In this document: positions 1 through 64,000 of the stretch, piece by piece
Layout: each line of letters starts with the position of its first letter
Numbering within the stretch: the first letter of the stretch is position 1
Assembly: GCF_030518155.1 (NCBI RefSeq)
Contig: NZ_JAULRU010000617.1
Coordinates: forward strand, 186,001-250,000
Direction of reading: 5' to 3'
From: Gilvimarinus gilvus
GTDB taxonomy: Bacteria > Pseudomonadota > Gammaproteobacteria > Pseudomonadales > Cellvibrionaceae
Length of the DNA stretch: 64,000 bases
Translations under genes and position numbers: made by a program
Notes under the pieces: model-generated
Database searches by the model: none
Told to the model about the DNA's origin: nothing
What the model saw: the letters and a program-made list of their open reading frames with translations, nothing else

Positions 1-438
1 GTAGAGTTCGATAACAACAACAACGCCATCAGTATCGAAGAGAAGCCAAAAGAGCCCAAATCCAACTATGCAGTAACGGGCCTCTACTTCTACGACAACA
101 ACGTGGTGGAAATCGCTAAGTCCGTAAAACCCTCGGAACGAGGCGAACTGGAAATTACCTCCGTTAACAACGCCTATTTAGAGCGCGGCAATCTCAGTGT
201 CGAACGCCTAGGGCGAGGATTCGCATGGTTGGATACCGGTACTCATGACAGTTTGATGGAGGCCTCGCAGTATGTGCAGACCATTGAACATAGGCAAGGC
301 CTGAAGGTCGCGTGCTTAGAAGAAATAAGCTGGAACAATGATTGGATTAGCGAAGAGAAAATGATCAATGAAGGAAAAAAATATGAAAAGACGCCCTACG
401 GAAAATATGTTCTTGGACTATGTCACAGTTTAGAATAA
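1..438 (+). CDS. rmlA: Glucose-1-phosphate thymidylyltransferase, C-terminal part (5' end outside window)
   Basis: The frame is open from base 1 and ends at 438, so only about 145 C-terminal residues are present. They contain the RmlA-type stretches [20 protein letters not shown] and [18 protein letters not shown], which in the family lie around the sugar-nucleotide site. RmlA makes dTDP-glucose from dTTP and glucose-1-phosphate, the first step to dTDP-L-rhamnose. No rmlB, rmlC or rmlD lies downstream, so the rest of the pathway must be upstream or elsewhere. The product fits the rhamnan-synthesis-like (RgpF) domains in two nearby glycosyltransferases. The start cannot be judged. Confidence 0.93.
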
Positions 439-533
439 TAAGTGCCATTTAGCAGAAAACAATCCAAATATACTCAACCCATTAATGTTATTCCGTAACT
501 GGGCTTTGATGAATTAAAGGTTTAGGTTTTGAT

Positions 534-3452
534 ATGAGTGATCGAGATGACTTTACTCTAGAAAAAGCTAATAGAGAGTTCAGAGCCGCCAATTATGTGC
601 GCGCAATAGAGCTTTATGAAAAAATAAAGAGAGAAAAGCCCGAGCTTTCAGACACTATTGATTTTAATATTCATGCTGCAGAAAGATATATGAATGGCAA
701 GTTCGGCTTCTCCAAGGCGCTTCAAGCTGTTGATCAACTTAGGATAGCAAATCAAGTGCTGAATTCAGGCCTTTGGGATGAAGAGTGGTACGCCGCAAGA
801 TATCGCAAAGACATTATGAGTGGGCCGGATAGTGCAGCACCGCTAGAGTACTATATTGCCTACGGCTGGAAGAAAGGCCACCTGCCATCCCCTGATTTCG
901 AAATAAAGAACTCTCCTTACCCCGAAGATCTTGGGGTTAACCATGTCTCATATTTTCTTGACGTCCTGAGGTTCAAAGGATACCACTTCAAGAAAGCTGG
1001 CCCATCTCCAAATCAAAAAAAAATTGACAGCTACTTAAATTTCAAATCAAAAAGACAGTCAGATAAGGTTATTTACACATGCCTGTCTGGAGATTACAAC
1101 GACCTCGTTCAGCCCGCATATATTGATTTTGACTGGGACTATGTTTGTTTTACCGATAACGTGGATGTATTGAGAAGTGGAAAGCATTGTGGAATTTGGG
1201 AGCTCCGGCCAATTGAGATCAAAGCTGAAACTCCTGGAAGAGTTAATCGGTGGTACAAGATGCATCCGCATTTACTTTTCCCTGATCACGAAAAAAGTAT
1301 TTATATTGACGGCAATATAAACATTATTGGAGATTACTGCTTTAAAGTAATTTTTTTATCGGACGAAAAGATACTACTTCCTAAACACTTTTGCCGAACT
1401 TGCATATATGATGAGATCGCGGCAGTTAAAGCATCGCAAAGGTTTACCGGAGAAGAGAAGGAAGATTTTGAGCGACAAAGACAGTTTCTTTCCGATGAGG
1501 GATATCCGGAAGGATTGGGCTTATCCGAGAACAACTTTATTTATCGAAAACATCACGACCCAGTAGTAAAATCCATGATGAACCTATGGCACTGGGTTCT
1601 CAAAAACTATTCTGCTCGTGACCAGCTGGGACTGGGGTATTGTTTTTGGAGATACGGGATTGACCTTAAGAGCAGCCTCATAGAAAACTGTCGAATAAAT
1701 TACAAAAACTTTAGAGTTTTTGCACATAATGATAACAAGAAGCTCCTTGGTGATAATACTGAAAAATTGACACCAACTGTTAACGGTGCTGTGCTTGTCG
1801 CTTTTTCTTGCAATGATACATTTGTTCCATATTTGGCGGTGGCACTGGAATCACTGGTTAAGCATTCTAGTGAGGCAACCTCCTATGACATAGTGATACT
1901 CCATTCTAGCCTTTCAGAGGCGAACGTTGTCAAATTAAGCTCTGTAGAGACCTCCAACATTTCCGTTAGATTTTATTATATGGAGGGCTTGATCTCACAA
2001 ATTGGAAATCAAATTTTCCCGGTTGATGGATATGTACCAAGGGAAACGTATAACAAATGCTTTCTTTCAGAGATTTTTGAAGGGTACAAGAGGTGTTTGT
2101 ACTTAGATTCAGACATCTTAATATGTGCGGATGTCGCGGATCTTTATCATCATGAGATGAGCGGAAAGTCAATTGCGGCCAGCAGGAATGTTGGCAATAT
2201 TAATGCAGCTTTTGTCAACAAAGAAATAAAAGGTTTTCCGTTTCGAGACTATGTCCATAATGTATTGGGCGTAAATGAATACGAAGATTACTTTCAAGCG
2301 GGCGCGGTTCTTATCGATCTTGAAGCAGTTAGAAAAATAGACCTCCTTGGTGATTCAATCAAAGCATTGAAAGCGGTTGGTAAACCAATATTTTTTGACC
2401 AATGTATTTTTAATAAGATTTTTTACAAAGATGTTTCTTTTTTTTCTACGGCATGGAATCACGTTTGGTACCTTCAGGACTACTCTTACTTAAAGTCGAG
2501 TTTACCTAAGGACGTTTTTTATGATTACGCAAAAGGCCGGCTGCACCCTAAAATTATACATTATGCAAGCGGGGATAAGTACTACAATAAGCCGGAGTGG
2601 AAGCTTGCCGATCGGTTTTGGAAATTTGTTGAGGCATCCCGGTTTGAACGGGATGTATTAGAAGATTGCAAGCACAGACTGGATGAGCAAGGACTAGAAA
2701 AGATTAAGGATTACATTGCATTTGAAAAGTGGAAAAAGCCTAAAGTTCTTATTCACCTTCATGTGTATTATCGAGATCAGCTTCCATATTTTATGGATAA
2801 ACTTGATAATGTTTCAGGCGTCGATTTTGATCTTTACGTTACACAAGTAGAAAGAAACCCTGCTGACGAAAAACTTATAAAAAGACGATTCCCTAACGTT
2901 AAAATACTTACAATTGAAAATTCGGGCTATGATATTTATCCATTCTTAGTCGTTCTTAAGCAAAATCGTCTTTCTCAATATGATTTTGTGATGAAGCTCC
3001 ACACAAAAAATTTTAGGCCCGCTGGGCAAGATGAAGTTTATGGTGTCGGTGTTCCCGGAAACACTTGGCGCGACCGCTTGGTTGACGCTGTTTTGGGTAA
3101 TGAAGAGGTATTTAAATCCAATATTAGCCTCCTAGAAAGTGATGAAAGAATTGGCTGCATCTCCGACAAGGACTTTATTTTTAGAACATCCGAGAATAAT
3201 GAGGAGCGAAACTACAGCTTGCCATATTGGCGTGGTAGAGCTCACCTCGCGCACTCTGAAGAGTATGTCGGAGGATCGATGTTCATTGCCAAGGCATATC
3301 CCTTCGAGAAGCTAATTGACGTTGGGGTTTCGGTTGATAATTTTCGGTCCGATGAATTTAAGACAAAAGACTACAAGAATTTGGCGCACGTCTTTGAGAG
3401 ATTGCTGGGGCTCGTTGTTGGCAGTGAGAAAATGAGACTTTCGGGGCGATGA
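534..3452 (+). CDS. Three-module glycosyltransferase: DUF616-like, GT8, RgpF-like
   Basis: A 972-residue cytoplasmic protein with no signal peptide. Residues 1-70 look TPR-like. Residues 80-122 carry a short module (WYAARY...EYYIAYGWKKGHLPS) often found before glycan-synthesis domains. Residues 178-400 resemble DUF616/TOD1-type glycosyltransferases. Residues 420-695 are GT8-like, with the metal-binding DSD at 525-527 and the HYASGDKYYNKPEW motif. Residues 736-960 resemble rhamnan synthesis protein F, including SGYDIYPFL and MKLHTK. It probably adds several sugars to a surface glycan; donor and linkage are unknown. The start is the first ATG of the open frame, with weak AAGG upstream. The gene is clearly AT-richer than rmlA and the genes after 6600, suggesting transfer. 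Confidence 0.8.
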   Translation: MSDRDDFTLEKANREFRAANYVRAIELYEKIKREKPELSDTIDFNIHAAERYMNGKFGFSKALQAVDQLRIANQVLNSGLWDEEWYAARYRKDIMSGPDSAAPLEYYIAYGWKKGHLPSPDFEIKNSPYPEDLGVNHVSYFLDVLRFKGYHFKKAGPSPNQKKIDSYLNFKSKRQSDKVIYTCLSGDYNDLVQPAYIDFDWDYVCFTDNVDVLRSGKHCGIWELRPIEIKAETPGRVNRWYKMHPHLLFPDHEKSIYIDGNINIIGDYCFKVIFLSDEKILLPKHFCRTCIYDEIAAVKASQRFTGEEKEDFERQRQFLSDEGYPEGLGLSENNFIYRKHHDPVVKSMMNLWHWVLKNYSARDQLGLGYCFWRYGIDLKSSLIENCRINYKNFRVFAHNDNKKLLGDNTEKLTPTVNGAVLVAFSCNDTFVPYLAVALESLVKHSSEATSYDIVILHSSLSEANVVKLSSVETSNISVRFYYMEGLISQIGNQIFPVDGYVPRETYNKCFLSEIFEGYKRCLYLDSDILICADVADLYHHEMSGKSIAASRNVGNINAAFVNKEIKGFPFRDYVHNVLGVNEYEDYFQAGAVLIDLEAVRKIDLLGDSIKALKAVGKPIFFDQCIFNKIFYKDVSFFSTAWNHVWYLQDYSYLKSSLPKDVFYDYAKGRLHPKIIHYASGDKYYNKPEWKLADRFWKFVEASRFERDVLEDCKHRLDEQGLEKIKDYIAFEKWKKPKVLIHLHVYYRDQLPYFMDKLDNVSGVDFDLYVTQVERNPADEKLIKRRFPNVKILTIENSGYDIYPFLVVLKQNRLSQYDFVMKLHTKNFRPAGQDEVYGVGVPGNTWRDRLVDAVLGNEEVFKSNISLLESDERIGCISDKDFIFRTSENNEERNYSLPYWRGRAHLAHSEEYVGGSMFIAKAYPFEKLIDVGVSVDNFRSDEFKTKDYKNLAHVFERLLGLVVGSEKMRLSGR

Positions 3453-3636
3453 TACTCCTCGGTAGCAAGTTAAACGGGCTCTTAATAGCATGAACTTTAA
3501 GGTTGATGACCGGATACTTTGAGTAATTTTTATAGATATAGCACGGCTTCGAGTTGTAGTTTGCAAAACAATCAATCATTCAACTTTCAATTTGTCTAAA
3601 TCTCTGAAGTTGCATAAACGGAGTCGATTTACACTT

Positions 3637-3723
3637 TTTTCAGCAAAGAATTCTTGCTCTACGCTGCGGTATTCATTGGCAATTGAGAATCGATGTATTT
3701 ATCTAGATGGGGATGCAAGCTGA
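3637..3723 (+). pseudogene. Possible remnant of a GT8 glycosyltransferase
   Basis: This short open stretch lies in the 367-base gap after the large glycosyltransferase and has no start codon. It reads STLRYSLAIENRCIYLDGDA and then a stop. It resembles the GT8 region where an R-x-L helix precedes the YLDxD metal motif, as in RCLYLDSD of the upstream protein. It is too short to be certain and may be a scar of a deleted gene. Nothing else was recognised between 3453 and 3747. Confidence 0.3.
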
Positions 3724-3747
3724 ATTCAAGCTAACAACGAAACCTTT

Positions 3748-3776
3748 AGCGTCAGTTTACGTGACGCTTTTCTTTC
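3748..3776 (+). terminator. Rho-independent terminator
   Basis: A perfect 7-bp stem, AGCGTCA / TGACGCT, with a 7-base loop is followed by TTTCTTTC. It would end transcription from the large glycosyltransferase gene before the epimerase pseudogene. Confidence 0.65.
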
Positions 3777-3819
3777 TGAATATATAGCCGGCATCGGTAA
3801 GGTTTTAATAGGAGCATGA

Positions 3820-4801
3820 GTGACTATATTGGTAACCGGATCGGCTGGATTTATAGGGGCGGACGTTGCCGAGGCATTGCTCAGCACAGGAGCAGCTATA
3901 GTGGGCGTGGACAATCACAACGACAACTATGACCCAGCCTTAAAAGAGGGGCGGCTGAAAAAATTACTGAGGCATGACAACTATTCTCATCAACGAATAG
4001 ACATTTTCAGATAAAGTAGAAATGGAACGGGTATTTTCTGTGCATAAGCCCAAGTTGGTAGTAAATCTGGCGGCTCAGGCGGGCGTTCGTTATTCGATTG
4101 AAAATCCATCAGCCTATATTCAATCAAGTATCGTGGGCTTCGGAAATGTCCTTGGAGTCTATCGAGATACAAGGATTGAGCATTCGGTTTACGCGAGCGG
4201 CTCTAGCGTCTACGGCGCAAACGAGAGAACGCCCCTCCCTGTAACTGACAATGTAAATCATCCTCTGAGCTTGTACGCAGCGACAAAAATCCAACGAATT
4301 AATGGCGCATACTTATAGCCACCTGTATGTGCTTCCGACGTCCGGGTTGCGATTTTTTACCGTTTATGGGCCTTGGGGGCGCCGGACATGGCGCCGTTTA
4401 AGTTTACTAGGTCTATTTTGAATGGAGAGCCAATAAAAGTCTTTAATTATGGCAGGCACAGGAGAGACTTTACCTACACTGATGATATTGTTGAAGGGAT
4501 TCTGCGTGTTCTTGACCGCCTAGCCACCCCCAATCCTGAATGGAAACCGTCAAATCCTGACGTGAGCAGCAGTAAGGCACCGTGGAGTATTTACAATATC
4601 GGCAATCAAAGTCCTGTCGAGCTAATGGACTATATTTCCGCACTTAAAAAATCTTTGGGCTGCGAAGCGATTAATGAATTTTTACCTATCCAATCAGGTG
4701 ATACCCCGGATACTTGTGCGGATGTTAGAAGGCTGACTAATGACACCAAGTATAAGCCTAGTATATCTGTGGAGGAGGTTGTAAATTATTTTGTCGAGTG
4801 A
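3820..4801 (+). pseudogene. UDP-glucuronate 4-epimerase-like gene with three frameshifts
   Basis: Joined across frames, the translation is an extended SDR epimerase of the UDP-glucuronate/UDP-galacturonate type: the Rossmann motif TGSAGFIGADVAEAL, then [45 protein letters not shown] and DFTYTDDIVEGI. The frame is broken near 4007-4015 (one extra base; the continuation is DKVEMERVF), near 4286-4290 (two A missing from an A run; the continuation is [13 protein letters not shown]), and near 4380 (one C missing in GRPDMA). The GTG at 3820 follows GGAG. The reading of all three pieces as one gene is strong, and the product cannot be functional. The ancestral enzyme would have fed galacturonate into the glycan made with ugd. 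Confidence 0.9.
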
Positions 4802-4840
4802 CATATGGATTATTATGGGAATAAATTAAGGAGCAATTGA

Positions 4841-5162
4841 ATCACAGTACTAAAGCCAATTGTTTTGTCGAGCGGCGCGAGTTGCCGACTTTGACCTATG
4901 TCCCGCGAACGATACCTAAAGCAATTTTTACCTTTGAAGAGCAGCAAAACTATGCCGCAAGAAAATTCGGTGAGACTGAACGGGGTTGCGGCTGGAGCAT
5001 CGATTTTGGTGTGCGATGAGAAGTTCAGATTTCTTGCGGCTGAGATAATGAGACAGCTAGGTCTTTTCTATCGTAATATTTTTTTGAAGCCATTTTCTCG
5101 CAATACGTATTCAGCTGTGGCGTTGGTTACTATAAAAGATAAACTTGATGCGGCATTGCTTG
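4841..5162 (+). pseudogene. manC: Remnant of mannose-1-phosphate guanylyltransferase (ManC), N-terminal part
   Basis: In one frame the sequence reads LKPIVLSSGASCRL, a TGA stop at 4892-4894, then PMSRERYLKQFLPLK, later LNGVAAGASILVCDEKFRF and LKPFSRNTYSAVALV. This follows the ManC N-terminus (GGSGSRLWPMSREKYPKQFL in the family), with the conserved Trp codon TGG changed to TGA. A good AAGGAG at 4828-4833 stands before ATC at 4841, which may be a lost ATG. Similarity stops near 5162, about a quarter into the usual length. GDP-mannose for the downstream gmd must therefore come from another locus. Confidence 0.87.
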
Positions 5163-5291
5163 CCTACTATACTGAGCGTCTTCGCCAAATCGATACTCAG
5201 CGCTGTAAGATTCACGGAAAGCGCTCCTCTGGCTGGTTCGGATGCAACGCTAGCTTTACGGCGGCACGGTACTGGCCGTTAATACGAGGGG

Positions 5292-5333
5292 GAGCCCATA
5301 GCGTTCGTTATGGGGGCTCGGCTTTTTGCTTTT
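5292..5333 (+). terminator. Hairpin with T-rich tail
   Basis: GAGCCC-ATA pairs with TAT-GGGGGCTC across a short loop and is followed by GGCTTTTTGCTTTT, so it resembles a rho-independent terminator. It lies in the roughly 380-base stretch between the manC remnant and the next methyltransferase gene. Nothing else was recognised in that stretch. Confidence 0.5.
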
Positions 5334-5544
5334 ATTGGGGTTTCGGCCTGGCCCGTCGACTTCATGCCTCGGGCCAAGTTAACCGGCATTGGAGTTTTCC
5401 GGCTCGTCGCAGGCTAGGCAGCTCCGCTCCTGGTGGAGGTCGAAAAGTAAGAAGTTATCAGCCACATTATCGCTACCGGTAGAGTATACCAGTAAGAGAA
5501 ATAGAGGCTGTGGCAGATCGCAGAATATACTAGGTGACAACACA

Positions 5545-6432
5545 ATGCTCGTAGATAATTTGAATATCCCTAAAAGCTTCGACGTCGAATTTTATAGGAG
5601 CGATAAACCGTTTCTTCAATCTGCAGATGAAGCAACTGATCATTTCTTGAGCAAGGGTAAGCGCCAAGGCTTCAAGGGTTCCCCCGCTTGCGACCAAGGC
5701 TATCTGCTTCGTTTTGTGCATAGATTAAAGCCTGACCTGATGCTCGAAATCGGCCCTGGAAGTGCGCCGAAACTTAAGGGGCCCAATGTTCGATACTTTG
5801 ATGTAAAGTCGAAGAAAGAGCTTGAAGATCGCTATATAAATGACGTTAGCTCTTCTCAAATACCGGACATAATTCATTATGTCGATAAGGAGGGGTCGCT
5901 AGGCGGCATCAATGACAAGTTTGATGTTGTATTCTCGTCGCACGCTATTGAGCATACGTTCGATTTCATAGCTCACCTTAATGAGGTGGAAGAGGTTTTG
6001 AAAGGTAATGGTTTATACGTTTTGGTGGTACCCAATAAAAATTTTACTTTTGATTACTTTAAGCCAGTCTCTATTCTTGAAGATATCTTGGCGGCACATT
6101 TCGATTGCAATCAAAAACCAAGTTTGCCTCTTAAATCAATGCTTTTGGAAATTAATCGACGTACGCATAATAACCCTAAGGAACATTGGGCAGGATCTCA
6201 CGGAGATCTAGGCTTTGATAAGAAAAGTATTCTGGATGGTATAGAGAGGTTTCGGCGCACGGCGAGCGATAGCGTAGCGGCAAGTGGATATCATAATTGG
6301 ATTTTTACTGAGAATTCTTTTGAAGAAATAGTGACTAGGTTGCATGACTTGAATTTGATCTCACTTCGGGTGCTGGGAATATATAATACTCCATTTAACG
6401 GAATGTCATTTTCTGCGATTCTGGGAAAGTAG
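5545..6432 (+). CDS. Class I SAM-dependent methyltransferase
   Basis: A 295-residue protein. After a short N-terminal module (SFDVEFYR...DHFLSKGKRQGF) of the kind seen in glycan-synthesis proteins comes a Rossmann methyltransferase: LMLEIGPGSAPKL is motif I, FDVVFSSHAIEHT is motif IV with the usual H-x-IEH, and NGLYVLVVPN is the next strand. The family methylates small molecules or sugars; the acceptor here is unknown, but the context suggests a glycan residue. The open frame extends upstream to 5389, but ATG 5545 is chosen because AGGTG lies about eight bases before it and the upstream residues match nothing. Confidence 0.75.
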   Translation: MLVDNLNIPKSFDVEFYRSDKPFLQSADEATDHFLSKGKRQGFKGSPACDQGYLLRFVHRLKPDLMLEIGPGSAPKLKGPNVRYFDVKSKKELEDRYINDVSSSQIPDIIHYVDKEGSLGGINDKFDVVFSSHAIEHTFDFIAHLNEVEEVLKGNGLYVLVVPNKNFTFDYFKPVSILEDILAAHFDCNQKPSLPLKSMLLEINRRTHNNPKEHWAGSHGDLGFDKKSILDGIERFRRTASDSVAASGYHNWIFTENSFEEIVTRLHDLNLISLRVLGIYNTPFNGMSFSAILGK

Positions 6433-6642
6433 ACGGTTTTCTTTTTGAGGGTACTTCTATTATACAGAATCACCTCTGGTCTCCAGGGCTTTTCGAGATC
6501 AAGGCTGCGGTAGCTTTCAGCCCAGTTGTCACTGCGAGCCCGACAGGTACCAAATTGCCACGGCTGAGCGAGATTACTTGCGAGGAATTTCCTATTATGA
6601 TGTGAAGCCGTCGAAATAGATGCAGGGGTGGAATTGCGAGGT

Positions 6643-8583
6643 ATGATTGAAGTGAGCAATGTAACGGCGAGTGTCCCATCCGTCGATAAGATTCGGCAAG
6701 CATTGGCCGAGGGGGCTCTGTCCCGTAAGGAGGCCGCTCGCCTATTGGCGGACAATGTCCAACGCTCCCTCGCACTGCTATCGGGAGCCCAGCTCTCAGC
6801 AACGTCGTTTACTCATTCTTGCTCATCGGCGGCAGCTAGGTTACTGCGAACACTTAATATGTGCGGGCCCAGTCTGCGAATCATCGAAGTCGACGCACCC
6901 GTAACCTTGCCTTTGTCTGGACAGTATGACCTGGTGGTCATCGCAGGCTATCACGAGACGTTTGCCAGCGACACAAACATGGTCGATCCGCTGAGTCACC
7001 TGTTGCGCCGAGCCTATTCGGCTTTGGCGCCTGGAGGCAGTGTTGTTATTGCCGGGCACAATGCTTTAGCCTTGCGGCATTTTAATGGGCAGCGCGACGT
7101 CTATGGGCGCGAGGGGGCGGCCTCAGTCGAAAGACTATTTCCTAGTGGCAGCCCGAAGCTGTGGTCGGCAAAAGCTGTTCATCGAGCACTCGCCAAGACG
7201 GGGTTTCAGGCCCAAGCCCCTTGTGCATTGATGGGCACGGTCGCGCAGCCTCGGCTGTTGGTGTCTCCTCAGGGGTGTGAATTACCGGCCGAGCGCTGGA
7301 ATCTTGAAACGTTGGTTCGTCGCGCTTTGGCGGGTATTGAGCCCGAGCGCCTGGCCCGATTTTCCGAAAGCCGCGTGCTGAGCGAAATAACGCGGGGCGG
7401 TGCGCTAGCGGACTGGAGCGATGGTTATGTGCTTTTGGGCCATAAGTCGGCAGCGCCTCAGTTTTCGTTTGGTGGCTGGCTAGCAAGTGCCTTTTCTCGG
7501 CAAGGTTCCGGCGATGATGTACAAGAAACGCGGTTTACAATTGAGGCCAGCAATGATGCAGAGAGCGGCGATATCCGGGTGGAAACCTATAGCCAGGGCA
7601 ACGTCAAACCTGTCTCTGTAACGCCTTATATTAATGGCACGGTCTACCGGGACCGGTTGGATGACCTGCTACAAACCCCCGGCTGGGCATTTGAACAAGT
7701 GTTGCAGTGGAGCGCCGTGTGGCTGCGCTGTTTGCTGGCTTCTATTGATGCTGACGAGGCATCATCGTCCGATGAACCCTTTGCGGCATCGTTTGCCGGA
7801 GATTATGACTTCCAGGTGCCAGCCAGGCTGCTTCTCGCCACGCCCAGCCAATGGATTCAGCGCCCAGATGGCAGCTTTCACTGTTTGTACGAAACGGCGG
7901 AATCCGATGGTACAGTGCCAATGGCATCAGTACTGTACGTTGGCCTTCTGAGCGCCTTTACTACCCTTCGCTCGGTCGCGGAACCTGCCGATTCTGCTTG
8001 GCTTGAGCCTTTGGCGCTGGCTGAGGCCGTGGTAGGCAGGCTTGGTTACTCCATCTCTGAGCATGACTACGAGGTACTGGTGCTCAACTGGCAGAAAGTA
8101 AGCGGCACCCAGCTCCCTAAGCCGGTAGCTTTTTTTGCTCGGCTGAATCAACACCCTATGATAGATGAAGCCAAACTTTACTGGGCCACAAAGTCGGAGG
8201 GCTTTTCTGAAAGTAAAACCAGCACCGACACCTTGAATTTGGACGGGAGGAGTCAGGTCCTGCGGTTGCCTATCGCCAGCGCGGACCAGACTGTGACCGC
8301 TCTGCGTTTCGATGTGGCCAATAGGCCGGGCTGCTTTGACATCGAAAGCATGACCGTGTTGCAGGTCAACGGTGAGGTGCTCTGGCGATGGGATCATACC
8401 CGTGAAGCGCTATCGGGCATTCGGAATGCGACTCTCGTACTAGACGGTCGCTCTTGTCTATTGAGTCGAGGGAATGACCCTCAGTTGGTATTAAATTTAC
8501 CGGAACCTGCCCTCTGTGCAGGCGGCGAGCTTAAAGTCCGCTTGTCAGCTTGGCCGCAACGACTGGAAATAAATAAGGATTAA
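6643..8583 (+). CDS. Methyltransferase-like protein with novel C-terminal domain
   Basis: A 646-residue protein. Residues about 20-260 look like a degenerate Rossmann methyltransferase: YDLVVIAGYHETF, LAPGGSVVIAGHN, and a later WSDGYVLLGHK as in glycan-cluster methyltransferases. The rest is not recognised; its last 130 residues are predicted beta-rich (LRFDVANRPGCFDIESMTVL). A broken second copy of the C-terminal half lies at 10922-11761, so the C-terminal part is a conserved unit. ATG 6643 is preferred (AGGGGTGG about 11 bases upstream); GTG 6628 is possible. The next reading frame starts two bases after the stop. Substrate unknown. Confidence 0.6.
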   Translation: MIEVSNVTASVPSVDKIRQALAEGALSRKEAARLLADNVQRSLALLSGAQLSATSFTHSCSSAAARLLRTLNMCGPSLRIIEVDAPVTLPLSGQYDLVVIAGYHETFASDTNMVDPLSHLLRRAYSALAPGGSVVIAGHNALALRHFNGQRDVYGREGAASVERLFPSGSPKLWSAKAVHRALAKTGFQAQAPCALMGTVAQPRLLVSPQGCELPAERWNLETLVRRALAGIEPERLARFSESRVLSEITRGGALADWSDGYVLLGHKSAAPQFSFGGWLASAFSRQGSGDDVQETRFTIEASNDAESGDIRVETYSQGNVKPVSVTPYINGTVYRDRLDDLLQTPGWAFEQVLQWSAVWLRCLLASIDADEASSSDEPFAASFAGDYDFQVPARLLLATPSQWIQRPDGSFHCLYETAESDGTVPMASVLYVGLLSAFTTLRSVAEPADSAWLEPLALAEAVVGRLGYSISEHDYEVLVLNWQKVSGTQLPKPVAFFARLNQHPMIDEAKLYWATKSEGFSESKTSTDTLNLDGRSQVLRLPIASADQTVTALRFDVANRPGCFDIESMTVLQVNGEVLWRWDHTREALSGIRNATLVLDGRSCLLSRGNDPQLVLNLPEPALCAGGELKVRLSAWPQRLEINKD

Positions 8584-8584
8584 A

Positions 8585-8945
8585 ATGTTAGCGGTTATAG
8601 GATTTCACCGGAGCTTGAGCTCGGTCGTGGCTCAGTGGTTGCACAAATCCGGCTTGTGCATGGGCGAATACTTGATGCCCCCCCTCACCCGCGAATCCGG
8701 AAGGGCATTACGAGGATATGCCCTTGGTTGCATTGCACGGTGAGCACTGGGGCATGAAAGACCCGCGTCAGTGCGTGTTCCTGCCTCATTGGCAGCAGGT
8801 GGTGGGGGATCGTGGGCGTTATCTGGTGGTACTGCGCCATTGGAGTGCAAGCATTCAATCGCTCCTGAAGCGCTCCACGCGGGATATTGCATTGGGGGTC
8901 CGTATGCCACCGTTGATAGTCGATTTTGGTGGACAGCTAGCTTCT
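8585..8945 (+). pseudogene. Broken copy of the sulfotransferase-like gene at 15115
   Basis: From ATG 8585 the DNA follows 15115-15590 almost base for base but is damaged in three ways. A frameshift lies near 8685-8700 in the PPSPANPEG region. An in-frame loss of 117 bases falls between two TGCACG repeats, which are still both visible in the intact gene at 15263 and 15380. A second frameshift near 8905 is followed by loss of similarity at about 8945. The surviving pieces read LAVIGFHRSLSSVVAQWLHK, MPLVALHGEHWGMKD and RYLVVLRHWSASIQSLLKR. Both copies share an AAATAAGGATT leader before the ATG. It cannot make a functional enzyme. Confidence 0.92.
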
Positions 8946-9103
8946 GGTCAACAGAGAAACTATACTTCAGTGGCCAGTTGAATATAACGAAGCGTTTTGC
9001 AAACGATCCAGGCGACAGAGCGCCTTGGGTGTGCGAGCCCTGAGGTAGATAAGCAAGCAACCCTCCGTAAGCCTAGCGTCTAGTTTTGATCGTAGGGATC
9101 AAC

Positions 9104-9133
9104 TTGCCTGTTACCAGACCCTAACGTTACTAT
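9104..9133 (+). promoter_or_regulatory. Possible sigma-70 promoter of the S74-domain gene
   Basis: TTGCCT at 9104-9109 and TACTAT at 9128-9133 are separated by 18 bases and lie just before the AAAGGAG ribosome site of the gene at 9161. The match is fair, not strong. Confidence 0.35.
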
Positions 9134-9160
9134 TACTCTTCAAACAAAGGAGTAAGCCAC

Positions 9161-9853
9161 ATGCGAACAAAACCTACATACCTCCTCATCTCTGTGCTGG
9201 CGGCCGGCTTGCTGGGTACTGTTTTAGCACCTCATTCGGCCATTGGGCAGGAGGACGCCGTCGTGGTGACTGAGAGCGGGGTTGGAATGGGAACGGCCAC
9301 TCCAGAGACCCCACTTCATGTCCACACAAGCGCGGCGGCGGACACAAACATGCTTCTGCTCAGCAATGATGGAGGCAGCCGGATTTATTTCAGAAACCGA
9401 ACAGCGCCTGAATCGGGGAACGACTCACGCAGCTGGGTATTCGCCACCACCGAGCCCGGATTTAGAGTAAGTCGAACTTTCAGCGGCCAAACAGAGATGG
9501 AGCTTGGCAACGCCGGGAATCTAAGCATCTCCGGTACACTTAGCCAAGGTTCGAGCCGTGCCATTAAGCACGATATCCAACCACTAAGTGGAGAGTGGGT
9601 ACTTTCAAATCTCTCAAAGCTTGAAATAAATGAATGGAGATATGATGAGGCTCCAGATCAACGACACGTGGGCCCTATGTCTGAAGACTTCTTTGACGCC
9701 TTTGGTCTGGGTCCGGACAACAAGCATATTGCCCCAGGTGATATGGCCGGCCTTTCCCTGGCCGCTGTCAAGGCGCTGCATGATGAGAATAAACGGTTGG
9801 AAGAACGCCTGGAGCGACTCGAACAAGCCCTCCTTCAGAGTGGCAGCCTGTAG
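9161..9853 (+). CDS. Secreted protein with S74-type intramolecular chaperone domain
   Basis: A 230-residue protein with an N-terminal signal peptide (LLISVLAAGLLGTVLAPHSA). Residues 38-125 are short beta repeats of the type GVGMGTATPETPLHV...GNLSISGTL. Residues about 130-205 match the S74 endosialidase-type chaperone: SSRAIKHDIQPLSG with the putative self-cleavage serine at 131/132, then LEINEWRY and HVGPMSEDF. Residues 203-226 form a coiled coil (ENKRLEERLERLEQAL). In this family the C-terminal domain drives trimer folding of a fibre or spike and may cut itself off. AAAGGAG lies before the ATG. Its place inside a glycan locus suggests a surface fibre; the role is unproven. Confidence 0.75.
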   Translation: MRTKPTYLLISVLAAGLLGTVLAPHSAIGQEDAVVVTESGVGMGTATPETPLHVHTSAAADTNMLLLSNDGGSRIYFRNRTAPESGNDSRSWVFATTEPGFRVSRTFSGQTEMELGNAGNLSISGTLSQGSSRAIKHDIQPLSGEWVLSNLSKLEINEWRYDEAPDQRHVGPMSEDFFDAFGLGPDNKHIAPGDMAGLSLAAVKALHDENKRLEERLERLEQALLQSGSL

Positions 9854-9997
9854 AGCGTTCAGCGGAACTTCATTTTCTCGGGCGCTGGTGCGGCATTTTG
9901 CTGCGCCTGCACCCTTTAAATACCACCATTGACTCGGAAACACGCCCGCCTTAGGCTTGCGACATAACACTGGACTAATGCATAGACATCAACTGAA

Positions 9998-10864
9998 ATG
10001 ACTCGTACCAAAGGTCGCTCGCCTGACTTCTTCTGTATCGGGGCGCAAAGATCTGGAACAAGCTGGCTCTATCACTTGCTTCGCAAACATCCCGATGTCT
10101 GGCTGACACCGCATAAAGAGCTTCACTACTTCGACTGCTTACACTTGTCCGATGATCACGCCACTTTCTTTCAAGAAAGGCGAATCGAGCGACTAAAAAC
10201 AGCGCTAGAAAGAGTTGGCGCTCCTCCGGGCAATGAGAAACTAGCCACTGCTCGCTGGTTTTCGCATTTTGCACTTGCTGAAAAACTTGATGACGATTGG
10301 TACACGCAACTATTCCGCGATTGCCCGGCCCAGCGCGTCACCGGCGACATTACGCCCGCCTACGCCATGTTACCTTTAGAAGGGTTCCGGCATATGGCCC
10401 GCCTATCGCCATCAGCGAAAATACTTTTTATCATGCGAGACCCAGCCGCTCGCGTTTGGTCCCAAATTAGATTCTACGCAACCTTCTTCAATAATCCGGG
10501 GCTGCTTGAATCGGAGTCCGCAATAGCGTTCGCTAACACCCACGAAAGCATTGCGCGAACCCGCTACGATATTACTTTGGAACTGATAGAAAAGGCCTTT
10601 GATGAACAACAAATTCTAACGATCTTCTTCGAAGACCTCCACCACCCAGACTCCACCAGTTCGAAAATTAATGAGATTATGAATTTTCTCGATATTGCAG
10701 CTCAACCAGACCAAACTTTACCCCCAACACAGTTAGCCGCCCCCCCGGCTGCAATCCCGAACGCCCTGCTGCTTCATCTTGAACGCCAGTATGCAGACAT
10801 GAAGGACAGCCTAGAGAGGCGATTTGGAAGGCTACCCGAAAGCTGGCGCAAAGCGGTACTTTGA
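9998..10864 (+). CDS. Sulfotransferase (PAPS-dependent family)
   Basis: A 288-residue protein of about the usual length for the family. The N-terminus has the PAPS 5'-phosphosulfate loop (GAQRSGTSWLYHLLRKHPDV), followed by LTPHKELHYFD. The 3'-phosphate motif is seen in ILFIMRDPAARVWSQIRFY, and a late FFEDL segment matches the usual conserved strand. The family moves sulfate from PAPS to a hydroxyl or amine; here a glycan residue is the likely target (inference from context). The start ATG has no strong ribosome site. The gene sits between the S74 gene and the broken duplicate at 10922. Confidence 0.85.
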   Translation: MTRTKGRSPDFFCIGAQRSGTSWLYHLLRKHPDVWLTPHKELHYFDCLHLSDDHATFFQERRIERLKTALERVGAPPGNEKLATARWFSHFALAEKLDDDWYTQLFRDCPAQRVTGDITPAYAMLPLEGFRHMARLSPSAKILFIMRDPAARVWSQIRFYATFFNNPGLLESESAIAFANTHESIARTRYDITLELIEKAFDEQQILTIFFEDLHHPDSTSSKINEIMNFLDIAAQPDQTLPPTQLAAPPAAIPNALLLHLERQYADMKDSLERRFGRLPESWRKAVL

Positions 10865-10921
10865 ACTTCTTCTACTTCAAACGACCATGTAACTATAGGT
10901 GGAGTGAGCGTAGCTTTTCAA

Positions 10922-11761
10922 ATGTCGTTGTTAGATGCCAGCAGCGCTTTACGGCGCAAAGGTGCTTATGCCGGGGACTATGATCTGTGAGTGCCGGGCC
11001 GGCTGTTTCTGGCAACGCCAGCCCGCTGGGTGCAGCGCCCGAATGGTAGCTTCCAATGCCTTCGGGAGACAACCGACTCTGAGGAGGCTGCGCCCTTGGC
11101 AATGGTGCTTTACAGGGGGCTGCTGAGCACATTTGGTACGTTGCGCTCGGTCGCTGAGCCGAAAGAAGCGCAGTGGTTGAATTCTGTAGCCCTTACACAT
11201 GCGGTGGTGAGCCGACTTGGACATCCGCTCGATAAAGCGGGCCACAAAACACACGCGGCTCACTGTCAACGAGTTACAGGCACTGCTTTACCAACACTGA
11301 AGCCCTTTGTCGCCCGTGAGAAATCTCGCTCCCTGGCCGACGAGGCCAAGCTTTGCTGGGCGACCGAGTCGGAAAGTTTCTCGGAAAGTAAAACCAGCAC
11401 TGCTCCTTTGGCGCTACTAAATGGCAACCCCCAGATGCTACGCTTACCCATCGCTGCCCCGGAACAAGTGATCACCAAGTTGCGCTTTGATGTCGCGAAT
11501 AGACCCGGCTGCTTTGAAGTTGAAAGCATAACAGTTTTGCAGGCAAACGGCGAGGTGCTCTGGCACTGGAATCATACCCGAGAGTGGTTTCCGAGTGTGA
11601 AAGGAGCAACACTGGTGGTGGACCAAGCCACCGGTCTTTACTGTATACTCAGCCGGGGGAATGCTCCTCAGCTTTTGCTTGCATTGCCAACGGCCATTTT
11701 GAAGACAGCCCCGGGAGGTATTTTGCAAATACAGCTCTCCGCTTGGCCGCGACGATTATGA
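10922..11761 (+). pseudogene. 5'-truncated duplicate of the 6643 gene, with a nonsense codon
   Basis: The reading frame from 10922 aligns with the last 270 or so residues of the 6643 product: GAYAGDYDL then PGRLFLATPARWVQRPNGSF, against FAGDYDF and PARLLLATPSQWIQRPDGSF. It ends with LRFDVANRPGCFEVESITVL and SAWPRRL. A TGA stop at 10988-10990 interrupts it, and the whole methyltransferase-like half is missing. An ORF could restart at GTG 10991 and make 256 residues, but it has no ribosome site. The frame after the stop is otherwise intact, so either decay is recent or the C-terminal domain is still made. Confidence 0.8.
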
Positions 11762-11847
11762 AAGGCGCTGATTACCAGCAAGGCTGACACAAACCTGACG
11801 TGAAACTTAACCGCGCCAACCCATTTTAATAGGTCCGTCATCATTCT

Positions 11848-14058
11848 ATGAATAAAGTTGTTTACTCGTGTGTTCTTGCTGAGAAACCAAAGTTTGCAGT
11901 TCAGGTTTTAATTTGGGCTTGGTCGTTAATTGATCGAGCGAATGTCTCTGCCGATCAAATAGTGGTTCATGCACTTGATGGCAGTAACCAAGTGGCCATC
12001 CGCTCGTTAAGAGCACTGGGGGTAACGGTGGTAGGTTTTGCCCCGTTTCACGACAAACATCCTTATTGCAATAAGCTGAGGCAATTGGAATCACGCATTT
12101 TGCAAGACGCGGACGTCTGTGTTTTGTGCGATACCGATATCGTGTTTACTCAACCATTTGAACGTCATATACGCCCAGATGTTATTCGCGCGAAAGTGGT
12201 GGACCTCCCCAACCCACCAATGCCGGTGTGGGAGCAGATTATCGAGAAAAGTGGGCTGCGTAGCCCAGAGCGCACAATCACTAGCTTCGGTGAACATCCG
12301 ACACCCACCATCAACTTTAATGGTGGGTTATACATCATTCCCGCTGTTTACTTTCGGGTGCTTTCCGATGCTTGGCCTCGCTGGGCCCGTTGGCTAATGG
12401 ATCACCCAGAATTACTAAGTGACCAATATCGCAAACACATTGACCAGGTATCCTTTGGCCTTGCCTGCCTTGAAAAAGCGCTACCGGTAGAGTCGCTTGA
12501 ACTGACTGAAAATTATCCGACTCATACATCTGTGCATCCTAAGCCAGATATCGCACCCTCCGTGATCCACTACCATTCCCATGTCAACCCGAGCCATTTT
12601 CTGCTGCCTGTGGGCTTACCCAATGTCGATGCACAAATCGAACGAATCAATGATGTTATCCGGAAACGACGCCGCACAGAATTTAACAATCAAGTATTTT
12701 GGGACTTCCGCTATGCAGAGTTTCCCGCTTTGGGCTCTGGGGTAGGCTCTCGTGAAAAGAGCTTACAATTAAAGAAAACGTGTCTCTCGCAGTTGAACTC
12801 TGACCTACAGCCGTTGAGTGTATTGGATATTGGCTGTGGCGACCTTGAAGTGGCTAAGAGTGTCGACTTTGCAAATTACACAGGATTAGACCTTAGCGAG
12901 CAAGCGTTGCATGTTGCAAAACGTAAACGCCCGGAGTGGTTTTTTATTGAGGGTAACCCACTCGATATTGAGCTGGAGACGAGTGAGCTGGTTTTGTGCT
13001 TTGATGTTTTGATTCACCAGCCCACTTTTATTGCCTATATTGCCTTAATAGGCCGCTTGCTTAGCCTCACCGGTAGGAACTTGGTGCTCAGTGGTTATAA
13101 CCAGAAGCCATGGCATAGTTCCGAAATTACCTTTTACTACGAGCCTATTTCTACCACTATCCAGCGACTTGCCCCTACGGCTGAAATCGAGATAGTCGCG
13201 GGTTATAGAGATACTACAGTAGTTAACGTAAGTATCAACGATCCTACCCCATATTGTCAGAGATTGTTTGATACGAGGTTCGGAGCTATTTGGTCAAAGC
13301 CGGACGATCTTATTTCCAAGCAGTTTCTGGAATACGAAGGACACACTCGAAATGAGTTGGCAATGCTTTTGAGCATGCTTGATCCCGGAGATTGTGTGGT
13401 CGATGTTGGAGCGCATATAGGGAGCTTTTCAGTACCTATTGCAAAAACAGTTGGTAAAGCTGGACGCGTCATTTGCGTTGAGCCGGAACCGCTAAACCAG
13501 GCACGACTAAGCCAGAATCTAATTATAAATCAATGCAATCGGCAGGCTGAGCTGTTTGGTGGGGCTATTGGTCCGCAGTCTAAAGACCACTATGCTTCAG
13601 ATGAAGGTAATACCGAAGCGAGATTTCTCCGGCCCGGGTCTAAAAATTCGTCAGTTGAGGCTGTAACGCTAGACAGCCTTTGCAGTGGTGCTTCACCGTC
13701 GCTTATTAAAATTGATGTAGAGGGTATGGAGCTGGCTGTGCTCAAAACGGGCGAGAATACCATTGAACTGCATCGCCCGCTATTGTACCTGGAGGTGTCG
13801 GCAGATCAATTGCGCCGCGCAGGGGATTCAGCGATTTCTATGGACGATTGGCTTAAGGAGCGGAATTACCGGTTGTTTCGCAATACTGGTCCAAGAAACT
13901 CCAAAAACGATGACTTTGTCATCGAGGAAATAGACAGTTTATTGTTGAATGAGAGCTTGTTCGATTGTCTGGCCGTACCCGATGAGCGCGTGGAGGGCTT
14001 GGTCTCCAAGGGGAAGCTCCCCCAAGATGCCTTATATGACTCGAGGAGTGATGACTAG
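11848..14058 (+). CDS. Trifunctional glycosyltransferase / methyltransferase / FkbM methyltransferase
   Basis: A 736-residue protein with three modules. Residues 1-250 look like a nucleotide-sugar transferase: VYSCVLAEKPKFAVQV, a DTD metal motif at 95-97 and a conserved INFNGGLYIIP. Residues 275-460 are a class I methyltransferase with VLDIGCGD at 325-332 and CFDVLIHQ. Residues 505-700 are an FkbM-family methyltransferase with VVDVGAHIGSFSVPIAK at 518-534, VEPEP, and IKIDVEGMELAVLK. Together they could add and O-methylate a sugar. Acceptors are unknown. No signal or TM segment is seen. The stop is two bases before the next start. Confidence 0.78.
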   Translation: MNKVVYSCVLAEKPKFAVQVLIWAWSLIDRANVSADQIVVHALDGSNQVAIRSLRALGVTVVGFAPFHDKHPYCNKLRQLESRILQDADVCVLCDTDIVFTQPFERHIRPDVIRAKVVDLPNPPMPVWEQIIEKSGLRSPERTITSFGEHPTPTINFNGGLYIIPAVYFRVLSDAWPRWARWLMDHPELLSDQYRKHIDQVSFGLACLEKALPVESLELTENYPTHTSVHPKPDIAPSVIHYHSHVNPSHFLLPVGLPNVDAQIERINDVIRKRRRTEFNNQVFWDFRYAEFPALGSGVGSREKSLQLKKTCLSQLNSDLQPLSVLDIGCGDLEVAKSVDFANYTGLDLSEQALHVAKRKRPEWFFIEGNPLDIELETSELVLCFDVLIHQPTFIAYIALIGRLLSLTGRNLVLSGYNQKPWHSSEITFYYEPISTTIQRLAPTAEIEIVAGYRDTTVVNVSINDPTPYCQRLFDTRFGAIWSKPDDLISKQFLEYEGHTRNELAMLLSMLDPGDCVVDVGAHIGSFSVPIAKTVGKAGRVICVEPEPLNQARLSQNLIINQCNRQAELFGGAIGPQSKDHYASDEGNTEARFLRPGSKNSSVEAVTLDSLCSGASPSLIKIDVEGMELAVLKTGENTIELHRPLLYLEVSADQLRRAGDSAISMDDWLKERNYRLFRNTGPRNSKNDDFVIEEIDSLLLNESLFDCLAVPDERVEGLVSKGKLPQDALYDSRSDD

Positions 14059-14060
14059 TG

Positions 14061-14987
14061 ATGCAGGAAAGGTGTATCCATATTGGTTTGCCAAAGGCCG
14101 GTTCGACTTACCTTCAGACTCATGTAAAAAAAATGCTCGGAGCCTCTTTCCTCGAGCACCCTGCGCTTAAACCGCTGCGTTTAGCTGCTTTCGGTGAACA
14201 GAATGAGAAGCGGGCAGCTGCCTCTCTGAAAGAAGCTTTAAAAGGGGTCTTGAGAAGTGAGTCGCCTTTGATAGTAAGCGATGAAAGGCTTTCCAGTTGG
14301 CGCCATTTTGACTTTCGGTTTTTGTCTCAGAGCGAAGTTTTATCGTATCAAGAACGATGCTGCAGTTTACTTTACGACGTGTTTGCACCGGCCAAAGTTC
14401 TGCTTCTCGCACGTAACCCGAGGGATTGGCTAAGAAGCTTGCACGGGCAGTACGTTAAAGCTGGGGAAAGCCTTTCTCTTGACGATTTTTGTTCAAGGAA
14501 CGAAGGTTATCTTAGGCAGGCAAGCTGTCTAGATAACCTATCATACATTTATGAAAGAGCTTTCGGCCCGGGATCAGTGGAGGTGTTTCCGGTAGAAGCG
14601 ATGGGCTTCGGCACGTCATCAGATTGGCGTTGTTGGTTGAACCAAGTATTTGGGTTGAACATCGAGTGGAGTAGCCAGCCACGTTATAGTGGTTTGGATG
14701 GGCGAACGCTAGAAGCTGTTCGCCAAGGTAATCGAATTATTGACCAATTGGGCAAATCGTCCGGTATTTCCGAATCAAAACTTAGTGAATTTAAGCGTCA
14801 TGCGTTCCGCTTTATAGATTCCACACTAGTTGACCAGCCTTATAATCAAAAGCGTTTTAGGCGGCTGCTAGGATCACAAGCTGATAAGCGCAGCCCACCT
14901 GAACCGTTGGTTGAAGAGATTCTTAGCGGGATGAAGAAAACAATCATGCTCCCCAGGTTTGATACAGTTCGGCACTTGTACTCTTGA
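14061..14987 (+). CDS. Sulfotransferase-like protein
   Basis: A 308-residue protein with a PAPS-binding loop at the very N-terminus (CIHIGLPKAGSTYLQTHV) and the 3'-phosphate motif VLLLARNPRDWLRSLHGQY. It belongs to the divergent KAGST/KTGT branch of P-loop sulfotransferases often found in surface-glycan loci. ATG 14061 is chosen over the overlapping GTG 14058, and GAGGAG at 14043 is the likely ribosome site, inside the end of the preceding gene. The two genes are probably translated from one message, linking this sulfation step to the trifunctional enzyme. Confidence 0.75.
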   Translation: MQERCIHIGLPKAGSTYLQTHVKKMLGASFLEHPALKPLRLAAFGEQNEKRAAASLKEALKGVLRSESPLIVSDERLSSWRHFDFRFLSQSEVLSYQERCCSLLYDVFAPAKVLLLARNPRDWLRSLHGQYVKAGESLSLDDFCSRNEGYLRQASCLDNLSYIYERAFGPGSVEVFPVEAMGFGTSSDWRCWLNQVFGLNIEWSSQPRYSGLDGRTLEAVRQGNRIIDQLGKSSGISESKLSEFKRHAFRFIDSTLVDQPYNQKRFRRLLGSQADKRSPPEPLVEEILSGMKKTIMLPRFDTVRHLYS

Positions 14988-15114
14988 CTGGCTTCCGTGA
15001 TATGTGAGCATGGGCGCTTTTGGATTTGGCTTGCTGTATGCGGGGTGGCGCTGGCTGTTCGATTGGTATTGTTGTGCATAGCGGTAGATGGTTGTGGGAG
15101 AAATAAGGATTTAG

Positions 15115-16551
15115 ATGCTAGCGGTTATTGGATTTCATCGTAGTTTGACTTCGGTTGCTGCCCAATGGCTGCACAAATCCGGCTTGTGCATGGGCGAGTA
15201 CTTAATGCCCCCTTCTCCGGCAAACCCGGAGGGGTATTACGAGGATATGCCCCTGGTCGCGCTGCACGATGACCTGCTCAAGGCGCAGGGCACCGACTGG
15301 CAATTCTCCGGTGAGGTGGATATTCCGGCGGATGTTGGGCTGGACGTGATGAAACGCTACGCCGCGCTGCGGAACCACTTGCACGGCGAGCACTGGGGCA
15401 TGAAGGACCCGCGTCAGTGCCTGTTCTTGCCTCATTGGCAGCAGGTGATGGGAAAGCGTGGACGTTATCTGGTGGTACTGCGCCATTGGAGTGTAAGCAT
15501 TCAATCACTCCTGAAGCGCTCCACGCGGGATATGGCGCTGGGGGTCGGTAATGCCACAATCGATGGTCGCTTTTGGCGGGACGCTGGCCATGCAGCCCGT
15601 GTCTGGCTGGCGTATAACGAGAGGCTGGTGGCGTTTTTGGAGCAGTGCCCCTCGGCGCAGCGCCTGGTGGTCACACAGCAGGCTTTGATGCAGGGGCTAG
15701 CCCTGCCGAAGCTAGTCAAAGAGCAATTTGGCATTCCACTAGCCACCGACACTCCCAGCCCCATCAAACCTTCCTTGGTGCACGATGAGGTGACGGAATC
15801 CGTTCGCACACTCCTGAGCCAGGATGATATCAATCGGATGAATGGCCTGTGGGAGCGGTTGTTGGCTTTTGCGGACCACCGTTCGGAGCAGGAGACGCCC
15901 CGCTGGGTACCGGACACTTATCAACTGCGGGACCGCTGGTTGGCCCACAGTGTAGTGTCGGCCTCACCGTTTGAGGGGGTGCCCGCTGCGCCGGCGCCCA
16001 AACCGGCAGGTGCTTCGCCCAAGGCGGTGGAAACGAATGAGCGCTCCAATAAGGCGCTATCGTCTAGTGCCCATAAAGCCTATAGGCTTTTGCAACTGAG
16101 TGAGGCCGAGCAAGACACCCGTGAGGCCATTGCCTTAAAACCCGATGACAGTGCCGGCCACGCTCGCCTAGCCTGTATTTTGTTGGTGACCGGTCAGGCC
16201 GAGGCGGCGGAAGCGGTGCTGGCCGATGCACTGATGCGGCTGGGGGAAGTGCCCATGCTGATGCACTACCGGGCCACGGTGCTGGATTTGCTGGGCAATA
16301 CCCATGAGGCCATTGCTCTGCTGGGTTCGGTCTCGGCGCCATCGGACATTCTGGAGCGCCACCGAATTTCCTATTTACTGAAAATCGGGCAGGCCGAGGG
16401 CCGGGCGGAGTTCAATAAGTGGGCTCGGCGGCAGGTGAACGGGCCGCCGGCCTGGCAAACAGTCAGCCGGGCCTTGGCGGGTATTGAGACCCCCGCCTTG
16501 CGGGAAGACCTGGCCTTGCGGGTAGCACAAATCTGGAATCGCTATGGGTGA
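15115..16551 (+). CDS. Sulfotransferase-like protein with TPR-like C-terminus
   Basis: A 478-residue protein. The N-terminus carries a P-loop-like motif (LAVIGFHRSLTSVAAQWLHK), and RYLVVLRHWSVSIQSLLKRS matches the R...S pair that binds the 3'-phosphate of PAPS. Residues 1-270 fit a sulfotransferase fold. Residues about 320-478 look TPR-like (REAIALKPDDSAGHARLACI, LGNTHEAIALLG). A damaged duplicate lies at 8585-8945. The last codons overlap the next gene by 8 bases, so translation of the two is probably coupled. Confidence 0.72.
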   Translation: MLAVIGFHRSLTSVAAQWLHKSGLCMGEYLMPPSPANPEGYYEDMPLVALHDDLLKAQGTDWQFSGEVDIPADVGLDVMKRYAALRNHLHGEHWGMKDPRQCLFLPHWQQVMGKRGRYLVVLRHWSVSIQSLLKRSTRDMALGVGNATIDGRFWRDAGHAARVWLAYNERLVAFLEQCPSAQRLVVTQQALMQGLALPKLVKEQFGIPLATDTPSPIKPSLVHDEVTESVRTLLSQDDINRMNGLWERLLAFADHRSEQETPRWVPDTYQLRDRWLAHSVVSASPFEGVPAAPAPKPAGASPKAVETNERSNKALSSSAHKAYRLLQLSEAEQDTREAIALKPDDSAGHARLACILLVTGQAEAAEAVLADALMRLGEVPMLMHYRATVLDLLGNTHEAIALLGSVSAPSDILERHRISYLLKIGQAEGRAEFNKWARRQVNGPPAWQTVSRALAGIETPALREDLALRVAQIWNRYG

Positions 16552-19500
16552 TTCAGGTGGCCGCCTGGCCATTACGCTGCACATTTATTACCTGGATATT
16601 GCCGAGCGTTTATTGAGCCAGCTAGGCTGGCTGGCCACTAGCGACCGATTTGCGCTTTGGATCACGGTGCCCACGGAAAAACGCGCGGACGTAGAGGCGC
16701 TATTGGCCCGCCACGGGCTGGTTGCGCAAGTGCGGGATTACCCAAACACCGGTATGGATGTGTTGCCATTCCTACGTGTACTGCCAGAGCTGGCCGAGGC
16801 CGGTTATTCCGCCGTAGTGAAGTTGCACACCAAGCGCGGCGCGGATGACGCCAGTGCAGTATGGGGCAAGGCACTACTGGAAGATATGTGCCGAGAGCCG
16901 GTAATGAGCGCGATAGATCGGGCTTTTGGGCACTATCCGGATTTGGATATAGTTGGGTTGGCGCCATTTTTTCTATCAGCTCGTAAACTAATACGGGATG
17001 ATGAGTCGTTGGTGCGCTCACTGTCGAGTGAAATTCCAAACCTTAATATACCCTCGATGGATTGGGGTTATTTTGCCGGTACGATGTTTGCGGCACGCGT
17101 TGAGCCTTTGTTGCCCATCGCCGCGTGGGCCACAGACAATTCACATCGATTTTCATCCTCCTACCAAGCCGACGGGCTTTGGACCCATGCCGTTGAAAGG
17201 GCTTTTGGGGTGATGGTTCGTCAGGACGGTTTGTCGGTTGGTCTGATCCATGCCCCCCCCGGAAATGAACAGCACTCCCTGCAGAGAGTGCGCATGGGGG
17301 AAGCGATTAATCAGGCGTATAGCCGCGAGCTTGCCCTTCAGGTTGAGTCCTTCGAACAGGACTTCGAAGCCCTTGTCCAGTGTGATTTACTGGATGCTGA
17401 TAACTACCCGTTGGAGGGCGAGGTGGTGGGTTCGGTCGACCTCTATCGCCATTACCTGCTAATTGGGCAGTTTGATCACCGTGTTTCGGCATCCAAAGCC
17501 TGGCGTCTGAAACGGCAAAACGACTGGCAGATGCCTTGGGACCGTTGGCAAGTAGCGCATCGTGCACCGGATTTGGTATCAATCATTGTCCCAATTTATA
17601 ACCAGCCCGAGCTGACCGAGCAATGCATTCGCTCGTTGTTCTCTGTAACAACAACTGTTTGCTTTGAAGTGGTGTGCCTGGACAATGGCAGTGACGCAAC
17701 CACTGGGGCAATGTTGACGCGGCTGGCTCACGAATTCCCTGCATTGCGTCTTATGCGCCACGAAACCAACCTGAATTTTGCTTTGGGCTGCAACACCGGC
17801 TTTGGCGAAAGCCTGGGCGCTCGGGTGGTATTTTTAAATAATGACACTACGGTTACCGACGGCTGGTTGGATCGGCTGATGGCGCGTCTGGACGTGGGCG
17901 ACTGTTTTGCCGTTCAGCCTCAACTGCGCTATCCGGACGGTACGCTTCAATGCATGGGCGTGGTGTTTTCTGACAAGAGCACGCTTGGCTACCCCATCTA
18001 CGCCCAAATGGCCCCCTCCGATTGCGCGGCGAATAAGCCCCGAAAATTCAAAGCGCTGACCGCCGCCTGCCTAGCGTTAAATGCCACTGACTTTGCCGGG
18101 ATGAAAGGTTTTGATGCCCTGTACATTAATGGACAGGAGGATGTGGACTTGTGTCTGCGCCTACATGAGCATACCGGTAAGCTGGGAGCCTATGTGCCAG
18201 ACAGCGTGGTGGTACACCATGAGTCCAAGACGCAGGGGCGTTTTAAGCAGGTGGATCAGAACCGGGCTGTGTTTGTTAACCGCTGGAAGGGCAAGGTGGC
18301 AACGGATGATTTGGCGCATTACCAAGAAGATGGCTTTACCGTTACGGGCTGGCGCTCCGATGGCAACAGCCGGGAAGCCGCTTATCGGATTTACCGACCG
18401 GTGCTTGAGGTCATGAGTTTGATTCGCTCCGCCAACCAGGCGTTTCGGGTCGGTGATTATGCGCGCGCGGGAGAGTTTTACGCACAGCTTGCCTTTGAGC
18501 GCCCGGGGTACCCGGGGCTTGAGGGCAACTTTGTGGCCCTACGCAGAGCCTGGCTGAACCGCAATGATGTAATAGCCGATCGCCCGAAAGTTGGCGTGTG
18601 TGGTTGGAGCCTGGATCACCAAGCGGCGGGCCGCGCAATAGCGCTTGCTGAAGCCTATGCGCCACTGTCCGATGTAGCGCTAATCGGGTGTCTGCCTCCT
18701 AGGCCAGGCGTCACGCTATGGCCCCCCATGCAGGAAATGAGTATCCCCTGCCACTATTTTTCCATGCACTCGGAAGAGGCATTTGTGCGCCAAGCCTTTA
18801 GTTTGGTAGTTCAGCATCCTTTTGATGTGGTACACCTATCAAAACCCCGGATTCACAACGTTATTATGGGTTGGCTGTATCAGTTGGTGTGGGGGGCCCG
18901 CGTTATAATGGACGTGGATGACGAGGAGCTAGCGTTTGTCGGAGCGGACTCTCCCCTTGACCCCGCCAGTTACCTTCAAGCCAAGGGCAGGCTGCCTCCT
19001 CTGCGTTCGCTGCGCGAGGCCGAGTGGACGCGCCTGGCCGTGGGCATGATCGGTCAATTTGACGCGGTTACCGTCTCTAATGTGGCGCTTAAGAAACGTT
19101 ATGGTGGGCAGATAATTCCCCATGTGCGCCCTTCTGCGCGGTTCTCCCCTTCCGCCGCACAGACGGCGGCAAGCCGGGAGGAATTCGGTATTCCCCAGGA
19201 TAAAACAGTCTTTCTGTTCTACGGATCACCGCGGGTTCACAAGGGTGTTGTAGAAACTGCTGAGGTTCTGGCCAGCTTGCCACAAAAGAATATATGCTAC
19301 GTCATCGCTGGCGGCGACCCAGATCAGGAAACACGGGACGGCCTTGCGCGTTTAAAAGGGCTTGATATTCGCTGGCTGGACTCTCAGCCCTATGAGCGTA
19401 CTGCCGATATTGTCGCCATGGGCGATGCCTGCGTACTGCTGCAAGATGCCGACAACCCGGTCAGTCGATTTCAGTTTCCTGCTAAATTGGTAGATGCTCT

Positions 19501-19819
19501 TGGTATGGGCTTAACCGTTTTTGCCCAGGTGACGCCACCACTGGAGGACTTGGCTGCCAAAGGCGCCTTTATTCCAGTTACCCGGGATAACCTTAAAGGT
19601 CGCCTACAGCAGTGGCTGGCATCTGGTGACCAATCCCATAGACAAAAAGGCCGCGCCGTTTTTAAAGCGGAACTTACCGTGGAGGCTGTAGCGCCGATCA
19701 TTGGGAGCATTGTGAAAGAAAGCTCACTTCGGCGCGCGCGTGCGCTGCGCTGGGGGGAGCAATTGGCGAGGCTGACGACAGGCCAACTACCTGCCGGTGT
19801 GCCTTTGCCAAACGACTGA
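16544..19819 (+). CDS. Multidomain glycosyltransferase: RgpF-like, GT2, GT4-like
   Basis: A 1091-residue protein. Residues 8-235 resemble rhamnan synthesis protein F ([28 protein letters not shown]). Residues 343-560 are a GT2 domain ([35 protein letters not shown], and [12 protein letters not shown] as the acceptor ED motif). Residues about 690-1060 are a GT-B, GT4-like domain ([21 protein letters not shown], and [13 protein letters not shown] near the donor site). Three transferases in one chain would allow processive building of an oligosaccharide; sugars are unknown. The start overlaps the previous gene by 8 bases. Confidence 0.8.
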
Positions 19820-19853
19820 GAAGAGAAGAAGCCAAAAAATTTGGGGGTTAGTT

Positions 19854-21020
19854 TTGAAGATAGCAGTTGCTGGTACCGGCTATGTAGGCCTGTCCAATGC
19901 CATGTTGTTGGCACAACACAATGAAGTGGTCGCGGTGGATATAGCACCAGAGAAGGTAGCGCTGTTGAATGACAGAGTGTCTCCGGTAGAGGACGCTGAA
20001 ATATCCGACTTCCTGTCCAATCACGACTTGAATTTCACTGCGACACTGGATAAGGAATTGGCTTACCAGGGCGCAGATTTCGTTGTCATTGCCACGCCCA
20101 CGGACTACGACCCGGCAACCAACTATTTCGATACGAGTAGTGTCGAGGCAGTGATTCGCGATGTGATGAGCATCAACCCCGGTGCTGTTATTGTGATTAA
20201 GTCTACCGTGCCCGTGGGCTATACCCTTGGCGCTCGAGAGAATCTGGGTACTGAGAACCTAATTTTCTCGCCAGAGTTCCTTCGGGAGGGAAAGGCACTC
20301 TACGACAACCTATACCCGTCCCGCATTGTCGTGGGTGAGCAATCTGAGCGAGCAGAAACCTTTGCCAATTTGCTTAAGCAGGGCATGTTGAAAAGTAGTG
20401 TGTCCGTTTTGTTCACCAACAGTACAGAAGCCGAAGCTATTAAGCTATTTGCCAATACCTACCTCGCAATGCGGGTGGCCTATTTTAACGAACTGGATAC
20501 CTATGCCGAAGTGCATGGATTGGATTCTCGTCATATTATTGAAGGCGTGGGCCTGGACCCGCGAGTGGGCGATCATTACAAAAACCCTTCTTTTGGTTAC
20601 GGGGGTTATTGCCTGCCCAAGGATACCCGGCAGCTTCGGGCCAATTACGATGCGGTGCCCAACAATCTGATTGGGGCCATTGTCGATGCCAACAGCACCC
20701 GCAAGAACTTTATTGCCGAATCCGTTATCAAGCGTAATCCCAAAATGGTGGGGAACTATCGCCTGGTTATGAAAACAGGCTCCGACAATATCAGAAGCTC
20801 CTCTGTACAGGGCGTGATGAAGAGAATTAAAGCGAAAGGGATTCCCGTGGTGGTTTATGAGCCTGTGCTAAAGGAGTCCAGCTTTTACAACTCAGAAGTT
20901 GTCCGCGACCTGGATACGTTCAAGGCTATGGCGGATGTGATTGTGGCCAATCGCATGTCCGATGAAATTAAGGACGTAGAAGAGAAAGTCTACACTCGCG
21001 ATCTTTTTGAGCAGGATTGA
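19854..21020 (+). CDS. ugd: UDP-glucose 6-dehydrogenase
   Basis: It oxidises UDP-glucose twice with NAD to UDP-glucuronate. The start is taken as TTG 19854, which has GGGG upstream and gives 388 residues, the length of E. coli Ugd; the open frame begins further up but adds unrelated residues. The N-terminal NAD fold shows [38 protein letters not shown] and [15 protein letters not shown] are family signatures, the latter with the catalytic cysteine. It opens a co-directional run ugd-exostosin-gmd-fcl-gmm with gaps of about 2-15 bases. The product may be used directly as glucuronate, since the epimerase gene at 3820 is dead. Confidence 0.95.
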
Positions 21021-21033
21021 CCGGTAGTTGAAG

Positions 21034-22266
21034 ATGACCACTTCAGAAGCCTTTTGGTTCGGAAGATTTCAGGTATCCCGGAGTTCAGACAGTTTGATCT
21101 TCAGGGATGCCCTGATCCCTGGCTGTCGTGTGCTGCCCCTCAATCGATTTTCCGGCCAGGAAGGAGCGCAAAGAACACTCTCTTACTTTCAGTATGGCTT
21201 TCTTCCGTCTGCCGCCTCCTTATGCAGCGCAGAGGTATCCGATGGGCCGGAGCATGACCAGGCGCCCATGTTCTGGCAGTTTCCCTGCATTACTGAAAAG
21301 GCCGCATGGCTTAACCACCTAAAACAACCCAATGCGGTTCGTACACCGGGCGCCCTCAATATTTATTTGGGGCTGCCTTGGGCTACCTGGATAGACTTGT
21401 ATCGCAAAACCGGCTGGGATGGCAATGTTCGCCAGCGAATACAAATGCAGGTTCGAATCCTCGCTGTGCGCTTAAGTGGCTATCGCCATGCGCTTTCTAC
21501 CTTGGGGTATCAACTGCGTGTCCATACAGTCTGCCAGCATATTTACTGGCGTGATATGTTGCAGATATGGCGACAGCTGGGTGTTACGGATGCCTGGGTA
21601 TCTCACTGCACCCCGGAGTTGCAGGATTCTTTCGTGGAAGGAGTTCACCTACATCCCTGGGCTTTGTATGCCGTTAATGCTGAAGACTCGGATCGCCAGG
21701 AGGGCTTGGTGGTGGGCAGGCCCCCTGCTGAAAAGCCTGTGTTGGCGTCGTTCGTGGGCGCCCATGCTCCCCACTATTTGAGTGATATACGCCTTCAACT
21801 TGCCCCCTTGAACAACGAGCCCGACTGTGTGGTGAAGGTAACCGACAAGTGGCATTTTGAGGACGTTGTCTATCAACATCAAATCAGTGGTGCGGATCTC
21901 TCTGCCGCCTACCGGCTTGACGAGTCGGTCACCGATTACAATCGCTTGCTCAGTGATTCGGTATTCGCTTTGTGTCCGTCTGGTGCCGGGCCCAATACCC
22001 TGAGATTGTGGGAGGCGCTCGCAGTGGGGGCCGTACCGGTATTGCTCGGGGAGGTTCCCGCCCTGCCTGACGGGGGTAGTTTGAGTTCTATCGATTGGGA
22101 TGCCATCATTCTTCGTTACCCCCACAGCTCGCTGGAAGGGTTGCCGTCCTGGCTACGCGCCATTCCCATGCAGGAGGTGGTTAAGCGGCAGACGAAGGGG
22201 CTGGAAGCTTATCAACAGGTCAAGGCCCAAAGCTGTTTTAATTGGTCCGCAGGCTCGCACGAGTAG
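21034..22266 (+). CDS. Exostosin-like (GT47-type) glycosyltransferase
   Basis: A 410-residue protein. The C-terminal half has the exostosin-type donor region: KPVLASFVGAHAPHYLSDIR, YNRLLSDSVFALCPSGAGPN and TLRLWEALAVGAVPVLL. GT47 enzymes transfer sugars such as glucuronate, xylose or galactose, so the neighbouring ugd makes a uronate transferase attractive, but this is inference. ATG 21034 is chosen; a TTG six bases upstream is in frame. The gap to gmd is 7 bases. No TM segment is seen. Confidence 0.72.
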   Translation: MTTSEAFWFGRFQVSRSSDSLIFRDALIPGCRVLPLNRFSGQEGAQRTLSYFQYGFLPSAASLCSAEVSDGPEHDQAPMFWQFPCITEKAAWLNHLKQPNAVRTPGALNIYLGLPWATWIDLYRKTGWDGNVRQRIQMQVRILAVRLSGYRHALSTLGYQLRVHTVCQHIYWRDMLQIWRQLGVTDAWVSHCTPELQDSFVEGVHLHPWALYAVNAEDSDRQEGLVVGRPPAEKPVLASFVGAHAPHYLSDIRLQLAPLNNEPDCVVKVTDKWHFEDVVYQHQISGADLSAAYRLDESVTDYNRLLSDSVFALCPSGAGPNTLRLWEALAVGAVPVLLGEVPALPDGGSLSSIDWDAIILRYPHSSLEGLPSWLRAIPMQEVVKRQTKGLEAYQQVKAQSCFNWSAGSHE

Positions 22267-22273
22267 ATAACAC

Positions 22274-23392
22274 ATGAAAAAAGCACTGATTACCGGCATC
22301 ACCGGCCAGGATGGGTCATACCTCGCTGAACTTCTTCTGGATAAGGGTTACCAGGTTCACGGTATCAAGCGCCGTAGCTCCCTGTTCAATAGCCAGCGAA
22401 TCGATCATATCTACCAGGACCCTCATACTGAACACCAGCGCCTTGTCTTGCATTATGGCGACCTGACGGATTCGTCAAACTTAACGCGTATTTTGCAAGA
22501 AGTGCAGCCAGACGAAGTCTACAACCTGGGGGCGCAATCCCATGTTGCAGTCAGTTTTGAGTCGCCGGAATACACAACCGATGTCGATGCCATGGGTACG
22601 TTACGGTTGCTCGAAGCCATTCGGTTGCTGGGCCGCGAAGGGACAACCAAATTCTACCAGGCGTCTACATCTGAACTGTACGGACTGGTTAAAGAGTCAC
22701 CCCAGAGTGAACAGACACCCTTTCACCCCCGCTCCCCTTACGGTGCCGCCAAACTTTACGCTTACTGGATAGCGGTGAATTATCGCGAAGCGTACGGGCT
22801 GTACGCCTGCAATGGCATACTGTTCAATCACGAGTCGCCCCGTCGTGGCGAGACGTTCGTGACCCGCAAAGTGACTCGCGGACTGGCTCATATTGCCCAG
22901 GGTTTGGAGACCTGCCTTTATGTGGGCAATCTCAACGCAAAGCGCGATTGGGGACACGCCCGAGATTACATGCAGGCGGCCTGGATGATGTTGCAGCAGG
23001 ACAAACCAGAAGATTTCGTAATCGCTACCGGCAAACAGTACTCGGTGCGCCAGTTTATTGAGTGGGCCGCTGGCGAGCTGGGAATCGCACTGCACTTTCA
23101 TGGTAAGGGCGTGGATGAGATCGCCGTTGTTGACTCAGTTAGCGGCGACGCCGCGCCGAATGTTAAGCCCGGTGATGTGCTAGTAAGAATTGACCCCCGG
23201 TACTTCCGCCCTGCCGAAGTGGAAACACTGCTGGGCGATTCCACCAAGGCCAGAGAAAAGTTGGGCTGGGAGCCCGAGACGACTGCGCAGCAAATGTGCG
23301 CGGAAATGGTGGAGGAAGATCTGCAAGCCGCCAAGCGGCATGCGCTGCTCAAGGCCAATGGGCACAATGTGCCCCTTACGCGCGAAGGTTGA
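22274..23392 (+). CDS. gmd: GDP-mannose 4,6-dehydratase
   Basis: A 372-residue SDR enzyme of full family length. It makes GDP-4-keto-6-deoxymannose from GDP-mannose using bound NADP. The Rossmann motif is [18 protein letters not shown]. Specificity and catalytic stretches are [29 protein letters not shown] and [12 protein letters not shown] (the Tyr-x3-Lys pair), followed by [16 protein letters not shown], a hallmark of Gmd. It precedes fcl by six bases, the usual pairing for GDP-L-fucose. GDP-mannose must come from outside this locus, since the local manC is broken. Confidence 0.97.
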
Positions 23393-23398
23393 TGCGAC

Positions 23399-24373
23399 AT
23401 GCACACTCCACGTGATCAAACCGTATTTGTAGCGGGCCACCAGGGGATGGTGGGCTCGGCCATAGTGCGCCACCTGAAAGCTTTGGGCTATCAGAACATT
23501 GTAACCACCTCGCGCGATGAGCTGGATTTGTCCAACCAGCAAGCGGTACAGGATTTCTTTGCATCCACGCCTGTGAACCACGTTTATTTGGCTGCGGCTA
23601 AGGTTGGCGGCATTCATGCTAATAGCACCTACCCGGCTGAATTTATCTACAAAAACTTGACGATTGAATCAAATATTATTCACTCGGCGCATCGTACAGG
23701 TGTTCAGAAGTTATTGTTTTTGGGCTCGTCGTGTATTTACCCTAAAATGGCAGAACAGCCGATGCGCGAGGATGCGTTGCTTACCGGTATTCTGGAGCCA
23801 ACTAACGAGCCCTACGCCATTGCTAAAATTGCGGGCATAAAACTGTGTGAAAGCTATAACCGGCAGTATGGCCGCGACTACCGCTCGGTTATGCCAACCA
23901 ACTTATACGGGCCAAACGATAACTTTCACCCTGAGAACAGTCATGTAATTCCCGCTCTACTGCGCCGATTTCACGTGGCAAAAGAGCGTGGTGATGCCAA
24001 GGTTACTGCCTGGGGCACGGGCACTCCCATGCGAGAGTTTTTACACGTAGATGATATGGCTGCTGCCAGTGTATTTGTAATGAACCTCGACAACCCCACC
24101 TACCAGAAACATACCCAGCCTATGCTTAGCCATATTAACGTGGGTACTGGAGTAGACTGTACCATTAGAGAACTCACTGAAACCGTCGCCAAGGTCGTCG
24201 GATTTGAGGGGAACATTGAGTGGGACCCCAGTAAGCCAGATGGCGCCCCGCGCAAGTTGATGGATGTGTCTCGCCTGCGCAATCTTGGGTGGAGTTACGC
24301 AATTGAATTGGAAGACGGTCTTCACAATGCTTACCAGTGGTTTTTAAACAACCAAGACCACTTTAGGGGGTAA
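23399..24373 (+). CDS. fcl: GDP-L-fucose synthase
   Basis: A 324-residue SDR epimerase-reductase that turns GDP-4-keto-6-deoxymannose into GDP-L-fucose with NADPH. The start of the protein shows [18 protein letters not shown]. The catalytic set is [12 protein letters not shown] (Ser) with [18 protein letters not shown] (Tyr-x3-Lys). [20 protein letters not shown] and [13 protein letters not shown] are family signatures. GAAGG lies before the ATG. It follows gmd and precedes gmm with no room for other genes, so the three are probably one transcript. Confidence 0.97.
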
Positions 24374-24375
24374 CG

Positions 24376-24840
24376 TTGCATTTAAGTAAGGCCGATTTTA
24401 CTCACGCAATTGCCCATACCCCGTTAGTCTCCATTGACCTTGTGGTGAGAAACCCTCAAGGTCAATTTCTTTTGGGTTGGCGAAACAACCGCCCTGCAAA
24501 AGATCACTGGTTTGTTCCCGGCGGACGCGTTCAGAAAGGCGAGCGCCTAGAGGATGCTTTTCTACGACTGACGCAAGAAGAGTTGGGGCAACCGGTATCT
24601 ATGACGGAGGCAAGCTGGAAAGGCGTGTACGAGCACTTTTACGATGACTTTGTTTTCAGCGACGAATCACATCAAGACGTTTCAACGCATTATGTTGTGC
24701 TGGCGTTTGAAATTGCACTTAGCGAAGCGACAGAAAGCTTGCCTAAAACTCAGCATGCACAATACCGGTGGATGTCAACAAACGACATTTTAAAAAACAG
24801 CCAAGTTCACGAATACACACGAGCCTATTTTACTCAGTAG
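24376..24840 (+). CDS. gmm: GDP-mannose mannosyl hydrolase (Nudix family)
   Basis: A 154-residue protein of the usual Gmm length. It carries the modified Nudix box of this family (GGRVQKGERLEDAFLRLTQEELG, read in two parts: GGRVQKGERLEDAF and LRLTQEELG), which lacks one canonical Glu, and the family stretches VVRNPQGQFLLGWRNNRPAK and YEHFYDDFV. The enzyme hydrolyses GDP-mannose or GDP-glucose to GDP and the sugar and is commonly encoded beside gmd and fcl. The start is TTG 24376 with AGGGGG just upstream, inside the end of fcl. Confidence 0.93.
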   Translation: MHLSKADFTHAIAHTPLVSIDLVVRNPQGQFLLGWRNNRPAKDHWFVPGGRVQKGERLEDAFLRLTQEELGQPVSMTEASWKGVYEHFYDDFVFSDESHQDVSTHYVVLAFEIALSEATESLPKTQHAQYRWMSTNDILKNSQVHEYTRAYFTQ

Positions 24841-25060
24841 AATACGCCAACACTCAGCCACAAGAATTGTTCGGTGCATGTCAGTATCATACTCAGGTAC
24901 CCCTTAATACCCGATACTGCGAAGGAAAAACTCTCGAACATTGATTTCTTACCCTGATCTGGAAAACTGACTGTATAAGCATTGAGCTGCATGTGTAGTT
25001 TTAAACACCTAAAAAGCCTACAATACGCGGCTTTACGCCGCAAAGATCAGGAGAATAACG

Positions 25061-26764
25061 TTGTTTAACACTGTTTCTGACAGTTTTCGCTGGCTTTTAA
25101 CCCTAGGCGGTAAGTTCTTTCGAGTAGCCCCGGGGGCGACGCTGTTTGTAATTCCCGCCACACTGGTCTCACAAGTGGCTATGTTACTCGCGTTTTTACT
25201 TCCGTTAAAAGTTTTAATACTTATCGGCTCAGACCGTATTCCCCGTTACCTCTCGCAAGATTTTATTGAAGTCGACCGGAATACACTGATTTTAGCGCTA
25301 AGCATCGCGACACCCGCCTTTTATATTATCCACCTGGTTATGGAGCGGCTAGTTCAGTGGGCATCCAATATGGGGGCCAAACAACTTCTGGAAAGAAGCC
25401 GCAAAATTATTTTGTTCGAAAATCAAGATGACCTAGCCGCCTCAAGCTATCAGCGCTATGCGCTCGCACTGGCAAATACGGTTTTTATTGGCTGCGTCTG
25501 GCTGGCATTGGGTTTTTTATTCCCCCCTCTGTGCGTGTTACTGATTGGCTTCACCACACTCTGTGTGATCTTTTTAGCATTGGCCCACAAAAGCAGTAAA
25601 TCATTGCGCGAACGCATTGACGATAATTTAACCTCTATAGTGCCCGTACTAACGGGGCTGGGGTTTATGCTGGCGTTTTTATTGTTAGTGCAGCAGTTTT
25701 TATCCGGCGCTGTCCAAGGTTTTTTAGTGGCGATAATATCCGTCATTCTAACAAGGCAGGCATTGAACAGAACAAACAAACTGGTGAGCTCTGGAGTAAG
25801 CTTGTACAGCAACCGGCGTAAGCTAAATGCCATGTTTTTTGCAGAGCATTCGCTGACTCAGGTAGACGATAAGCAAACGGAATTTTGGTCATTATTTGCA
25901 TCAGAAACCAGACAGACCTGGCTTCACCCGCTGCTGCGTGAGCAGCTAGCAATAGACCCAGCCAATTTGAACGTTACATGGCATCAAACCGGGGCTAGCG
26001 AAGTGATTGCCCTGGAGGCTGAAGCCTACAACTCTGAGAATGAACTAATAGGGAGTTATTTGGTTCGAGTATACGGAAAAAACCCTTCATTGCCTGCCAG
26101 CCATGAGGCTACGCTGCTATTGGATGAATCCAGTACGCGCTTACCAGCCCTACCCTTGCTGGCCGCAGGCCAGGTAGGAAAGTGGCCTTGTCATATCTAC
26201 TCGTTGCCCCAAGGCTGCTCATCAGTGGCTCCTGGCAAACACACACAAAATTACTTAACCGCTTTATTCGCCTTTGAGCCGCCCAATGATTTAGCCGAAC
26301 GCTACGCGCGCTCACACCCTATGCTATGGCAGCGCTTGGATTCCACCGTGCTAGAGCGTTTAAACATGGCCGCTGACGAGAGCACCTTGCCAATCGTACA
26401 AAGCCTGGAGCAGCAGCTACCGAGCATGCTAGAGACTGTTCGCAATCTGCCACTGATAATAGTAAACTCCACCATTAACTCCAACACTCTGCTGGTAGAT
26501 GCGGAAGAACAGCTTTGGATTACCGATTGGGGCCGCTGGACCCTGGAACCGCTTGGGAGCAATTGGCCCCTTACGTTGAAGAGCTTACAAGACTTGCCAC
26601 ATGCACTCCAGCAGGCATCCCTTCGACGTTCGGCATTGCAGTCGGTTAAGGCAAAAGATGTGACTTTAGCCGCTTTACTGTTTCAGTTCGATAGGCTCTG
26701 CACCCAGCAGGTTTATCTGGACGCCTTGGCATTTATTCCTAAATTACTGGAGGCACAAGAATAG
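25061..26764 (+). CDS. Six-TM ABC-exporter-like domain fused to a degenerate kinase-like domain
   Basis: A 567-residue protein of unknown function. Six hydrophobic segments at about 26-54, 74-96, 132-150, 152-176, 191-211 and 216-236 have the layout of an ABC-exporter membrane domain, but no Walker A, LSGGQ or Walker B follows. Instead residues about 290-520 look like an aminoglycoside-phosphotransferase/kinase fold: YLVRVYGK as the lysine strand, an HEAT helix, then IIVNSTINSNTLLVD and WITDWGRW. The usual HGD-h-H-x2-N catalytic loop is replaced by NSTINSN, so the catalytic Asp is missing. TTG 25061 has AGGAG seven bases upstream; TACAAT at 25019-25024 may be its -10 box. Confidence 0.55.
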   Translation: MFNTVSDSFRWLLTLGGKFFRVAPGATLFVIPATLVSQVAMLLAFLLPLKVLILIGSDRIPRYLSQDFIEVDRNTLILALSIATPAFYIIHLVMERLVQWASNMGAKQLLERSRKIILFENQDDLAASSYQRYALALANTVFIGCVWLALGFLFPPLCVLLIGFTTLCVIFLALAHKSSKSLRERIDDNLTSIVPVLTGLGFMLAFLLLVQQFLSGAVQGFLVAIISVILTRQALNRTNKLVSSGVSLYSNRRKLNAMFFAEHSLTQVDDKQTEFWSLFASETRQTWLHPLLREQLAIDPANLNVTWHQTGASEVIALEAEAYNSENELIGSYLVRVYGKNPSLPASHEATLLLDESSTRLPALPLLAAGQVGKWPCHIYSLPQGCSSVAPGKHTQNYLTALFAFEPPNDLAERYARSHPMLWQRLDSTVLERLNMAADESTLPIVQSLEQQLPSMLETVRNLPLIIVNSTINSNTLLVDAEEQLWITDWGRWTLEPLGSNWPLTLKSLQDLPHALQQASLRRSALQSVKAKDVTLAALLFQFDRLCTQQVYLDALAFIPKLLEAQE

Positions 26765-26805
26765 TGTTCTTTGGCACTCTAGTAAGAAGATACCCTATCA
26801 CTAGC

Positions 26806-26850
26806 AGGCTGTTGACCTCCCCCCTTGCATGCTCAGAGCCTCAGCGGGGC
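26806..26850. repeat. Truncated copy of the MITE-like element at 29208
   Basis: AGGCTGTTGAC, then CCCCTTGCATG, TCAG and a GC-rich stretch match the right end (reverse strand) of the 167-bp element at 29208-29374. No partner inverted end is seen within 200 bases, so this is a solo end. Confidence 0.65.
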
Positions 26851-26907
26851 TAGGTCGCCAATATTTCGGTGATATGGTTTTTCGTTAACCCAAGAATTCA
26901 ACCCCGA

Positions 26908-27900
26908 TTAGTCGAAGGTGGCTTTTGAAGAGGCCTCCAAGGCTTTATCAATGTAACCTTCAACCTCGCCAAGGGTAAGCTTGATTTTTGAAGACTTATC
27001 AGGATAACCGGAAAAATCTTCACTGAAAAAGTATTTTTCATTTGATCCTAAAGTATTCGCAAGTTTTTTATTCGAACGTGAAAACCTCTTAAATAGTTTC
27101 CGAGCCTCGTTTTTAGGGGGAAGGTAAGGCGTCCCAACATAAAATTGTCTAATTCGCCTTATTACCTGAGCGGTTCTGTCTTTATACTTATTGCTATCAG
27201 AGAGATCTTTGTTAAAGCGTCGCAAAACTTCTGCCCCAAGCGCTGACATTGACGGATTGCGCCTAGACTTCTCAAAAATCAAGTTGTCGGGCATACCTAC
27301 AACATCCGAAAAAGTTCTCACCACATCACCACACTTATCATAATCATAGAAAATCAAACTTTCTTTTGGAAGGAATGATGCCCATCCTTTAAGTACTTTA
27401 AAATAATTGCGCCCCCTAGGAATTCCGTAAGAATAATAAAAAACTTTTGAATCTGTCGCCCCTCTATTCGTAAGCCTGGTTGTATAGGCACTTACAGCCC
27501 ATTTGTCCTGCCTCTTAAAAAAGCCAAAAACCAAAATCTCAGAGAAGTACTTCTTTAGCATCGAAGTTAACTTGCTAATCTCACTAGAATTTAGCCGAAT
27601 CAAACCCTCGAAAGAAAAAATAACCGTATGAGAGTCACTGCCTTTTATTTCTTCAGCTATTCCATTCTCTAGGAGCGCATCTAAGTCCACATTCTCAGAT
27701 ATTGCATTTTTGTCTTTAAACATCTTTATAAAATGACGATTACCAGCATAAGCAGCTAACCCCATATCGTAGTAACCAACTTTTGTTGATTTTAGAGACA
27801 AGAACCCTTTCTTCAATAACTCCACTTTATTATTGTGTATGAACATTTGGCGGGATTTGGACCCTGTCTTTTCATCCCCGATATCTAATACTGCTCTCAT
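26908..27900 (-). CDS. Sulfotransferase-like protein (divergent KTGS branch)
   Basis: A 330-residue protein. Its N-terminus reads LDIGDEKTGSKSRQMFIHNN, the form of the PAPS-binding loop (GxxKTGTxxxQ) of a branch of P-loop sulfotransferases from glycan loci. FGFFKRQDKWAVSAYTTRL fits the 3'-phosphate segment (R...S) of the same branch. The KTGS version and the overall divergence leave activity open. The gene is clearly AT-richer than its neighbours, faces the other way from the glycan locus, and lies beside a repeat scar, so it was probably acquired separately. It could belong to the sulfation set or be a leftover of another island. Confidence 0.6.
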   Translation of the reverse strand: MRAVLDIGDEKTGSKSRQMFIHNNKVELLKKGFLSLKSTKVGYYDMGLAAYAGNRHFIKMFKDKNAISENVDLDALLENGIAEEIKGSDSHTVIFSFEGLIRLNSSEISKLTSMLKKYFSEILVFGFFKRQDKWAVSAYTTRLTNRGATDSKVFYYSYGIPRGRNYFKVLKGWASFLPKESLIFYDYDKCGDVVRTFSDVVGMPDNLIFEKSRRNPSMSALGAEVLRRFNKDLSDSNKYKDRTAQVIRRIRQFYVGTPYLPPKNEARKLFKRFSRSNKKLANTLGSNEKYFFSEDFSGYPDKSSKIKLTLGEVEGYIDKALEASSKATFD

Positions 27901-28002
27901 TTCATTATCTCATTACGGAGCGGGCCATATCCCGTTCTAGGTCATGATCGCTACAGCTAAACTAGGCCTGCAGGCGCTCACTTGTATAATACTTGTTAAG
28001 GC

Positions 28003-28161
28003 ATGATCTGCCCTGCGACAGATTATGATAAACTCTGCTTATGCCGCCCTCAAGTTAAGGAAGAGTTCGCAAGTGATTTGCTGAATCGGCAGCTTAGCGA
28101 GAAAACCAACCCAATTACATATAGTTATCACCGATACTTCAACTACCCTAACAATCCATAA
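28003..28161 (+). CDS. Possible 52-residue ORF
   Basis: An open frame from ATG 28003 starts MICPATDYDKLCLCRPQVKE and ends at 28161. TATAAT at 27985-27990 lies just upstream, but without a clear -35 box. AAGG lies only one base before the ATG, too close to be a normal ribosome site. No similarity was recognised. Apart from this weak candidate, the stretch 27901-28294 shows no gene. Confidence 0.18.
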   Translation: MICPATDYDKLCLCRPQVKEEFASDLLNRQLSEKTNPITYSYHRYFNYPNNP

Positions 28162-28294
28162 GGCAAGAAGCGACTCGGACTGCGGGATTCATACACGATG
28201 ATGAATGTTATCAATATATTCCGAAACCGCAAATATAATCTCAATACCCGACAAGCATGATCAAACAGCGCATATAACCTATGCAAGGAACCCT

Positions 28295-28504
28295 ATGACT
28301 ACCGGCAAGAAATACGATTATCGCATTATTGAATCTGCTGGCACTTGGCGCGCAGAGCTTACACGCCGCGCCACCGCTCGCAAAACGGTTGTGTCGAAAG
28401 CGCAAGGCGGTTTTGCGACCGAAGCAGACGCCACGGCTTGGGCTGAAACCGAGCTCAAGGCACTTTTAGCCAATGTTCACGCCCGCCAGCAAGCCAAGAA
28501 GTAA
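28295..28504 (+). CDS. DUF3622-type small protein
   Basis: A 69-residue protein read from ATG 28295 with AAGGA upstream; the open frame begins at 28205 but those residues look unlike coding sequence. The sequence (GKKYDYRIIE, WRAELTRRATARKTVVSKAQ, GFATEADATAWAETEL) matches the DUF3622 pattern known from Vibrio and other marine gammaproteobacteria. Function unknown. It ends six bases before the convergent esterase gene. Confidence 0.7.
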   Translation: MTTGKKYDYRIIESAGTWRAELTRRATARKTVVSKAQGGFATEADATAWAETELKALLANVHARQQAKK

Positions 28505-28509
28505 AGCCC

Positions 28510-29193
28510 CTACAAGGCTGGTAAGCAGCGATTTATAAAGTCGCTGATGCCCTGAATTTGCTCAAAACACACTTCGTGAGCCATGGGGTAACGGTGCGAC
28601 TCAACGCTATAGCCACGTCCCCGTAATAGCTCTTGCGCCCGTTTAGCCAACTCCGGCACAACTACCTCATCCTGTAGGCCATGCTGGATGGATATGGGCA
28701 AGTGCTTATTGGCTTCGGCAAAGGTGCAGGTGGCACTGGTGGCGAAATAAGTCGACAGCGCCATCAACCCGGCCAGTTTATGGTTACTGTTCAGGGCGAC
28801 ATCGTAGGCCACCGCACCGCCCTGGGAAAAGCCAGCGATTAAAATGCGCTCGCTGGCAATGCCCTGAGCCACCTGCTGCGCGACTATTTCGCTAATGGCC
28901 GCGCTGGCCTGCCTGAGGTGCTCCTCGTTAAATTTTCGGTCTACATCAAGGCTCAGTAAGTCGTACCAGGCCGGCATTTCATAACCGCCATTGACGGTTA
29001 CGGGCATGGTTGGCGCCTGTGGGAATATAAAGCGAATTTTGGCTCCTGCAGAGAGCGCCAGCTCCGGCAGTAAATTCGCAAAATCATTACAGCTAGCCCC
29101 TAATCCGTGCAGCCAAATCACACAGGCGTCACTTGCCCCGGCTTTGGGATTTTCCAGGGTTAGGCATTCCAGATTTTCAAATGGGTTGGACAT
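28510..29193 (-). CDS. Carboxylesterase / phospholipase-type alpha/beta hydrolase
   Basis: A 227-residue enzyme of the bacterial carboxylesterase/acyl-protein thioesterase-like family. CVIWLHGLGASCNDF gives the oxyanion loop, LIAGFSQGGAVAYDVAL the nucleophile Ser, ISIQHGLQDEVVVPELAK the Asp, and YPMAHEVC the His. It hydrolyses short acyl esters; it is cytoplasmic, with no signal peptide. GGAGAG lies before the ATG. The MITE-like element begins only 15 bases upstream of the start, so the native promoter has been displaced or replaced by element sequence. Confidence 0.9.
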   Translation of the reverse strand: MSNPFENLECLTLENPKAGASDACVIWLHGLGASCNDFANLLPELALSAGAKIRFIFPQAPTMPVTVNGGYEMPAWYDLLSLDVDRKFNEEHLRQASAAISEIVAQQVAQGIASERILIAGFSQGGAVAYDVALNSNHKLAGLMALSTYFATSATCTFAEANKHLPISIQHGLQDEVVVPELAKRAQELLRGRGYSVESHRYPMAHEVCFEQIQGISDFINRCLPAL

Positions 29194-29207
29194 ATCACTC
29201 TCCTGGC

Positions 29208-29374
29208 AGGCTGTTGAAAAAATCCTTACGTACTCAGACTCTCAGGCTGGTTCGTAATCTAGGCGCCACTTTGACGGTGTGTGCCCACCCATCGAAAAGT
29301 GGCAACGACGAGTACGGGCAAGCCTGAAAGTCCCGCAGGCCTCGCTGAACATGCAAGGGGTTTGTCAACAGCCT
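29208..29374. mobile_element. MITE-like palindromic element, 167 bp
   Basis: The ends are perfect 10-bp inverted repeats: AGGCTGTTGA at 29208 and TCAACAGCCT ending at 29374. Inside is a second inverted pair, GCCACTTT (29265-29272) and AAAGTGGC (29296-29303). It has no ORF. A partial second copy lies at 26806. This fits a miniature inverted-repeat element mobilised in trans; no transposase is in the window. Confidence 0.7.
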
Positions 29375-29448
29375 AGATTGCTTTCGCGATTGATAGTATT
29401 TTAAGTGCGTAAGGAATCCGCATACGCTGCCACTCTGATCCCCTTAAA

Positions 29449-29524
29449 CCGTTCACCATTCTCCGTTTCCCGCCAACCGTTCACCATTCTCCGTCAACCG
29501 TTTCCCGTCAACCCTCAACCGTCC
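29449..29524. repeat. CCGTTCACC-type repeat patch downstream of orn
   Basis: An exact 18-base direct repeat, CCGTTCACCATTCTCCGT, occurs at 29449 and again at 29477, followed by degenerate CCGTCAACC and CCGTTTCCC units. Related sequence occurs at 32884-33075. Confidence 0.8.
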
Positions 29525-29532
29525 CCACTCCA

Positions 29533-30087
29533 TCACCCCAAATCAATAAAGGTTTCACGATAGTGCACCAGCTCGGCAATGGAATCTTTAATATCATCCA
29601 TCGCCAGATGCGCGCCGGACTTTTTAAATCCTTCCAGCGCCGCCGGCTTCCAGCGACGGGCAAGCTCTTTTAGGGTGCTCACATCCAAATTGCGGTAGTG
29701 GAAGTAGCGCTCGAGCGCGGGCATGCCGCGGGCCATAAAGCGGCGGTCCTGGCAAATTGAGTTGCCGCACATCGGCGACTTGCCCGCCGGAACCCACTGT
29801 TCGAGGAACTCAATCGTCGCCGCTTCTGCCGCCTCGATGCTGGTGGTGGAGTTTTTCACCCGCTCGGTCAGGCCGGACTTGCCATGCTGATTGGTATTCC
29901 ATTGATCCATGGCGTCCAGCGCGCTATCGGGCTGATGCACCGCCATTACGGGGCCTTCGGCGAGGATATTGAGGTGAGCATCGGTGACAATGGTGGCGAT
30001 TTCAATAATAACGTCGTTGTCCGGGTCCAGCCCGGTCATTTCCAAATCGACCCAAATTAAATTGTCGGCGCTGACAGTAGGGCTCAT
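29533..30087 (-). CDS. orn: Oligoribonuclease
   Basis: A 184-residue DEDDh 3'-5' exonuclease that finishes RNA decay by degrading di- to pentaribonucleotides, including pGpG from cyclic di-GMP turnover. [20 protein letters not shown] holds the first Asp-Glu, [16 protein letters not shown] the next Asp, and [16 protein letters not shown] the His-x4-Asp. [14 protein letters not shown] is a family signature. It is divergent from rsgA, the usual arrangement in gammaproteobacteria. It bears on the PilZ and HD-GYP proteins further right as part of c-di-GMP metabolism. Confidence 0.97.
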
Positions 30088-30161
30088 AATCAGTTTCCTT
30101 TACAATAGAGCTTGTAACCTTCGATAGCCCTATCTTAACACCGCTGACCGGGAACTGCCTT

Positions 30162-31175
30162 TTGAGCAAGCGCAAACTGACACGTCGCCAGAGCTGGCGC
30201 ATAGAAAAGATTCAGAAAGAGCGTGAAAAGCGCGCTTCGCGGCGCGATGATAAGGCCGACGAAAAGCTCGGCGAAAGCGACTTAGGGCAGGAGCAAGAAG
30301 GCCTGATCGTAACCCATTACGGCACCCAGGTTATGGTGGAAGATGCCGCCACCAGAGAGGCCAAGCGCTGCCACTTTCGCAGTAATTTGGGAGGGCTTGT
30401 CACTGGAGACAAGGTGATATGGCGCGACGGCAACCCTTTTGGCGTGGTGGTTGCCCGCATCGACCGGGCCACATCGCTAATGCGCCCCGATCCCTACGGG
30501 GATATGAAAGCTGTTGCCGCCAATATCGACCGTATAGCGATTGTTGTAGCGCCCTACCCCGAGCCGCACTTTAATCTGATTGACCGCTATTTGGTCGCGG
30601 CAGAGGCCATTGGCATTGAGCCTGCGCTAGTAATTAACAAGGTGGATTTAATCGACGACCAGCAGCGTGACAAGGTTGCCAATATTCAAGCTTTGTACAC
30701 GTCTCTTGGCTATACCGTCATTCTCGCCTCCGCCACCCAAGACCACGGTCTGGAACCGCTGCGTGACTATCTATCGCACTTTACCAGCGTGTTTGTGGGC
30801 CAATCCGGCGTGGGTAAATCATCCTTGGTCAATGCGCTGCTACCCAAGGCCAATATTCGGGTTGGCGAGTTGAGCGAACGGCAAACCGGCACCCACACCA
30901 CCACCAACGCCACACTTTATGACATTCCGAGCGGCGGAAGACTGATAGACTCTCCGGGCATTCGCGAATTTGGCCTGTGGCACGTTGAGCCGGAAGACGT
31001 TTTGGCAGGCTTTAAAGAGTTTCGCCCCTTCATGGGCGGCTGCAAATTTCGGGATTGCTCACATTCTCATGAACCCGGCTGTGCTATCTTACAAGCATTG
31101 GATGACGGTAAAATCACCGAAGGTCGACTGGACGGTTACCGCCGTATTTTGGCGGATATGCACCCCAATCGATAG
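30162..31175 (+). CDS. rsgA: Ribosome small subunit GTPase RsgA
   Basis: A 337-residue circularly permuted GTPase for late 30S maturation. The order is an OB fold (30-100), the NKVD box (G4), then the P-loop FVGQSGVGKSSLVNAL (G1), TTNATL, and DSPGIREFGLW (G3), followed by the zinc knuckle CKFRDCSHSHEPGCAI. The TTG at 30162 is the start, giving MSKRKLTRRQSWRIEKIQ, which matches the basic N-terminus of E. coli RsgA. It is divergent from orn with 74 bases between them. Confidence 0.97.
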   Translation: MSKRKLTRRQSWRIEKIQKEREKRASRRDDKADEKLGESDLGQEQEGLIVTHYGTQVMVEDAATREAKRCHFRSNLGGLVTGDKVIWRDGNPFGVVVARIDRATSLMRPDPYGDMKAVAANIDRIAIVVAPYPEPHFNLIDRYLVAAEAIGIEPALVINKVDLIDDQQRDKVANIQALYTSLGYTVILASATQDHGLEPLRDYLSHFTSVFVGQSGVGKSSLVNALLPKANIRVGELSERQTGTHTTTNATLYDIPSGGRLIDSPGIREFGLWHVEPEDVLAGFKEFRPFMGGCKFRDCSHSHEPGCAILQALDDGKITEGRLDGYRRILADMHPNR

Positions 31176-31208
31176 CTGTCACTTGCTCTAGTTGTTAAAG
31201 GATTTTTT

Positions 31209-32015
31209 ATGCCCGAGCTGCCACTTATTCTTGAACCCGCTGAACTTTTACCACTACTCGATAGCCCAAAGGCGCCACTGATTATCGACCTGTGCAGTGA
31301 AGACAATTATCGCCGTGGACATATTCCCGGCGCGGTGCATGTGCCACCGCAAATGCTACTGTGCAATCATCCTCCGGCGCCAGGTCGCATTGCGCCCGTT
31401 GAGCAATTAATTCGACTGTTCACCTACCTGGGGCTAACGCCAGATACGCAATTGGTTGTGTACGATGACGAGGGCGGCGGCTGGGCGGGACGCTTTATCT
31501 GGACGCTCGATACCATTAGCCATACAAAATATAGTTATTTGAACGGTGGCTTGCACGCCTGGCTGGGTGAAGAGTACCCCGTCACCGCGGACGTGGTAGA
31601 CCCGCAAAGCCAGCAAGTCGACGTCGAGATTGACTCCAATCATTTAGTGGAAATTCCCGACATACTGACTGGGCTGGAGGATAACAGCATCCAAATCTGG
31701 GACGCACGCGGCCCCGGTGAGTACAACGGCACCAAGGTACTGGCCCAAAAAGCCGGCCATATTCCCGGAGCGATCAACGTGGAGTGGACGGAGCTTATGA
31801 ATCGCCACAACGGCCTGCGCATTCGCGAAGACGCTCGCGAGTATTTACAAGCACGCGGCATTACCGGTGACAAGCCCATTGTCACCCATTGCCAAAGTCA
31901 CCATCGATCGGGCTTTACCTATTTAGTGGGCAAATCATTGGGCTTCGATATAAAAGGTTATCACGGCTCCTGGTCTGAGTGGGGCAACCACCCAGACACC
32001 CCGGTGGAGATTTAA
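31209..32015 (+). CDS. Thiosulfate/3-mercaptopyruvate sulfurtransferase (two rhodanese domains)
   Basis: A 268-residue protein with an inactive N-terminal rhodanese domain (VVYDDEGGGWAGRFIWTL) and a catalytic C-terminal one, whose active loop THCQSHHRSGFTYLVGK has the nucleophile Cys. The loop CQSHHR differs from both the SseA (CGSGVT) and classical (CRKGVT) forms, so donor preference is open. It is cytoplasmic. It lies 33 bases after rsgA and four bases before the MscS gene, so the three may be one operon. Confidence 0.88.
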   Translation: MPELPLILEPAELLPLLDSPKAPLIIDLCSEDNYRRGHIPGAVHVPPQMLLCNHPPAPGRIAPVEQLIRLFTYLGLTPDTQLVVYDDEGGGWAGRFIWTLDTISHTKYSYLNGGLHAWLGEEYPVTADVVDPQSQQVDVEIDSNHLVEIPDILTGLEDNSIQIWDARGPGEYNGTKVLAQKAGHIPGAINVEWTELMNRHNGLRIREDAREYLQARGITGDKPIVTHCQSHHRSGFTYLVGKSLGFDIKGYHGSWSEWGNHPDTPVEI

Positions 32016-32019
32016 CCCT

Positions 32020-32901
32020 GTGGACTGGCTCAACGTCACTTTACTGACCGTCGGCGACTACACGCTTACCAGCGGCGCATTAGTCGCCAGTATTAGCGTT
32101 GTAATTGTTACCTTTATTATCGCCGGGCTTATCAGCCGGGCCATTAATCGCTTATCGCGACTTCGCCCCGCCCACGTCAGCCACCAGATTTACACCATCA
32201 ACCGCATTGTCTATTACGCCGTGATTGTCATCGGCTTTATTGGTGCGCTATCGGTACTTGGTTTTCAGCTCGATAAATTAGTGTTGGTCGGTGGCGCTCT
32301 AGGTATTGGCATTGGTCTGGGGCTGCAATCCATCGTCAATAATTTTGTCTCAGGCATTATTATTTTGCTGGAAAAGTCGATCAAGGTGGGGGACTTTATC
32401 GAGCTCGGCACGGGCTTAATGGGTGAGGTAAAAGAAATACGCCTGCGTTCGACCCTGATACGCACCAACGATAACATCGACATTCTAGTGCCCAGCTCAG
32501 AATTTATTAGCGGCCAGGTCATTAACTGGACACTGGAAGAAAACGTGCGCCGGTTTCGCATCCCCTTTGGCGTCGCCTATGGCTCAGATAAAAACAAGGT
32601 GCGCGATGCCGTACTCGCAGCGGCCGCCAAAGTCAGCTACACCTTAACAGACGACTCACACAAACCCATTGTCTGGATGACCGGATTTGGCGACAGCAGC
32701 CTAGATTTCAGTTTGGGTGTATGGGTAGAGCCCGACGCGGTAAAACGTCCCACCCAAGTCACCTCAGATTACATATGGGCGATAGACGATGCACTGCGCG
32801 AAGCCGGTGTGGAAATTCCCTTCCCGCAGCGAGATTTACATTTGCGTTCAAGTAATGTTGGGTTGGGAGACAGAAAGTCGGATGTGAACGGTGAACGGTG
32901 A
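32020..32901 (+). CDS. MscS-family mechanosensitive ion channel
   Basis: A 293-residue membrane protein with three N-terminal TM segments (about 16-42, 62-86, 93-125) and the MscS pore helix GIGLGLQSIVNNFVSGIIIL, then EKSIKVGDFIEL of the beta domain. It is close to E. coli MscS in length and opens under osmotic down-shock. GTG 32020 lies four bases after the previous stop. The last six codons and the stop fall inside the GTGAACG tandem repeat; because the stop is reached within the third unit, changes in copy number above three do not alter the protein. Confidence 0.92.
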   Translation: MDWLNVTLLTVGDYTLTSGALVASISVVIVTFIIAGLISRAINRLSRLRPAHVSHQIYTINRIVYYAVIVIGFIGALSVLGFQLDKLVLVGGALGIGIGLGLQSIVNNFVSGIIILLEKSIKVGDFIELGTGLMGEVKEIRLRSTLIRTNDNIDILVPSSEFISGQVINWTLEENVRRFRIPFGVAYGSDKNKVRDAVLAAAAKVSYTLTDDSHKPIVWMTGFGDSSLDFSLGVWVEPDAVKRPTQVTSDYIWAIDDALREAGVEIPFPQRDLHLRSSNVGLGDRKSDVNGER

Positions 32902-32937
32902 ACGGTGAACGGTGAACGGTGAACGGTGAACGGTGAA
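32884..32937. repeat. GTGAACG heptamer tandem repeat, 7 copies plus a partial
   Basis: Seven exact GTGAACG units run from 32884 to 32932, then GTGAA. The array starts inside the MscS gene. Read on the other strand it is (CGTTCAC)n, matching the core of the CCGTTCACC patches at 29449 and 33022. Confidence 0.95.
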
Positions 32938-33021
32938 AAAATTATATCAACCCTACTACCGTAGCCTATACAATCCATATATTACTTTTGCATCAGACGT
33001 CTGGCGATCACTCTATACTTC

Positions 33022-33075
33022 CCGTTTACCGTCAACCATTCTCCATCAACACCCCGTTACCCATTCCCCGTCAAC
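33022..33075. repeat. Degenerate CCGTTTACC/CCGTCAACC repeat patch downstream of the GH18 gene
   Basis: CCGTTTACCGTCAACCATTC, then CTCCATCAACACCCCGTTAC and CCATTCCCCGTCAAC form a degenerate version of the 29449 patch. Both lie directly after the 3' end of a minus-strand gene. Confidence 0.7.
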
Positions 33076-34226
33076 TACCGCTCCAGCGCATTGTTAATGG
33101 CATCCAACAGCTGGTTATTATGATCTGACGTGTACTGCCAGAACATCACCCCGCCCAGGCCCCGCTCCTGAATATACTTAACTTTCGCAGCAATAGACTC
33201 TGGGTCGTCGTAACTGACAAACGTTTTTTCTTGCGCGCTCCACAACCAGGGCGCTTTTGCAATATCGTCCCAATGTCGCTGGTAAGTGCCCTTGCCTATA
33301 ACTGACGCAACTAAATTGTTATAGCGCGCACTGCCAAAACTGGGCTCTCCGGCGTCACCAGGTTGGTTTAGCCCTGCCTCCTGTGAATTTACATTCACCC
33401 AGGTGCGCCCATAAAACGCAACGCCGACTACCAGTTTATGTAAGGGCACGCCAGCGGCATTGTGGTTGCGCACTGCGGCATCGGCCGATTGACCAGAGTC
33501 ATCTTCCGCACGACTGTAGAGCGCAGTGTGATGGCCCGTGGTACCGCCTGCGCGAGGGAAATTAAAGTCGTACGCCATGATATTGATGTAGTCGAGGTAT
33601 TTCTGCCACTCGCCGATATCACTTTTCGCCAAAAAATCCGGAAAGCCACCTGTGGCAATCGTCAGCATTAAAGGGCGACCTAGTTCCTCCTCTAAAGAAT
33701 CAAAAGCCGCGCGCAGGCCTTTTAGCACCAAGGCGAAGTTCGTGCCGTCATCCGCGCGGTGTTTGTTACCGGCCCCTGGCAAGCCCGGATACTCCCAGTC
33801 GATATCAATACCATCCAACTGATGACGACGCACAAACTCTACTGCGCTGTTGATGAAAATTTGACGAGATTCCTCTGTGGCCGCCATATCAGAGAACCCG
33901 CCCGACCAGGTCCAACCGCCTACCGATGACAGTATCTTTAAGCTAGAGTTACGCTTTTTCAAATCATTCAGTCGGCGGTAGTTTTGGTCATCAAACTCAA
34001 ACCCGTTCACTATTTTATGATCAACCAGATTTGAAAATGCATAGTTTACATGCGTTAACTTTTCGGCGGCGATGGTGGCAGGATCGAGTGGTTTATCGGG
34101 GCTAAAGACATAGCCAATGATCACCTTATCCGCTTGTGACTTGTCTTCATTGTCCGGCGCAGCGGCTACGCTTACGCCTGTGAATATAGCCAAACAGGTC
34201 AATAGTAGAAATATATTTTTTATCAT
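33075..34226 (-). CDS. Secreted GH18 family glycosidase (chitinase-like)
   Basis: A 383-residue protein from ATG 34226 (AAGGAT upstream). A signal peptide (MIKNIFLLLTCLAIFTGVSV) precedes a single GH18 barrel. LKILSSVGGWTWSGGF and the catalytic LDGIDIDWEYPG (DxxDxDxE) are complete. Further sites are NIMAYDFNF, VGVAFYGRTW and GLGGVMFWQYTSD. The enzyme should cleave chitin or chito-oligosaccharides in the periplasm or outside. No carbohydrate-binding module is present. The open frame upstream adds ten residues that would spoil the signal peptide. Confidence 0.93.
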   Translation of the reverse strand: MIKNIFLLLTCLAIFTGVSVAAAPDNEDKSQADKVIIGYVFSPDKPLDPATIAAEKLTHVNYAFSNLVDHKIVNGFEFDDQNYRRLNDLKKRNSSLKILSSVGGWTWSGGFSDMAATEESRQIFINSAVEFVRRHQLDGIDIDWEYPGLPGAGNKHRADDGTNFALVLKGLRAAFDSLEEELGRPLMLTIATGGFPDFLAKSDIGEWQKYLDYINIMAYDFNFPRAGGTTGHHTALYSRAEDDSGQSADAAVRNHNAAGVPLHKLVVGVAFYGRTWVNVNSQEAGLNQPGDAGEPSFGSARYNNLVASVIGKGTYQRHWDDIAKAPWLWSAQEKTFVSYDDPESIAAKVKYIQERGLGGVMFWQYTSDHNNQLLDAINNALER

Positions 34227-34293
34227 TACGATGAATCCTTTTCGCTTGTGAAGCAATTCATAACGGAAATCATCATCAGGCTCACTGTTGCGG

Positions 34294-35901
34294 TCACTGA
34301 CCGCTATTTTTTATGGGTCTTACTCTATCGCCCTTCCAGATCATTCGGTACAGGTCGTGCCGACGATCTTTCAGATTTTGCACAGTACCGCTGTTTCGCG
34401 CCGTCAACAAGGCCTCGGGCCGAAGATCGGCAAAAGCGACAGTTTCTACGTTTGGATCGGTATCTGCCGCAATTCCATCGCGCGCAAAGCCAAAATCACA
34501 GGGGGTCAGAATACAGCTTTGTGCGTATTGGATATCCATATTGGCAACATTAGGTAGGTTGCCAACATTGCCGGACATTACTACATAGAACTGATTTTCT
34601 ACCGCCCGCGCCTGACAGGAGTAACGCACGCGCAAGTAGCTTTGGCGCTCATCGGTACAAAAAGGCACAAATAAAAAGTGAATACCCTGATCTGCCAAGT
34701 GACGAGCCAACTCGGGAAACTCTGAGTCGTAGCAAATCAATACGCCTATCGGCCCGCAATCGGTGTCGATTGCTCGCAAACTACTGCCGCCCTCGATATC
34801 CCACCAGTAGACTTCGTTGGGAGTGGGGTGAATCTTGGGCTGTTCAAACATCCGTCCGTCGCGCAAGAATATGTAAGCAATGTTTTCGATGCGGCCATTT
34901 TCCATACGAGTAGGGTGAGAGCCCGCAATAATGTTCACGTTATAGTGCAGGGCCATATTGCGAAATGCTTCTTTAAGCCTGGGCGTGTACTTGGTCAGCG
35001 CCTCGATGGACTCAAACGGTGACAGCTCTTGATCTTCAATAGACAGCAACTGCAGCGTCATCAACTCCGGAAATACCACAAAATCACTTTTATAGTCGGC
35101 CACCACATCGACAAAATACTCAATGTATTTCAAAAATTCACCGAATGAGGATATTTTGCGCTGCATATACTGCACGGTGGCCACGCGCACCACCTCGGGC
35201 ATACTCACACCGTATTTTTTCGCCGGCTTGTCATCTTCGGCCGGCACGTTGGGGTTTTCCCATTTCATGTGCACGGCATAGCCCAGGGACTGCTTATCCT
35301 CGTCGAGGTAATCTTCAAGGATGCCGATCATTTCGAAACCGTTGCGAAACTGGAACGACAGTACGGGATCTTTGGCTTTTTTATGCACCACCTGATCGAC
35401 GTAGTTTTCTACCGTTTTGAATTTTTTTATTCGCCTTGCCAAGTTTGGCATACGGCCGGCAAACACAACACCTTTTAAGCCCAGCGACTGACAGAGTTTT
35501 TTGCGCTCGTCATAAAGGCGCTGACCAATGCGGTAACCCCGATAGTCGTCATCCACACACACTTCCATGCCGTAAAGCCAGTCGCCGCGAATATCGTGTC
35601 GCGAAGCATAACCGTTGCCGGTTATTTCGACCCAATTATGCGGCTTGAGCGCGTATTTCCCTGCAATACGGAAGGTGGCGCAGTACCCCACGAGCACTTC
35701 ACCCACCATAACGACTATTTGCCCCTGGGAGAAATTGTTAATTTGGCCGACCACGGCCGAGGGCGCATAGGCCTCCATATTCACAGGTTCGTAGACACGT
35801 TTGGATAAAGCCACAATGGCATCCACATCCGCCAGTGTCGCATTGCGTACCGTCAAATGCGTTTTAGGATCGGCTAGTTTGTTGGCCGGTGGTAAAGGCA
35901 T
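34294..35901 (-). CDS. GNAT acetyltransferase / carbon-nitrogen hydrolase fusion protein
   Basis: A 535-residue two-domain protein. Residues about 17-215 are a GNAT acetyltransferase (EVCVDDDYRGYRIGQRLYDE is the acetyl-CoA loop). Residues about 235-510 are a nitrilase-superfamily amidase with its triad: Glu in FVVFPELMTL, Lys in QPKIHPTPNE, and Cys in GVLICYDSEFPELAR. This fusion is a known bacterial family; substrates are unproven. It is divergent from cti. Confidence 0.92.
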   Translation of the reverse strand: MPLPPANKLADPKTHLTVRNATLADVDAIVALSKRVYEPVNMEAYAPSAVVGQINNFSQGQIVVMVGEVLVGYCATFRIAGKYALKPHNWVEITGNGYASRHDIRGDWLYGMEVCVDDDYRGYRIGQRLYDERKKLCQSLGLKGVVFAGRMPNLARRIKKFKTVENYVDQVVHKKAKDPVLSFQFRNGFEMIGILEDYLDEDKQSLGYAVHMKWENPNVPAEDDKPAKKYGVSMPEVVRVATVQYMQRKISSFGEFLKYIEYFVDVVADYKSDFVVFPELMTLQLLSIEDQELSPFESIEALTKYTPRLKEAFRNMALHYNVNIIAGSHPTRMENGRIENIAYIFLRDGRMFEQPKIHPTPNEVYWWDIEGGSSLRAIDTDCGPIGVLICYDSEFPELARHLADQGIHFLFVPFCTDERQSYLRVRYSCQARAVENQFYVVMSGNVGNLPNVANMDIQYAQSCILTPCDFGFARDGIAADTDPNVETVAFADLRPEALLTARNSGTVQNLKDRRHDLYRMIWKGDRVRPIKNSGQ

Positions 35902-35989
35902 AAAATCTCCTGATTAGTCTTCGCTCGTTCACACTTTAGTGCAATTCGGCTGTGATATGCTATTGGAACCTGTGATTGCGAGGTGGCTA

Positions 35990-38299
35990 ATGCCCAAACT
36001 CTATTGGATATTCATGGCGATTGTATTCGTCGCCGGTTGTAAAGTACTTGAAAATAACCAGACAGATCAGGACTCTCCTCCCGATCCACCAATCACAGCT
36101 GCACAAAATTTACGCTACAACACAGAAATCCGTCCGATCATTGAGGCCCGTTGTACGGTATGCCATGGCTGTTACGATGCCCCCTGCCAACTGAAACTGG
36201 ATGCCGCAGCCGGGCTTATGCGCGGCGCACACAAATCGAAAGTCTACGACGGTGCACGCCTGCTCGGTGGTGAGCTAACCCGACTGTTCGAGGATGGCAA
36301 CAACACGGCGGATTGGCGAAACAAGGATTTTTACCCCGTCATTAATAATGAGGGGGCTGGGCTGGAAAATAATGTGCTGGCCCAACTGTTGCTGCTCAAG
36401 CAGCAGAACCCGCAGCCAGCGACCCCTGTGCTGCCCGAGAGCTTTGACCTCGGCATTAATCGCAATCAACAGTGTCCCAAGCCCGACCAAATCGCGGATT
36501 ATCGCGAACACTACCCCTTATGGGGCATGCCCTATGGCTTGCCGGGGCTGTCGCAGGAGAATCACGATACGCTCATTGCCTGGCTAGAGGACGGCGGCTA
36601 CGCGGCCGCGCCACCCTACGCACCCAGCCCCGAGCTTGTTACCGAGCAGGCCCGATGGGAACGCTTTTTTAACGGCGATGATTTAAAAACACAACTGGTG
36701 AGCCGCTACCTGTACGAGCATTTGTTTCTCGCCAATTTAACGTTCGACACAGACCCCGACCATCACTTTAAGCTTGTGCGCTCCAAAACGCCTCCGGGCC
36801 AGCCAATCGATCGAATCGCGACACGTCGTCCATTCGACAACCCGCATGTCGACCGGGTTTACTACCGGTTATGGCGAGACCCTTCAACCGCGCTCACCAA
36901 AAGCAATATGGTTTACCGGCTCAACGACAACCGTATGGCAAAGTGGCAGCAGTGGTTTTTCAAAGGCAACTACAAGGTATCGGAATTACCGACCTACGAG
37001 CTTAAAGTCGCGTCAAATCCATTTGCCACCTTCGCCGAATTGCCTATTGATGGTCGCTATCGCTTTTTATTAGACGAAGCCGAGTTCACTATAATGAACT
37101 TTATCAAAGGCCCGGTGTGTCGAGGTCAAGTGGCGCTTAACGTAATCCGCGACCACTTTTGGGTGTTTTTTATCTCACCCGACGCTCTGGACACCAAGTC
37201 GGGAGCCGACTTTCTGGCCGACAACGCCCACTATCTGGCTCTACCGGCCGAGGCCGGCAACACCTTTCGCCCGCTCCATCACTGGCGACAATACGCCAAG
37301 CTGCAAAAAGACTACATGGAGGTGCGAGCCGACTATGTTAACCAGCGCATTGAACAGCGGCCCCAACTAACTCTGGATGTCATTTGGGATGGCGACGGCG
37401 TGAATGACAACGCCGCGCTGACAATTTTTCGCCACAACGATAGCGCCAGCGTTACTCGCGGCCTGATTGGCCCGAAACCAAAAACCAGCTGGGTCATCGA
37501 CTACACCCTGCTCGAACGCATCCATTACCTACTGGTGGCCGGATTCGATGTCTACGGCAATGTATCTCACCAGTTACTGAGCCGGTTGTATATGGACTTT
37601 TTACGTATTGAAGGGGAAATGAATTTCGTCGCATTCCTCCCCAAGGACGTTCAAGATCAACAACTTGCACACTGGTATCAAGGGGCAGAGGACGATATTA
37701 ACGATTACCTGGAGCACTACCTTGATCGACTGTCGCCCTTGCATGTGCTGGAATATCAAACCGATGAGCCACGCGATGAACTGTTAAACCGGTTAAATGT
37801 GCAATTAGATCCAGCGCTAAACGCAAGCCCTTATGTACGTCAACTGGCCTGGCCGGACGCCCTACGCGAGACATTTAATGGTCTACAAGCCATCCGCGGC
37901 CAGGCCGCCACGTTAATGCCGGAAGTCAGCCATATATGGGTGCCGCAAGATGGCGTCTACTCCATAATTCGAACCAGCGCCCACAGCAATGTAACGTCAA
38001 TGCTGGATGAGTCATCGCGCCGTCGGCCAGAAAACGACCAATTAGTGATAACCAAGGGGATTGTCGGATCTCACCCCAACAGCTTCTGGCTGCTCAACGA
38101 GGCGGACTGGCCGGTGTTCGGTAAGGACGTCGCCAATCTAAAGACACCTGAAGATTACCGCATTTTGCGGGCGCGCTTCGGCATTGGACGAACAGACCCC
38201 AACTTCTGGGAAATCAGCGATGCCATCCACAGCGCCTATGCTGAGCAACAACCTCAGCGAGCGGGGCTTTTGGATTTTAATCGGCTGGAAAACCGTTAA
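35990..38299 (+). CDS. cti: Fatty acid cis/trans isomerase
   Basis: A 769-residue protein from ATG 35990 (GAGGTGG upstream). It has a lipoprotein-like signal, LYWIFMAIVFVAGC. Cti changes cis to trans unsaturated fatty acids in existing membrane lipids under solvent or heat stress; it acts in the periplasm and binds haem c. The haem motif CTVCH lies near residue 45, and family stretches such as YPLWGMPYGLPGLS and NMVYRLNDNRM are present. Length matches the Pseudomonas enzyme (about 760). Confidence 0.93.
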   Translation: MPKLYWIFMAIVFVAGCKVLENNQTDQDSPPDPPITAAQNLRYNTEIRPIIEARCTVCHGCYDAPCQLKLDAAAGLMRGAHKSKVYDGARLLGGELTRLFEDGNNTADWRNKDFYPVINNEGAGLENNVLAQLLLLKQQNPQPATPVLPESFDLGINRNQQCPKPDQIADYREHYPLWGMPYGLPGLSQENHDTLIAWLEDGGYAAAPPYAPSPELVTEQARWERFFNGDDLKTQLVSRYLYEHLFLANLTFDTDPDHHFKLVRSKTPPGQPIDRIATRRPFDNPHVDRVYYRLWRDPSTALTKSNMVYRLNDNRMAKWQQWFFKGNYKVSELPTYELKVASNPFATFAELPIDGRYRFLLDEAEFTIMNFIKGPVCRGQVALNVIRDHFWVFFISPDALDTKSGADFLADNAHYLALPAEAGNTFRPLHHWRQYAKLQKDYMEVRADYVNQRIEQRPQLTLDVIWDGDGVNDNAALTIFRHNDSASVTRGLIGPKPKTSWVIDYTLLERIHYLLVAGFDVYGNVSHQLLSRLYMDFLRIEGEMNFVAFLPKDVQDQQLAHWYQGAEDDINDYLEHYLDRLSPLHVLEYQTDEPRDELLNRLNVQLDPALNASPYVRQLAWPDALRETFNGLQAIRGQAATLMPEVSHIWVPQDGVYSIIRTSAHSNVTSMLDESSRRRPENDQLVITKGIVGSHPNSFWLLNEADWPVFGKDVANLKTPEDYRILRARFGIGRTDPNFWEISDAIHSAYAEQQPQRAGLLDFNRLENR

Positions 38300-38340
38300 G
38301 CCACTACAATCGACAGCCGCTTCAGGGTAAAGTGCGCGCT

Positions 38341-39468
38341 ATGGAATCATCACTTATCCCTGAACAGCCACTGCTTATTTCCCCCTCATTGGCCGCAACA
38401 ATTGGCCTGGAGGAGGCTATATTGCTGGCGGTACTGAGCGATGCAGCTCTGCATCAGGTTGGCACCGCATACCATCTTAACCGCCAGCAAATTCAACGGC
38501 GACTGCCATTTTGGTCCGACGCTGATGTCCAACGCATCAGCAAGAATCTGCAAGAAAAAGGCATTGTCACGCTGACCGGAGCCCCCTACTTGCAAAGCCA
38601 GAGCATCGCCTGGTGTTTTAGCGAAGGGGTGCTGGCGACAGAGCCGTCAAGCGCGGCAACCCCCTCCGCCCCCCAGGCACCGCGCCCGGCCCCCATAACG
38701 GGCAGACAAAGCAATCAAATTGCCCCTAATTGGCAACCCGACAGTGAGCTGATGGCCCAACTGGCCCAGTACAGTATTCCCGATTACTTTATTCGCCAGC
38801 AGGTTCCAGAATTTGTCACCTACTGGCGCGAGCGCGCAGAAGCGCATCACGCCTGGGGCAACAAGTTTCTTAAACAGGTAGTGCGACGCTGGCGCGAGCA
38901 CCAAACCGGGCTTTTTCAGCGCGATCAGGACACCGCCATGACCGCCGATTGGCGACCGTCACGCGACGCGGTCGAGCTGCTGGTGCGCCACTCGGGTATT
39001 AGCCTTACCTTTGTCGAAGATGCCATACCGGAGTTTGTTCTTTATTGGCAGGAGCGAGGCGAAATTGGTCGCACTTGGAACAGTAAGTTTACCCAGCATG
39101 TAAAACGCCAGTGGGCTCGTTTTACCAGCGCCATAGAGCACGATACTGAGCCCAAGCGCATCCCCGACAACTGGCAACCCAGCGAGGATGCCTATGATGT
39201 TCTGACGCTGGCCAATATTGACCTGGAATTTGCTAAGCGGCAGGTTGCCGAATTTGTGCTATTTTGGCGGGAGAGCAATAAGCTATATTCATCGTGGAAC
39301 ACAAAGTTTCTGCAGCATGTAAAATATCACTGGGCGCGCCAGCACGCGCTTACTAACACGGCAACTCAAGGTAATCACCATGTCCAACAGCAACCATCTG
39401 CTGGAGCAAGCGCAACGCGAGATCGAAGCCTTATCGAAGACCTCACAGACCGCAGCTGGGCAAGCTGA
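38341..39468 (+). CDS. DnaT-like protein with three tandem DnaT domains
   Basis: A 375-residue protein read from ATG 38341 (GTG 38332 is possible). Residues 16-95 look like a winged helix. Then three copies of the DnaT domain follow at about 129-187, 203-261 and 276-335, each with W-x-P(S/D)-x-(D/E), an EFV-x-YW/FW core, and a closing W-N/G-x-KF-x(2)-HV/QV helix (EFVLYWQERGEIGRTWNSKF is the second). DnaT helps load the DnaB helicase at restart primosomes in enterobacteria and has one such domain. The 3' end overlaps the next gene by 89 bases in another frame, so the two are probably co-translated. Confidence 0.85.
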   Translation: MESSLIPEQPLLISPSLAATIGLEEAILLAVLSDAALHQVGTAYHLNRQQIQRRLPFWSDADVQRISKNLQEKGIVTLTGAPYLQSQSIAWCFSEGVLATEPSSAATPSAPQAPRPAPITGRQSNQIAPNWQPDSELMAQLAQYSIPDYFIRQQVPEFVTYWRERAEAHHAWGNKFLKQVVRRWREHQTGLFQRDQDTAMTADWRPSRDAVELLVRHSGISLTFVEDAIPEFVLYWQERGEIGRTWNSKFTQHVKRQWARFTSAIEHDTEPKRIPDNWQPSEDAYDVLTLANIDLEFAKRQVAEFVLFWRESNKLYSSWNTKFLQHVKYHWARQHALTNTATQGNHHVQQQPSAGASATRDRSLIEDLTDRSWAS

Positions 39469-40048
39469 ACCCGCCGCTAAGGCGACTGATGGCCACATTG
39501 ATGCGCTGAACGAGGTCTTCGCCTTGTTTCGTATCAACTATCACAATCAGTATTACAAAGCTTACAGCGACTCTACGGTTCTGGCCCAGATTAAAAAACT
39601 TTGGCTGGAGTCTCTGGTGCGCTTTGAACCCGAGACCATCCGCCGCGGCGCGCGCGAAGTCATTGAGACCTCAGACTATCTGCCGACGCTGCACCGCATG
39701 ATTGCTGCGTGTCAGGGAAGCTTAAGCAAGCACGGGCTCAAGGAGCCTCACGCGGCCTATATTGAAGCCTGTCACGCTCCGTCACCTAAAGCGGCTCACA
39801 GGTGGAGCCATCCGGCCGTATATTACGCAGGCAAGGCCAGTGATTGGTATTTTTTAGCGAGCTCGTCCGAGCGAGCGGCCTACCCGGTGTTCGCACAGCA
39901 TTACAAAAGACTCTGCGAACAAGTCATAAACGGCATCAGACTGCCCCAGCCCAATGCCCCTGCGCTGCCCGAAAATATCGAAACACCTCTGTCGCGCGAG
40001 GAAAACCAGCGCCGACTTGAGGCTCTGCGCAGCGAGCTTGACCTTTAA
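39380..40048 (+). CDS. Lambda P-like replication protein
   Basis: A 222-residue protein that follows the layout of phage lambda P and its relatives: an INxxF-type segment (LNEVFALFRINYHNQYYKAY), QIKKLWLESLVRF, SDYLPTLHRMIAAC, WSHPAVYYAG, and a C-terminal PLSREENQRRLEALRSEL. Lambda P binds and loads DnaB helicase. Here the gene overlaps the triple-DnaT gene and has no phage genes nearby, so it looks like a domesticated helicase-loader pair (inference). Confidence 0.8.
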   Translation: MSNSNHLLEQAQREIEALSKTSQTAAGQAEPAAKATDGHIDALNEVFALFRINYHNQYYKAYSDSTVLAQIKKLWLESLVRFEPETIRRGAREVIETSDYLPTLHRMIAACQGSLSKHGLKEPHAAYIEACHAPSPKAAHRWSHPAVYYAGKASDWYFLASSSERAAYPVFAQHYKRLCEQVINGIRLPQPNAPALPENIETPLSREENQRRLEALRSELDL

Positions 40049-40113
40049 CGTATTAATGATTGAGTGAGCGCTAGCTCTGAGTTCAACAAAATTGACAACC
40101 GGATGTTCTGATT

Positions 40114-40905
40114 ATGGATCGTGGTAAGTCTTTATTTCTGGCCGGGATTTTTGTCCTCTACGCGGTGGGCACATTTGCTTTCGTTATGTATCTCTCGCAA
40201 CACCGCCCTACCGCCTCAAGCCTTGGCCTACTGAGCGGCAACACCCAATTACCGGACATGCGAGCCATTCGCGATATCCCCACTCGCAAGCAAACATTTA
40301 TCGATACCTTAACGCCACTTATTGAGCAGAAAAACGGCCAGCTAAGCAGCTTGCGACAGACTCTGCAACAGTGGCAACAACAGCTTGAGCAAGGTGAACT
40401 CGCCAACCAAGACATGGTATTGCTAAAGCGCCTGGAAAAACGTTACCGACTCACCGAACAACAGGAAAAAAGTGTCGCTAACAGAGTTCGCGCCCTGCTT
40501 AGAAGGCTCGACACGATTCCCACATCATTGGTGTTGGCCCAGGCTGCGGCGGAATCCGGCTGGGGTACATCGCGCTTCGCCCGCCAAGCCAATAATTTAT
40601 TTGGCCAGTGGTGCTACCGCAAAGGCTGCGGCCTCGTTCCTAAAAGACGTTCGCGCGGGGCGCGACATGAAGTACAAAAGTTTGCGGCCCTTGAACCGGC
40701 CATCGATGCCTACTTTCGCAACCTTAATACGCACCAAGCCTACACAGAACTGCGCAGTGAACGACTGGCATACCACCAACAAAATAAAAGCGTTAGCGGA
40801 ATTCAGTTAGCAGAACACCTAACGAGCTATTCTAGTCGCGGACAGCCGTACGTAGAAGAGATTAAGGAGCTCATCCGCTACAACCGCTTAACGCGTTTTG
40901 ATTAA
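40114..40905 (+). CDS. Bax-like glucosaminidase with N-terminal membrane anchor
   Basis: A 263-residue protein. Residues 8-28 are one TM segment, followed by a coiled-coil region (QLSSLRQTLQQWQQQLEQGE). The C-terminal domain has the glucosaminidase/Bax motif PTSLVLAQAAAESGWGTSRF, with the catalytic Glu, then NNLFGQWCY and AIDAYFRNLNTHQAY. It probably trims peptidoglycan from the periplasmic face of the inner membrane. The stop overlaps the convergent DUF924 gene by four bases. Confidence 0.88.
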   Translation: MDRGKSLFLAGIFVLYAVGTFAFVMYLSQHRPTASSLGLLSGNTQLPDMRAIRDIPTRKQTFIDTLTPLIEQKNGQLSSLRQTLQQWQQQLEQGELANQDMVLLKRLEKRYRLTEQQEKSVANRVRALLRRLDTIPTSLVLAQAAAESGWGTSRFARQANNLFGQWCYRKGCGLVPKRRSRGARHEVQKFAALEPAIDAYFRNLNTHQAYTELRSERLAYHQQNKSVSGIQLAEHLTSYSSRGQPYVEEIKELIRYNRLTRFD

Positions 40906-41450
40906 AACGAGGACCCTGGTGTCGCGAGAAAAGCGCGCTCTTCGTCAGTACTGACACGGTTCAGTAGTTTATTGCGGTGCGGGTAACGGCCAAAACGATC
41001 AATAATAGCTTTGTGCTTGTATTCGAATTCCAGGTAGTTTTTATTATCAAGCCGACCGAATAGCGCAAGCGCTTGCTCGTGCACCTCAGCGCGCTCGCTG
41101 TGCATAAAAGGCATGTACAAAAAGGCTCGCTGATCGTCTTTAAGTGCCTCATCCCAGCCTTGCTCTATCGCCTGCCGTGACAACGCCAGCGCCTGATCAT
41201 CAAACGCAAACGCGCGGCCATCGTCTCTGTAAATATTCCGGGAAAATTGATCCAGCACAATGACCTGAGACAGCACGTTAACTCCACTACACGCCAACTC
41301 TTGGCCTTCGCCCTGCACCAGCGCACTGTGCAATCCAGCAAAACGCTGTTTAATAAGTTGATCAACCGCGGGATTCTTGCCAAACCAGTCTGAACTGGAG
41401 AGCTCTACAAACCAAAATTGAATCACTGCATTCAGTCTTGATGCTTCCAT
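40902..41450 (-). CDS. DUF924 family protein
   Basis: A 182-residue protein of the usual family length, with IQFWFVELSSSDWFGKNPAV, VIVLDQFSRNIYRD, AFLYMPFMHSE and a late FGRYPHRNKLL. The fold is TPR-like in the family and no reaction is known. Its start overlaps the 3' end of the polysaccharide deacetylase gene by 19 bases. It is the last gene of the parC operon. Confidence 0.92.
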   Translation of the reverse strand: MEASRLNAVIQFWFVELSSSDWFGKNPAVDQLIKQRFAGLHSALVQGEGQELACSGVNVLSQVIVLDQFSRNIYRDDGRAFAFDDQALALSRQAIEQGWDEALKDDQRAFLYMPFMHSERAEVHEQALALFGRLDNKNYLEFEYKHKAIIDRFGRYPHRNKLLNRVSTDEERAFLATPGSSF

Positions 41451-42493
41451 GCGCCGTCCTCGCCCTTAATAAACAATGGATAAGAGTGCCAGTAGTAACG
41501 ATTCCCACCCGCCTCTTTCGCTGTACAATTAACCCTTGTTCGGCCGGCTGTTAGCGCATCCGGTAAGGGCACATGCACTATCTCAGGCGTTTTCTCTACC
41601 ACATCAATCTGCTCACCCCGAAAAAAACAATTGAGACGATTGCCAAGGCCGGGCTCTGCCAACGCCAGTTTCAGGGTCGCCGTTTGCCCTGCCAACAGAA
41701 CGTAGGCGTCACTCAACCCATCGCTGCGCTGCACTACCCCCTCCTCTACCACCGGCAACGGGAGTGATGCCACCTTAGTTGCGAAACTGTCCAGTTCACC
41801 GTAATTCCCGCCCATGGGAAACCGCGGAATGCGCAAAGGGTCTGTTAACTTACCCACGGCGCCAGAGTGCTGCCCCAATCCCCTGTAACCCAGTGACTGC
41901 ACAAGCGCCGTTACTGAAGCATCGAACTCACCGTAAGGATAAGCGAATAAAAGCGGCGATTCCCCCAGATGCGCTTCGATATCAGACTGTGCCTCCACAA
42001 TCTCGCGCTTTATGCGTCGGCGCCACTGACTGCGATTTTCTGATTCTTGTCGGCGCATTAAGTGCGGGTGAGTAACAGTATGATTGGCCACGCTCGCGCC
42101 CATTTCTTGCAAGGATTTAAGTTGCGACCAACTCATATACCCTGGCGCGCCCACTGATTCCGTATTGATAAATACAGTGAAAGGAAAATTATTTTTCAGT
42201 AAGGCCGGCGCAGCTATTTCATAAATATCGCTGTACCCATCATCGAAGGTAATCGCCACCGAAGGCGCTCTTTGCACACCGGCTAACTGCTGATCAAGCA
42301 GCTCCTTAAGTGGGAGCACTTTAACATTCTGCTCTACTAAATAATTTAACTGTTGCCTGAAAAGCTTAGGTGAGATGGATGTGACAGGGGGCGTATCATC
42401 GCTGACATGATGATACAAGAGGATTACCCCAGCACTTGATTGGGTGGATAAGAGAAATGCAAGAAACAGGAAAAAGAATTTGCCCGGCTTCAT
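41432..42493 (-). CDS. Secreted polysaccharide deacetylase (NodB domain)
   Basis: A 353-residue protein with a signal peptide (FFFLFLAFLLSTQSSAG). Residues 20-235 form a NodB domain: VAITFDDGYSDIYE is motif 1 with the catalytic base and metal Asp, NHTVTHPHLMR is the His-x3-His metal motif, and LLFAYPYGEFD is motif 3. The last 110 residues are a small beta domain not recognised. It probably deacetylates a periplasmic or extracellular glycan. Its ATG overlaps the preceding stop (ATGA). Confidence 0.9.
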   Translation of the reverse strand: MKPGKFFFLFLAFLLSTQSSAGVILLYHHVSDDTPPVTSISPKLFRQQLNYLVEQNVKVLPLKELLDQQLAGVQRAPSVAITFDDGYSDIYEIAAPALLKNNFPFTVFINTESVGAPGYMSWSQLKSLQEMGASVANHTVTHPHLMRRQESENRSQWRRRIKREIVEAQSDIEAHLGESPLLFAYPYGEFDASVTALVQSLGYRGLGQHSGAVGKLTDPLRIPRFPMGGNYGELDSFATKVASLPLPVVEEGVVQRSDGLSDAYVLLAGQTATLKLALAEPGLGNRLNCFFRGEQIDVVEKTPEIVHVPLPDALTAGRTRVNCTAKEAGGNRYYWHSYPLFIKGEDGAWKHQD

Positions 42494-43722
42494 GGTTGAT
42501 GACAGACGCCCGGAGCTATGTATTTAGGCATACTGGTTAGGCAGGCCCACTGGATATAGCTAAACCCCTCCTCCACCTCGGGCGCAAGCTCAATAAAGTG
42601 TGAGCCGGGGAAGTGTTCCTCAGACAGCTCGGCATAAATAACGCCAGGTGCGCGCATTTTAACGGAATCAATATAGCGATTGGCAGATATCGCCTTTGCA
42701 TTGTAGCCGAGGTCGTCAATTGTCAGCGGCATACTGCCCTGTATATGAAAGTACTCTGCCACACCAATCTTTAACAACGACAATCTCTGTAACGCCTGGC
42801 TAAAGCTGGACTGAAGCAAGGCCCGTTCGTACAGTTTCCGCTCCGTATCTAACGGATTAACGGCAAGGGGCTCGTCGTCAACATGGCGAGGCTCCTTGGT
42901 TGTTACATCATAAGCATTACGATCGCCGGGGAATGTCACCGACTGGCGGAAATCTTCACGGGCAATCAAATTATTGACAGCCATTTCAAATGCAACCCGC
43001 ACCGCGCTGGTTAACCCCAGTCGCTCCTGCAGCCGTGTTGCGGCCATACCTTCGGTTTCGATCTCAAATAAAGGGGTTGACTCACCCGCGAGGCTTACCC
43101 GCCAACGCACTTGCAGCCATGCGTTCAACAAATCGAACTGACCAACGCTTGAGTTTTCCAAGTCTCCGGTTCGGGCGCCGCTCATTAGCTGACTTCGGCA
43201 TGCATTGATGCTCAAATCAACAATTTCACCACTCAAGGTGACGGCGTTTACCGCTGACAAATCTGGGGTACTGTAGTGCCCTGAACGGTACAAGTTGCCA
43301 TAGCCCTGCAGCCTGAAAGCGCGAAATACATCCGCCATTAAATTTTTTTCTTCGCGCAATACATTAGGATAAGTGGTTCGCAACTGATTAAAGTCTTGCG
43401 AGGTAGGGGAGACACAATCGCCACCGAAATAGTAAGTAATCAGCTCTTTTTCGCTGACGCTTACAGTTTGAGCGTAATAGAATCCATCAAGTACCAACGG
43501 CGCTGCATTTTTTGAGAAACTCACCGGAGCTAGCGCATTAACCAATATGGGTGGCGGCATCGCACCAATATCAATTTGCGTGGCCTCGGCATTGTCAGCT
43601 CGCCGCTGATCAGAATAATGGACCTTGCCTGACTCATCTTTCCAGGTATATACCTGCGCAATAGATAAAGCGCTGAGTGATAAACCAATACCACCAATGA
43701 ACCAGGCTATAAAATTCACCAC
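42490..43722 (-). CDS. Exported DUF4124-domain protein
   Basis: A 410-residue protein with an N-terminal signal or anchor (FIAWFIGGIGLSLSALSIA) followed at once by a DUF4124 domain (QVYTWKDESGKVHYSDQRRA). The middle 250 residues are unrecognised. The last 110 residues look pilin-like (LSLLKIGVAEYFHIQGSMP, DDLGY), as in proteins with a type IV pilin-type C-terminal head. Such proteins are periplasmic; function unknown. It shares a message with PilZ and the deacetylase. Confidence 0.8.
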   Translation of the reverse strand: MVNFIAWFIGGIGLSLSALSIAQVYTWKDESGKVHYSDQRRADNAEATQIDIGAMPPPILVNALAPVSFSKNAAPLVLDGFYYAQTVSVSEKELITYYFGGDCVSPTSQDFNQLRTTYPNVLREEKNLMADVFRAFRLQGYGNLYRSGHYSTPDLSAVNAVTLSGEIVDLSINACRSQLMSGARTGDLENSSVGQFDLLNAWLQVRWRVSLAGESTPLFEIETEGMAATRLQERLGLTSAVRVAFEMAVNNLIAREDFRQSVTFPGDRNAYDVTTKEPRHVDDEPLAVNPLDTERKLYERALLQSSFSQALQRLSLLKIGVAEYFHIQGSMPLTIDDLGYNAKAISANRYIDSVKMRAPGVIYAELSEEHFPGSHFIELAPEVEEGFSYIQWACLTSMPKYIAPGVCHQP

Positions 43723-43728
43723 TCATCC

Positions 43729-43992
43729 CTATTCAGATATAAACCTTAAGCCAACGCCTTCAGGCTCGGCCCGAACAACCTCCATATCAACCACTGGAGC
43801 ATCGTCTAACAACCCTTGTATCTGACCAGTAACCCTGGCCCCGATGGGAAGATTATGATCGGAGTCGAGAATAACAAACACGCCACCTTCGGAAATATCT
43901 CGGGTTTTCACCAACAACTCCCCTAGCTGCTCGTGACATATTTTAATCTGACAAACCATAGGTGTTCGCAGGTGATCGCGCTTGTCGTCCAT
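43729..43992 (-). CDS. Single PilZ-domain protein
   Basis: An 87-residue protein made up almost only of a PilZ domain. The c-di-GMP-binding pieces are a partial RxxxR box, KRDHLRT, and DISEGG (the DxSxxG motif). These suggest that it binds cyclic di-GMP and passes the signal to a partner. It starts 11 bases after parC and precedes the DUF4124 gene by six bases. Confidence 0.9.
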   Translation of the reverse strand: MDDKRDHLRTPMVCQIKICHEQLGELLVKTRDISEGGVFVILDSDHNLPIGARVTGQIQGLLDDAPVVDMEVVRAEPEGVGLRFISE

Positions 43993-44003
43993 ACAAGTAC
44001 CTT

Positions 44004-46262
44004 TTATTTTTCAGTAATACTTAACTTATCTACTTTCTGAAAGCCGCGAGGCAATTTGTTACCACGGCGACCGCGTTCGCCATGGTAGTGTTCAAGATCG
44101 GCAGGCTTCAGGGTCAAATGTCGCTTGCCTGAGTATACCGTCAAAGAGTCGCTTGCGCTAAATGCGACAATCGCAATAGCATATTCCTCACGCGATTGTA
44201 CCCGAGCCGCTGATATATTGATTATCTTATTGCCTTTGCCGCGCGCGAGCCTTGGCAGTTCAGCGATAGAGAATACCAATAAGCGCCCCTCATTGCTGAC
44301 AGCCGCCACCCAGTCTTGCTCGGGATCTTTTACCAATATTGGCGGCAACACCTGACTTCCCTTCGGTAAAGTCAAAGTACTTTTACCTGCTTTGTTCTTG
44401 CTGTACAAATCCGCCATGCTGGTCACGAAGCCATAACCCGCATCACTTGCCAGTAATACTGACTGGGCATCTGCCCCCATCAATAACCCTTCAAACGTTG
44501 CGCCATTAGGTGGGTTAAGCTTCCCGCTAACCGGCTCTCCCTGGCCTCTCGCCGATGGCAATGTGTGGGCTGCTATGGCATAGCTGCGACCGGTGGAATC
44601 CAGTAAAATAACGGACTGATTTGACTTGCCAAGGACGGCCAGCTTGAATGAGTCACCCGCCTTGTAGTTGAGGGCCACGGGGTCAACATCGTGACCTTTC
44701 GCAGCGCGAATCCAGCCTTTATCAGACAAGACCACGGTTACCGCATCGACTGTGATTAAATCAGTTTCACTGAAAGCCTGCGCTTCGGCACGCTCAACAA
44801 TCGGCGAGCGACGATCATCGCCAAACTCTTCGGCCACCTGAACCAGCTCTTTACGAACCAAGGTTTTTAGTCTTGCCGCTGAACCCAGAATTTTGTTGAG
44901 CTTATCGCGCTCTTTCTCCAGCTTGTCTTGCTCTTCAGCAATTTTCATTTCTTCCAGGCGGGCCAACTGGCGCAGCTTGGTTTCCAGGATGTACTCCGCC
45001 TGCATTTCGACCAGGTTAAATCGCTGCATGAGTATTGGCTTGGGATGATCTTCTTCGCGAATAATTCGAATCACCTCGTCGACATTGAGATACACAATCA
45101 TCAATGCCGCCAAACGCAACAGGCGCTCCTCGACTTTTTGCAATCTGTGCTGCAGCCGCCTGCGAGTGGTGACCGTCCGGAAGCTCAACCACTCACTGAG
45201 AATCTTCTGCAGGTCTTTTACCGCGGGCTTACCATCAATACCAATCATGTTCATATTGATACGGTAAGATTTCTCTAAATCTGTGGTGGCAAACAAGTGC
45301 TGCATTACCTGCTCAGCATCGACACGATTCGAGCGCGGCGTAATAACCAGCCGAGTAGGGTTTTCGTGATCCGATTCATCGCGCAAATCGGCCACCATAG
45401 GCAGTTTTTTATTCTGCATTTGTGCTGCTATTTGCTCCAGCACTTTGGCGCCACTGACCTGATGTGGCAATGCGGTTACCACGAAATCTCCAGTCTCTTT
45501 TTCCAGTGTCCACAGGGCGCGCATTTTTAAGCTGCCGCGGCCTGTTTTGTACAAAGCCTGAATATCCTTGCGCGGCGTAATAATCTCCGCTTCCGTGGGC
45601 ATATCCGGACCTTGCACAAACTCGCACAACTCTTCGATGGTCGCTTTGGAGTTGTCGAGTAAATGCACGCACGCACTAACCACTTCACGCAAGTTGTGTG
45701 GCGGTATATCGGTCGCCATGCCCACAGCAATACCGGTGGTACCATTGAGCAGGACGTTGGGCACCCGGGCCGGAAATACTTCTGGCTCATCAATGGTACC
45801 ATCGAAATTAGGCTGCCAATCTACCGTTCCCTGCCCCAGCTCTTCCAGCAATACTTCGGCATATCGGGCAAGTTTGGACTCGGTATAACGCATTGCGGCA
45901 AATGATTTAGGGTCATCGGGAGATCCCCAGTTGCCCTGCCCATCCACCAGAGGATAGCGATAAGAAAATGGCTGCGCCATAATCACCATTGCCTCATAGG
46001 CCGCAGAGTCGCCATGCGGGTGAAACTTACCAATGACATCGCCGACCGTACGGGCGGATTTTTTAAACTTGGCTGTTGATTTCAGGCCCAGCTCGCTCAT
46101 TGCGTAGACAATCCGGCGCTGAACCGGTTTCAGACCGTCGCCGATGTGCGGTAGAGCGCGGTCAAGAATGACGTACATGGAATAGTCGAGATAGGCCTTT
46201 TCGGCATACTCTTTCAACGAGATAAATTCTTCTGCTTCCGCAAATGTCGTGTGCTCAGACAT
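44004..46262 (-). CDS. parC: DNA topoisomerase IV subunit A
   Basis: A 752-residue type II topoisomerase subunit of full ParC length. It cuts and rejoins DNA to unlink daughter chromosomes. The catalytic Tyr is at 126 ([11 protein letters not shown]). The quinolone-determining region ([13 protein letters not shown]) has Ser86 and Glu90, the sensitive-type residues (E. coli S80 and E84). The C-terminal beta-pinwheel starts near residue 500. No parE is in the window. It is the first gene of a five-gene minus-strand operon. Confidence 0.97.
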
Positions 46263-46585
46263 AAAGTTTCCTGTTGTTCACTTGCCACGCTGTAGTGCGC
46301 AAGTGCTTTACTTATTCGGGGCCTGTTTGGTCAATCATCCTGCAAGCAAGCGCAAATGCCAACCAAAACCAACAGTGCCAGCCTCTGTTGAGGGATATGC
46401 TATAGGGAATCCCGCTCGCCGACAAATGGCTGCGCAATACCTGACTCGGCGCCCGGCGCCTAGGCGATGAATTATATACAGATACGGCTGTCGCTAAATG
46501 TGGTGATTACAACGGCCGGATTTTACAATTTTAGTTCTAAGGCGCCCCATGCTTTCATAGCGAAAGATAATAACAGCCGCCTTTT

Positions 46586-46601
46586 TGTGACACAGATCAC
46601 A
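46586..46601. promoter_or_regulatory. CRP/Vfr-type operator
   Basis: TGTGA-CACAGA-TCACA is a perfect match to the CRP consensus half-sites (TGTGA-N6-TCACA). It lies 72 bases before the ATG of the orphan gene at 46673; AATAAT at 46635-46640 is a possible -10 box. It is 324 bases from parC, so the orphan gene is the likely target. The rest of 46263-46672 shows no gene. Confidence 0.7.
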
Positions 46602-46672
46602 ATGTGGCAAATGTGAGTGTGCTCTAATCAGGGCAATAATTTAACGCCCCTTCGGCTGGTGAATGAGGATCT

Positions 46673-47008
46673 ATGTCTGACCACCGCTCAATAAGCCAGG
46701 CACTGCTTGGCAGCAGGGAAATACGCTTCAACAACCGACAGGAGTCGATCTACCCAAACCTGATGCGCTTTTGCCTGGATTTTAAGTTTAAGGTGCTTCA
46801 ATTACTTCTCAGTCCAGAGTCTGAAACCGCTGCGCCGCGACGCGTTGTAGTGCTGACAAAGGCTGATTTCAGCGGTGACCCTGACTTTGCAATCACCCCT
46901 GCATTTTCAGAACTCGAGCAGCTGGAACACTACGTTTGTGATAATCAGGTAGATATACTGCACGACTACTTGTTTGGGGTTGACGAGGCGGCCAATCAGG
47001 CCGGGTAA
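46673..47008 (+). CDS. Orphan 111-residue protein, function unknown
   Basis: Not recognised. The start ATG has GAGGATCT upstream. The protein is soluble and without a signal peptide; it has two predicted halves, FCLDFKFKVLQLLLSPESET and a later RRVVVLTKADFSGDPDFAIT, then an acidic helix (SELEQLEHYVCDNQVDILHD). The CRP-type site upstream suggests control by carbon status or cAMP. It lies alone between the divergent parC operon and the convergent DUF2750 gene. Confidence 0.6.
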   Translation: MSDHRSISQALLGSREIRFNNRQESIYPNLMRFCLDFKFKVLQLLLSPESETAAPRRVVVLTKADFSGDPDFAITPAFSELEQLEHYVCDNQVDILHDYLFGVDEAANQAG

Positions 47009-47038
47009 GTAAATTAAGAGGGTATCGGCTGAGGCTCA

Positions 47039-47401
47039 CTAGCGCAGCTCACTTTCAAATTCAGCCAATAGGTCCAGGGGCTCCCACTCGTCCCCCTCCA
47101 GTTCACCGGTCCAATTGAGGCCGATGAGCAGCACATCATCGTGCATACCGGGCAACCATTCTTCCAGCAGTTCCTCTAGCGCGATAGCCACTGGCTTGTA
47201 GATTTTCCACTCATCAACACAGACCGCCGCCGCCAGCTCCCGGTCGGACCACAAGGGCATGACATCGGTCTCCTCATAGCGATCAGAGTCGCACAGAGCC
47301 CAGCCATCCGGCCCCTCCAGCCCCCAGACACACCCCGACTGAATACCCTCGACGATAAATCGATCGGCATTTTCCTCAAAATCGTCGCTTAGTGGTTCCA
47401 T
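47039..47401 (-). CDS. DUF2750 family protein
   Basis: A 120-residue acidic protein. GCVWGLEGPDGWALCDS, MPLWSDRELAAAVC and a closing WLPGMHDDVLLIGLNW match the DUF2750 family. Function unknown; such genes are often beside small enzyme genes. It begins four bases after the YgjP-like gene and is the last gene of a three-gene minus-strand operon. Confidence 0.85.
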   Translation of the reverse strand: MEPLSDDFEENADRFIVEGIQSGCVWGLEGPDGWALCDSDRYEETDVMPLWSDRELAAAVCVDEWKIYKPVAIALEELLEEWLPGMHDDVLLIGLNWTGELEGDEWEPLDLLAEFESELR

Positions 47402-47405
47402 AGGG

Positions 47406-48119
47406 TTACTCCGGTGCCGGTAAAATCAAAGTGTGGCCATGGTCACGCAACCACTGCCGTTGAGGCTCGAAGCCAGGGTAAAGCTGCTCAACATAACGCC
47501 AAAAACTCGCTCCGTGATGCGGGTAGCGCAGGTGACTGACTTCGTGGGCTACAAGATAATCCACCACAGGCTCGGGGGCCAGCAGTATTTGCCAGCTGTA
47601 CTGTATATCCCCTGTGCGAGTACAATGCCCCCACTTTGAGCGGGTCAGCCGCACCTTGACAGAGCGGCACTCTAACCCCTGGCGCGCGCACAAATTATGA
47701 GTTTTTTCCGTTAACAATGCCAAACCCTGCTGCCGGTACCACAGGCTCACTTCTTCATACGTTTGTCGCCGGGTTGTTTTATTGGAGCGTGCACTCGTGC
47801 AAACCGACAGGGTATCAGCCTCACGTGTTACCGATTGCTTGCGGCCGGCACCAACCCGCAATCTGAGATGGCTCCCGAGGTAAGGCAGAAGGTCGCCATC
47901 TTGATAGTTGTAGCGCGGCCTGGCTGCCATACGCACGCTTTGCTCTGCGACCTTGGCCGATATCCAACGCACCTTGTTGCGCACGATACGCGCCAATAAC
48001 ACGCTCGGGTAACCAGCCGGTGCTCTTACGATAACTCGCCCTTCGCGCACCTCTAATCCGACCGATTTACGCCTCTGAGAAAACCGGTATTCCAATGGCC
48101 AGGGAAAAGAATCAGCCAA
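47406..48119 (-). CDS. YgjP-like zinc metallopeptidase (M48-related, DUF45)
   Basis: The zinc motif VAHEVSHLRYPHHGASFW (HExxH) is followed by the usual C-terminal WLRDHGHTL. SVKVRLTRSKWGHCT is the conserved core of the family. Length is 237 residues from TTG 48119, which overlaps the stop of the upstream MBL gene and fits the family; the open frame extends to 48242, but those residues lie inside the MBL gene. The start is uncertain because no clear ribosome site is seen. The family links to DNA repair or rRNA-related tasks, but its substrate is unknown. Confidence 0.82.
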   Translation of the reverse strand: MADSFPWPLEYRFSQRRKSVGLEVREGRVIVRAPAGYPSVLLARIVRNKVRWISAKVAEQSVRMAARPRYNYQDGDLLPYLGSHLRLRVGAGRKQSVTREADTLSVCTSARSNKTTRRQTYEEVSLWYRQQGLALLTEKTHNLCARQGLECRSVKVRLTRSKWGHCTRTGDIQYSWQILLAPEPVVDYLVAHEVSHLRYPHHGASFWRYVEQLYPGFEPQRQWLRDHGHTLILPAPE

Positions 48120-48759
48120 AATGCTTGTCTGCCACAAAGGGGTTGGATGCGCGCTCGGCACCAAAGGTTGACGTTGGGCCATGGCCGGGAACAAATTGAA
48201 TATGGTCACCCAGGGGCCACAATTTGCTGTGAATTGAGTCAATTAGCTGCTGCTGATTGCCTCGCGGAAAGTCTGTACGCCCGACCGAGCCCTTAAACAA
48301 TACATCTCCGACAAACGCAATAGCCGCATCCAGGTCAACAAACACAACATGTCCCGGAGTATGGCCAGGACAATGGAAAACTTGTAAGTGCCGGTTACCC
48401 AGGGTGACGACGTCGCCATCATTCAACCACACACTCGGCACTACAGGCTCGCAAGGCGCAAAGCCCATCATCGACGCCTGCTTGTCTAGCATATCCAACC
48501 AGAAGCTCTCAGCGCGGTGGGGACCTACAACAGGGGTGTCAAAAGCACGGGCAATCGGTGTAACGGCACCCACATGGTCCATATGACCATGGGTGAGTAA
48601 TACTTTGGTCAAGGTAAACTCAGAGCGTTGCACTCTGGCGATTAACTTTTCTGGCTCGCCACCGGGGTCGACCAGGGCCGCCTCGAGCGTTTCATCACAC
48701 CAGATAAAGCTACAGTTTTGTTGGTAGTGGGTAACCGGTATAATTTCGACGTGTAGCAC
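48112..48759 (-). CDS. Metallo-beta-lactamase-fold hydrolase (YcbL/GloB-like)
   Basis: A 215-residue protein. LTHGHMDHVGAV is the H-x-H-x-DH metal motif, HCPGHTPGHVVFVD the next His, IAFVGDVLFKGSVGRTDFP the bridging Asp, and FVPGHGPTSTFGAERASNPF the last His. This fits the short glyoxalase II-like branch (YcbL), which lacks the C-terminal helical substrate domain. It is divergent from psd and first in the MBL-YgjP-DUF2750 operon. Confidence 0.93.
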   Translation of the reverse strand: MLHVEIIPVTHYQQNCSFIWCDETLEAALVDPGGEPEKLIARVQRSEFTLTKVLLTHGHMDHVGAVTPIARAFDTPVVGPHRAESFWLDMLDKQASMMGFAPCEPVVPSVWLNDGDVVTLGNRHLQVFHCPGHTPGHVVFVDLDAAIAFVGDVLFKGSVGRTDFPRGNQQQLIDSIHSKLWPLGDHIQFVPGHGPTSTFGAERASNPFVADKHFG

Positions 48760-48869
48760 GTTGCCCCCGATGCATCATAGCTGATCGAGCATTCTACCAG
48801 CCTGAGGCTGGCACCCAAAGGCCATTCGATGACCACAGAGCGTCAACACCGGCCAACAACGAGAGTCAT

Positions 48870-49736
48870 ATGAAAGATAAATTATTTATTGTGTTGCAGT
48901 ATGTCATTCCCCAACACTTGCTGTCGCGTTTGGTTGGCTTACTGGCCGAATGCCAACTGGTTGGACTGAAAAACTTGCTGATCAAAGCATTTGCCAAGCG
49001 CTATCAAGTTGATATGAGTGAAGCGCTAATTGAAGACCTTACAGAGTATTCCACTTTTAATGCATTCTTTACCCGGGCTCTCAAACCTGCAGCTCGCCCT
49101 ATTGATGCCGCGCCTAACAGTATTGTCATGCCAGCCGATGGCAGCATTAGTCAGTTGGGCGATATCGATGACGGTAGAATATTTCAGGCCAAGGGGCAGC
49201 TATACAGTACAACCGAACTGCTTGGTGGCGATAATGCGCTCGCCGCAGAGTTTGCCCAAGGTGACTTTGCCACCATTTACCTGTCACCCAAAGATTATCA
49301 TCGGGTGCATATGCCGCTAGCGGGCAAACTGAGACTTATGAAAACGATCCCCGGCGACCTATTTTCGGTCAATGAAGTCACAGCAGAGAATGTGCCCCGG
49401 CTATTCGCGCGCAATGAGCGTGTGGTGTGTATTTTTGATACCAGCGCCGGCCCGATGGCGGTGATATTAGTTGGCGCTATGATTGTCGCGGGTATTGAAA
49501 CAGCTTGGGCGGGAACGCAGGCCCCCCTTAAACGCCGTATCAGTACCACTCATTACGGCGATGCAACACCAGCGCGCATTGAACTGGCAAAGGGAGAAGA
49601 AATGGGTAGATTCAAACTCGGGTCGACCGCCATTGTCCTGTTCGCAAAGGACCAAGCGCAATGGGAGCCCGATCTGACCGCAGGTGCAGCCACTAAGATG
49701 GGAGAAGTACTGGGCAGGCTGAGCCAACACTCATAG
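48870..49736 (+). CDS. psd: Phosphatidylserine decarboxylase proenzyme
   Basis: A 288-residue membrane-associated enzyme that makes phosphatidylethanolamine. The self-processing site is RFKLGSTAIVLF; cleavage between Gly251 and Ser252 creates the pyruvoyl group. FNAFFTRALKPAARPID, MPADGSISQLGD and YLSPKDYHRVHMP are family signatures. Length matches the bacterial short form. It converges with the HD-GYP gene. Confidence 0.97.
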   Translation: MKDKLFIVLQYVIPQHLLSRLVGLLAECQLVGLKNLLIKAFAKRYQVDMSEALIEDLTEYSTFNAFFTRALKPAARPIDAAPNSIVMPADGSISQLGDIDDGRIFQAKGQLYSTTELLGGDNALAAEFAQGDFATIYLSPKDYHRVHMPLAGKLRLMKTIPGDLFSVNEVTAENVPRLFARNERVVCIFDTSAGPMAVILVGAMIVAGIETAWAGTQAPLKRRISTTHYGDATPARIELAKGEEMGRFKLGSTAIVLFAKDQAQWEPDLTAGAATKMGEVLGRLSQHS

Positions 49737-49769
49737 CTCGTGACCCGCTTAACCAATACGCTGCGCTCT

Positions 49770-51149
49770 TTAGCTACTGGTTAGGCGTTTAATCAGTCCT
49801 TTAATACCTTTTTTAGCGCCGGCGGTTAAGTATTCATCGCGGATTTTTATGATGTCAACATCATAACTGCCGGGCTCCAAATCGCGTACGATTTCTATTT
49901 TTTGCAGCTCGGCCAGGGTCTTTTTGCCGGCATCGATAAGCGCTTGTTTGCGTCGATCGTCTTCAGACAAATCAAGTAATTTGGTTTTATCCAGGGGCTC
50001 TTTAATCGCGTCCAAAACAACCATTACTTTGGGCTTTAGGCGTCTCTCAAAGTTCTGTTCGACCACCACACCCACCTCACCGGTACTTAGCTCAACCAAT
50101 GTACCCGTTGGGTAAAGACCAATCGCGCGAATAAATTCAACCACCAAATCTTCCTGAAAGCTGGTATTTCGCTGCTCATAAAGTTGAGCAACGGCTTTTG
50201 AGGGCGCCGTGGGTACTGTTGCACCTCGAGGTGAAATGACCTTATCGTAATAGGTCACTATACCGGCAACCTTTCCCAGAAGGGGTATCTTGTCGCCTAC
50301 TAAATGTTTGGGAAATCCACTGCCGTCCAGTCGCTCACAGTGAGTGCGTACTACACTGATAACCTTAGGCTCTACACCTTCGGTTTCGCGCAAAATCTCC
50401 ACGCCCAACTCGACAAAAGCCTGGTATTCCTCCTGCTCTTCAGGGGACAGATCTGACTTTACCAGCAATCGTCGGGGCAATTTGGTCTTACCCACATCTT
50501 TGAGCAAAACCCCTAACGCCAACACGTCGAGCTCTTTTTTCGCCATGCCAATATGGCGACCAAATAAAATCGCCCACACCGATGCGCGCAAAGCATGCGA
50601 GTAAGTGTAATCATCGGCTTCTTTTACCCGCGTGAGCCACGTTAAGGCATCGGGGTTGCGAACCACACTGTCGACCATATCGCTGGCGAGCTTACGTGTT
50701 TCCGCAATTGGAATATTGTGAGCGTGCTCCGAATCGAACCCCTGAAGAATCTCTCCTACCGCCGTGTAAACCTTTTGGTGGAGTTGCTTGGCGCTTTTGA
50801 CTTCGCGATGCAATCCCTTAACCAGCGGATATTGATTGTGATTTACTTTGATGGGTTTTACCGGGATGGAGGGCGCAACGGGGGCACCGCCAAAAGAGCG
50901 ACTTTTAGGGCTTGGGCGCGACGAGTCAGGGACAATGTTTTTTAGATTAGCGGCCACGGGCGCGCGCCCCTTGACCACGTCGACATATACATGGCTGCAC
51001 AGGCCCTTAAGCTTTTTAAGCTCTTCCATGTCTCGTATATAAAAGCCTTGCAAAGGAAATGGGCTTTGCGTCCACGGCCGATCCAGGCCGGAGACAAACA
51101 TCCCTATTGTCAGTTCATTGACATTGAGCTTTAACTGCTTAATACCCAC
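49770..51149 (-). CDS. DUF3391 / degenerate HD-GYP domain protein
   Basis: From GTG 51149 (AAAGGGG upstream) the protein has 459 residues; a GTG at 51185 is also possible. An N-terminal DUF3391 domain (LTIGMFVSGLDRPW) precedes an HD-GYP domain. The first His is kept (YSHALRASVW), but HD reads KD (LLKDVGK), the H-x-E...G helix His is missing (YQAFVELGVEIL), one of the two His before ERLDGSGFP is Cys, and GYP is GFP. Several metal ligands of a c-di-GMP phosphodiesterase are thus lost. It may be a c-di-GMP receptor or inactive. Family call sure; activity doubtful. Confidence 0.85.
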   Translation of the reverse strand: MGIKQLKLNVNELTIGMFVSGLDRPWTQSPFPLQGFYIRDMEELKKLKGLCSHVYVDVVKGRAPVAANLKNIVPDSSRPSPKSRSFGGAPVAPSIPVKPIKVNHNQYPLVKGLHREVKSAKQLHQKVYTAVGEILQGFDSEHAHNIPIAETRKLASDMVDSVVRNPDALTWLTRVKEADDYTYSHALRASVWAILFGRHIGMAKKELDVLALGVLLKDVGKTKLPRRLLVKSDLSPEEQEEYQAFVELGVEILRETEGVEPKVISVVRTHCERLDGSGFPKHLVGDKIPLLGKVAGIVTYYDKVISPRGATVPTAPSKAVAQLYEQRNTSFQEDLVVEFIRAIGLYPTGTLVELSTGEVGVVVEQNFERRLKPKVMVVLDAIKEPLDKTKLLDLSEDDRRKQALIDAGKKTLAELQKIEIVRDLEPGSYDVDIIKIRDEYLTAGAKKGIKGLIKRLTSS

Positions 51150-51258
51150 AAACGTCCCCTTTAGCGTTTCCTGAAATGTCGCCACCTTGGCATTGAAGGC
51201 AATACGAAGCTAAGGGCAGTTTAATCAATATTCTATCGCTACGCTAGATAGAGCATAA

Positions 51259-52323
51259 TCAAGTATGGTAAGGACCCGAATATTCGTGCACGGCCCGAAT
51301 AAAGGCACCGGCATGCTCAGGATCAACCTCTGGGGTAATGCCATGTCCTAAATTGAATACATGCCCGGAACCTGCACCGAAGGATTGCAAAATACGGCTA
51401 ACTTCTTCGCGTATACGCTGAGGTGAGGCGTAGAGTATTGTCGGATCCATATTGCCCTGCAGCGCTACTCGCTCGCCTACTCGCGCACGGGCCTGCCCGA
51501 TATCGGTCGTCCAGTCCAAACCTAATCCGTCTGCCCCGGTATCCGCCAACAACTCCAGCCACTGCCCTCCGCCTTTGGTAAACAGTATGACAGGCACCTT
51601 TCGGCCTTCACGCTCGCGAATTAGACCGTCAATAATCTTTTGCATGTAACTGAGCGAAAACTCCTGATAGGCTGAGTGGGAGAGTGCCCCTCCCCAGGTA
51701 TCAAAAATTTGTACCGCCTGGGCACCGGCTTCAATTTGTGCATTTAGATACACAATGACTGATTCGGCCAAAGTGTTTAGAAGCTGATGCATAAGCTCTG
51801 GCGTGTTATAGAGCATCTGCTTGGCGCGACGAAAATCTCGGCTGGAGCCGCCCTCTATCATATAGGTGGCCAACGTCCAGGGACTACCGGAGAAACCAAT
51901 CAAAGGAACCCGTCCGTTTAGCTCACGGCGAATCAAGCTGACAGCATCCACGACGTAGGGTAAATCTTTATGGGGGTCGATAACCTGAAGGGCCTGAATG
52001 TCTGATTCTGTACGCACAGGCTTTCTAAACTTTGGGCCTTCACCGGTCTCAAAGTACAAGCCTAAGCCCATTGCGTCGGGGATGGTCAGAATATCGGAAA
52101 ACAAAATGGCTGCATCCAAAGGGTAGCGCTCGAGCGGCTGCAAGGTCACCTCACAAGCCATCTCCGGGTTGCCACATAAGCCCATGAAGTCTCCAGCCTT
52201 GGCTCTGGATGCGCGATATTCAGGTAGATAGCGTCCAGCCTGACGCATCATCCAAACGGGCGTTACATCTACAGGCTGACGCGATAGGGCACGAAGAAAA
52301 CGGTCGTTCTTTAACTCACTCAT
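51259..52323 (-). CDS. hemE: Uroporphyrinogen decarboxylase
   Basis: A 354-residue haem-synthesis enzyme that removes four carboxyl groups from uroporphyrinogen [20 protein letters not shown] is the N-terminal signature, [17 protein letters not shown] and [13 protein letters not shown] are the other two. [17 protein letters not shown] closes the barrel. It follows gltD in the order known from Pseudomonas, with a strong terminator between them, so it has its own promoter. Confidence 0.98.
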
Positions 52324-52389
52324 AACTTCAATTCTGCGGTCTTCATTTCAATAAGGTGGGCACATCACACAGTGGATAAACCATTTGGC

Positions 52390-52416
52390 AAAAAAAAGCC
52401 GGTCTTAAGACCGGCC
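52390..52416 (-). terminator. Rho-independent terminator of gltBD
   Basis: On the minus strand, GCCGGTCT pairs with AGACCGGC around a two-base loop and is followed by eight T. It lies just after the gltD stop (52422) and before hemE. Confidence 0.92.
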
Positions 52417-52421
52417 TTCGA

Positions 52422-53843
<1,422 letters not shown>

Positions 53844-53873
53844 TTATGCCTCTAAACTGTTCAACCTAAAGAA

Positions 53874-56800
53874 TTATTCGCCGTGTGTTTTAAAACTTTC
53901 TAACAAGCTTTTAAAACTGGCTGCTTTAGGTTTGACTAACCAGAACTTACCCACATAATCATCAAACTTAGCCAGCAGCTCGGCACCCCAAGTGCTGTCG
54001 GTTTCACGAGTAAACTCTTCAATTATGCCGCGCAAGTGATTGCGGTGCGCTTCCAAAGATTCGGTATCAACACGATGAATCTCTACCAGCTCATGGTTGT
54101 AACGATCAACAAAGTTATTGTTCTCGTCGAGCACGTAAGCGAAACCACCGGTCATGCCTGCACCGAAGTTAACACCGGTATCACCAAGCACCGTGACCAC
54201 ACCACCTGTCATGTATTCACAGCAGTGATCACCTGCACCTTCCACCACAACGTGTGCGCCAGAGTTGCGCACGCCGCAGCGTTCACCGGCCGTACCCGAG
54301 GCGAACAGCTTACCGCCGGTAGCACCATACAGGCAGGTGTTACCGATGATGCTGGTTTTGTTGGATGCAAACTCAGAGCCCTTCGGTGGTCGAATAACAA
54401 TTTTACCGCCGGCCATACCTTTGCCGACATAGTCATTGGCATCGCCTTCAAGGTACATATCCAAACCACCAGCGTTCCATACGCCGAAGCTCTGGCCGGC
54501 AATCCCGGTCAGGTTCAGCTTAATAGGCTTCTCGGCCATACCCTGATTGCCGTAGCGCTTGGCTATTTCACCGCTGATGCGCGCACCAATGGAGCGATCG
54601 CAGTTGGTAATATGAAAAGAAAATTCACCACCAGATTTCGCTTCGATGGTTGGCAACAGCTCGCGCACCATAGCTTCTGCCATTTCGCCTTTGTCGAAAG
54701 GCACATTGCGCTCAACACCACAAAGCTGCGGCTTAGTCGCCAAGAAGTCGTCGGTATGAACCACTGGGCTCAAATCCAACTGCTTTTGCTTGTTGGTAAC
54801 GCCTTCGGTCAGCTCCAGTAGATCCACCCGGCCGACCAGCTCCGCCAGCGAGCGAACCCCAAGATCTGCCATCAGCAGACGCGCTTCCTCAGCCACAAAG
54901 CGGAAGAAGTTTTTTGCCATTTCAACCGTGCCGATATAGTGATCGCGGCGCAATTTGTCGTTCTGGGTAGCAACACCAGTCGCGCAGTTGTTCAGGTGGC
55001 ATATACGCAGGTACTTACAGCCCAGCGCCACCATTGGGGCGGTACCAAAGCCGAAGCTCTCGGCACCCAACATGGCAGCCTTAATAACGTCTAAGCCGGT
55101 TTTCAAGCCGCCGTCTGTTTGCACCCGCACCTTATCGCGCAGGTCATTGGCACGCAGGGTCTGATGGGTTTCCGACAGGCCTAACTCCCAAGGCGAACCC
55201 GCGTAACGAATCGAGGTTAACGGACTGGCCGCTGTACCACCGTCGTAACCGGAAATTGTGATCAAATCAGCGTACGCTTTCGCTACACCCGCGGCGATGG
55301 TGCCCACGCCCGGACGAGAGACCAGTTTCACAGACACCAGTGCATCCGGGTTCACTTGCTTGAGATCGTAAATCAGCTGCGCCAGATCCTCGATCGAATA
55401 AATATCGTGGTGTGGCGGCGGTGAAATCAGGGTTACACCGGGCACTGAATAGCGCAGACGCGCGATTAGATCATTCACCTTACCGCCGGGCAGCTGTCCA
55501 CCCTCACCAGGCTTGGCGCCCTGAGCAACTTTAATCTGCAAAACTTCTGCGTTCACTAAGTAATGCGGCGTTACACCAAAACGGCCCGAAGCAATCTGTT
55601 TGATTTTCGACACTTTAGGGGAGTTAAAGCGAACAGGGTCTTCACCACCTTCACCACTGTTAGAGCGGCCGCCTAGGCTATTCATAGCCTCAGCTAAGGC
55701 TTCGTGAGCCTCCGGCGACAGTGCACCCAAAGACATACCGGCAGAGTCAAAGCGCTGAATAATTTTTTCTATCGGCTCAACTTCATCCAACGCAATAGGT
55801 TCATTGACACCGCCGCGCACTTTTATCAAATCGCGCAGTGTGGCAACCGGACGATCGTTCACCAGATCCGAGTATTTTTGCCAGTGCTTCCAATCACCCG
55901 ACTGAACCGCAACCTGCAGCGCTTGCACCACATCGGGGTTAAAGGCGTGATATTCCTGACCGTGAACGTATTTGAGTAAACCACCCTGAATGATTGGCTT
56001 GCGATCCAGCCAGGCAGTTTTTGCCAACGCTTTTTGGTCGGCCTCTAAATCTTCGAACCGGGCACCCTTAATGCGTGATGCAGTGCCGGTAAAGCACATA
56101 TCAACTACATCTTCTGCCAAGCCAATCGCTTCAAATAATTGGGCTCCGCGGTAAGAGGTAATGGTGCTGATACCCATTTTAGACAGAATCTTTAACAGCC
56201 CCTTATCGAGACCTTTGCGATAATTCTTGTAGGCGTGATCCACATCGGTGAGCAACTCGCCCTTGTTGATCAAGTCATTCATCACATAGTAACTGAGGTA
56301 TGGGTACACCGCGGTAGCGCCGTAACCAATCAAAGTCGCCACCTGATGCGAATCACGTGCAGTGCCGGTCTCTATAACGATATTGGCATCGCAGCGCAGC
56401 CCTTCCTGTGTCAGGTAGTGGTGTACCGCACCGGTTGCCAGCAGGGCATGAATTGGCACCTGGCCCTTGGACAGCCCCATATCACTCAATATAACGATGA
56501 CCACACCGCTTCGCACAGCCTCAGCCACCTCACTACGCAGCGATTCAATGGCCTGTTGCAGATGAGTAACGTCCGGATCGTATGCCAGCGTAAACGTCTG
56601 TGCCCGGTAGTCGTCACGACCTAAGTTTTTCAGCGCGCGGAATTTGGACGGCGACAAGACCGGAGAGGTCAGAATCACCCGGTTGGCATGCTCTTCCGTT
56701 TCCTCATAAACCGATAGCTCACGACCTATACAGGTTTCCAGCGACATGACGATCGCTTCGCGCAACGGGTCGATCGGAGGATTAGTTACCTGCGCAAATT

Positions 56801-58328
56801 GCTGACGGAAGTAATCGTACAGCTGACGTTGCTTACTGCTGAGCACAGCCATAGGGGTGTCATCCCCCATCGATCCTACGGCCTCCTGACCACCTTCAGC
56901 TAGCGGGCGCAACACTTGATCGCGCTCCTCAAAGGTGACCTGATATTGCTTCATATAGGCTTTCATGACATCGGCGGCCAGGCCATTTTCTGCCACATCA
57001 GACTCAAGCGTGGACTCTATACGAACCGCATTGTCTTTCAGCCACTGCTTGTAAGGCTTACCCTGCTTGAGTTGTTCATCGATATCTTTGGTGTGATACA
57101 AATTTCCGGTCTGAGTGTCTACCGATAGTATCTGACCTGGCCCCAAACGACCTTTAGCCACCACATCTTCGGGTTTGTAGTCGTATACGCCTACTTCTGA
57201 GGCAACCGTAATCAAGTCATCCTTGGTGATAACCCAGCGCGACGGGCGCAGGCCATTGCGATCCAGAGTACATACGGCATAACGGCCATCGGTAATCACC
57301 AAACCGGCAGGGCCATCCCAGGGCTCGACGTGCATTGAGTTGTATTCATAGAAGGCGCGCAGGTCAGAATCCATATGCTCGACATTCTGCCACGCAGGCG
57401 GCACCAGCATACGAATTGCCCGGTGTAGCTCCATGCCACCGATCAGCAGCACTTCAAGCATATTGTCTAAGCTGGATGAATCGGAGCCAGTGCGATTCAC
57501 CAAAGGTGCCACTTCGGAGATTTTTGGCAGCAGCGGCGTAGAGAACTTATCGGTACGCGCCACAGACCAATTGCGGTTACCCATGACCGTATTAATCTCA
57601 CCATTGTGCGCCAACATACGGAACGGCTGAGCCAGCGGCCACTTGGGTGAGGTATTGGTGGAGAAACGCTGGTGGAATACACAGATTGCTGTTTCCAGAC
57701 GCTCGTCGGCCAGATCGGTAAAGAACTGGGGCAAATCCACCGGCATCATCAAGCCTTTATAAGACAAAATGCCGGTGCTTAGGCTGGCAATATAAAATGA
57801 CGGATCGTCTTTGAGCGCCAACTCAGCGCGGCGACGGGCCATCAGCAGCTTGGCACCGAACTCTTCTTTCGGGATGTCGTCCGCAGCATTAATAAAGATG
57901 TGGTTAAACAGCGGCAGCGATTCAAGCGCCATTGGCCCCAAACAGCTGGAGTCCACCGGGACTTCACGCCACCCGGCCACCTCAAGTCCCTCGCCCTGCA
58001 ACGCCTCTTCCAGCGCTTTGCGTGCCGCTTCGGCCTGCTCAACACTGCGGCTTAGCATGACAGAACCTACACCGTAGAGCTCATTGAGGGGGTTGCAGCC
58101 AGCCTCTTGCGCAACCGCGCGCAAGAAAGAATCGGGCTTTTGCAGCAGTAGACCACAGCCGTCACCGGTTTTGCCATCTGCCGCAATGCCGCCGCGATGG
58201 GTCATGCAGGTCAATGATTCGATAGCAGTTTCGAGTAAGCGGTGGCTGGTTTTACCTTTTAAATGGGCAATCAACCCAAAGCCACAATTGTCTTTGAACT
58301 CGTCCAAACTGTACAGACCAGTGGTCAT
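53874..58328 (-). CDS. gltB: Glutamate synthase large subunit
   Basis: A 1484-residue enzyme that joins glutamine and 2-oxoglutarate to two glutamates. The N-terminal glutaminase nucleophile is Cys15 ([15 protein letters not shown]), exposed after a 14-residue propeptide is cut. The FMN domain and the 3Fe-4S site [12 protein letters not shown] lie in the second half; a beta-helix ([10 protein letters not shown] before it, [20 protein letters not shown] within it) closes the protein. It is full length. A terminator-like hairpin lies in its leader at 58400-58425. Confidence 0.98.
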
Positions 58329-58399
58329 ACGCTGTCTCTCAATTAATACTGTTTAAACTCGCACCGTCGCATAAATCAGCCCATTGCAGTGCGCCAGAC

Positions 58400-58425
58400 A
58401 AAAAAGCCCCTGAACTAGAGGGGCT
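58400..58425 (-). terminator. Terminator-like hairpin in the gltB leader
   Basis: On the minus strand, AGCCCCT pairs with AGGGGCT around a seven-base loop and is followed by six T, 72 bases before the gltB ATG. With no minus-strand gene for 2 kb upstream, it could be an attenuator of gltBD or the end of an unannotated small RNA. No other gene was recognised in 58329-58868. Confidence 0.75.
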
Positions 58426-58868
58426 ATACAAATGGGCGCAGAATATTACCCGCTGGAGCCATTTTAGGCAAGCGGGCGAGCAAAATGCCGGCCATTCACG
58501 ACCGTACAGATTTTGTTAGATTTGAGGTGCCAGAACTGTTGTTTCGAGATTAGGGGCAACCGCTCAAAATTGCAACACACAATCGCCAAATTGGCGCCGC
58601 CGGTACTGAGAAACTACAATAACACCTACCAACAAGAGCCTGAAATTAAAAGAATTTGTAAAAATGTGTCACTAATCGACATTTTAATCCAATCAGGCCT
58701 TTATCCCGCTCGAAAATTGCGCTAGTTTAAGCAATTGGAGCGGTGTTTCGAGTATTTTGTGCTCGTAAACCCAGAATTCACACCGAAGATAAGCACAGTC
58801 AAACTCAAAGGCATATAGAATTCGGTGGCCAGGAAATAAGACAATACCGATAACTTCAGGACATAGAC

Positions 58869-60878
58869 ATGCGGATACAGACATTCGGGTCACGAGCATC
58901 GACACTCACCAGCATCTTAATACTGACCGCAGGTCTCGCGGCCTGTGGCGGCGGTAGCAGCGGCACTGCGCTTGACGGCATCAATGGCGGTGGTGGAAGC
59001 AGCAGCAGTGCTGGTGGAGATGCCGGCAATGATCTTGCGCAAATTGGCGCAGGTAACGGTACCGACTTTCGCGCCGGCGAGATAAACGTTGGCATCGGCG
59101 AATCTGCACTTTCCGCGGGCGGCAACACGTTGCTTAGCGTAAATGTGGTCAACAACGGCAGCCTAATCACCGACAGCGTGCAGGTTACCTTTACATCACC
59201 CTGCTTTGCCAACGAGGAGTCCCTGTTTGAGCCGCGCGGTGGATTAACCTGCGATGCGGACTGCCCCACCAACGTTGTTAACACCAGTAACGGACAAGCT
59301 TCTATCCGCTACATCGCTAATGGCTGTGTAGGCTCAGACAGCATTCAGGCGACAACCAGCTACGGAGGTAGCGTAATTTCCGCTTCTGCTACCATCGAAG
59401 TAGAAGCCGACACGGTGAGCAGCCTTAGCTACATTGATGCCGATCCACAATTTATTTCACTGAAAGGCACGGGCGGAGACGAATCCACCTCTATTCGCTT
59501 TCGTGTTAAGGGCAGTACCGGTGCCCCCATGAAAGACGTCAATGTTAGTTTTGAACTTAATACTACCGCCGGCGGCCTGAAACTCGTTAACGACAGCGCC
59601 ATCAGTGATAACGACGGCTACGTCAGCACAACCGTGCAATCTGGCACAGTGCCAACAAGCGTTCGAATCACCGCCACAACCGATGGTGGAATATCAACTC
59701 AGTCGAGTGAAGTAGTAGTTTCAACAGGCCTCCCCGACCAGAACAGCATGAGCATTGCGGCGTCTGATATTGCTCCTAACTCGTGGAACTTTAATGGTGT
59801 TACTTCGGAGATTACCGTCAACGTAGCAGACGCCTTTAATAACCCCGCCCCAGACGGTACCCCGGTATATTTCACCACAAGCGGCGGCGCGATTAGCTCG
59901 GCCTGCTTAGTTTCAACCAGCCTTGATGATGACGCTTCGGGCCGCTGCAGTGTAACCTGGCAGAGTCAAAACCCTCGACCCGAGTTTGATCAAAACTTCA
60001 CCATCGACGAGCAGAATTTAACTTTAATATGCCCTGATGGCAATCGGGCCGGCACCAATGGTTCGGAGTGCCGGGACGGAAGACTTAAAATTGTCGCCAC
60101 AACCATAGGTAATGAGTCTTTTATAGACAGTAACGGCAATGGCCTCTACGATCCGGAAGTAGATGTGTTTTACAACGAGGACAGCCAGGAGGGCGACCCT
60201 GCGGCCCGCCGACAGAATTGTCTAAATAACGTCCCCACGTCAGGCTCTGCCTCGCACCAAACGTCGCAGAACTCCGACGCCTACGGTTGCGACGACCTAG
60301 GAGATCCCTACATAGATAGAAACTTCAACGGCCGGTACGATGCCCAAGAAGAAATAGCAACAATCAATGAAGAGGTCGATCAGGAATATAACTACGGCAA
60401 TGAAATTTACAATGGCGTATTGTGTCGCGCCGAAGATGAGACAGCGGGCTTGTGCAGTCGCGCGCCTATATTGGTCCGCGATGACATGCTTCTGGTCATG
60501 TCGTGCAACAGCACCTTGCGCACCAGCGACGGCCGGCTTCCCGGGCAACCCACTCAGGCTGTTGATGTGCCATTGGGAGGCGTGGTCTCAATCGCAATGC
60601 TGCTAGCCGACTGCAATGGCAATGGCATCCCTGGCGGTACGGAGCTTTCATTGGATTTCACCGGTGCAGGTATTGATTCAGCCGAAGTTTACCCCAACGG
60701 GGGCGTGGCCAAATCGCAAGAACCTGGAATTATGCAGGTTGTATTTGTTGGAGGCACAACCGAGCTACCAAGTGGCCTGGCTGCTATCAACATAGAAATT
60801 CCGGGCCCCTTTGGCGGCAGCGTTATTGAAACGGTTTTCATCTCCGTCACTAGCTCGAGCGTTATTGAAGAAGACTAA
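58869..60878 (+). CDS. Ig-like-domain lipoprotein with EF-hand-like loops
   Basis: A 669-residue protein with a lipoprotein signal (ILILTAGLAACGGGSSG, lipobox LAAC) and a low-complexity Gly/Ser linker. Residues about 80-360 hold Big-1/invasin-like Ig domains (ISLKGTGGDESTSIRFRVKG, GYVSTTVQSGTVPTSVRI). Near residues 420-500 two calcium-loop patterns occur (DSNGNGLYDPEVD; DRNFNGRYDAQEE), as in dockerin or EF-hand loops. It probably sits on the outer membrane and may bind or support surface structures; the function is unknown. Confidence 0.75.
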   Translation: MRIQTFGSRASTLTSILILTAGLAACGGGSSGTALDGINGGGGSSSSAGGDAGNDLAQIGAGNGTDFRAGEINVGIGESALSAGGNTLLSVNVVNNGSLITDSVQVTFTSPCFANEESLFEPRGGLTCDADCPTNVVNTSNGQASIRYIANGCVGSDSIQATTSYGGSVISASATIEVEADTVSSLSYIDADPQFISLKGTGGDESTSIRFRVKGSTGAPMKDVNVSFELNTTAGGLKLVNDSAISDNDGYVSTTVQSGTVPTSVRITATTDGGISTQSSEVVVSTGLPDQNSMSIAASDIAPNSWNFNGVTSEITVNVADAFNNPAPDGTPVYFTTSGGAISSACLVSTSLDDDASGRCSVTWQSQNPRPEFDQNFTIDEQNLTLICPDGNRAGTNGSECRDGRLKIVATTIGNESFIDSNGNGLYDPEVDVFYNEDSQEGDPAARRQNCLNNVPTSGSASHQTSQNSDAYGCDDLGDPYIDRNFNGRYDAQEEIATINEEVDQEYNYGNEIYNGVLCRAEDETAGLCSRAPILVRDDMLLVMSCNSTLRTSDGRLPGQPTQAVDVPLGGVVSIAMLLADCNGNGIPGGTELSLDFTGAGIDSAEVYPNGGVAKSQEPGIMQVVFVGGTTELPSGLAAINIEIPGPFGGSVIETVFISVTSSSVIEED

Positions 60879-60897
60879 ACGGCTATTCCCTGCCCAG

Positions 60898-60935
60898 AGC
60901 AAAGCCCCTTATCGACAACGACAAGGGGCTTTGCT
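60898..60935 (+). terminator. Perfect 13-bp hairpin after the lipoprotein gene
   Basis: AGCAAAGCCCCTT pairs with AAGGGGCTTTGCT around a 12-base loop. A T tract is lacking on either side, so it may act as a terminator or as RNA end protection for the convergent genes. Confidence 0.6.
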
Positions 60936-61017
60936 GATTGCGCTAGAGACCTGTGTATTTTACCTTTTTGCTGTCACCTAACAATCTTTCAGCTTTAGCA
61001 GAAAACCCATAGCAAAC

Positions 61018-62493
61018 CTAATCTTTAGAAATCTCCCTCTGAATATCCGTTAGCGGTCTCAGCCACGGCCCCGCAGCCAGTTGCGTTGAATTTAAACTGG
61101 TATCTTTAGCCGCTTGTGCCTCTGGCTTAGTCGCGAACCGACCGGCCACTACAACAAACCAAGCCTTTCCTTTTCGCCTTGTGTTGTAGATACGCAATAT
61201 ATCAGAGTTGCTTTGCTCCTCCACATAGCGCTTTGCCGAGCGTAAACTGCTCACACCTAACACCTGATAAGTAAAGTCACTTGCTATCCACGACAACAAC
61301 TCAAGCTCATCATCGCTATATTCAATCCACTCAGGCCTGACACTGAAAAATTGCTCCTCCACCGGCACGTTAGGCTCTGAGGTAATACTTTGAGGTGAAG
61401 CCGCCTCTGAGTGCCCCCCCTCCTCCAAAGCCTGATCAGCCACAATACCCTTAGGCTCCAACGACTCGTCAAACTCATGCCCCGCACCAAGGTCCAATTC
61501 CCGATCAATAACACGATCAGGGGCTTGAAAAGCAGTGCTACTGCTTGAATGCTCCGCCTGTGAAGTATTATTTGACGGTTTTTCTAGCTGTGCGCTCCTT
61601 GGCAATTCGAGCCTGCTTGTGACCAGCGACTCCTCAGGTCCATCATCAGAACTATAAAGGTAGATTACGGAAAGACTTGCGATTAAGGCGGCGACAGCGA
61701 CAATATGCACAACCGGTAATGAGTGCCGGGCCTTTGGTTTGACTTGGTTAATAGCCGCACCATTTTCCATTATCTCCCTGCGAGCCAATTCAAGAGCTCG
61801 CGCGAAACTGCCATCAGCTACCTGCCATATATGCTCACCTACTTTCAGATCGAACACTAGCTCATCTGCACCTGCATGTAAAAATCGCTGATTCAGCCAT
61901 GCGGTTAGCTCAGCTGCATCGGGCTTTGGCAGAGCAGCCGTAAATGTAGTGCAGGTCAAATTTTCTGGTATAACATCACAAGCAGGTACACGCCCTAAGA
62001 GCAAAACCTTGAGCCGACCGGTCTGAAAAACCTGCAGCCGGTCTAAAGCTAACAGCCAATCAATAGTTTGTTTCGCAGGAATACGATCAATATTGTCGAT
62101 AACAATAAAAACAATCCCTAAACCTTCCCCATTGATCACTTGCGCCGCGCCGGCAAACCATTCGACTGGTTCACCACCAGTTGGGGGCGGCAACAGTAAC
62201 CAATCATTGAGTTTGTGAGCGATCTGGAGTGCCCCCTCACCCTTCTGTGCATCTAAAAATAGCGCCTCATGGCTCGCCCCTAGCTGGCGGCATGCCCACT
62301 GAGCGAGAACTGTCTTGCCCTCCCCAGCACATCCGCTGAGGTAAGCTAAAGACTGAGAGAATTCAAGCTCGTGTACCAGCAGCTGGCCCAGCTGAACCAA
62401 CCCGGGCCAGAGCTCGTCTTGCTCAGAAGTAAATGGATCCGAATGTAAATCCAGCTCGTCCATATAATCAATAATGGGCAATGGCCTCTCCAC
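61018..62493 (-). CDS. damX: DamX-like AAA ATPase with SPOR domain
   Basis: A 491-residue protein. Residues 10-245 are an ExeA-type AAA domain (P-loop SGCAGEGKTVLAQWA, Walker B FIVIDNIDR). One TM segment at about 259-281 leads to a Ser/Glu-rich periplasmic linker and a C-terminal SPOR domain (FTYQVLGVSSLRSAKRYVEE) that binds denuded peptidoglycan at septa. The GTG at 62493 lies directly after the aroB stop; ATG 62463 is an alternative. Gene order fits damX of other gammaproteobacteria. Confidence 0.9.
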   Translation of the reverse strand: MERPLPIIDYMDELDLHSDPFTSEQDELWPGLVQLGQLLVHELEFSQSLAYLSGCAGEGKTVLAQWACRQLGASHEALFLDAQKGEGALQIAHKLNDWLLLPPPTGGEPVEWFAGAAQVINGEGLGIVFIVIDNIDRIPAKQTIDWLLALDRLQVFQTGRLKVLLLGRVPACDVIPENLTCTTFTAALPKPDAAELTAWLNQRFLHAGADELVFDLKVGEHIWQVADGSFARALELARREIMENGAAINQVKPKARHSLPVVHIVAVAALIASLSVIYLYSSDDGPEESLVTSRLELPRSAQLEKPSNNTSQAEHSSSSTAFQAPDRVIDRELDLGAGHEFDESLEPKGIVADQALEEGGHSEAASPQSITSEPNVPVEEQFFSVRPEWIEYSDDELELLSWIASDFTYQVLGVSSLRSAKRYVEEQSNSDILRIYNTRRKGKAWFVVVAGRFATKPEAQAAKDTSLNSTQLAAGPWLRPLTDIQREISKD

Positions 62494-63579
62494 CTATGTT
62501 CGAAAAGCGTCCAAGGTTTGCAACAACAATTCACTATCAATATCGGACGTCACAAAGGCCTCACCTAGGCTCTTCAATAATATAAGACGCAGCTGACCAT
62601 CCTGAACTTTCTTATCAACTGACATAAGGTCTAGATACTGCTGGTTTGTCATATTGGCTGGCCCTTTGATCGGTAGACCCGCGAGCTCAATCAATTTAAT
62701 TGATCGATCGAGAACATCGCTTGCCAACAACCCCATACGCACAGACAGGTCTATTGCCATTAACATCCCGGTGGCAACGGCCTCGCCATGTAACCAAACA
62801 CCATAACCCTGAGCATTTTCGATAGCGTGGCCGAACGTGTGACCAAGGTTGAGAATGGCACGAACACCGCCCTCGCGCTCGTCCTGGGCAACCACTTTAG
62901 CTTTGTCGTCACAAGAGCGCTCAACACAGTAGGACAGAGCCTCTACATTACCGGCCATCACACTATCAATGTTCGACTCGAGCCAATTGAAAAACGGGGC
63001 ATCGCAAATCAACCCATACTTGATTACTTCGGCAACCCCCGCGGCGAGTTCACGTCTGGGCAGTGACGCGAGCAGTGCGACATCGGCGATCACTGCTTGC
63101 GGCTGATAAAACGCACCGATCATATTCTTGCCCAGTGCATGATTAACGCCTGTTTTCCCTCCCACCGAGGAATCCACCATAGATAAGAGCGTTGTAGGTA
63201 CCTGGATGAAATTTATCCCGCGCTGATAACTGGCCGCAGCAAAGCCTGTCATATCCCCGACGACACCACCGCCCAACGCAATCAACGTGCAAGACCTATC
63301 AAAGCGCTGCTCCAGCAAATGACTAAAGATACGGTCTAACGTAGCCAGGTTTTTATGAGATTCACCATCGGGAAGCACTACTGTCGAGACTTCAAAGCCT
63401 GCGCTGCCAAGTGATTGTCGATAGTGATTTAAGTAAAGAGGGGCAATGGTCTCATTCGTGACCACGCAAACCTGTCTCCCATGAATATGGGACTTCAGTA
63501 GATTATCGTTCTGTATTAAGTCAAAACCGATATAAATAGGGTAGCTGCGCTCACCCAGCTCGACACTCAACTTTTTCAT
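62494..63579 (-). CDS. aroB: 3-Dehydroquinate synthase
   Basis: A 361-residue enzyme for the second step of the shikimate pathway, using NAD and a metal. The NAD segment [18 protein letters not shown] and [20 protein letters not shown] plus [16 protein letters not shown] are full signatures, and [12 protein letters not shown] holds the metal His. It lies between aroK and damX as in related genomes. The gap to aroK is about 46 bases. Confidence 0.98.
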
Positions 63580-63625
63580 AGCAGCCCATCTGTATTAAAA
63601 ACCGCTATATTAGCATACTAGAGCC

Positions 63626-64000
63626 TTAGCTCCTGCTACGCCCAAGCTGCTGTAATATCTCCTGAACCGCCGCTTTAGGACCGTGACGGTCGGTGTTTAC
63701 CGTGAAATTTGCCACAGACGTATAGCTAGGCTCTCTTTCCATAAGAATCTGAGCGATTTTTTCGCGAGGATTTTCGACTTGAAGCAGAGGCCGCTTCTTG
63801 TCGCGAGCGGTACGCTCAGCCAACTGCTCAAGTGAGGCACGCAGATAACAGACCGAACCGTGATTGCGCATAAGCTCAATATTGGCCTCCTGAGTCACTA
63901 TGCCACCGCCGGTTGCAATGACCGCAGCCCGCATTTGGCAAAGATCAGAGAGTACATTGGTTTCACGCAGACGAAAACCTTCTTCGCCTTCCATATCAAA
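63626..64000 (-). CDS. aroK: Shikimate kinase, C-terminal part (5' end outside window)
   Basis: The open frame runs off the right edge, so about 124 C-terminal residues are seen. VIATGGGIV binds shikimate; AERTARDKKRPLL is the LID with its conserved Arg residues; YTSVANFTVNTD closes the fold. The P-loop lies outside the window. The enzyme phosphorylates shikimate with ATP. It is upstream of aroB. Confidence 0.95.
   Translation of the reverse strand, partial: FDMEGEEGFRLRETNVLSDLCQMRAAVIATGGGIVTQEANIELMRNHGSVCYLRASLEQLAERTARDKKRPLLQVENPREKIAQILMEREPSYTSVANFTVNTDRHGPKAAVQEILQQLGRSRS

Follow-up and report, generated by a model that had tools for sequence, protein, structure and literature searches.

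The 64,000-nucleotide stretch of Gilvimarinus gilvus DNA analysed here (hereafter the window; assembly GCF_030518155.1, contig NZ_JAULRU010000617.1, positions 186,001 to 250,000, forward strand) probably carries most of a chromosomal locus for a surface polysaccharide, a sulfated heteroglycan. The cluster is very probably devoted to a surface sugar of rhamnose, fucose and glucuronate decorated with sulfate, and such clusters are already known from other marine bacteria. The original prediction had read it as a locus for a sulfated fucose/rhamnose/uronate glycan; this reading is supported by precursor genes for rhamnose, fucose and glucuronate and by gene context. The statement that the density of sulfotransferase genes is unusual was not supported: Psychromonas sp. 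SP041 carries five in 20.8 kb, and Pfam-grade sulfotransferases were found in 171 of 244 genomes of the order.

Gene content and extent of the locus

The following genes were annotated, with positions given in the window.

Directly upstream of the window: rmlB, rmlC and rmlD; RmlB (TIGR01181), RmlC and RmlD above the NCBIfam cut-off
1-438, + strand: 3′ end of rmlA (glucose-1-phosphate thymidylyltransferase), of which the window contains just the last 438 bases; recognised by eye and from its match (551.6 bits) with the gene in the equivalent position in G. xylanilyticus
534-3452, + strand: multi-domain glycosyltransferase, TOD1/MUCI70 + GT8 + RgpF-like (Pfam)
3826-4828, + strand: broken UDP-glucuronate 4-epimerase, split over two frames (tblastn, using the intact protein of G. 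xylanilyticus; 3′ piece also matched by Pfam Epimerase; substrate by eye)
4847-5482, + strand: remnant of broken manC (GDP-mannose pyrophosphorylase; NCBIfam GMP_PMI 62.9 bits over residues 1-81 only, cut-off 373)
5389-6432, + strand: methyltransferase-like protein (Methyltransf_11, 23.3 bits); the TTG listed as its start probably lies upstream of the real one
6628-8583, + strand: protein of 651 aa whose N-terminal half is weakly methyltransferase-like; 63% identity to the protein encoded just ahead of the FHRSL sulfotransferase in G. xylanilyticus
8585-8932, + strand: broken duplicate of the 15115 sulfotransferase with internal deletion and frame change (blastn, tblastn)
9161-9853, + strand: short protein with an S74 domain (chaperone of endosialidase; Pfam PF13884) and, by eye, a signal-peptide-like segment
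9998-10864, + strand: sulfotransferase (Sulfotransfer_3), loop GAQRSGTSWL, RDPAARVWS (Pfam)
10969-11761, + strand: partial duplicate of the 3′ part of 6628-8583 (blastn, 66-72% identity)
11848-14058, + strand: multi-domain enzyme with glycosyltransferase-like N-terminus, methyltransferase and FkbM methyltransferase (PF13649, PF05050)
14058-14987, + strand: sulfotransferase, loop GLPKAGSTYLQ, RNPRDWLRS (profile and motifs); start overlaps or abuts the previous stop (gap -1)
15115-16551, + strand: sulfotransferase of FHRSL[TS]S form, C-terminal extension with weak TPR matches (profiles)
16544-19819, + strand: multi-domain glycosyltransferase, RgpF + GT2 + GT4-type (Pfam); 8-base overlap with 15115
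19797-21020, + strand: UDP-glucose 6-dehydrogenase (best model PRK15057, UDP-glucose 6-dehydrogenase, 663.7 bits, below its cut-off of 757; TIGR03026 above cut-off); the ORF as listed probably begins too early, with the true start around residue 20
21028-22266, + strand: exostosin-like GT47 glycosyltransferase (PF03016, 49.2 bits)
22274-23392, + strand: GDP-mannose 4,6-dehydratase, gmd (NCBIfam TIGR01472, above cut-off)
23399-24373, + strand: GDP-L-fucose synthase, fcl (NCBIfam NF047922, above cut-off)
24376-24840, + strand: GDP-mannose mannosyl hydrolase, gmm, Nudix (NCBIfam NF011963, above cut-off)
25061-26764, + strand: membrane protein with about six hydrophobic segments in its N-terminal half; no family match in Pfam
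26908-27900, - strand: sulfotransferase-family protein with deviating cofactor motifs (DIGDEKTGSKSRQ; Lys for conserved Arg) (profile)

The locus had been bounded at 534-27900. A sulfotransferase-rich glycan locus indeed lies there, but the bounds are incomplete: the locus extends upstream of the window by at least 9 kb, and probably by about 25 kb, and the missed part holds rmlB, rmlC and rmlD together with one intact and one broken sulfotransferase gene. Among the sugar genes, rmlB, rmlC, rmlD, gmd, fcl, gmm and UDP-glucose dehydrogenase were confirmed by profile. That the UDP-glucuronate epimerase and manC are broken had been overlooked. Three multi-enzyme glycosyltransferases had also been proposed; those at 534 and 16544 were upheld, but the Pfam domains at 11848 are two methyltransferase domains, and its glycosyltransferase-like N-terminus was recognised by eye.

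The genes from 11848 to 24840 form a compact operon with listed gaps of -1, 127, -8, -23, 7, 7, 6 and 2 bases, in which the sulfotransferase genes at 14058 and 15115 lie with multi-domain glycosyltransferases, UDP-glucose dehydrogenase, GT47 and the GDP-fucose genes. From this inventory we infer that dTDP-rhamnose (rmlBCDA), GDP-fucose (gmd, fcl) and UDP-glucuronate (ugd) would feed the multi-domain glycosyltransferases, that the chain would be built in the cytoplasm, and that PAPS-dependent sulfotransferases, two of them from the glycosyltransferase operon, would sulfate the chain or its repeat units from PAPS.

Sulfotransferase families and cofactor motifs

The original prediction of four intact sulfotransferase-like genes was borne out: ORFs are present at 9998-10864 (288 aa), 14058-14987 (ATG at 14061), 15115-16551 (478 aa) and 26908-27900 on the reverse strand (330 aa), and on sequence grounds all four proteins are placed in the PAPS-sulfotransferase superfamily, 9998 by Pfam and the others by family profiles. 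The protein at 9998 matched PF13469 at 64.1 bits against a cut-off of 27 and was the sole one of the four above a Pfam sulfotransferase cut-off; the best such match of 14061 was PF17784 (E 0.015, 15.5 bits against a cut-off of 22.8), and 15115 and 26908 matched no Pfam sulfotransferase model at E<=1. Sixteen outside relatives of 26908, with no protein of this genome among them, gave a profile that was run against 202 ORFs (the window and 80 kb upstream). This profile matched 26908 (6e-45), two upstream proteins (8e-23 and 1e-16) and 14058 (2.6e-9), followed by 9998 at 0.11 and all remaining ORFs at >=0.64. As a control, three sulfotransferase profiles matched none of 233 ORFs of other contigs and one of 171 flank ORFs of the same contig (6.9e-6, via the 15115-family profile), which we read as a TPR match given the TPR-like C-terminal part of that profile. 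In the 15115 family, 19 of 26 aligned members matched PF13469. Relatives of 14058 were rare, with one weak partial match (3.9e-4) besides itself in 244 genomes of the order, which counts against the sulfated-glycan reading.

Among solved structures, the 26908-family profile found the sulfotransferase 3rnl (9e-8), and the 15115-family profile found the CurM sulfotransferase (1e-7) and tyrosyl-protein sulfotransferases. This last match, together with the surface-like 9161 gene that adjoins a sulfotransferase gene, would fit sulfotransferases acting on another acceptor, e.g. a glycoprotein such as the S74-type 9161 protein, or a small molecule. However, the genes at 14058 and 15115 overlap or abut glycosyltransferase genes, relatives lie among glycosyltransferase and sugar genes in several of the loci compared, and the conserved unit of G. 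xylanilyticus (643-aa protein, sulfotransferase, glycosyltransferase) shows no S74 gene in between. We give another acceptor only a slim chance, and take a glycan as the probable one.

PAPS is held by a 5′-phosphosulfate loop (K/R-x-G-T/S-T/S type) and an R-x7-S 3′-phosphate motif. The earlier statement that PAPS motifs are seen directly holds for 9998, 14058 and 15115, all of which keep the R and S of R-x7-S; the loop is typical in 9998 and 14058, and its Gly is replaced by Leu in 15115. In 26908 the motifs are kept only in part: the loop Lys and Gly and the motif Ser are present, but the conserved Arg, found in all the others of the 20 aligned sequences (19), is Lys here, the second T/S loop site (Ser or Thr in the others) is likewise Lys, and Asp stands where the others have His. 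The 26908 protein belongs to the sulfotransferase family by descent, but its activity is doubtful and it may be inactive.

The loop Leu of 15115 is common to relatives in four named genera, and the form FHRS[LA][TS]S, with Leu or Ala for the loop Gly, occurred in 12 of 25 tree rows, on a branch found in several families of gammaproteobacteria, in a single betaproteobacterium and in a single alphaproteobacterial MAG. PAPS-synthesis genes lie within the same locus in 4 of 12 loci. A more speculative proposal, which we regard as unlikely, is that the branch represents a distinct mode of holding PAPS, tied in this lineage to the multi-domain RgpF/GT2/GT4 glycosyltransferase and making a heavily sulfated fucose-glucuronate-rhamnose polymer that resembles animal glycosaminoglycans, with GT47 (exostosin family) in the operon.

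Broken genes, PAPS supply and export

The one broken sulfotransferase gene predicted within the window was confirmed by blastn: 8585-8932 shares 83-89% DNA identity with parts of 15101-15579, lacks about 106 internal bases and has no match past the equivalent of 15579. Taken together, the two broken sulfotransferase copies, the broken epimerase and manC, and the possibly inactive 26908 indicate that the locus has been reshuffled by duplication and has partly decayed. Given the fragmented assembly, some of these breaks might be errors of an 852-contig draft; however, the extent of loss and divergence at 8585-8932 is not that of a sequencing slip, and the window lies on a contig of 314,728 bases, so we consider such errors very unlikely.

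PAPS-synthesis genes were not found within the locus of this genome. PAPS would be supplied from elsewhere by cysC (APS kinase, 235 bits), which lies side by side with a cysQ-like gene on contig C302; a second APS kinase match, on contig C618, was weak (22.8 bits). The earlier note had also recognised no export gene, and this stands across the whole genome for the Kps and Wzm types: PF05159 (KpsC/S type) had no match, the six matches to PF01061 (ABC-2 exporter) all lie off the locus contig among neighbours read by eye as other ABC types, and no PF01061 protein of the genome matched the G. xylanilyticus Wzm at 1e-6. A Wzx/Wza system does exist on another contig, C185, which alone matched PF01943 (Wzx flippase) and PF02563 (Wza), neither being matched in the locus, and it may serve the locus in trans. 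The chain would accordingly leave by a route not encoded at the locus, either this system or an exporter since lost. Since the search for a Kps or Wzm exporter came up empty and four genes are broken, part or even all of the locus may be silent.

The same losses, with the partial duplicate of 6628, the deviating motifs of 26908 and the missing Wzm, would also suit a decaying remnant: a locus that once resembled the one in G. xylanilyticus but is now without exporter, epimerase, manC and two of its sulfotransferases, and makes no surface polymer. Against this, the compact operon at 11848-24840 is open, with gmd, fcl and UDP-glucose dehydrogenase intact. Moreover, contig C185 carries a second UDP-glucose dehydrogenase gene and an epimerase-like gene (by eye), so some losses of the locus may be covered. 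We therefore hold a defunct remnant to be improbable and favour a locus that makes a sulfated glycan.

Matching loci and known sulfated polysaccharides

Comparison with related genomes, proposed earlier as a check, supported the sulfated-glycan reading. In G. xylanilyticus, the nearest named relative, one chromosome stretch (strain HB14, contig C8) keeps orthologues of rmlBCDA, 6628, 15115 (78%) and 16544 in the same order. It differs in that the epimerase and manC (by eye) are intact, other genes lie in between and after, there are three sulfotransferases, and cysC, a cysQ-like gene and an ABC exporter pair (ABC-2 membrane protein and ABC ATPase, read as wzm-wzt) adjoin. Similarly, cysD-cysNC directly precedes a 15115-family gene in Allopusillimonas soli, cysD and cysN share a 14-kb contig with a 15115 relative in Psychromonas hadalis, and about 40 kb of Marinobacter sp. 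ATCH36 holds cysDNC, KpsC/S-type genes, a Poly_export gene, rml genes and four sulfotransferases. Given this context of cysC-cysQ, cysD-cysNC and ABC exporters, a sulfated glycan is the best reading. The G. gilvus locus and its cleaner G. xylanilyticus sister thus offer a testable sulfotransferase set linked to named sugars and, in the sister, to an exporter and PAPS synthesis as well; should sulfation be confirmed, they would provide candidate enzymes for polymers of the glycosaminoglycan-like kind and illustrate how loci of this type build up and decay.

Finding a sulfotransferase gene among O-antigen genes is no proof of sulfate: in Aeromonas salmonicida, whose cluster has such a gene, the residue was reported to be absent from the structure known (PMC4483657). 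The synechan xss cluster of Synechocystis 6803, like the G. gilvus locus, combines polysaccharide machinery with dedicated sulfotransferases (two, xssA and xssE), but is cyanobacterial with its own regulators (PMC13125312). Vibrio sp. KMM 8419 and Cobetia marina KMM 1449 have a similar gene inventory, and the sulfate of their capsules was shown chemically (PMC11641403, PMC11766843). In C. marina, also a marine gammaproteobacterium with PAPS synthesis, a sulfotransferase gene adjoins rgpF and rml, but the locus has kpsETMD, kpsSC, cysN/C-cysD-cysQ and a wcb operon, none of which was found beside the G. gilvus locus (PMC11766843). The Vibrio account calls PAPS-synthesis genes inside the polysaccharide cluster a hallmark, and reports cysNDC and kpsDME/T/S in the locus and a known polymer structure (PMC11641403). 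The PAPS and export genes of G. gilvus are unlinked, and its fucose and glucuronate genes are extra and some of its genes broken. We thus do not file it as a full member of the Vibrio KMM 8419 type, because PAPS-synthesis genes are not in the locus. G. gilvus has sulfotransferase genes within a locus of nucleotide-sugar and glycosyltransferase genes, as in that type, and shares with the 95-kb Vibrio capsule/O-antigen locus rml genes, glycosyltransferases (RgpF among them), more than one sulfotransferase gene (three are reported there), PAPS-dependent sulfation, which is predicted for G. gilvus, and a mosaic build (PMC11641403).

Extent of the locus and family membership of its sulfotransferases

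The window covers bases 186001-250000 of contig C79 (314,728 bases) in a draft genome of 4.78 Mb and 852 contigs. Gilvimarinus belongs to the family Cellvibrionaceae, and the nearest named relative found was Gilvimarinus xylanilyticus HB14, with 78% identity to the 15115 protein over all 478 residues. The window is immediately preceded by rmlB, rmlC, rmlD and the first part of rmlA, and two further sulfotransferase genes precede base 1 (negative coordinates), so that sulfotransferase genes number five with open frames and two broken in about 37 kb. The two upstream genes and the four named in the original prediction are as follows.

-9135 to -7981, sulfotransferase with an open frame, Pfam scores slightly below two cut-offs
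-7925, second broken sulfotransferase, with the loop HLGPEKTGTSSIQ directly before it in a different frame
9998-10864, sulfotransferase matching PF13469 (64.1 bits)
14058 (ATG at 14061), sulfotransferase-like gene
15115, sulfotransferase-like gene
26908, reverse strand, sulfotransferase-like gene

Aminotransferase, ATP-grasp, oxidoreductase and additional glycosyltransferase genes continue upstream to about -25 kb. The gene at -5632 weakly matched a 606-aa protein of G. xylanilyticus (E 2.7e-5 over 49 residues), and a relationship of the gene at -4250 to an 848-aa protein of that species was unsupported (E 0.013 over 25 residues). For two proteins from the upstream portion of the locus, L003:1523-3349 (608 aa) and L003:5898-8363 (821 aa), Pfam gave no match at a limit as loose as E 1; the latter, with about 13 hydrophobic segments, may be a membrane glycosyltransferase or polymerase. 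L002:1035-5957(-), which lies upstream of the glycan locus, encodes a large, surface-like protein of 1641 aa matched by DUF7933 over twelve stretches. Three short surface-like proteins lie near the glycan genes: window 9161-9853, the only one with a Pfam S74 domain, and L002:6-932(-) and L062:19280-19999(-), which by eye have a common 'GxGTxxP' repeat look and matched no Pfam family at 0.001. Elsewhere in the window, 38332-39468 has three matched DnaT DNA-binding stretches, 42490-43722(-) matches both DUF4124 and pilin, and the 669-aa product of 58869-60878 carries Ig-like domains of the invasin type (Big_1).

When the four named proteins were searched against profiles, Pfam recognised 9998 only, and 14061, 15115 and 26908(-) exceeded none of its sulfotransferase cut-offs, so that the motif reading of these three needed a stronger test; all three were recovered by profiles built from relatives. 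Among the 244 genomes of the order, 26908 found matches in 16, its own included. A profile of 16 outside relatives, built without any protein of this genome, was searched against 202 ORFs from the window and 80 kb upstream; it matched 26908 (6e-45), -7925 (8e-23), -9135 (1e-16) and 14058 (2.6e-9), with no further match below 0.1. In control DNA, three profiles matched 0 of 233 ORFs on other contigs and 1 of 171 in the flanks of C79, the single match coming through a profile that contained a TPR-like region. The 26908-family profile found the solved sulfotransferase 3rnl (9e-8) with neither 14058 nor -9135 in the profile. Matches to 15115 occurred in 43 of the 244 genomes, its own counted, at least two of which (G008 and G168) matched in the TPR part only. 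PF13469 was matched by 19 of 26 aligned members of the 15115 family, whose profile found the CurM sulfotransferase (1e-7) and tyrosyl-protein sulfotransferases among solved structures. Besides itself, 14061 had a single weak and partial match in the order, and 72,556 plasmid records gave two more, both weak.

Structure searches with single sequences gave noise and were replaced by profile searches: the 21 matches of 15115 were weak and fell mostly on TPR or designed repeat proteins and on ribosomal L4 chains, and those of 14061 were antibody chains in the best 60 of 63 rows. A scan of named genomes with the 15115 sequence alone gave no match, and one with a three-sequence alignment gave 25 loci. 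The alignment of 15115 and its kin used 25 of 29 fetched relatives' loci; two further sulfotransferase alignments comprised 15 of 19 loci from the 26908 search plus one plasmid relative (A5), and the 25 scan loci less ten, L084, L085, L090, L096 and L099-L104 (A4). A profile-profile comparison of the 26908/14058 alignment with that of 15115 (E 1.1e-4, probability 55.8%) was not taken as proof. On this evidence the sulfotransferases are real, and the locus is richer in them than Pfam shows.

Cofactor motifs and an atypical phosphosulfate loop

PAPS motifs had been reported for all four proteins. The phosphosulfate loop and R-x7-S are indeed present in 9998, 14058 and 15115, as well as in -9135, but the statement does not extend fully to 26908, which retains the loop lysine, loop glycine and serine and has lysine at the conserved-arginine site (arginine in the other 19 of 20 aligned sequences). 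It differs from the other sequences at two more sites, with lysine in place of serine or threonine at a loop site and aspartate in place of histidine. Its frame is open, yet the enzyme may be inactive.

The loop of 15115 reads FHRSLTS, leucine replacing glycine. We classed the loop residue in a 25-row tree of the 15115 domain, from which L104 of the 25 scan loci was left out: five rows have Leu, seven Ala and twelve Gly, and one is unclassed. The Leu form (FHRSL[TS]S) occurs in the window and in loci of Gilvimarinus (L091) and of Allopusillimonas, Amphritea and Vreelandella (together L080, L081 and L089), and since it is common to four named genera it is no decay peculiar to this strain. The Leu and Ala forms cluster with support of 93/87, under the 95/80 threshold, and L102 and L103 form very long branches; a single origin is therefore asserted neither for the Leu nor for the Ala replacement.

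Operon anatomy and the sister locus of G. xylanilyticus

Genes 11848-24840 encode, in order, a multi-domain transferase, 14058, 15115, an RgpF/GT2/GT4 enzyme, UDP-glucose dehydrogenase, a GT47 protein, gmd, fcl and gmm, at listed gaps of -1, 127, -8, -23, 7, 7, 6 and 2 bases; the value of -23 rests on the listed ugd start, the ugd model beginning at residue 20. The start of 14058 overlaps, or abuts, the end of the preceding gene, and the end of 15115 overlaps the next gene. Locally, this coupling is the strongest evidence that 14058 and 15115 would both act on what the glycosyltransferases produce.

Before the operon begins, parts of 15101-15579 recur in broken form at 8571-8932, and 7794-8405 and 10969-11583 duplicate each other in part. 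The corresponding cassette of G. xylanilyticus is unbroken and contiguous (a 643-aa protein, a sulfotransferase and a 1093-aa glycosyltransferase), so the window appears to carry that cassette in duplicated form, split by genes inserted between 9161 and 14987. The UDP-GlcA epimerase and manC genes of the window are broken. A fragment about 41 kb upstream of the window (L062:18612-19043(-)), which by eye looks like the N-terminal region of the 11848 enzyme, adds to the signs of duplication and decay.

The comparison with related genomes, suggested as a check, also found relatives of 15115 with PAPS genes in the same locus. These number four of the 12 Leu/Ala-form loci of the tree, the window counted, four others of which lie on contigs of 4.6-11.9 kb where little is visible; no PAPS genes were found in the window's locus or in about 21 kb of the relatives' loci L088 and L089. 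In Allopusillimonas soli, cysD-cysNC is directly continuous with the 15115 relative, and Psychromonas hadalis has cysD and cysN with its relative on one 14-kb contig. Marinobacter sp. ATCH36 carries, in about 40 kb, cysDNC, KpsC/S-type genes, a Poly_export gene and four sulfotransferases. One contig stretch of G. xylanilyticus holds cysC, a cysQ-like gene, manC, an ABC-2 exporter pair, ugd, rmlBCDA, an epimerase gene, the cassette and three sulfotransferases, the cassette sulfotransferase lying about 27 kb from cysC. The two cys genes there probably represent the ordinary copy of G. xylanilyticus, because the window's genome has the same pair on contig C302, beside genes resembling MATE and leuA; the linkage in G. 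xylanilyticus may thus be partly owed to where the locus landed.

Export and comparison with known sulfated-glycan loci

The absence of a recognisable export gene from the locus was borne out. KpsC/S had no match in the genome, so a Kps-type capsule was rejected, and the genome's six ABC-2 membrane matches, none on C79, lie in neighbourhoods that by eye resemble other transporter types; none matches the Wzm of G. xylanilyticus, and a missing Wzm among them was likewise rejected. Contig C185 carries Wzx, Wza and, by eye, a likely polymerase, and profiles found no sulfotransferase on it. About 15-22 kb past the window end, C79 has genes resembling, by eye, LPS core, MsbA and O-antigen ligase. 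The membrane protein encoded at window 25061-26764 belongs to no known family; its N-terminal half is hydrophobic, its C-terminal half recalls kinases by eye (ITDWGRW), and the protein could bear on export or glycan phosphorylation.

The density of sulfotransferases, originally called unusual, is not. In Psychromonas sp. SP041, profiles confirm five sulfotransferase ORFs within 20.8 kb, and 38 kb of genome G079 contain three found by profile, a fourth that exceeds and a fifth that falls slightly short of the Sulfotransfer_2 cut-off, together with two PF10364 capsule proteins. At least one sulfotransferase exceeds the PF13469 cut-off in 171 of the 244 genomes of the order. Seven genes in 37 kb, broken ones counted, is at the rich end of the loci compared, which were not a systematic locus survey.

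A term search of the main text of the G. xylanilyticus description (PMC9638140) returned no sulfat-, capsul-, exopolysaccharide, O-antigen or lipopolysaccharide, and titles and abstract openings, a coverage mostly without subscription papers, gave no description of a Gilvimarinus sulfated glycan. The locus is of moderate interest for its atypical-loop sulfotransferases and its cleaner sister locus. A sulfotransferase gene need not mean sulfate, as reported for Aeromonas salmonicida (PMC4483657). Three sulfotransferase genes are reported for the Vibrio sp. KMM 8419 capsule/O-antigen locus (PMC11641403) and two for synechan (PMC13125312), and sulfated capsules with a gene inventory like that of this locus have been published (PMC11641403, PMC11766843). 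By the sequence evidence, the locus is probably a genuine sulfated-glycan locus of this known kind, partly broken.
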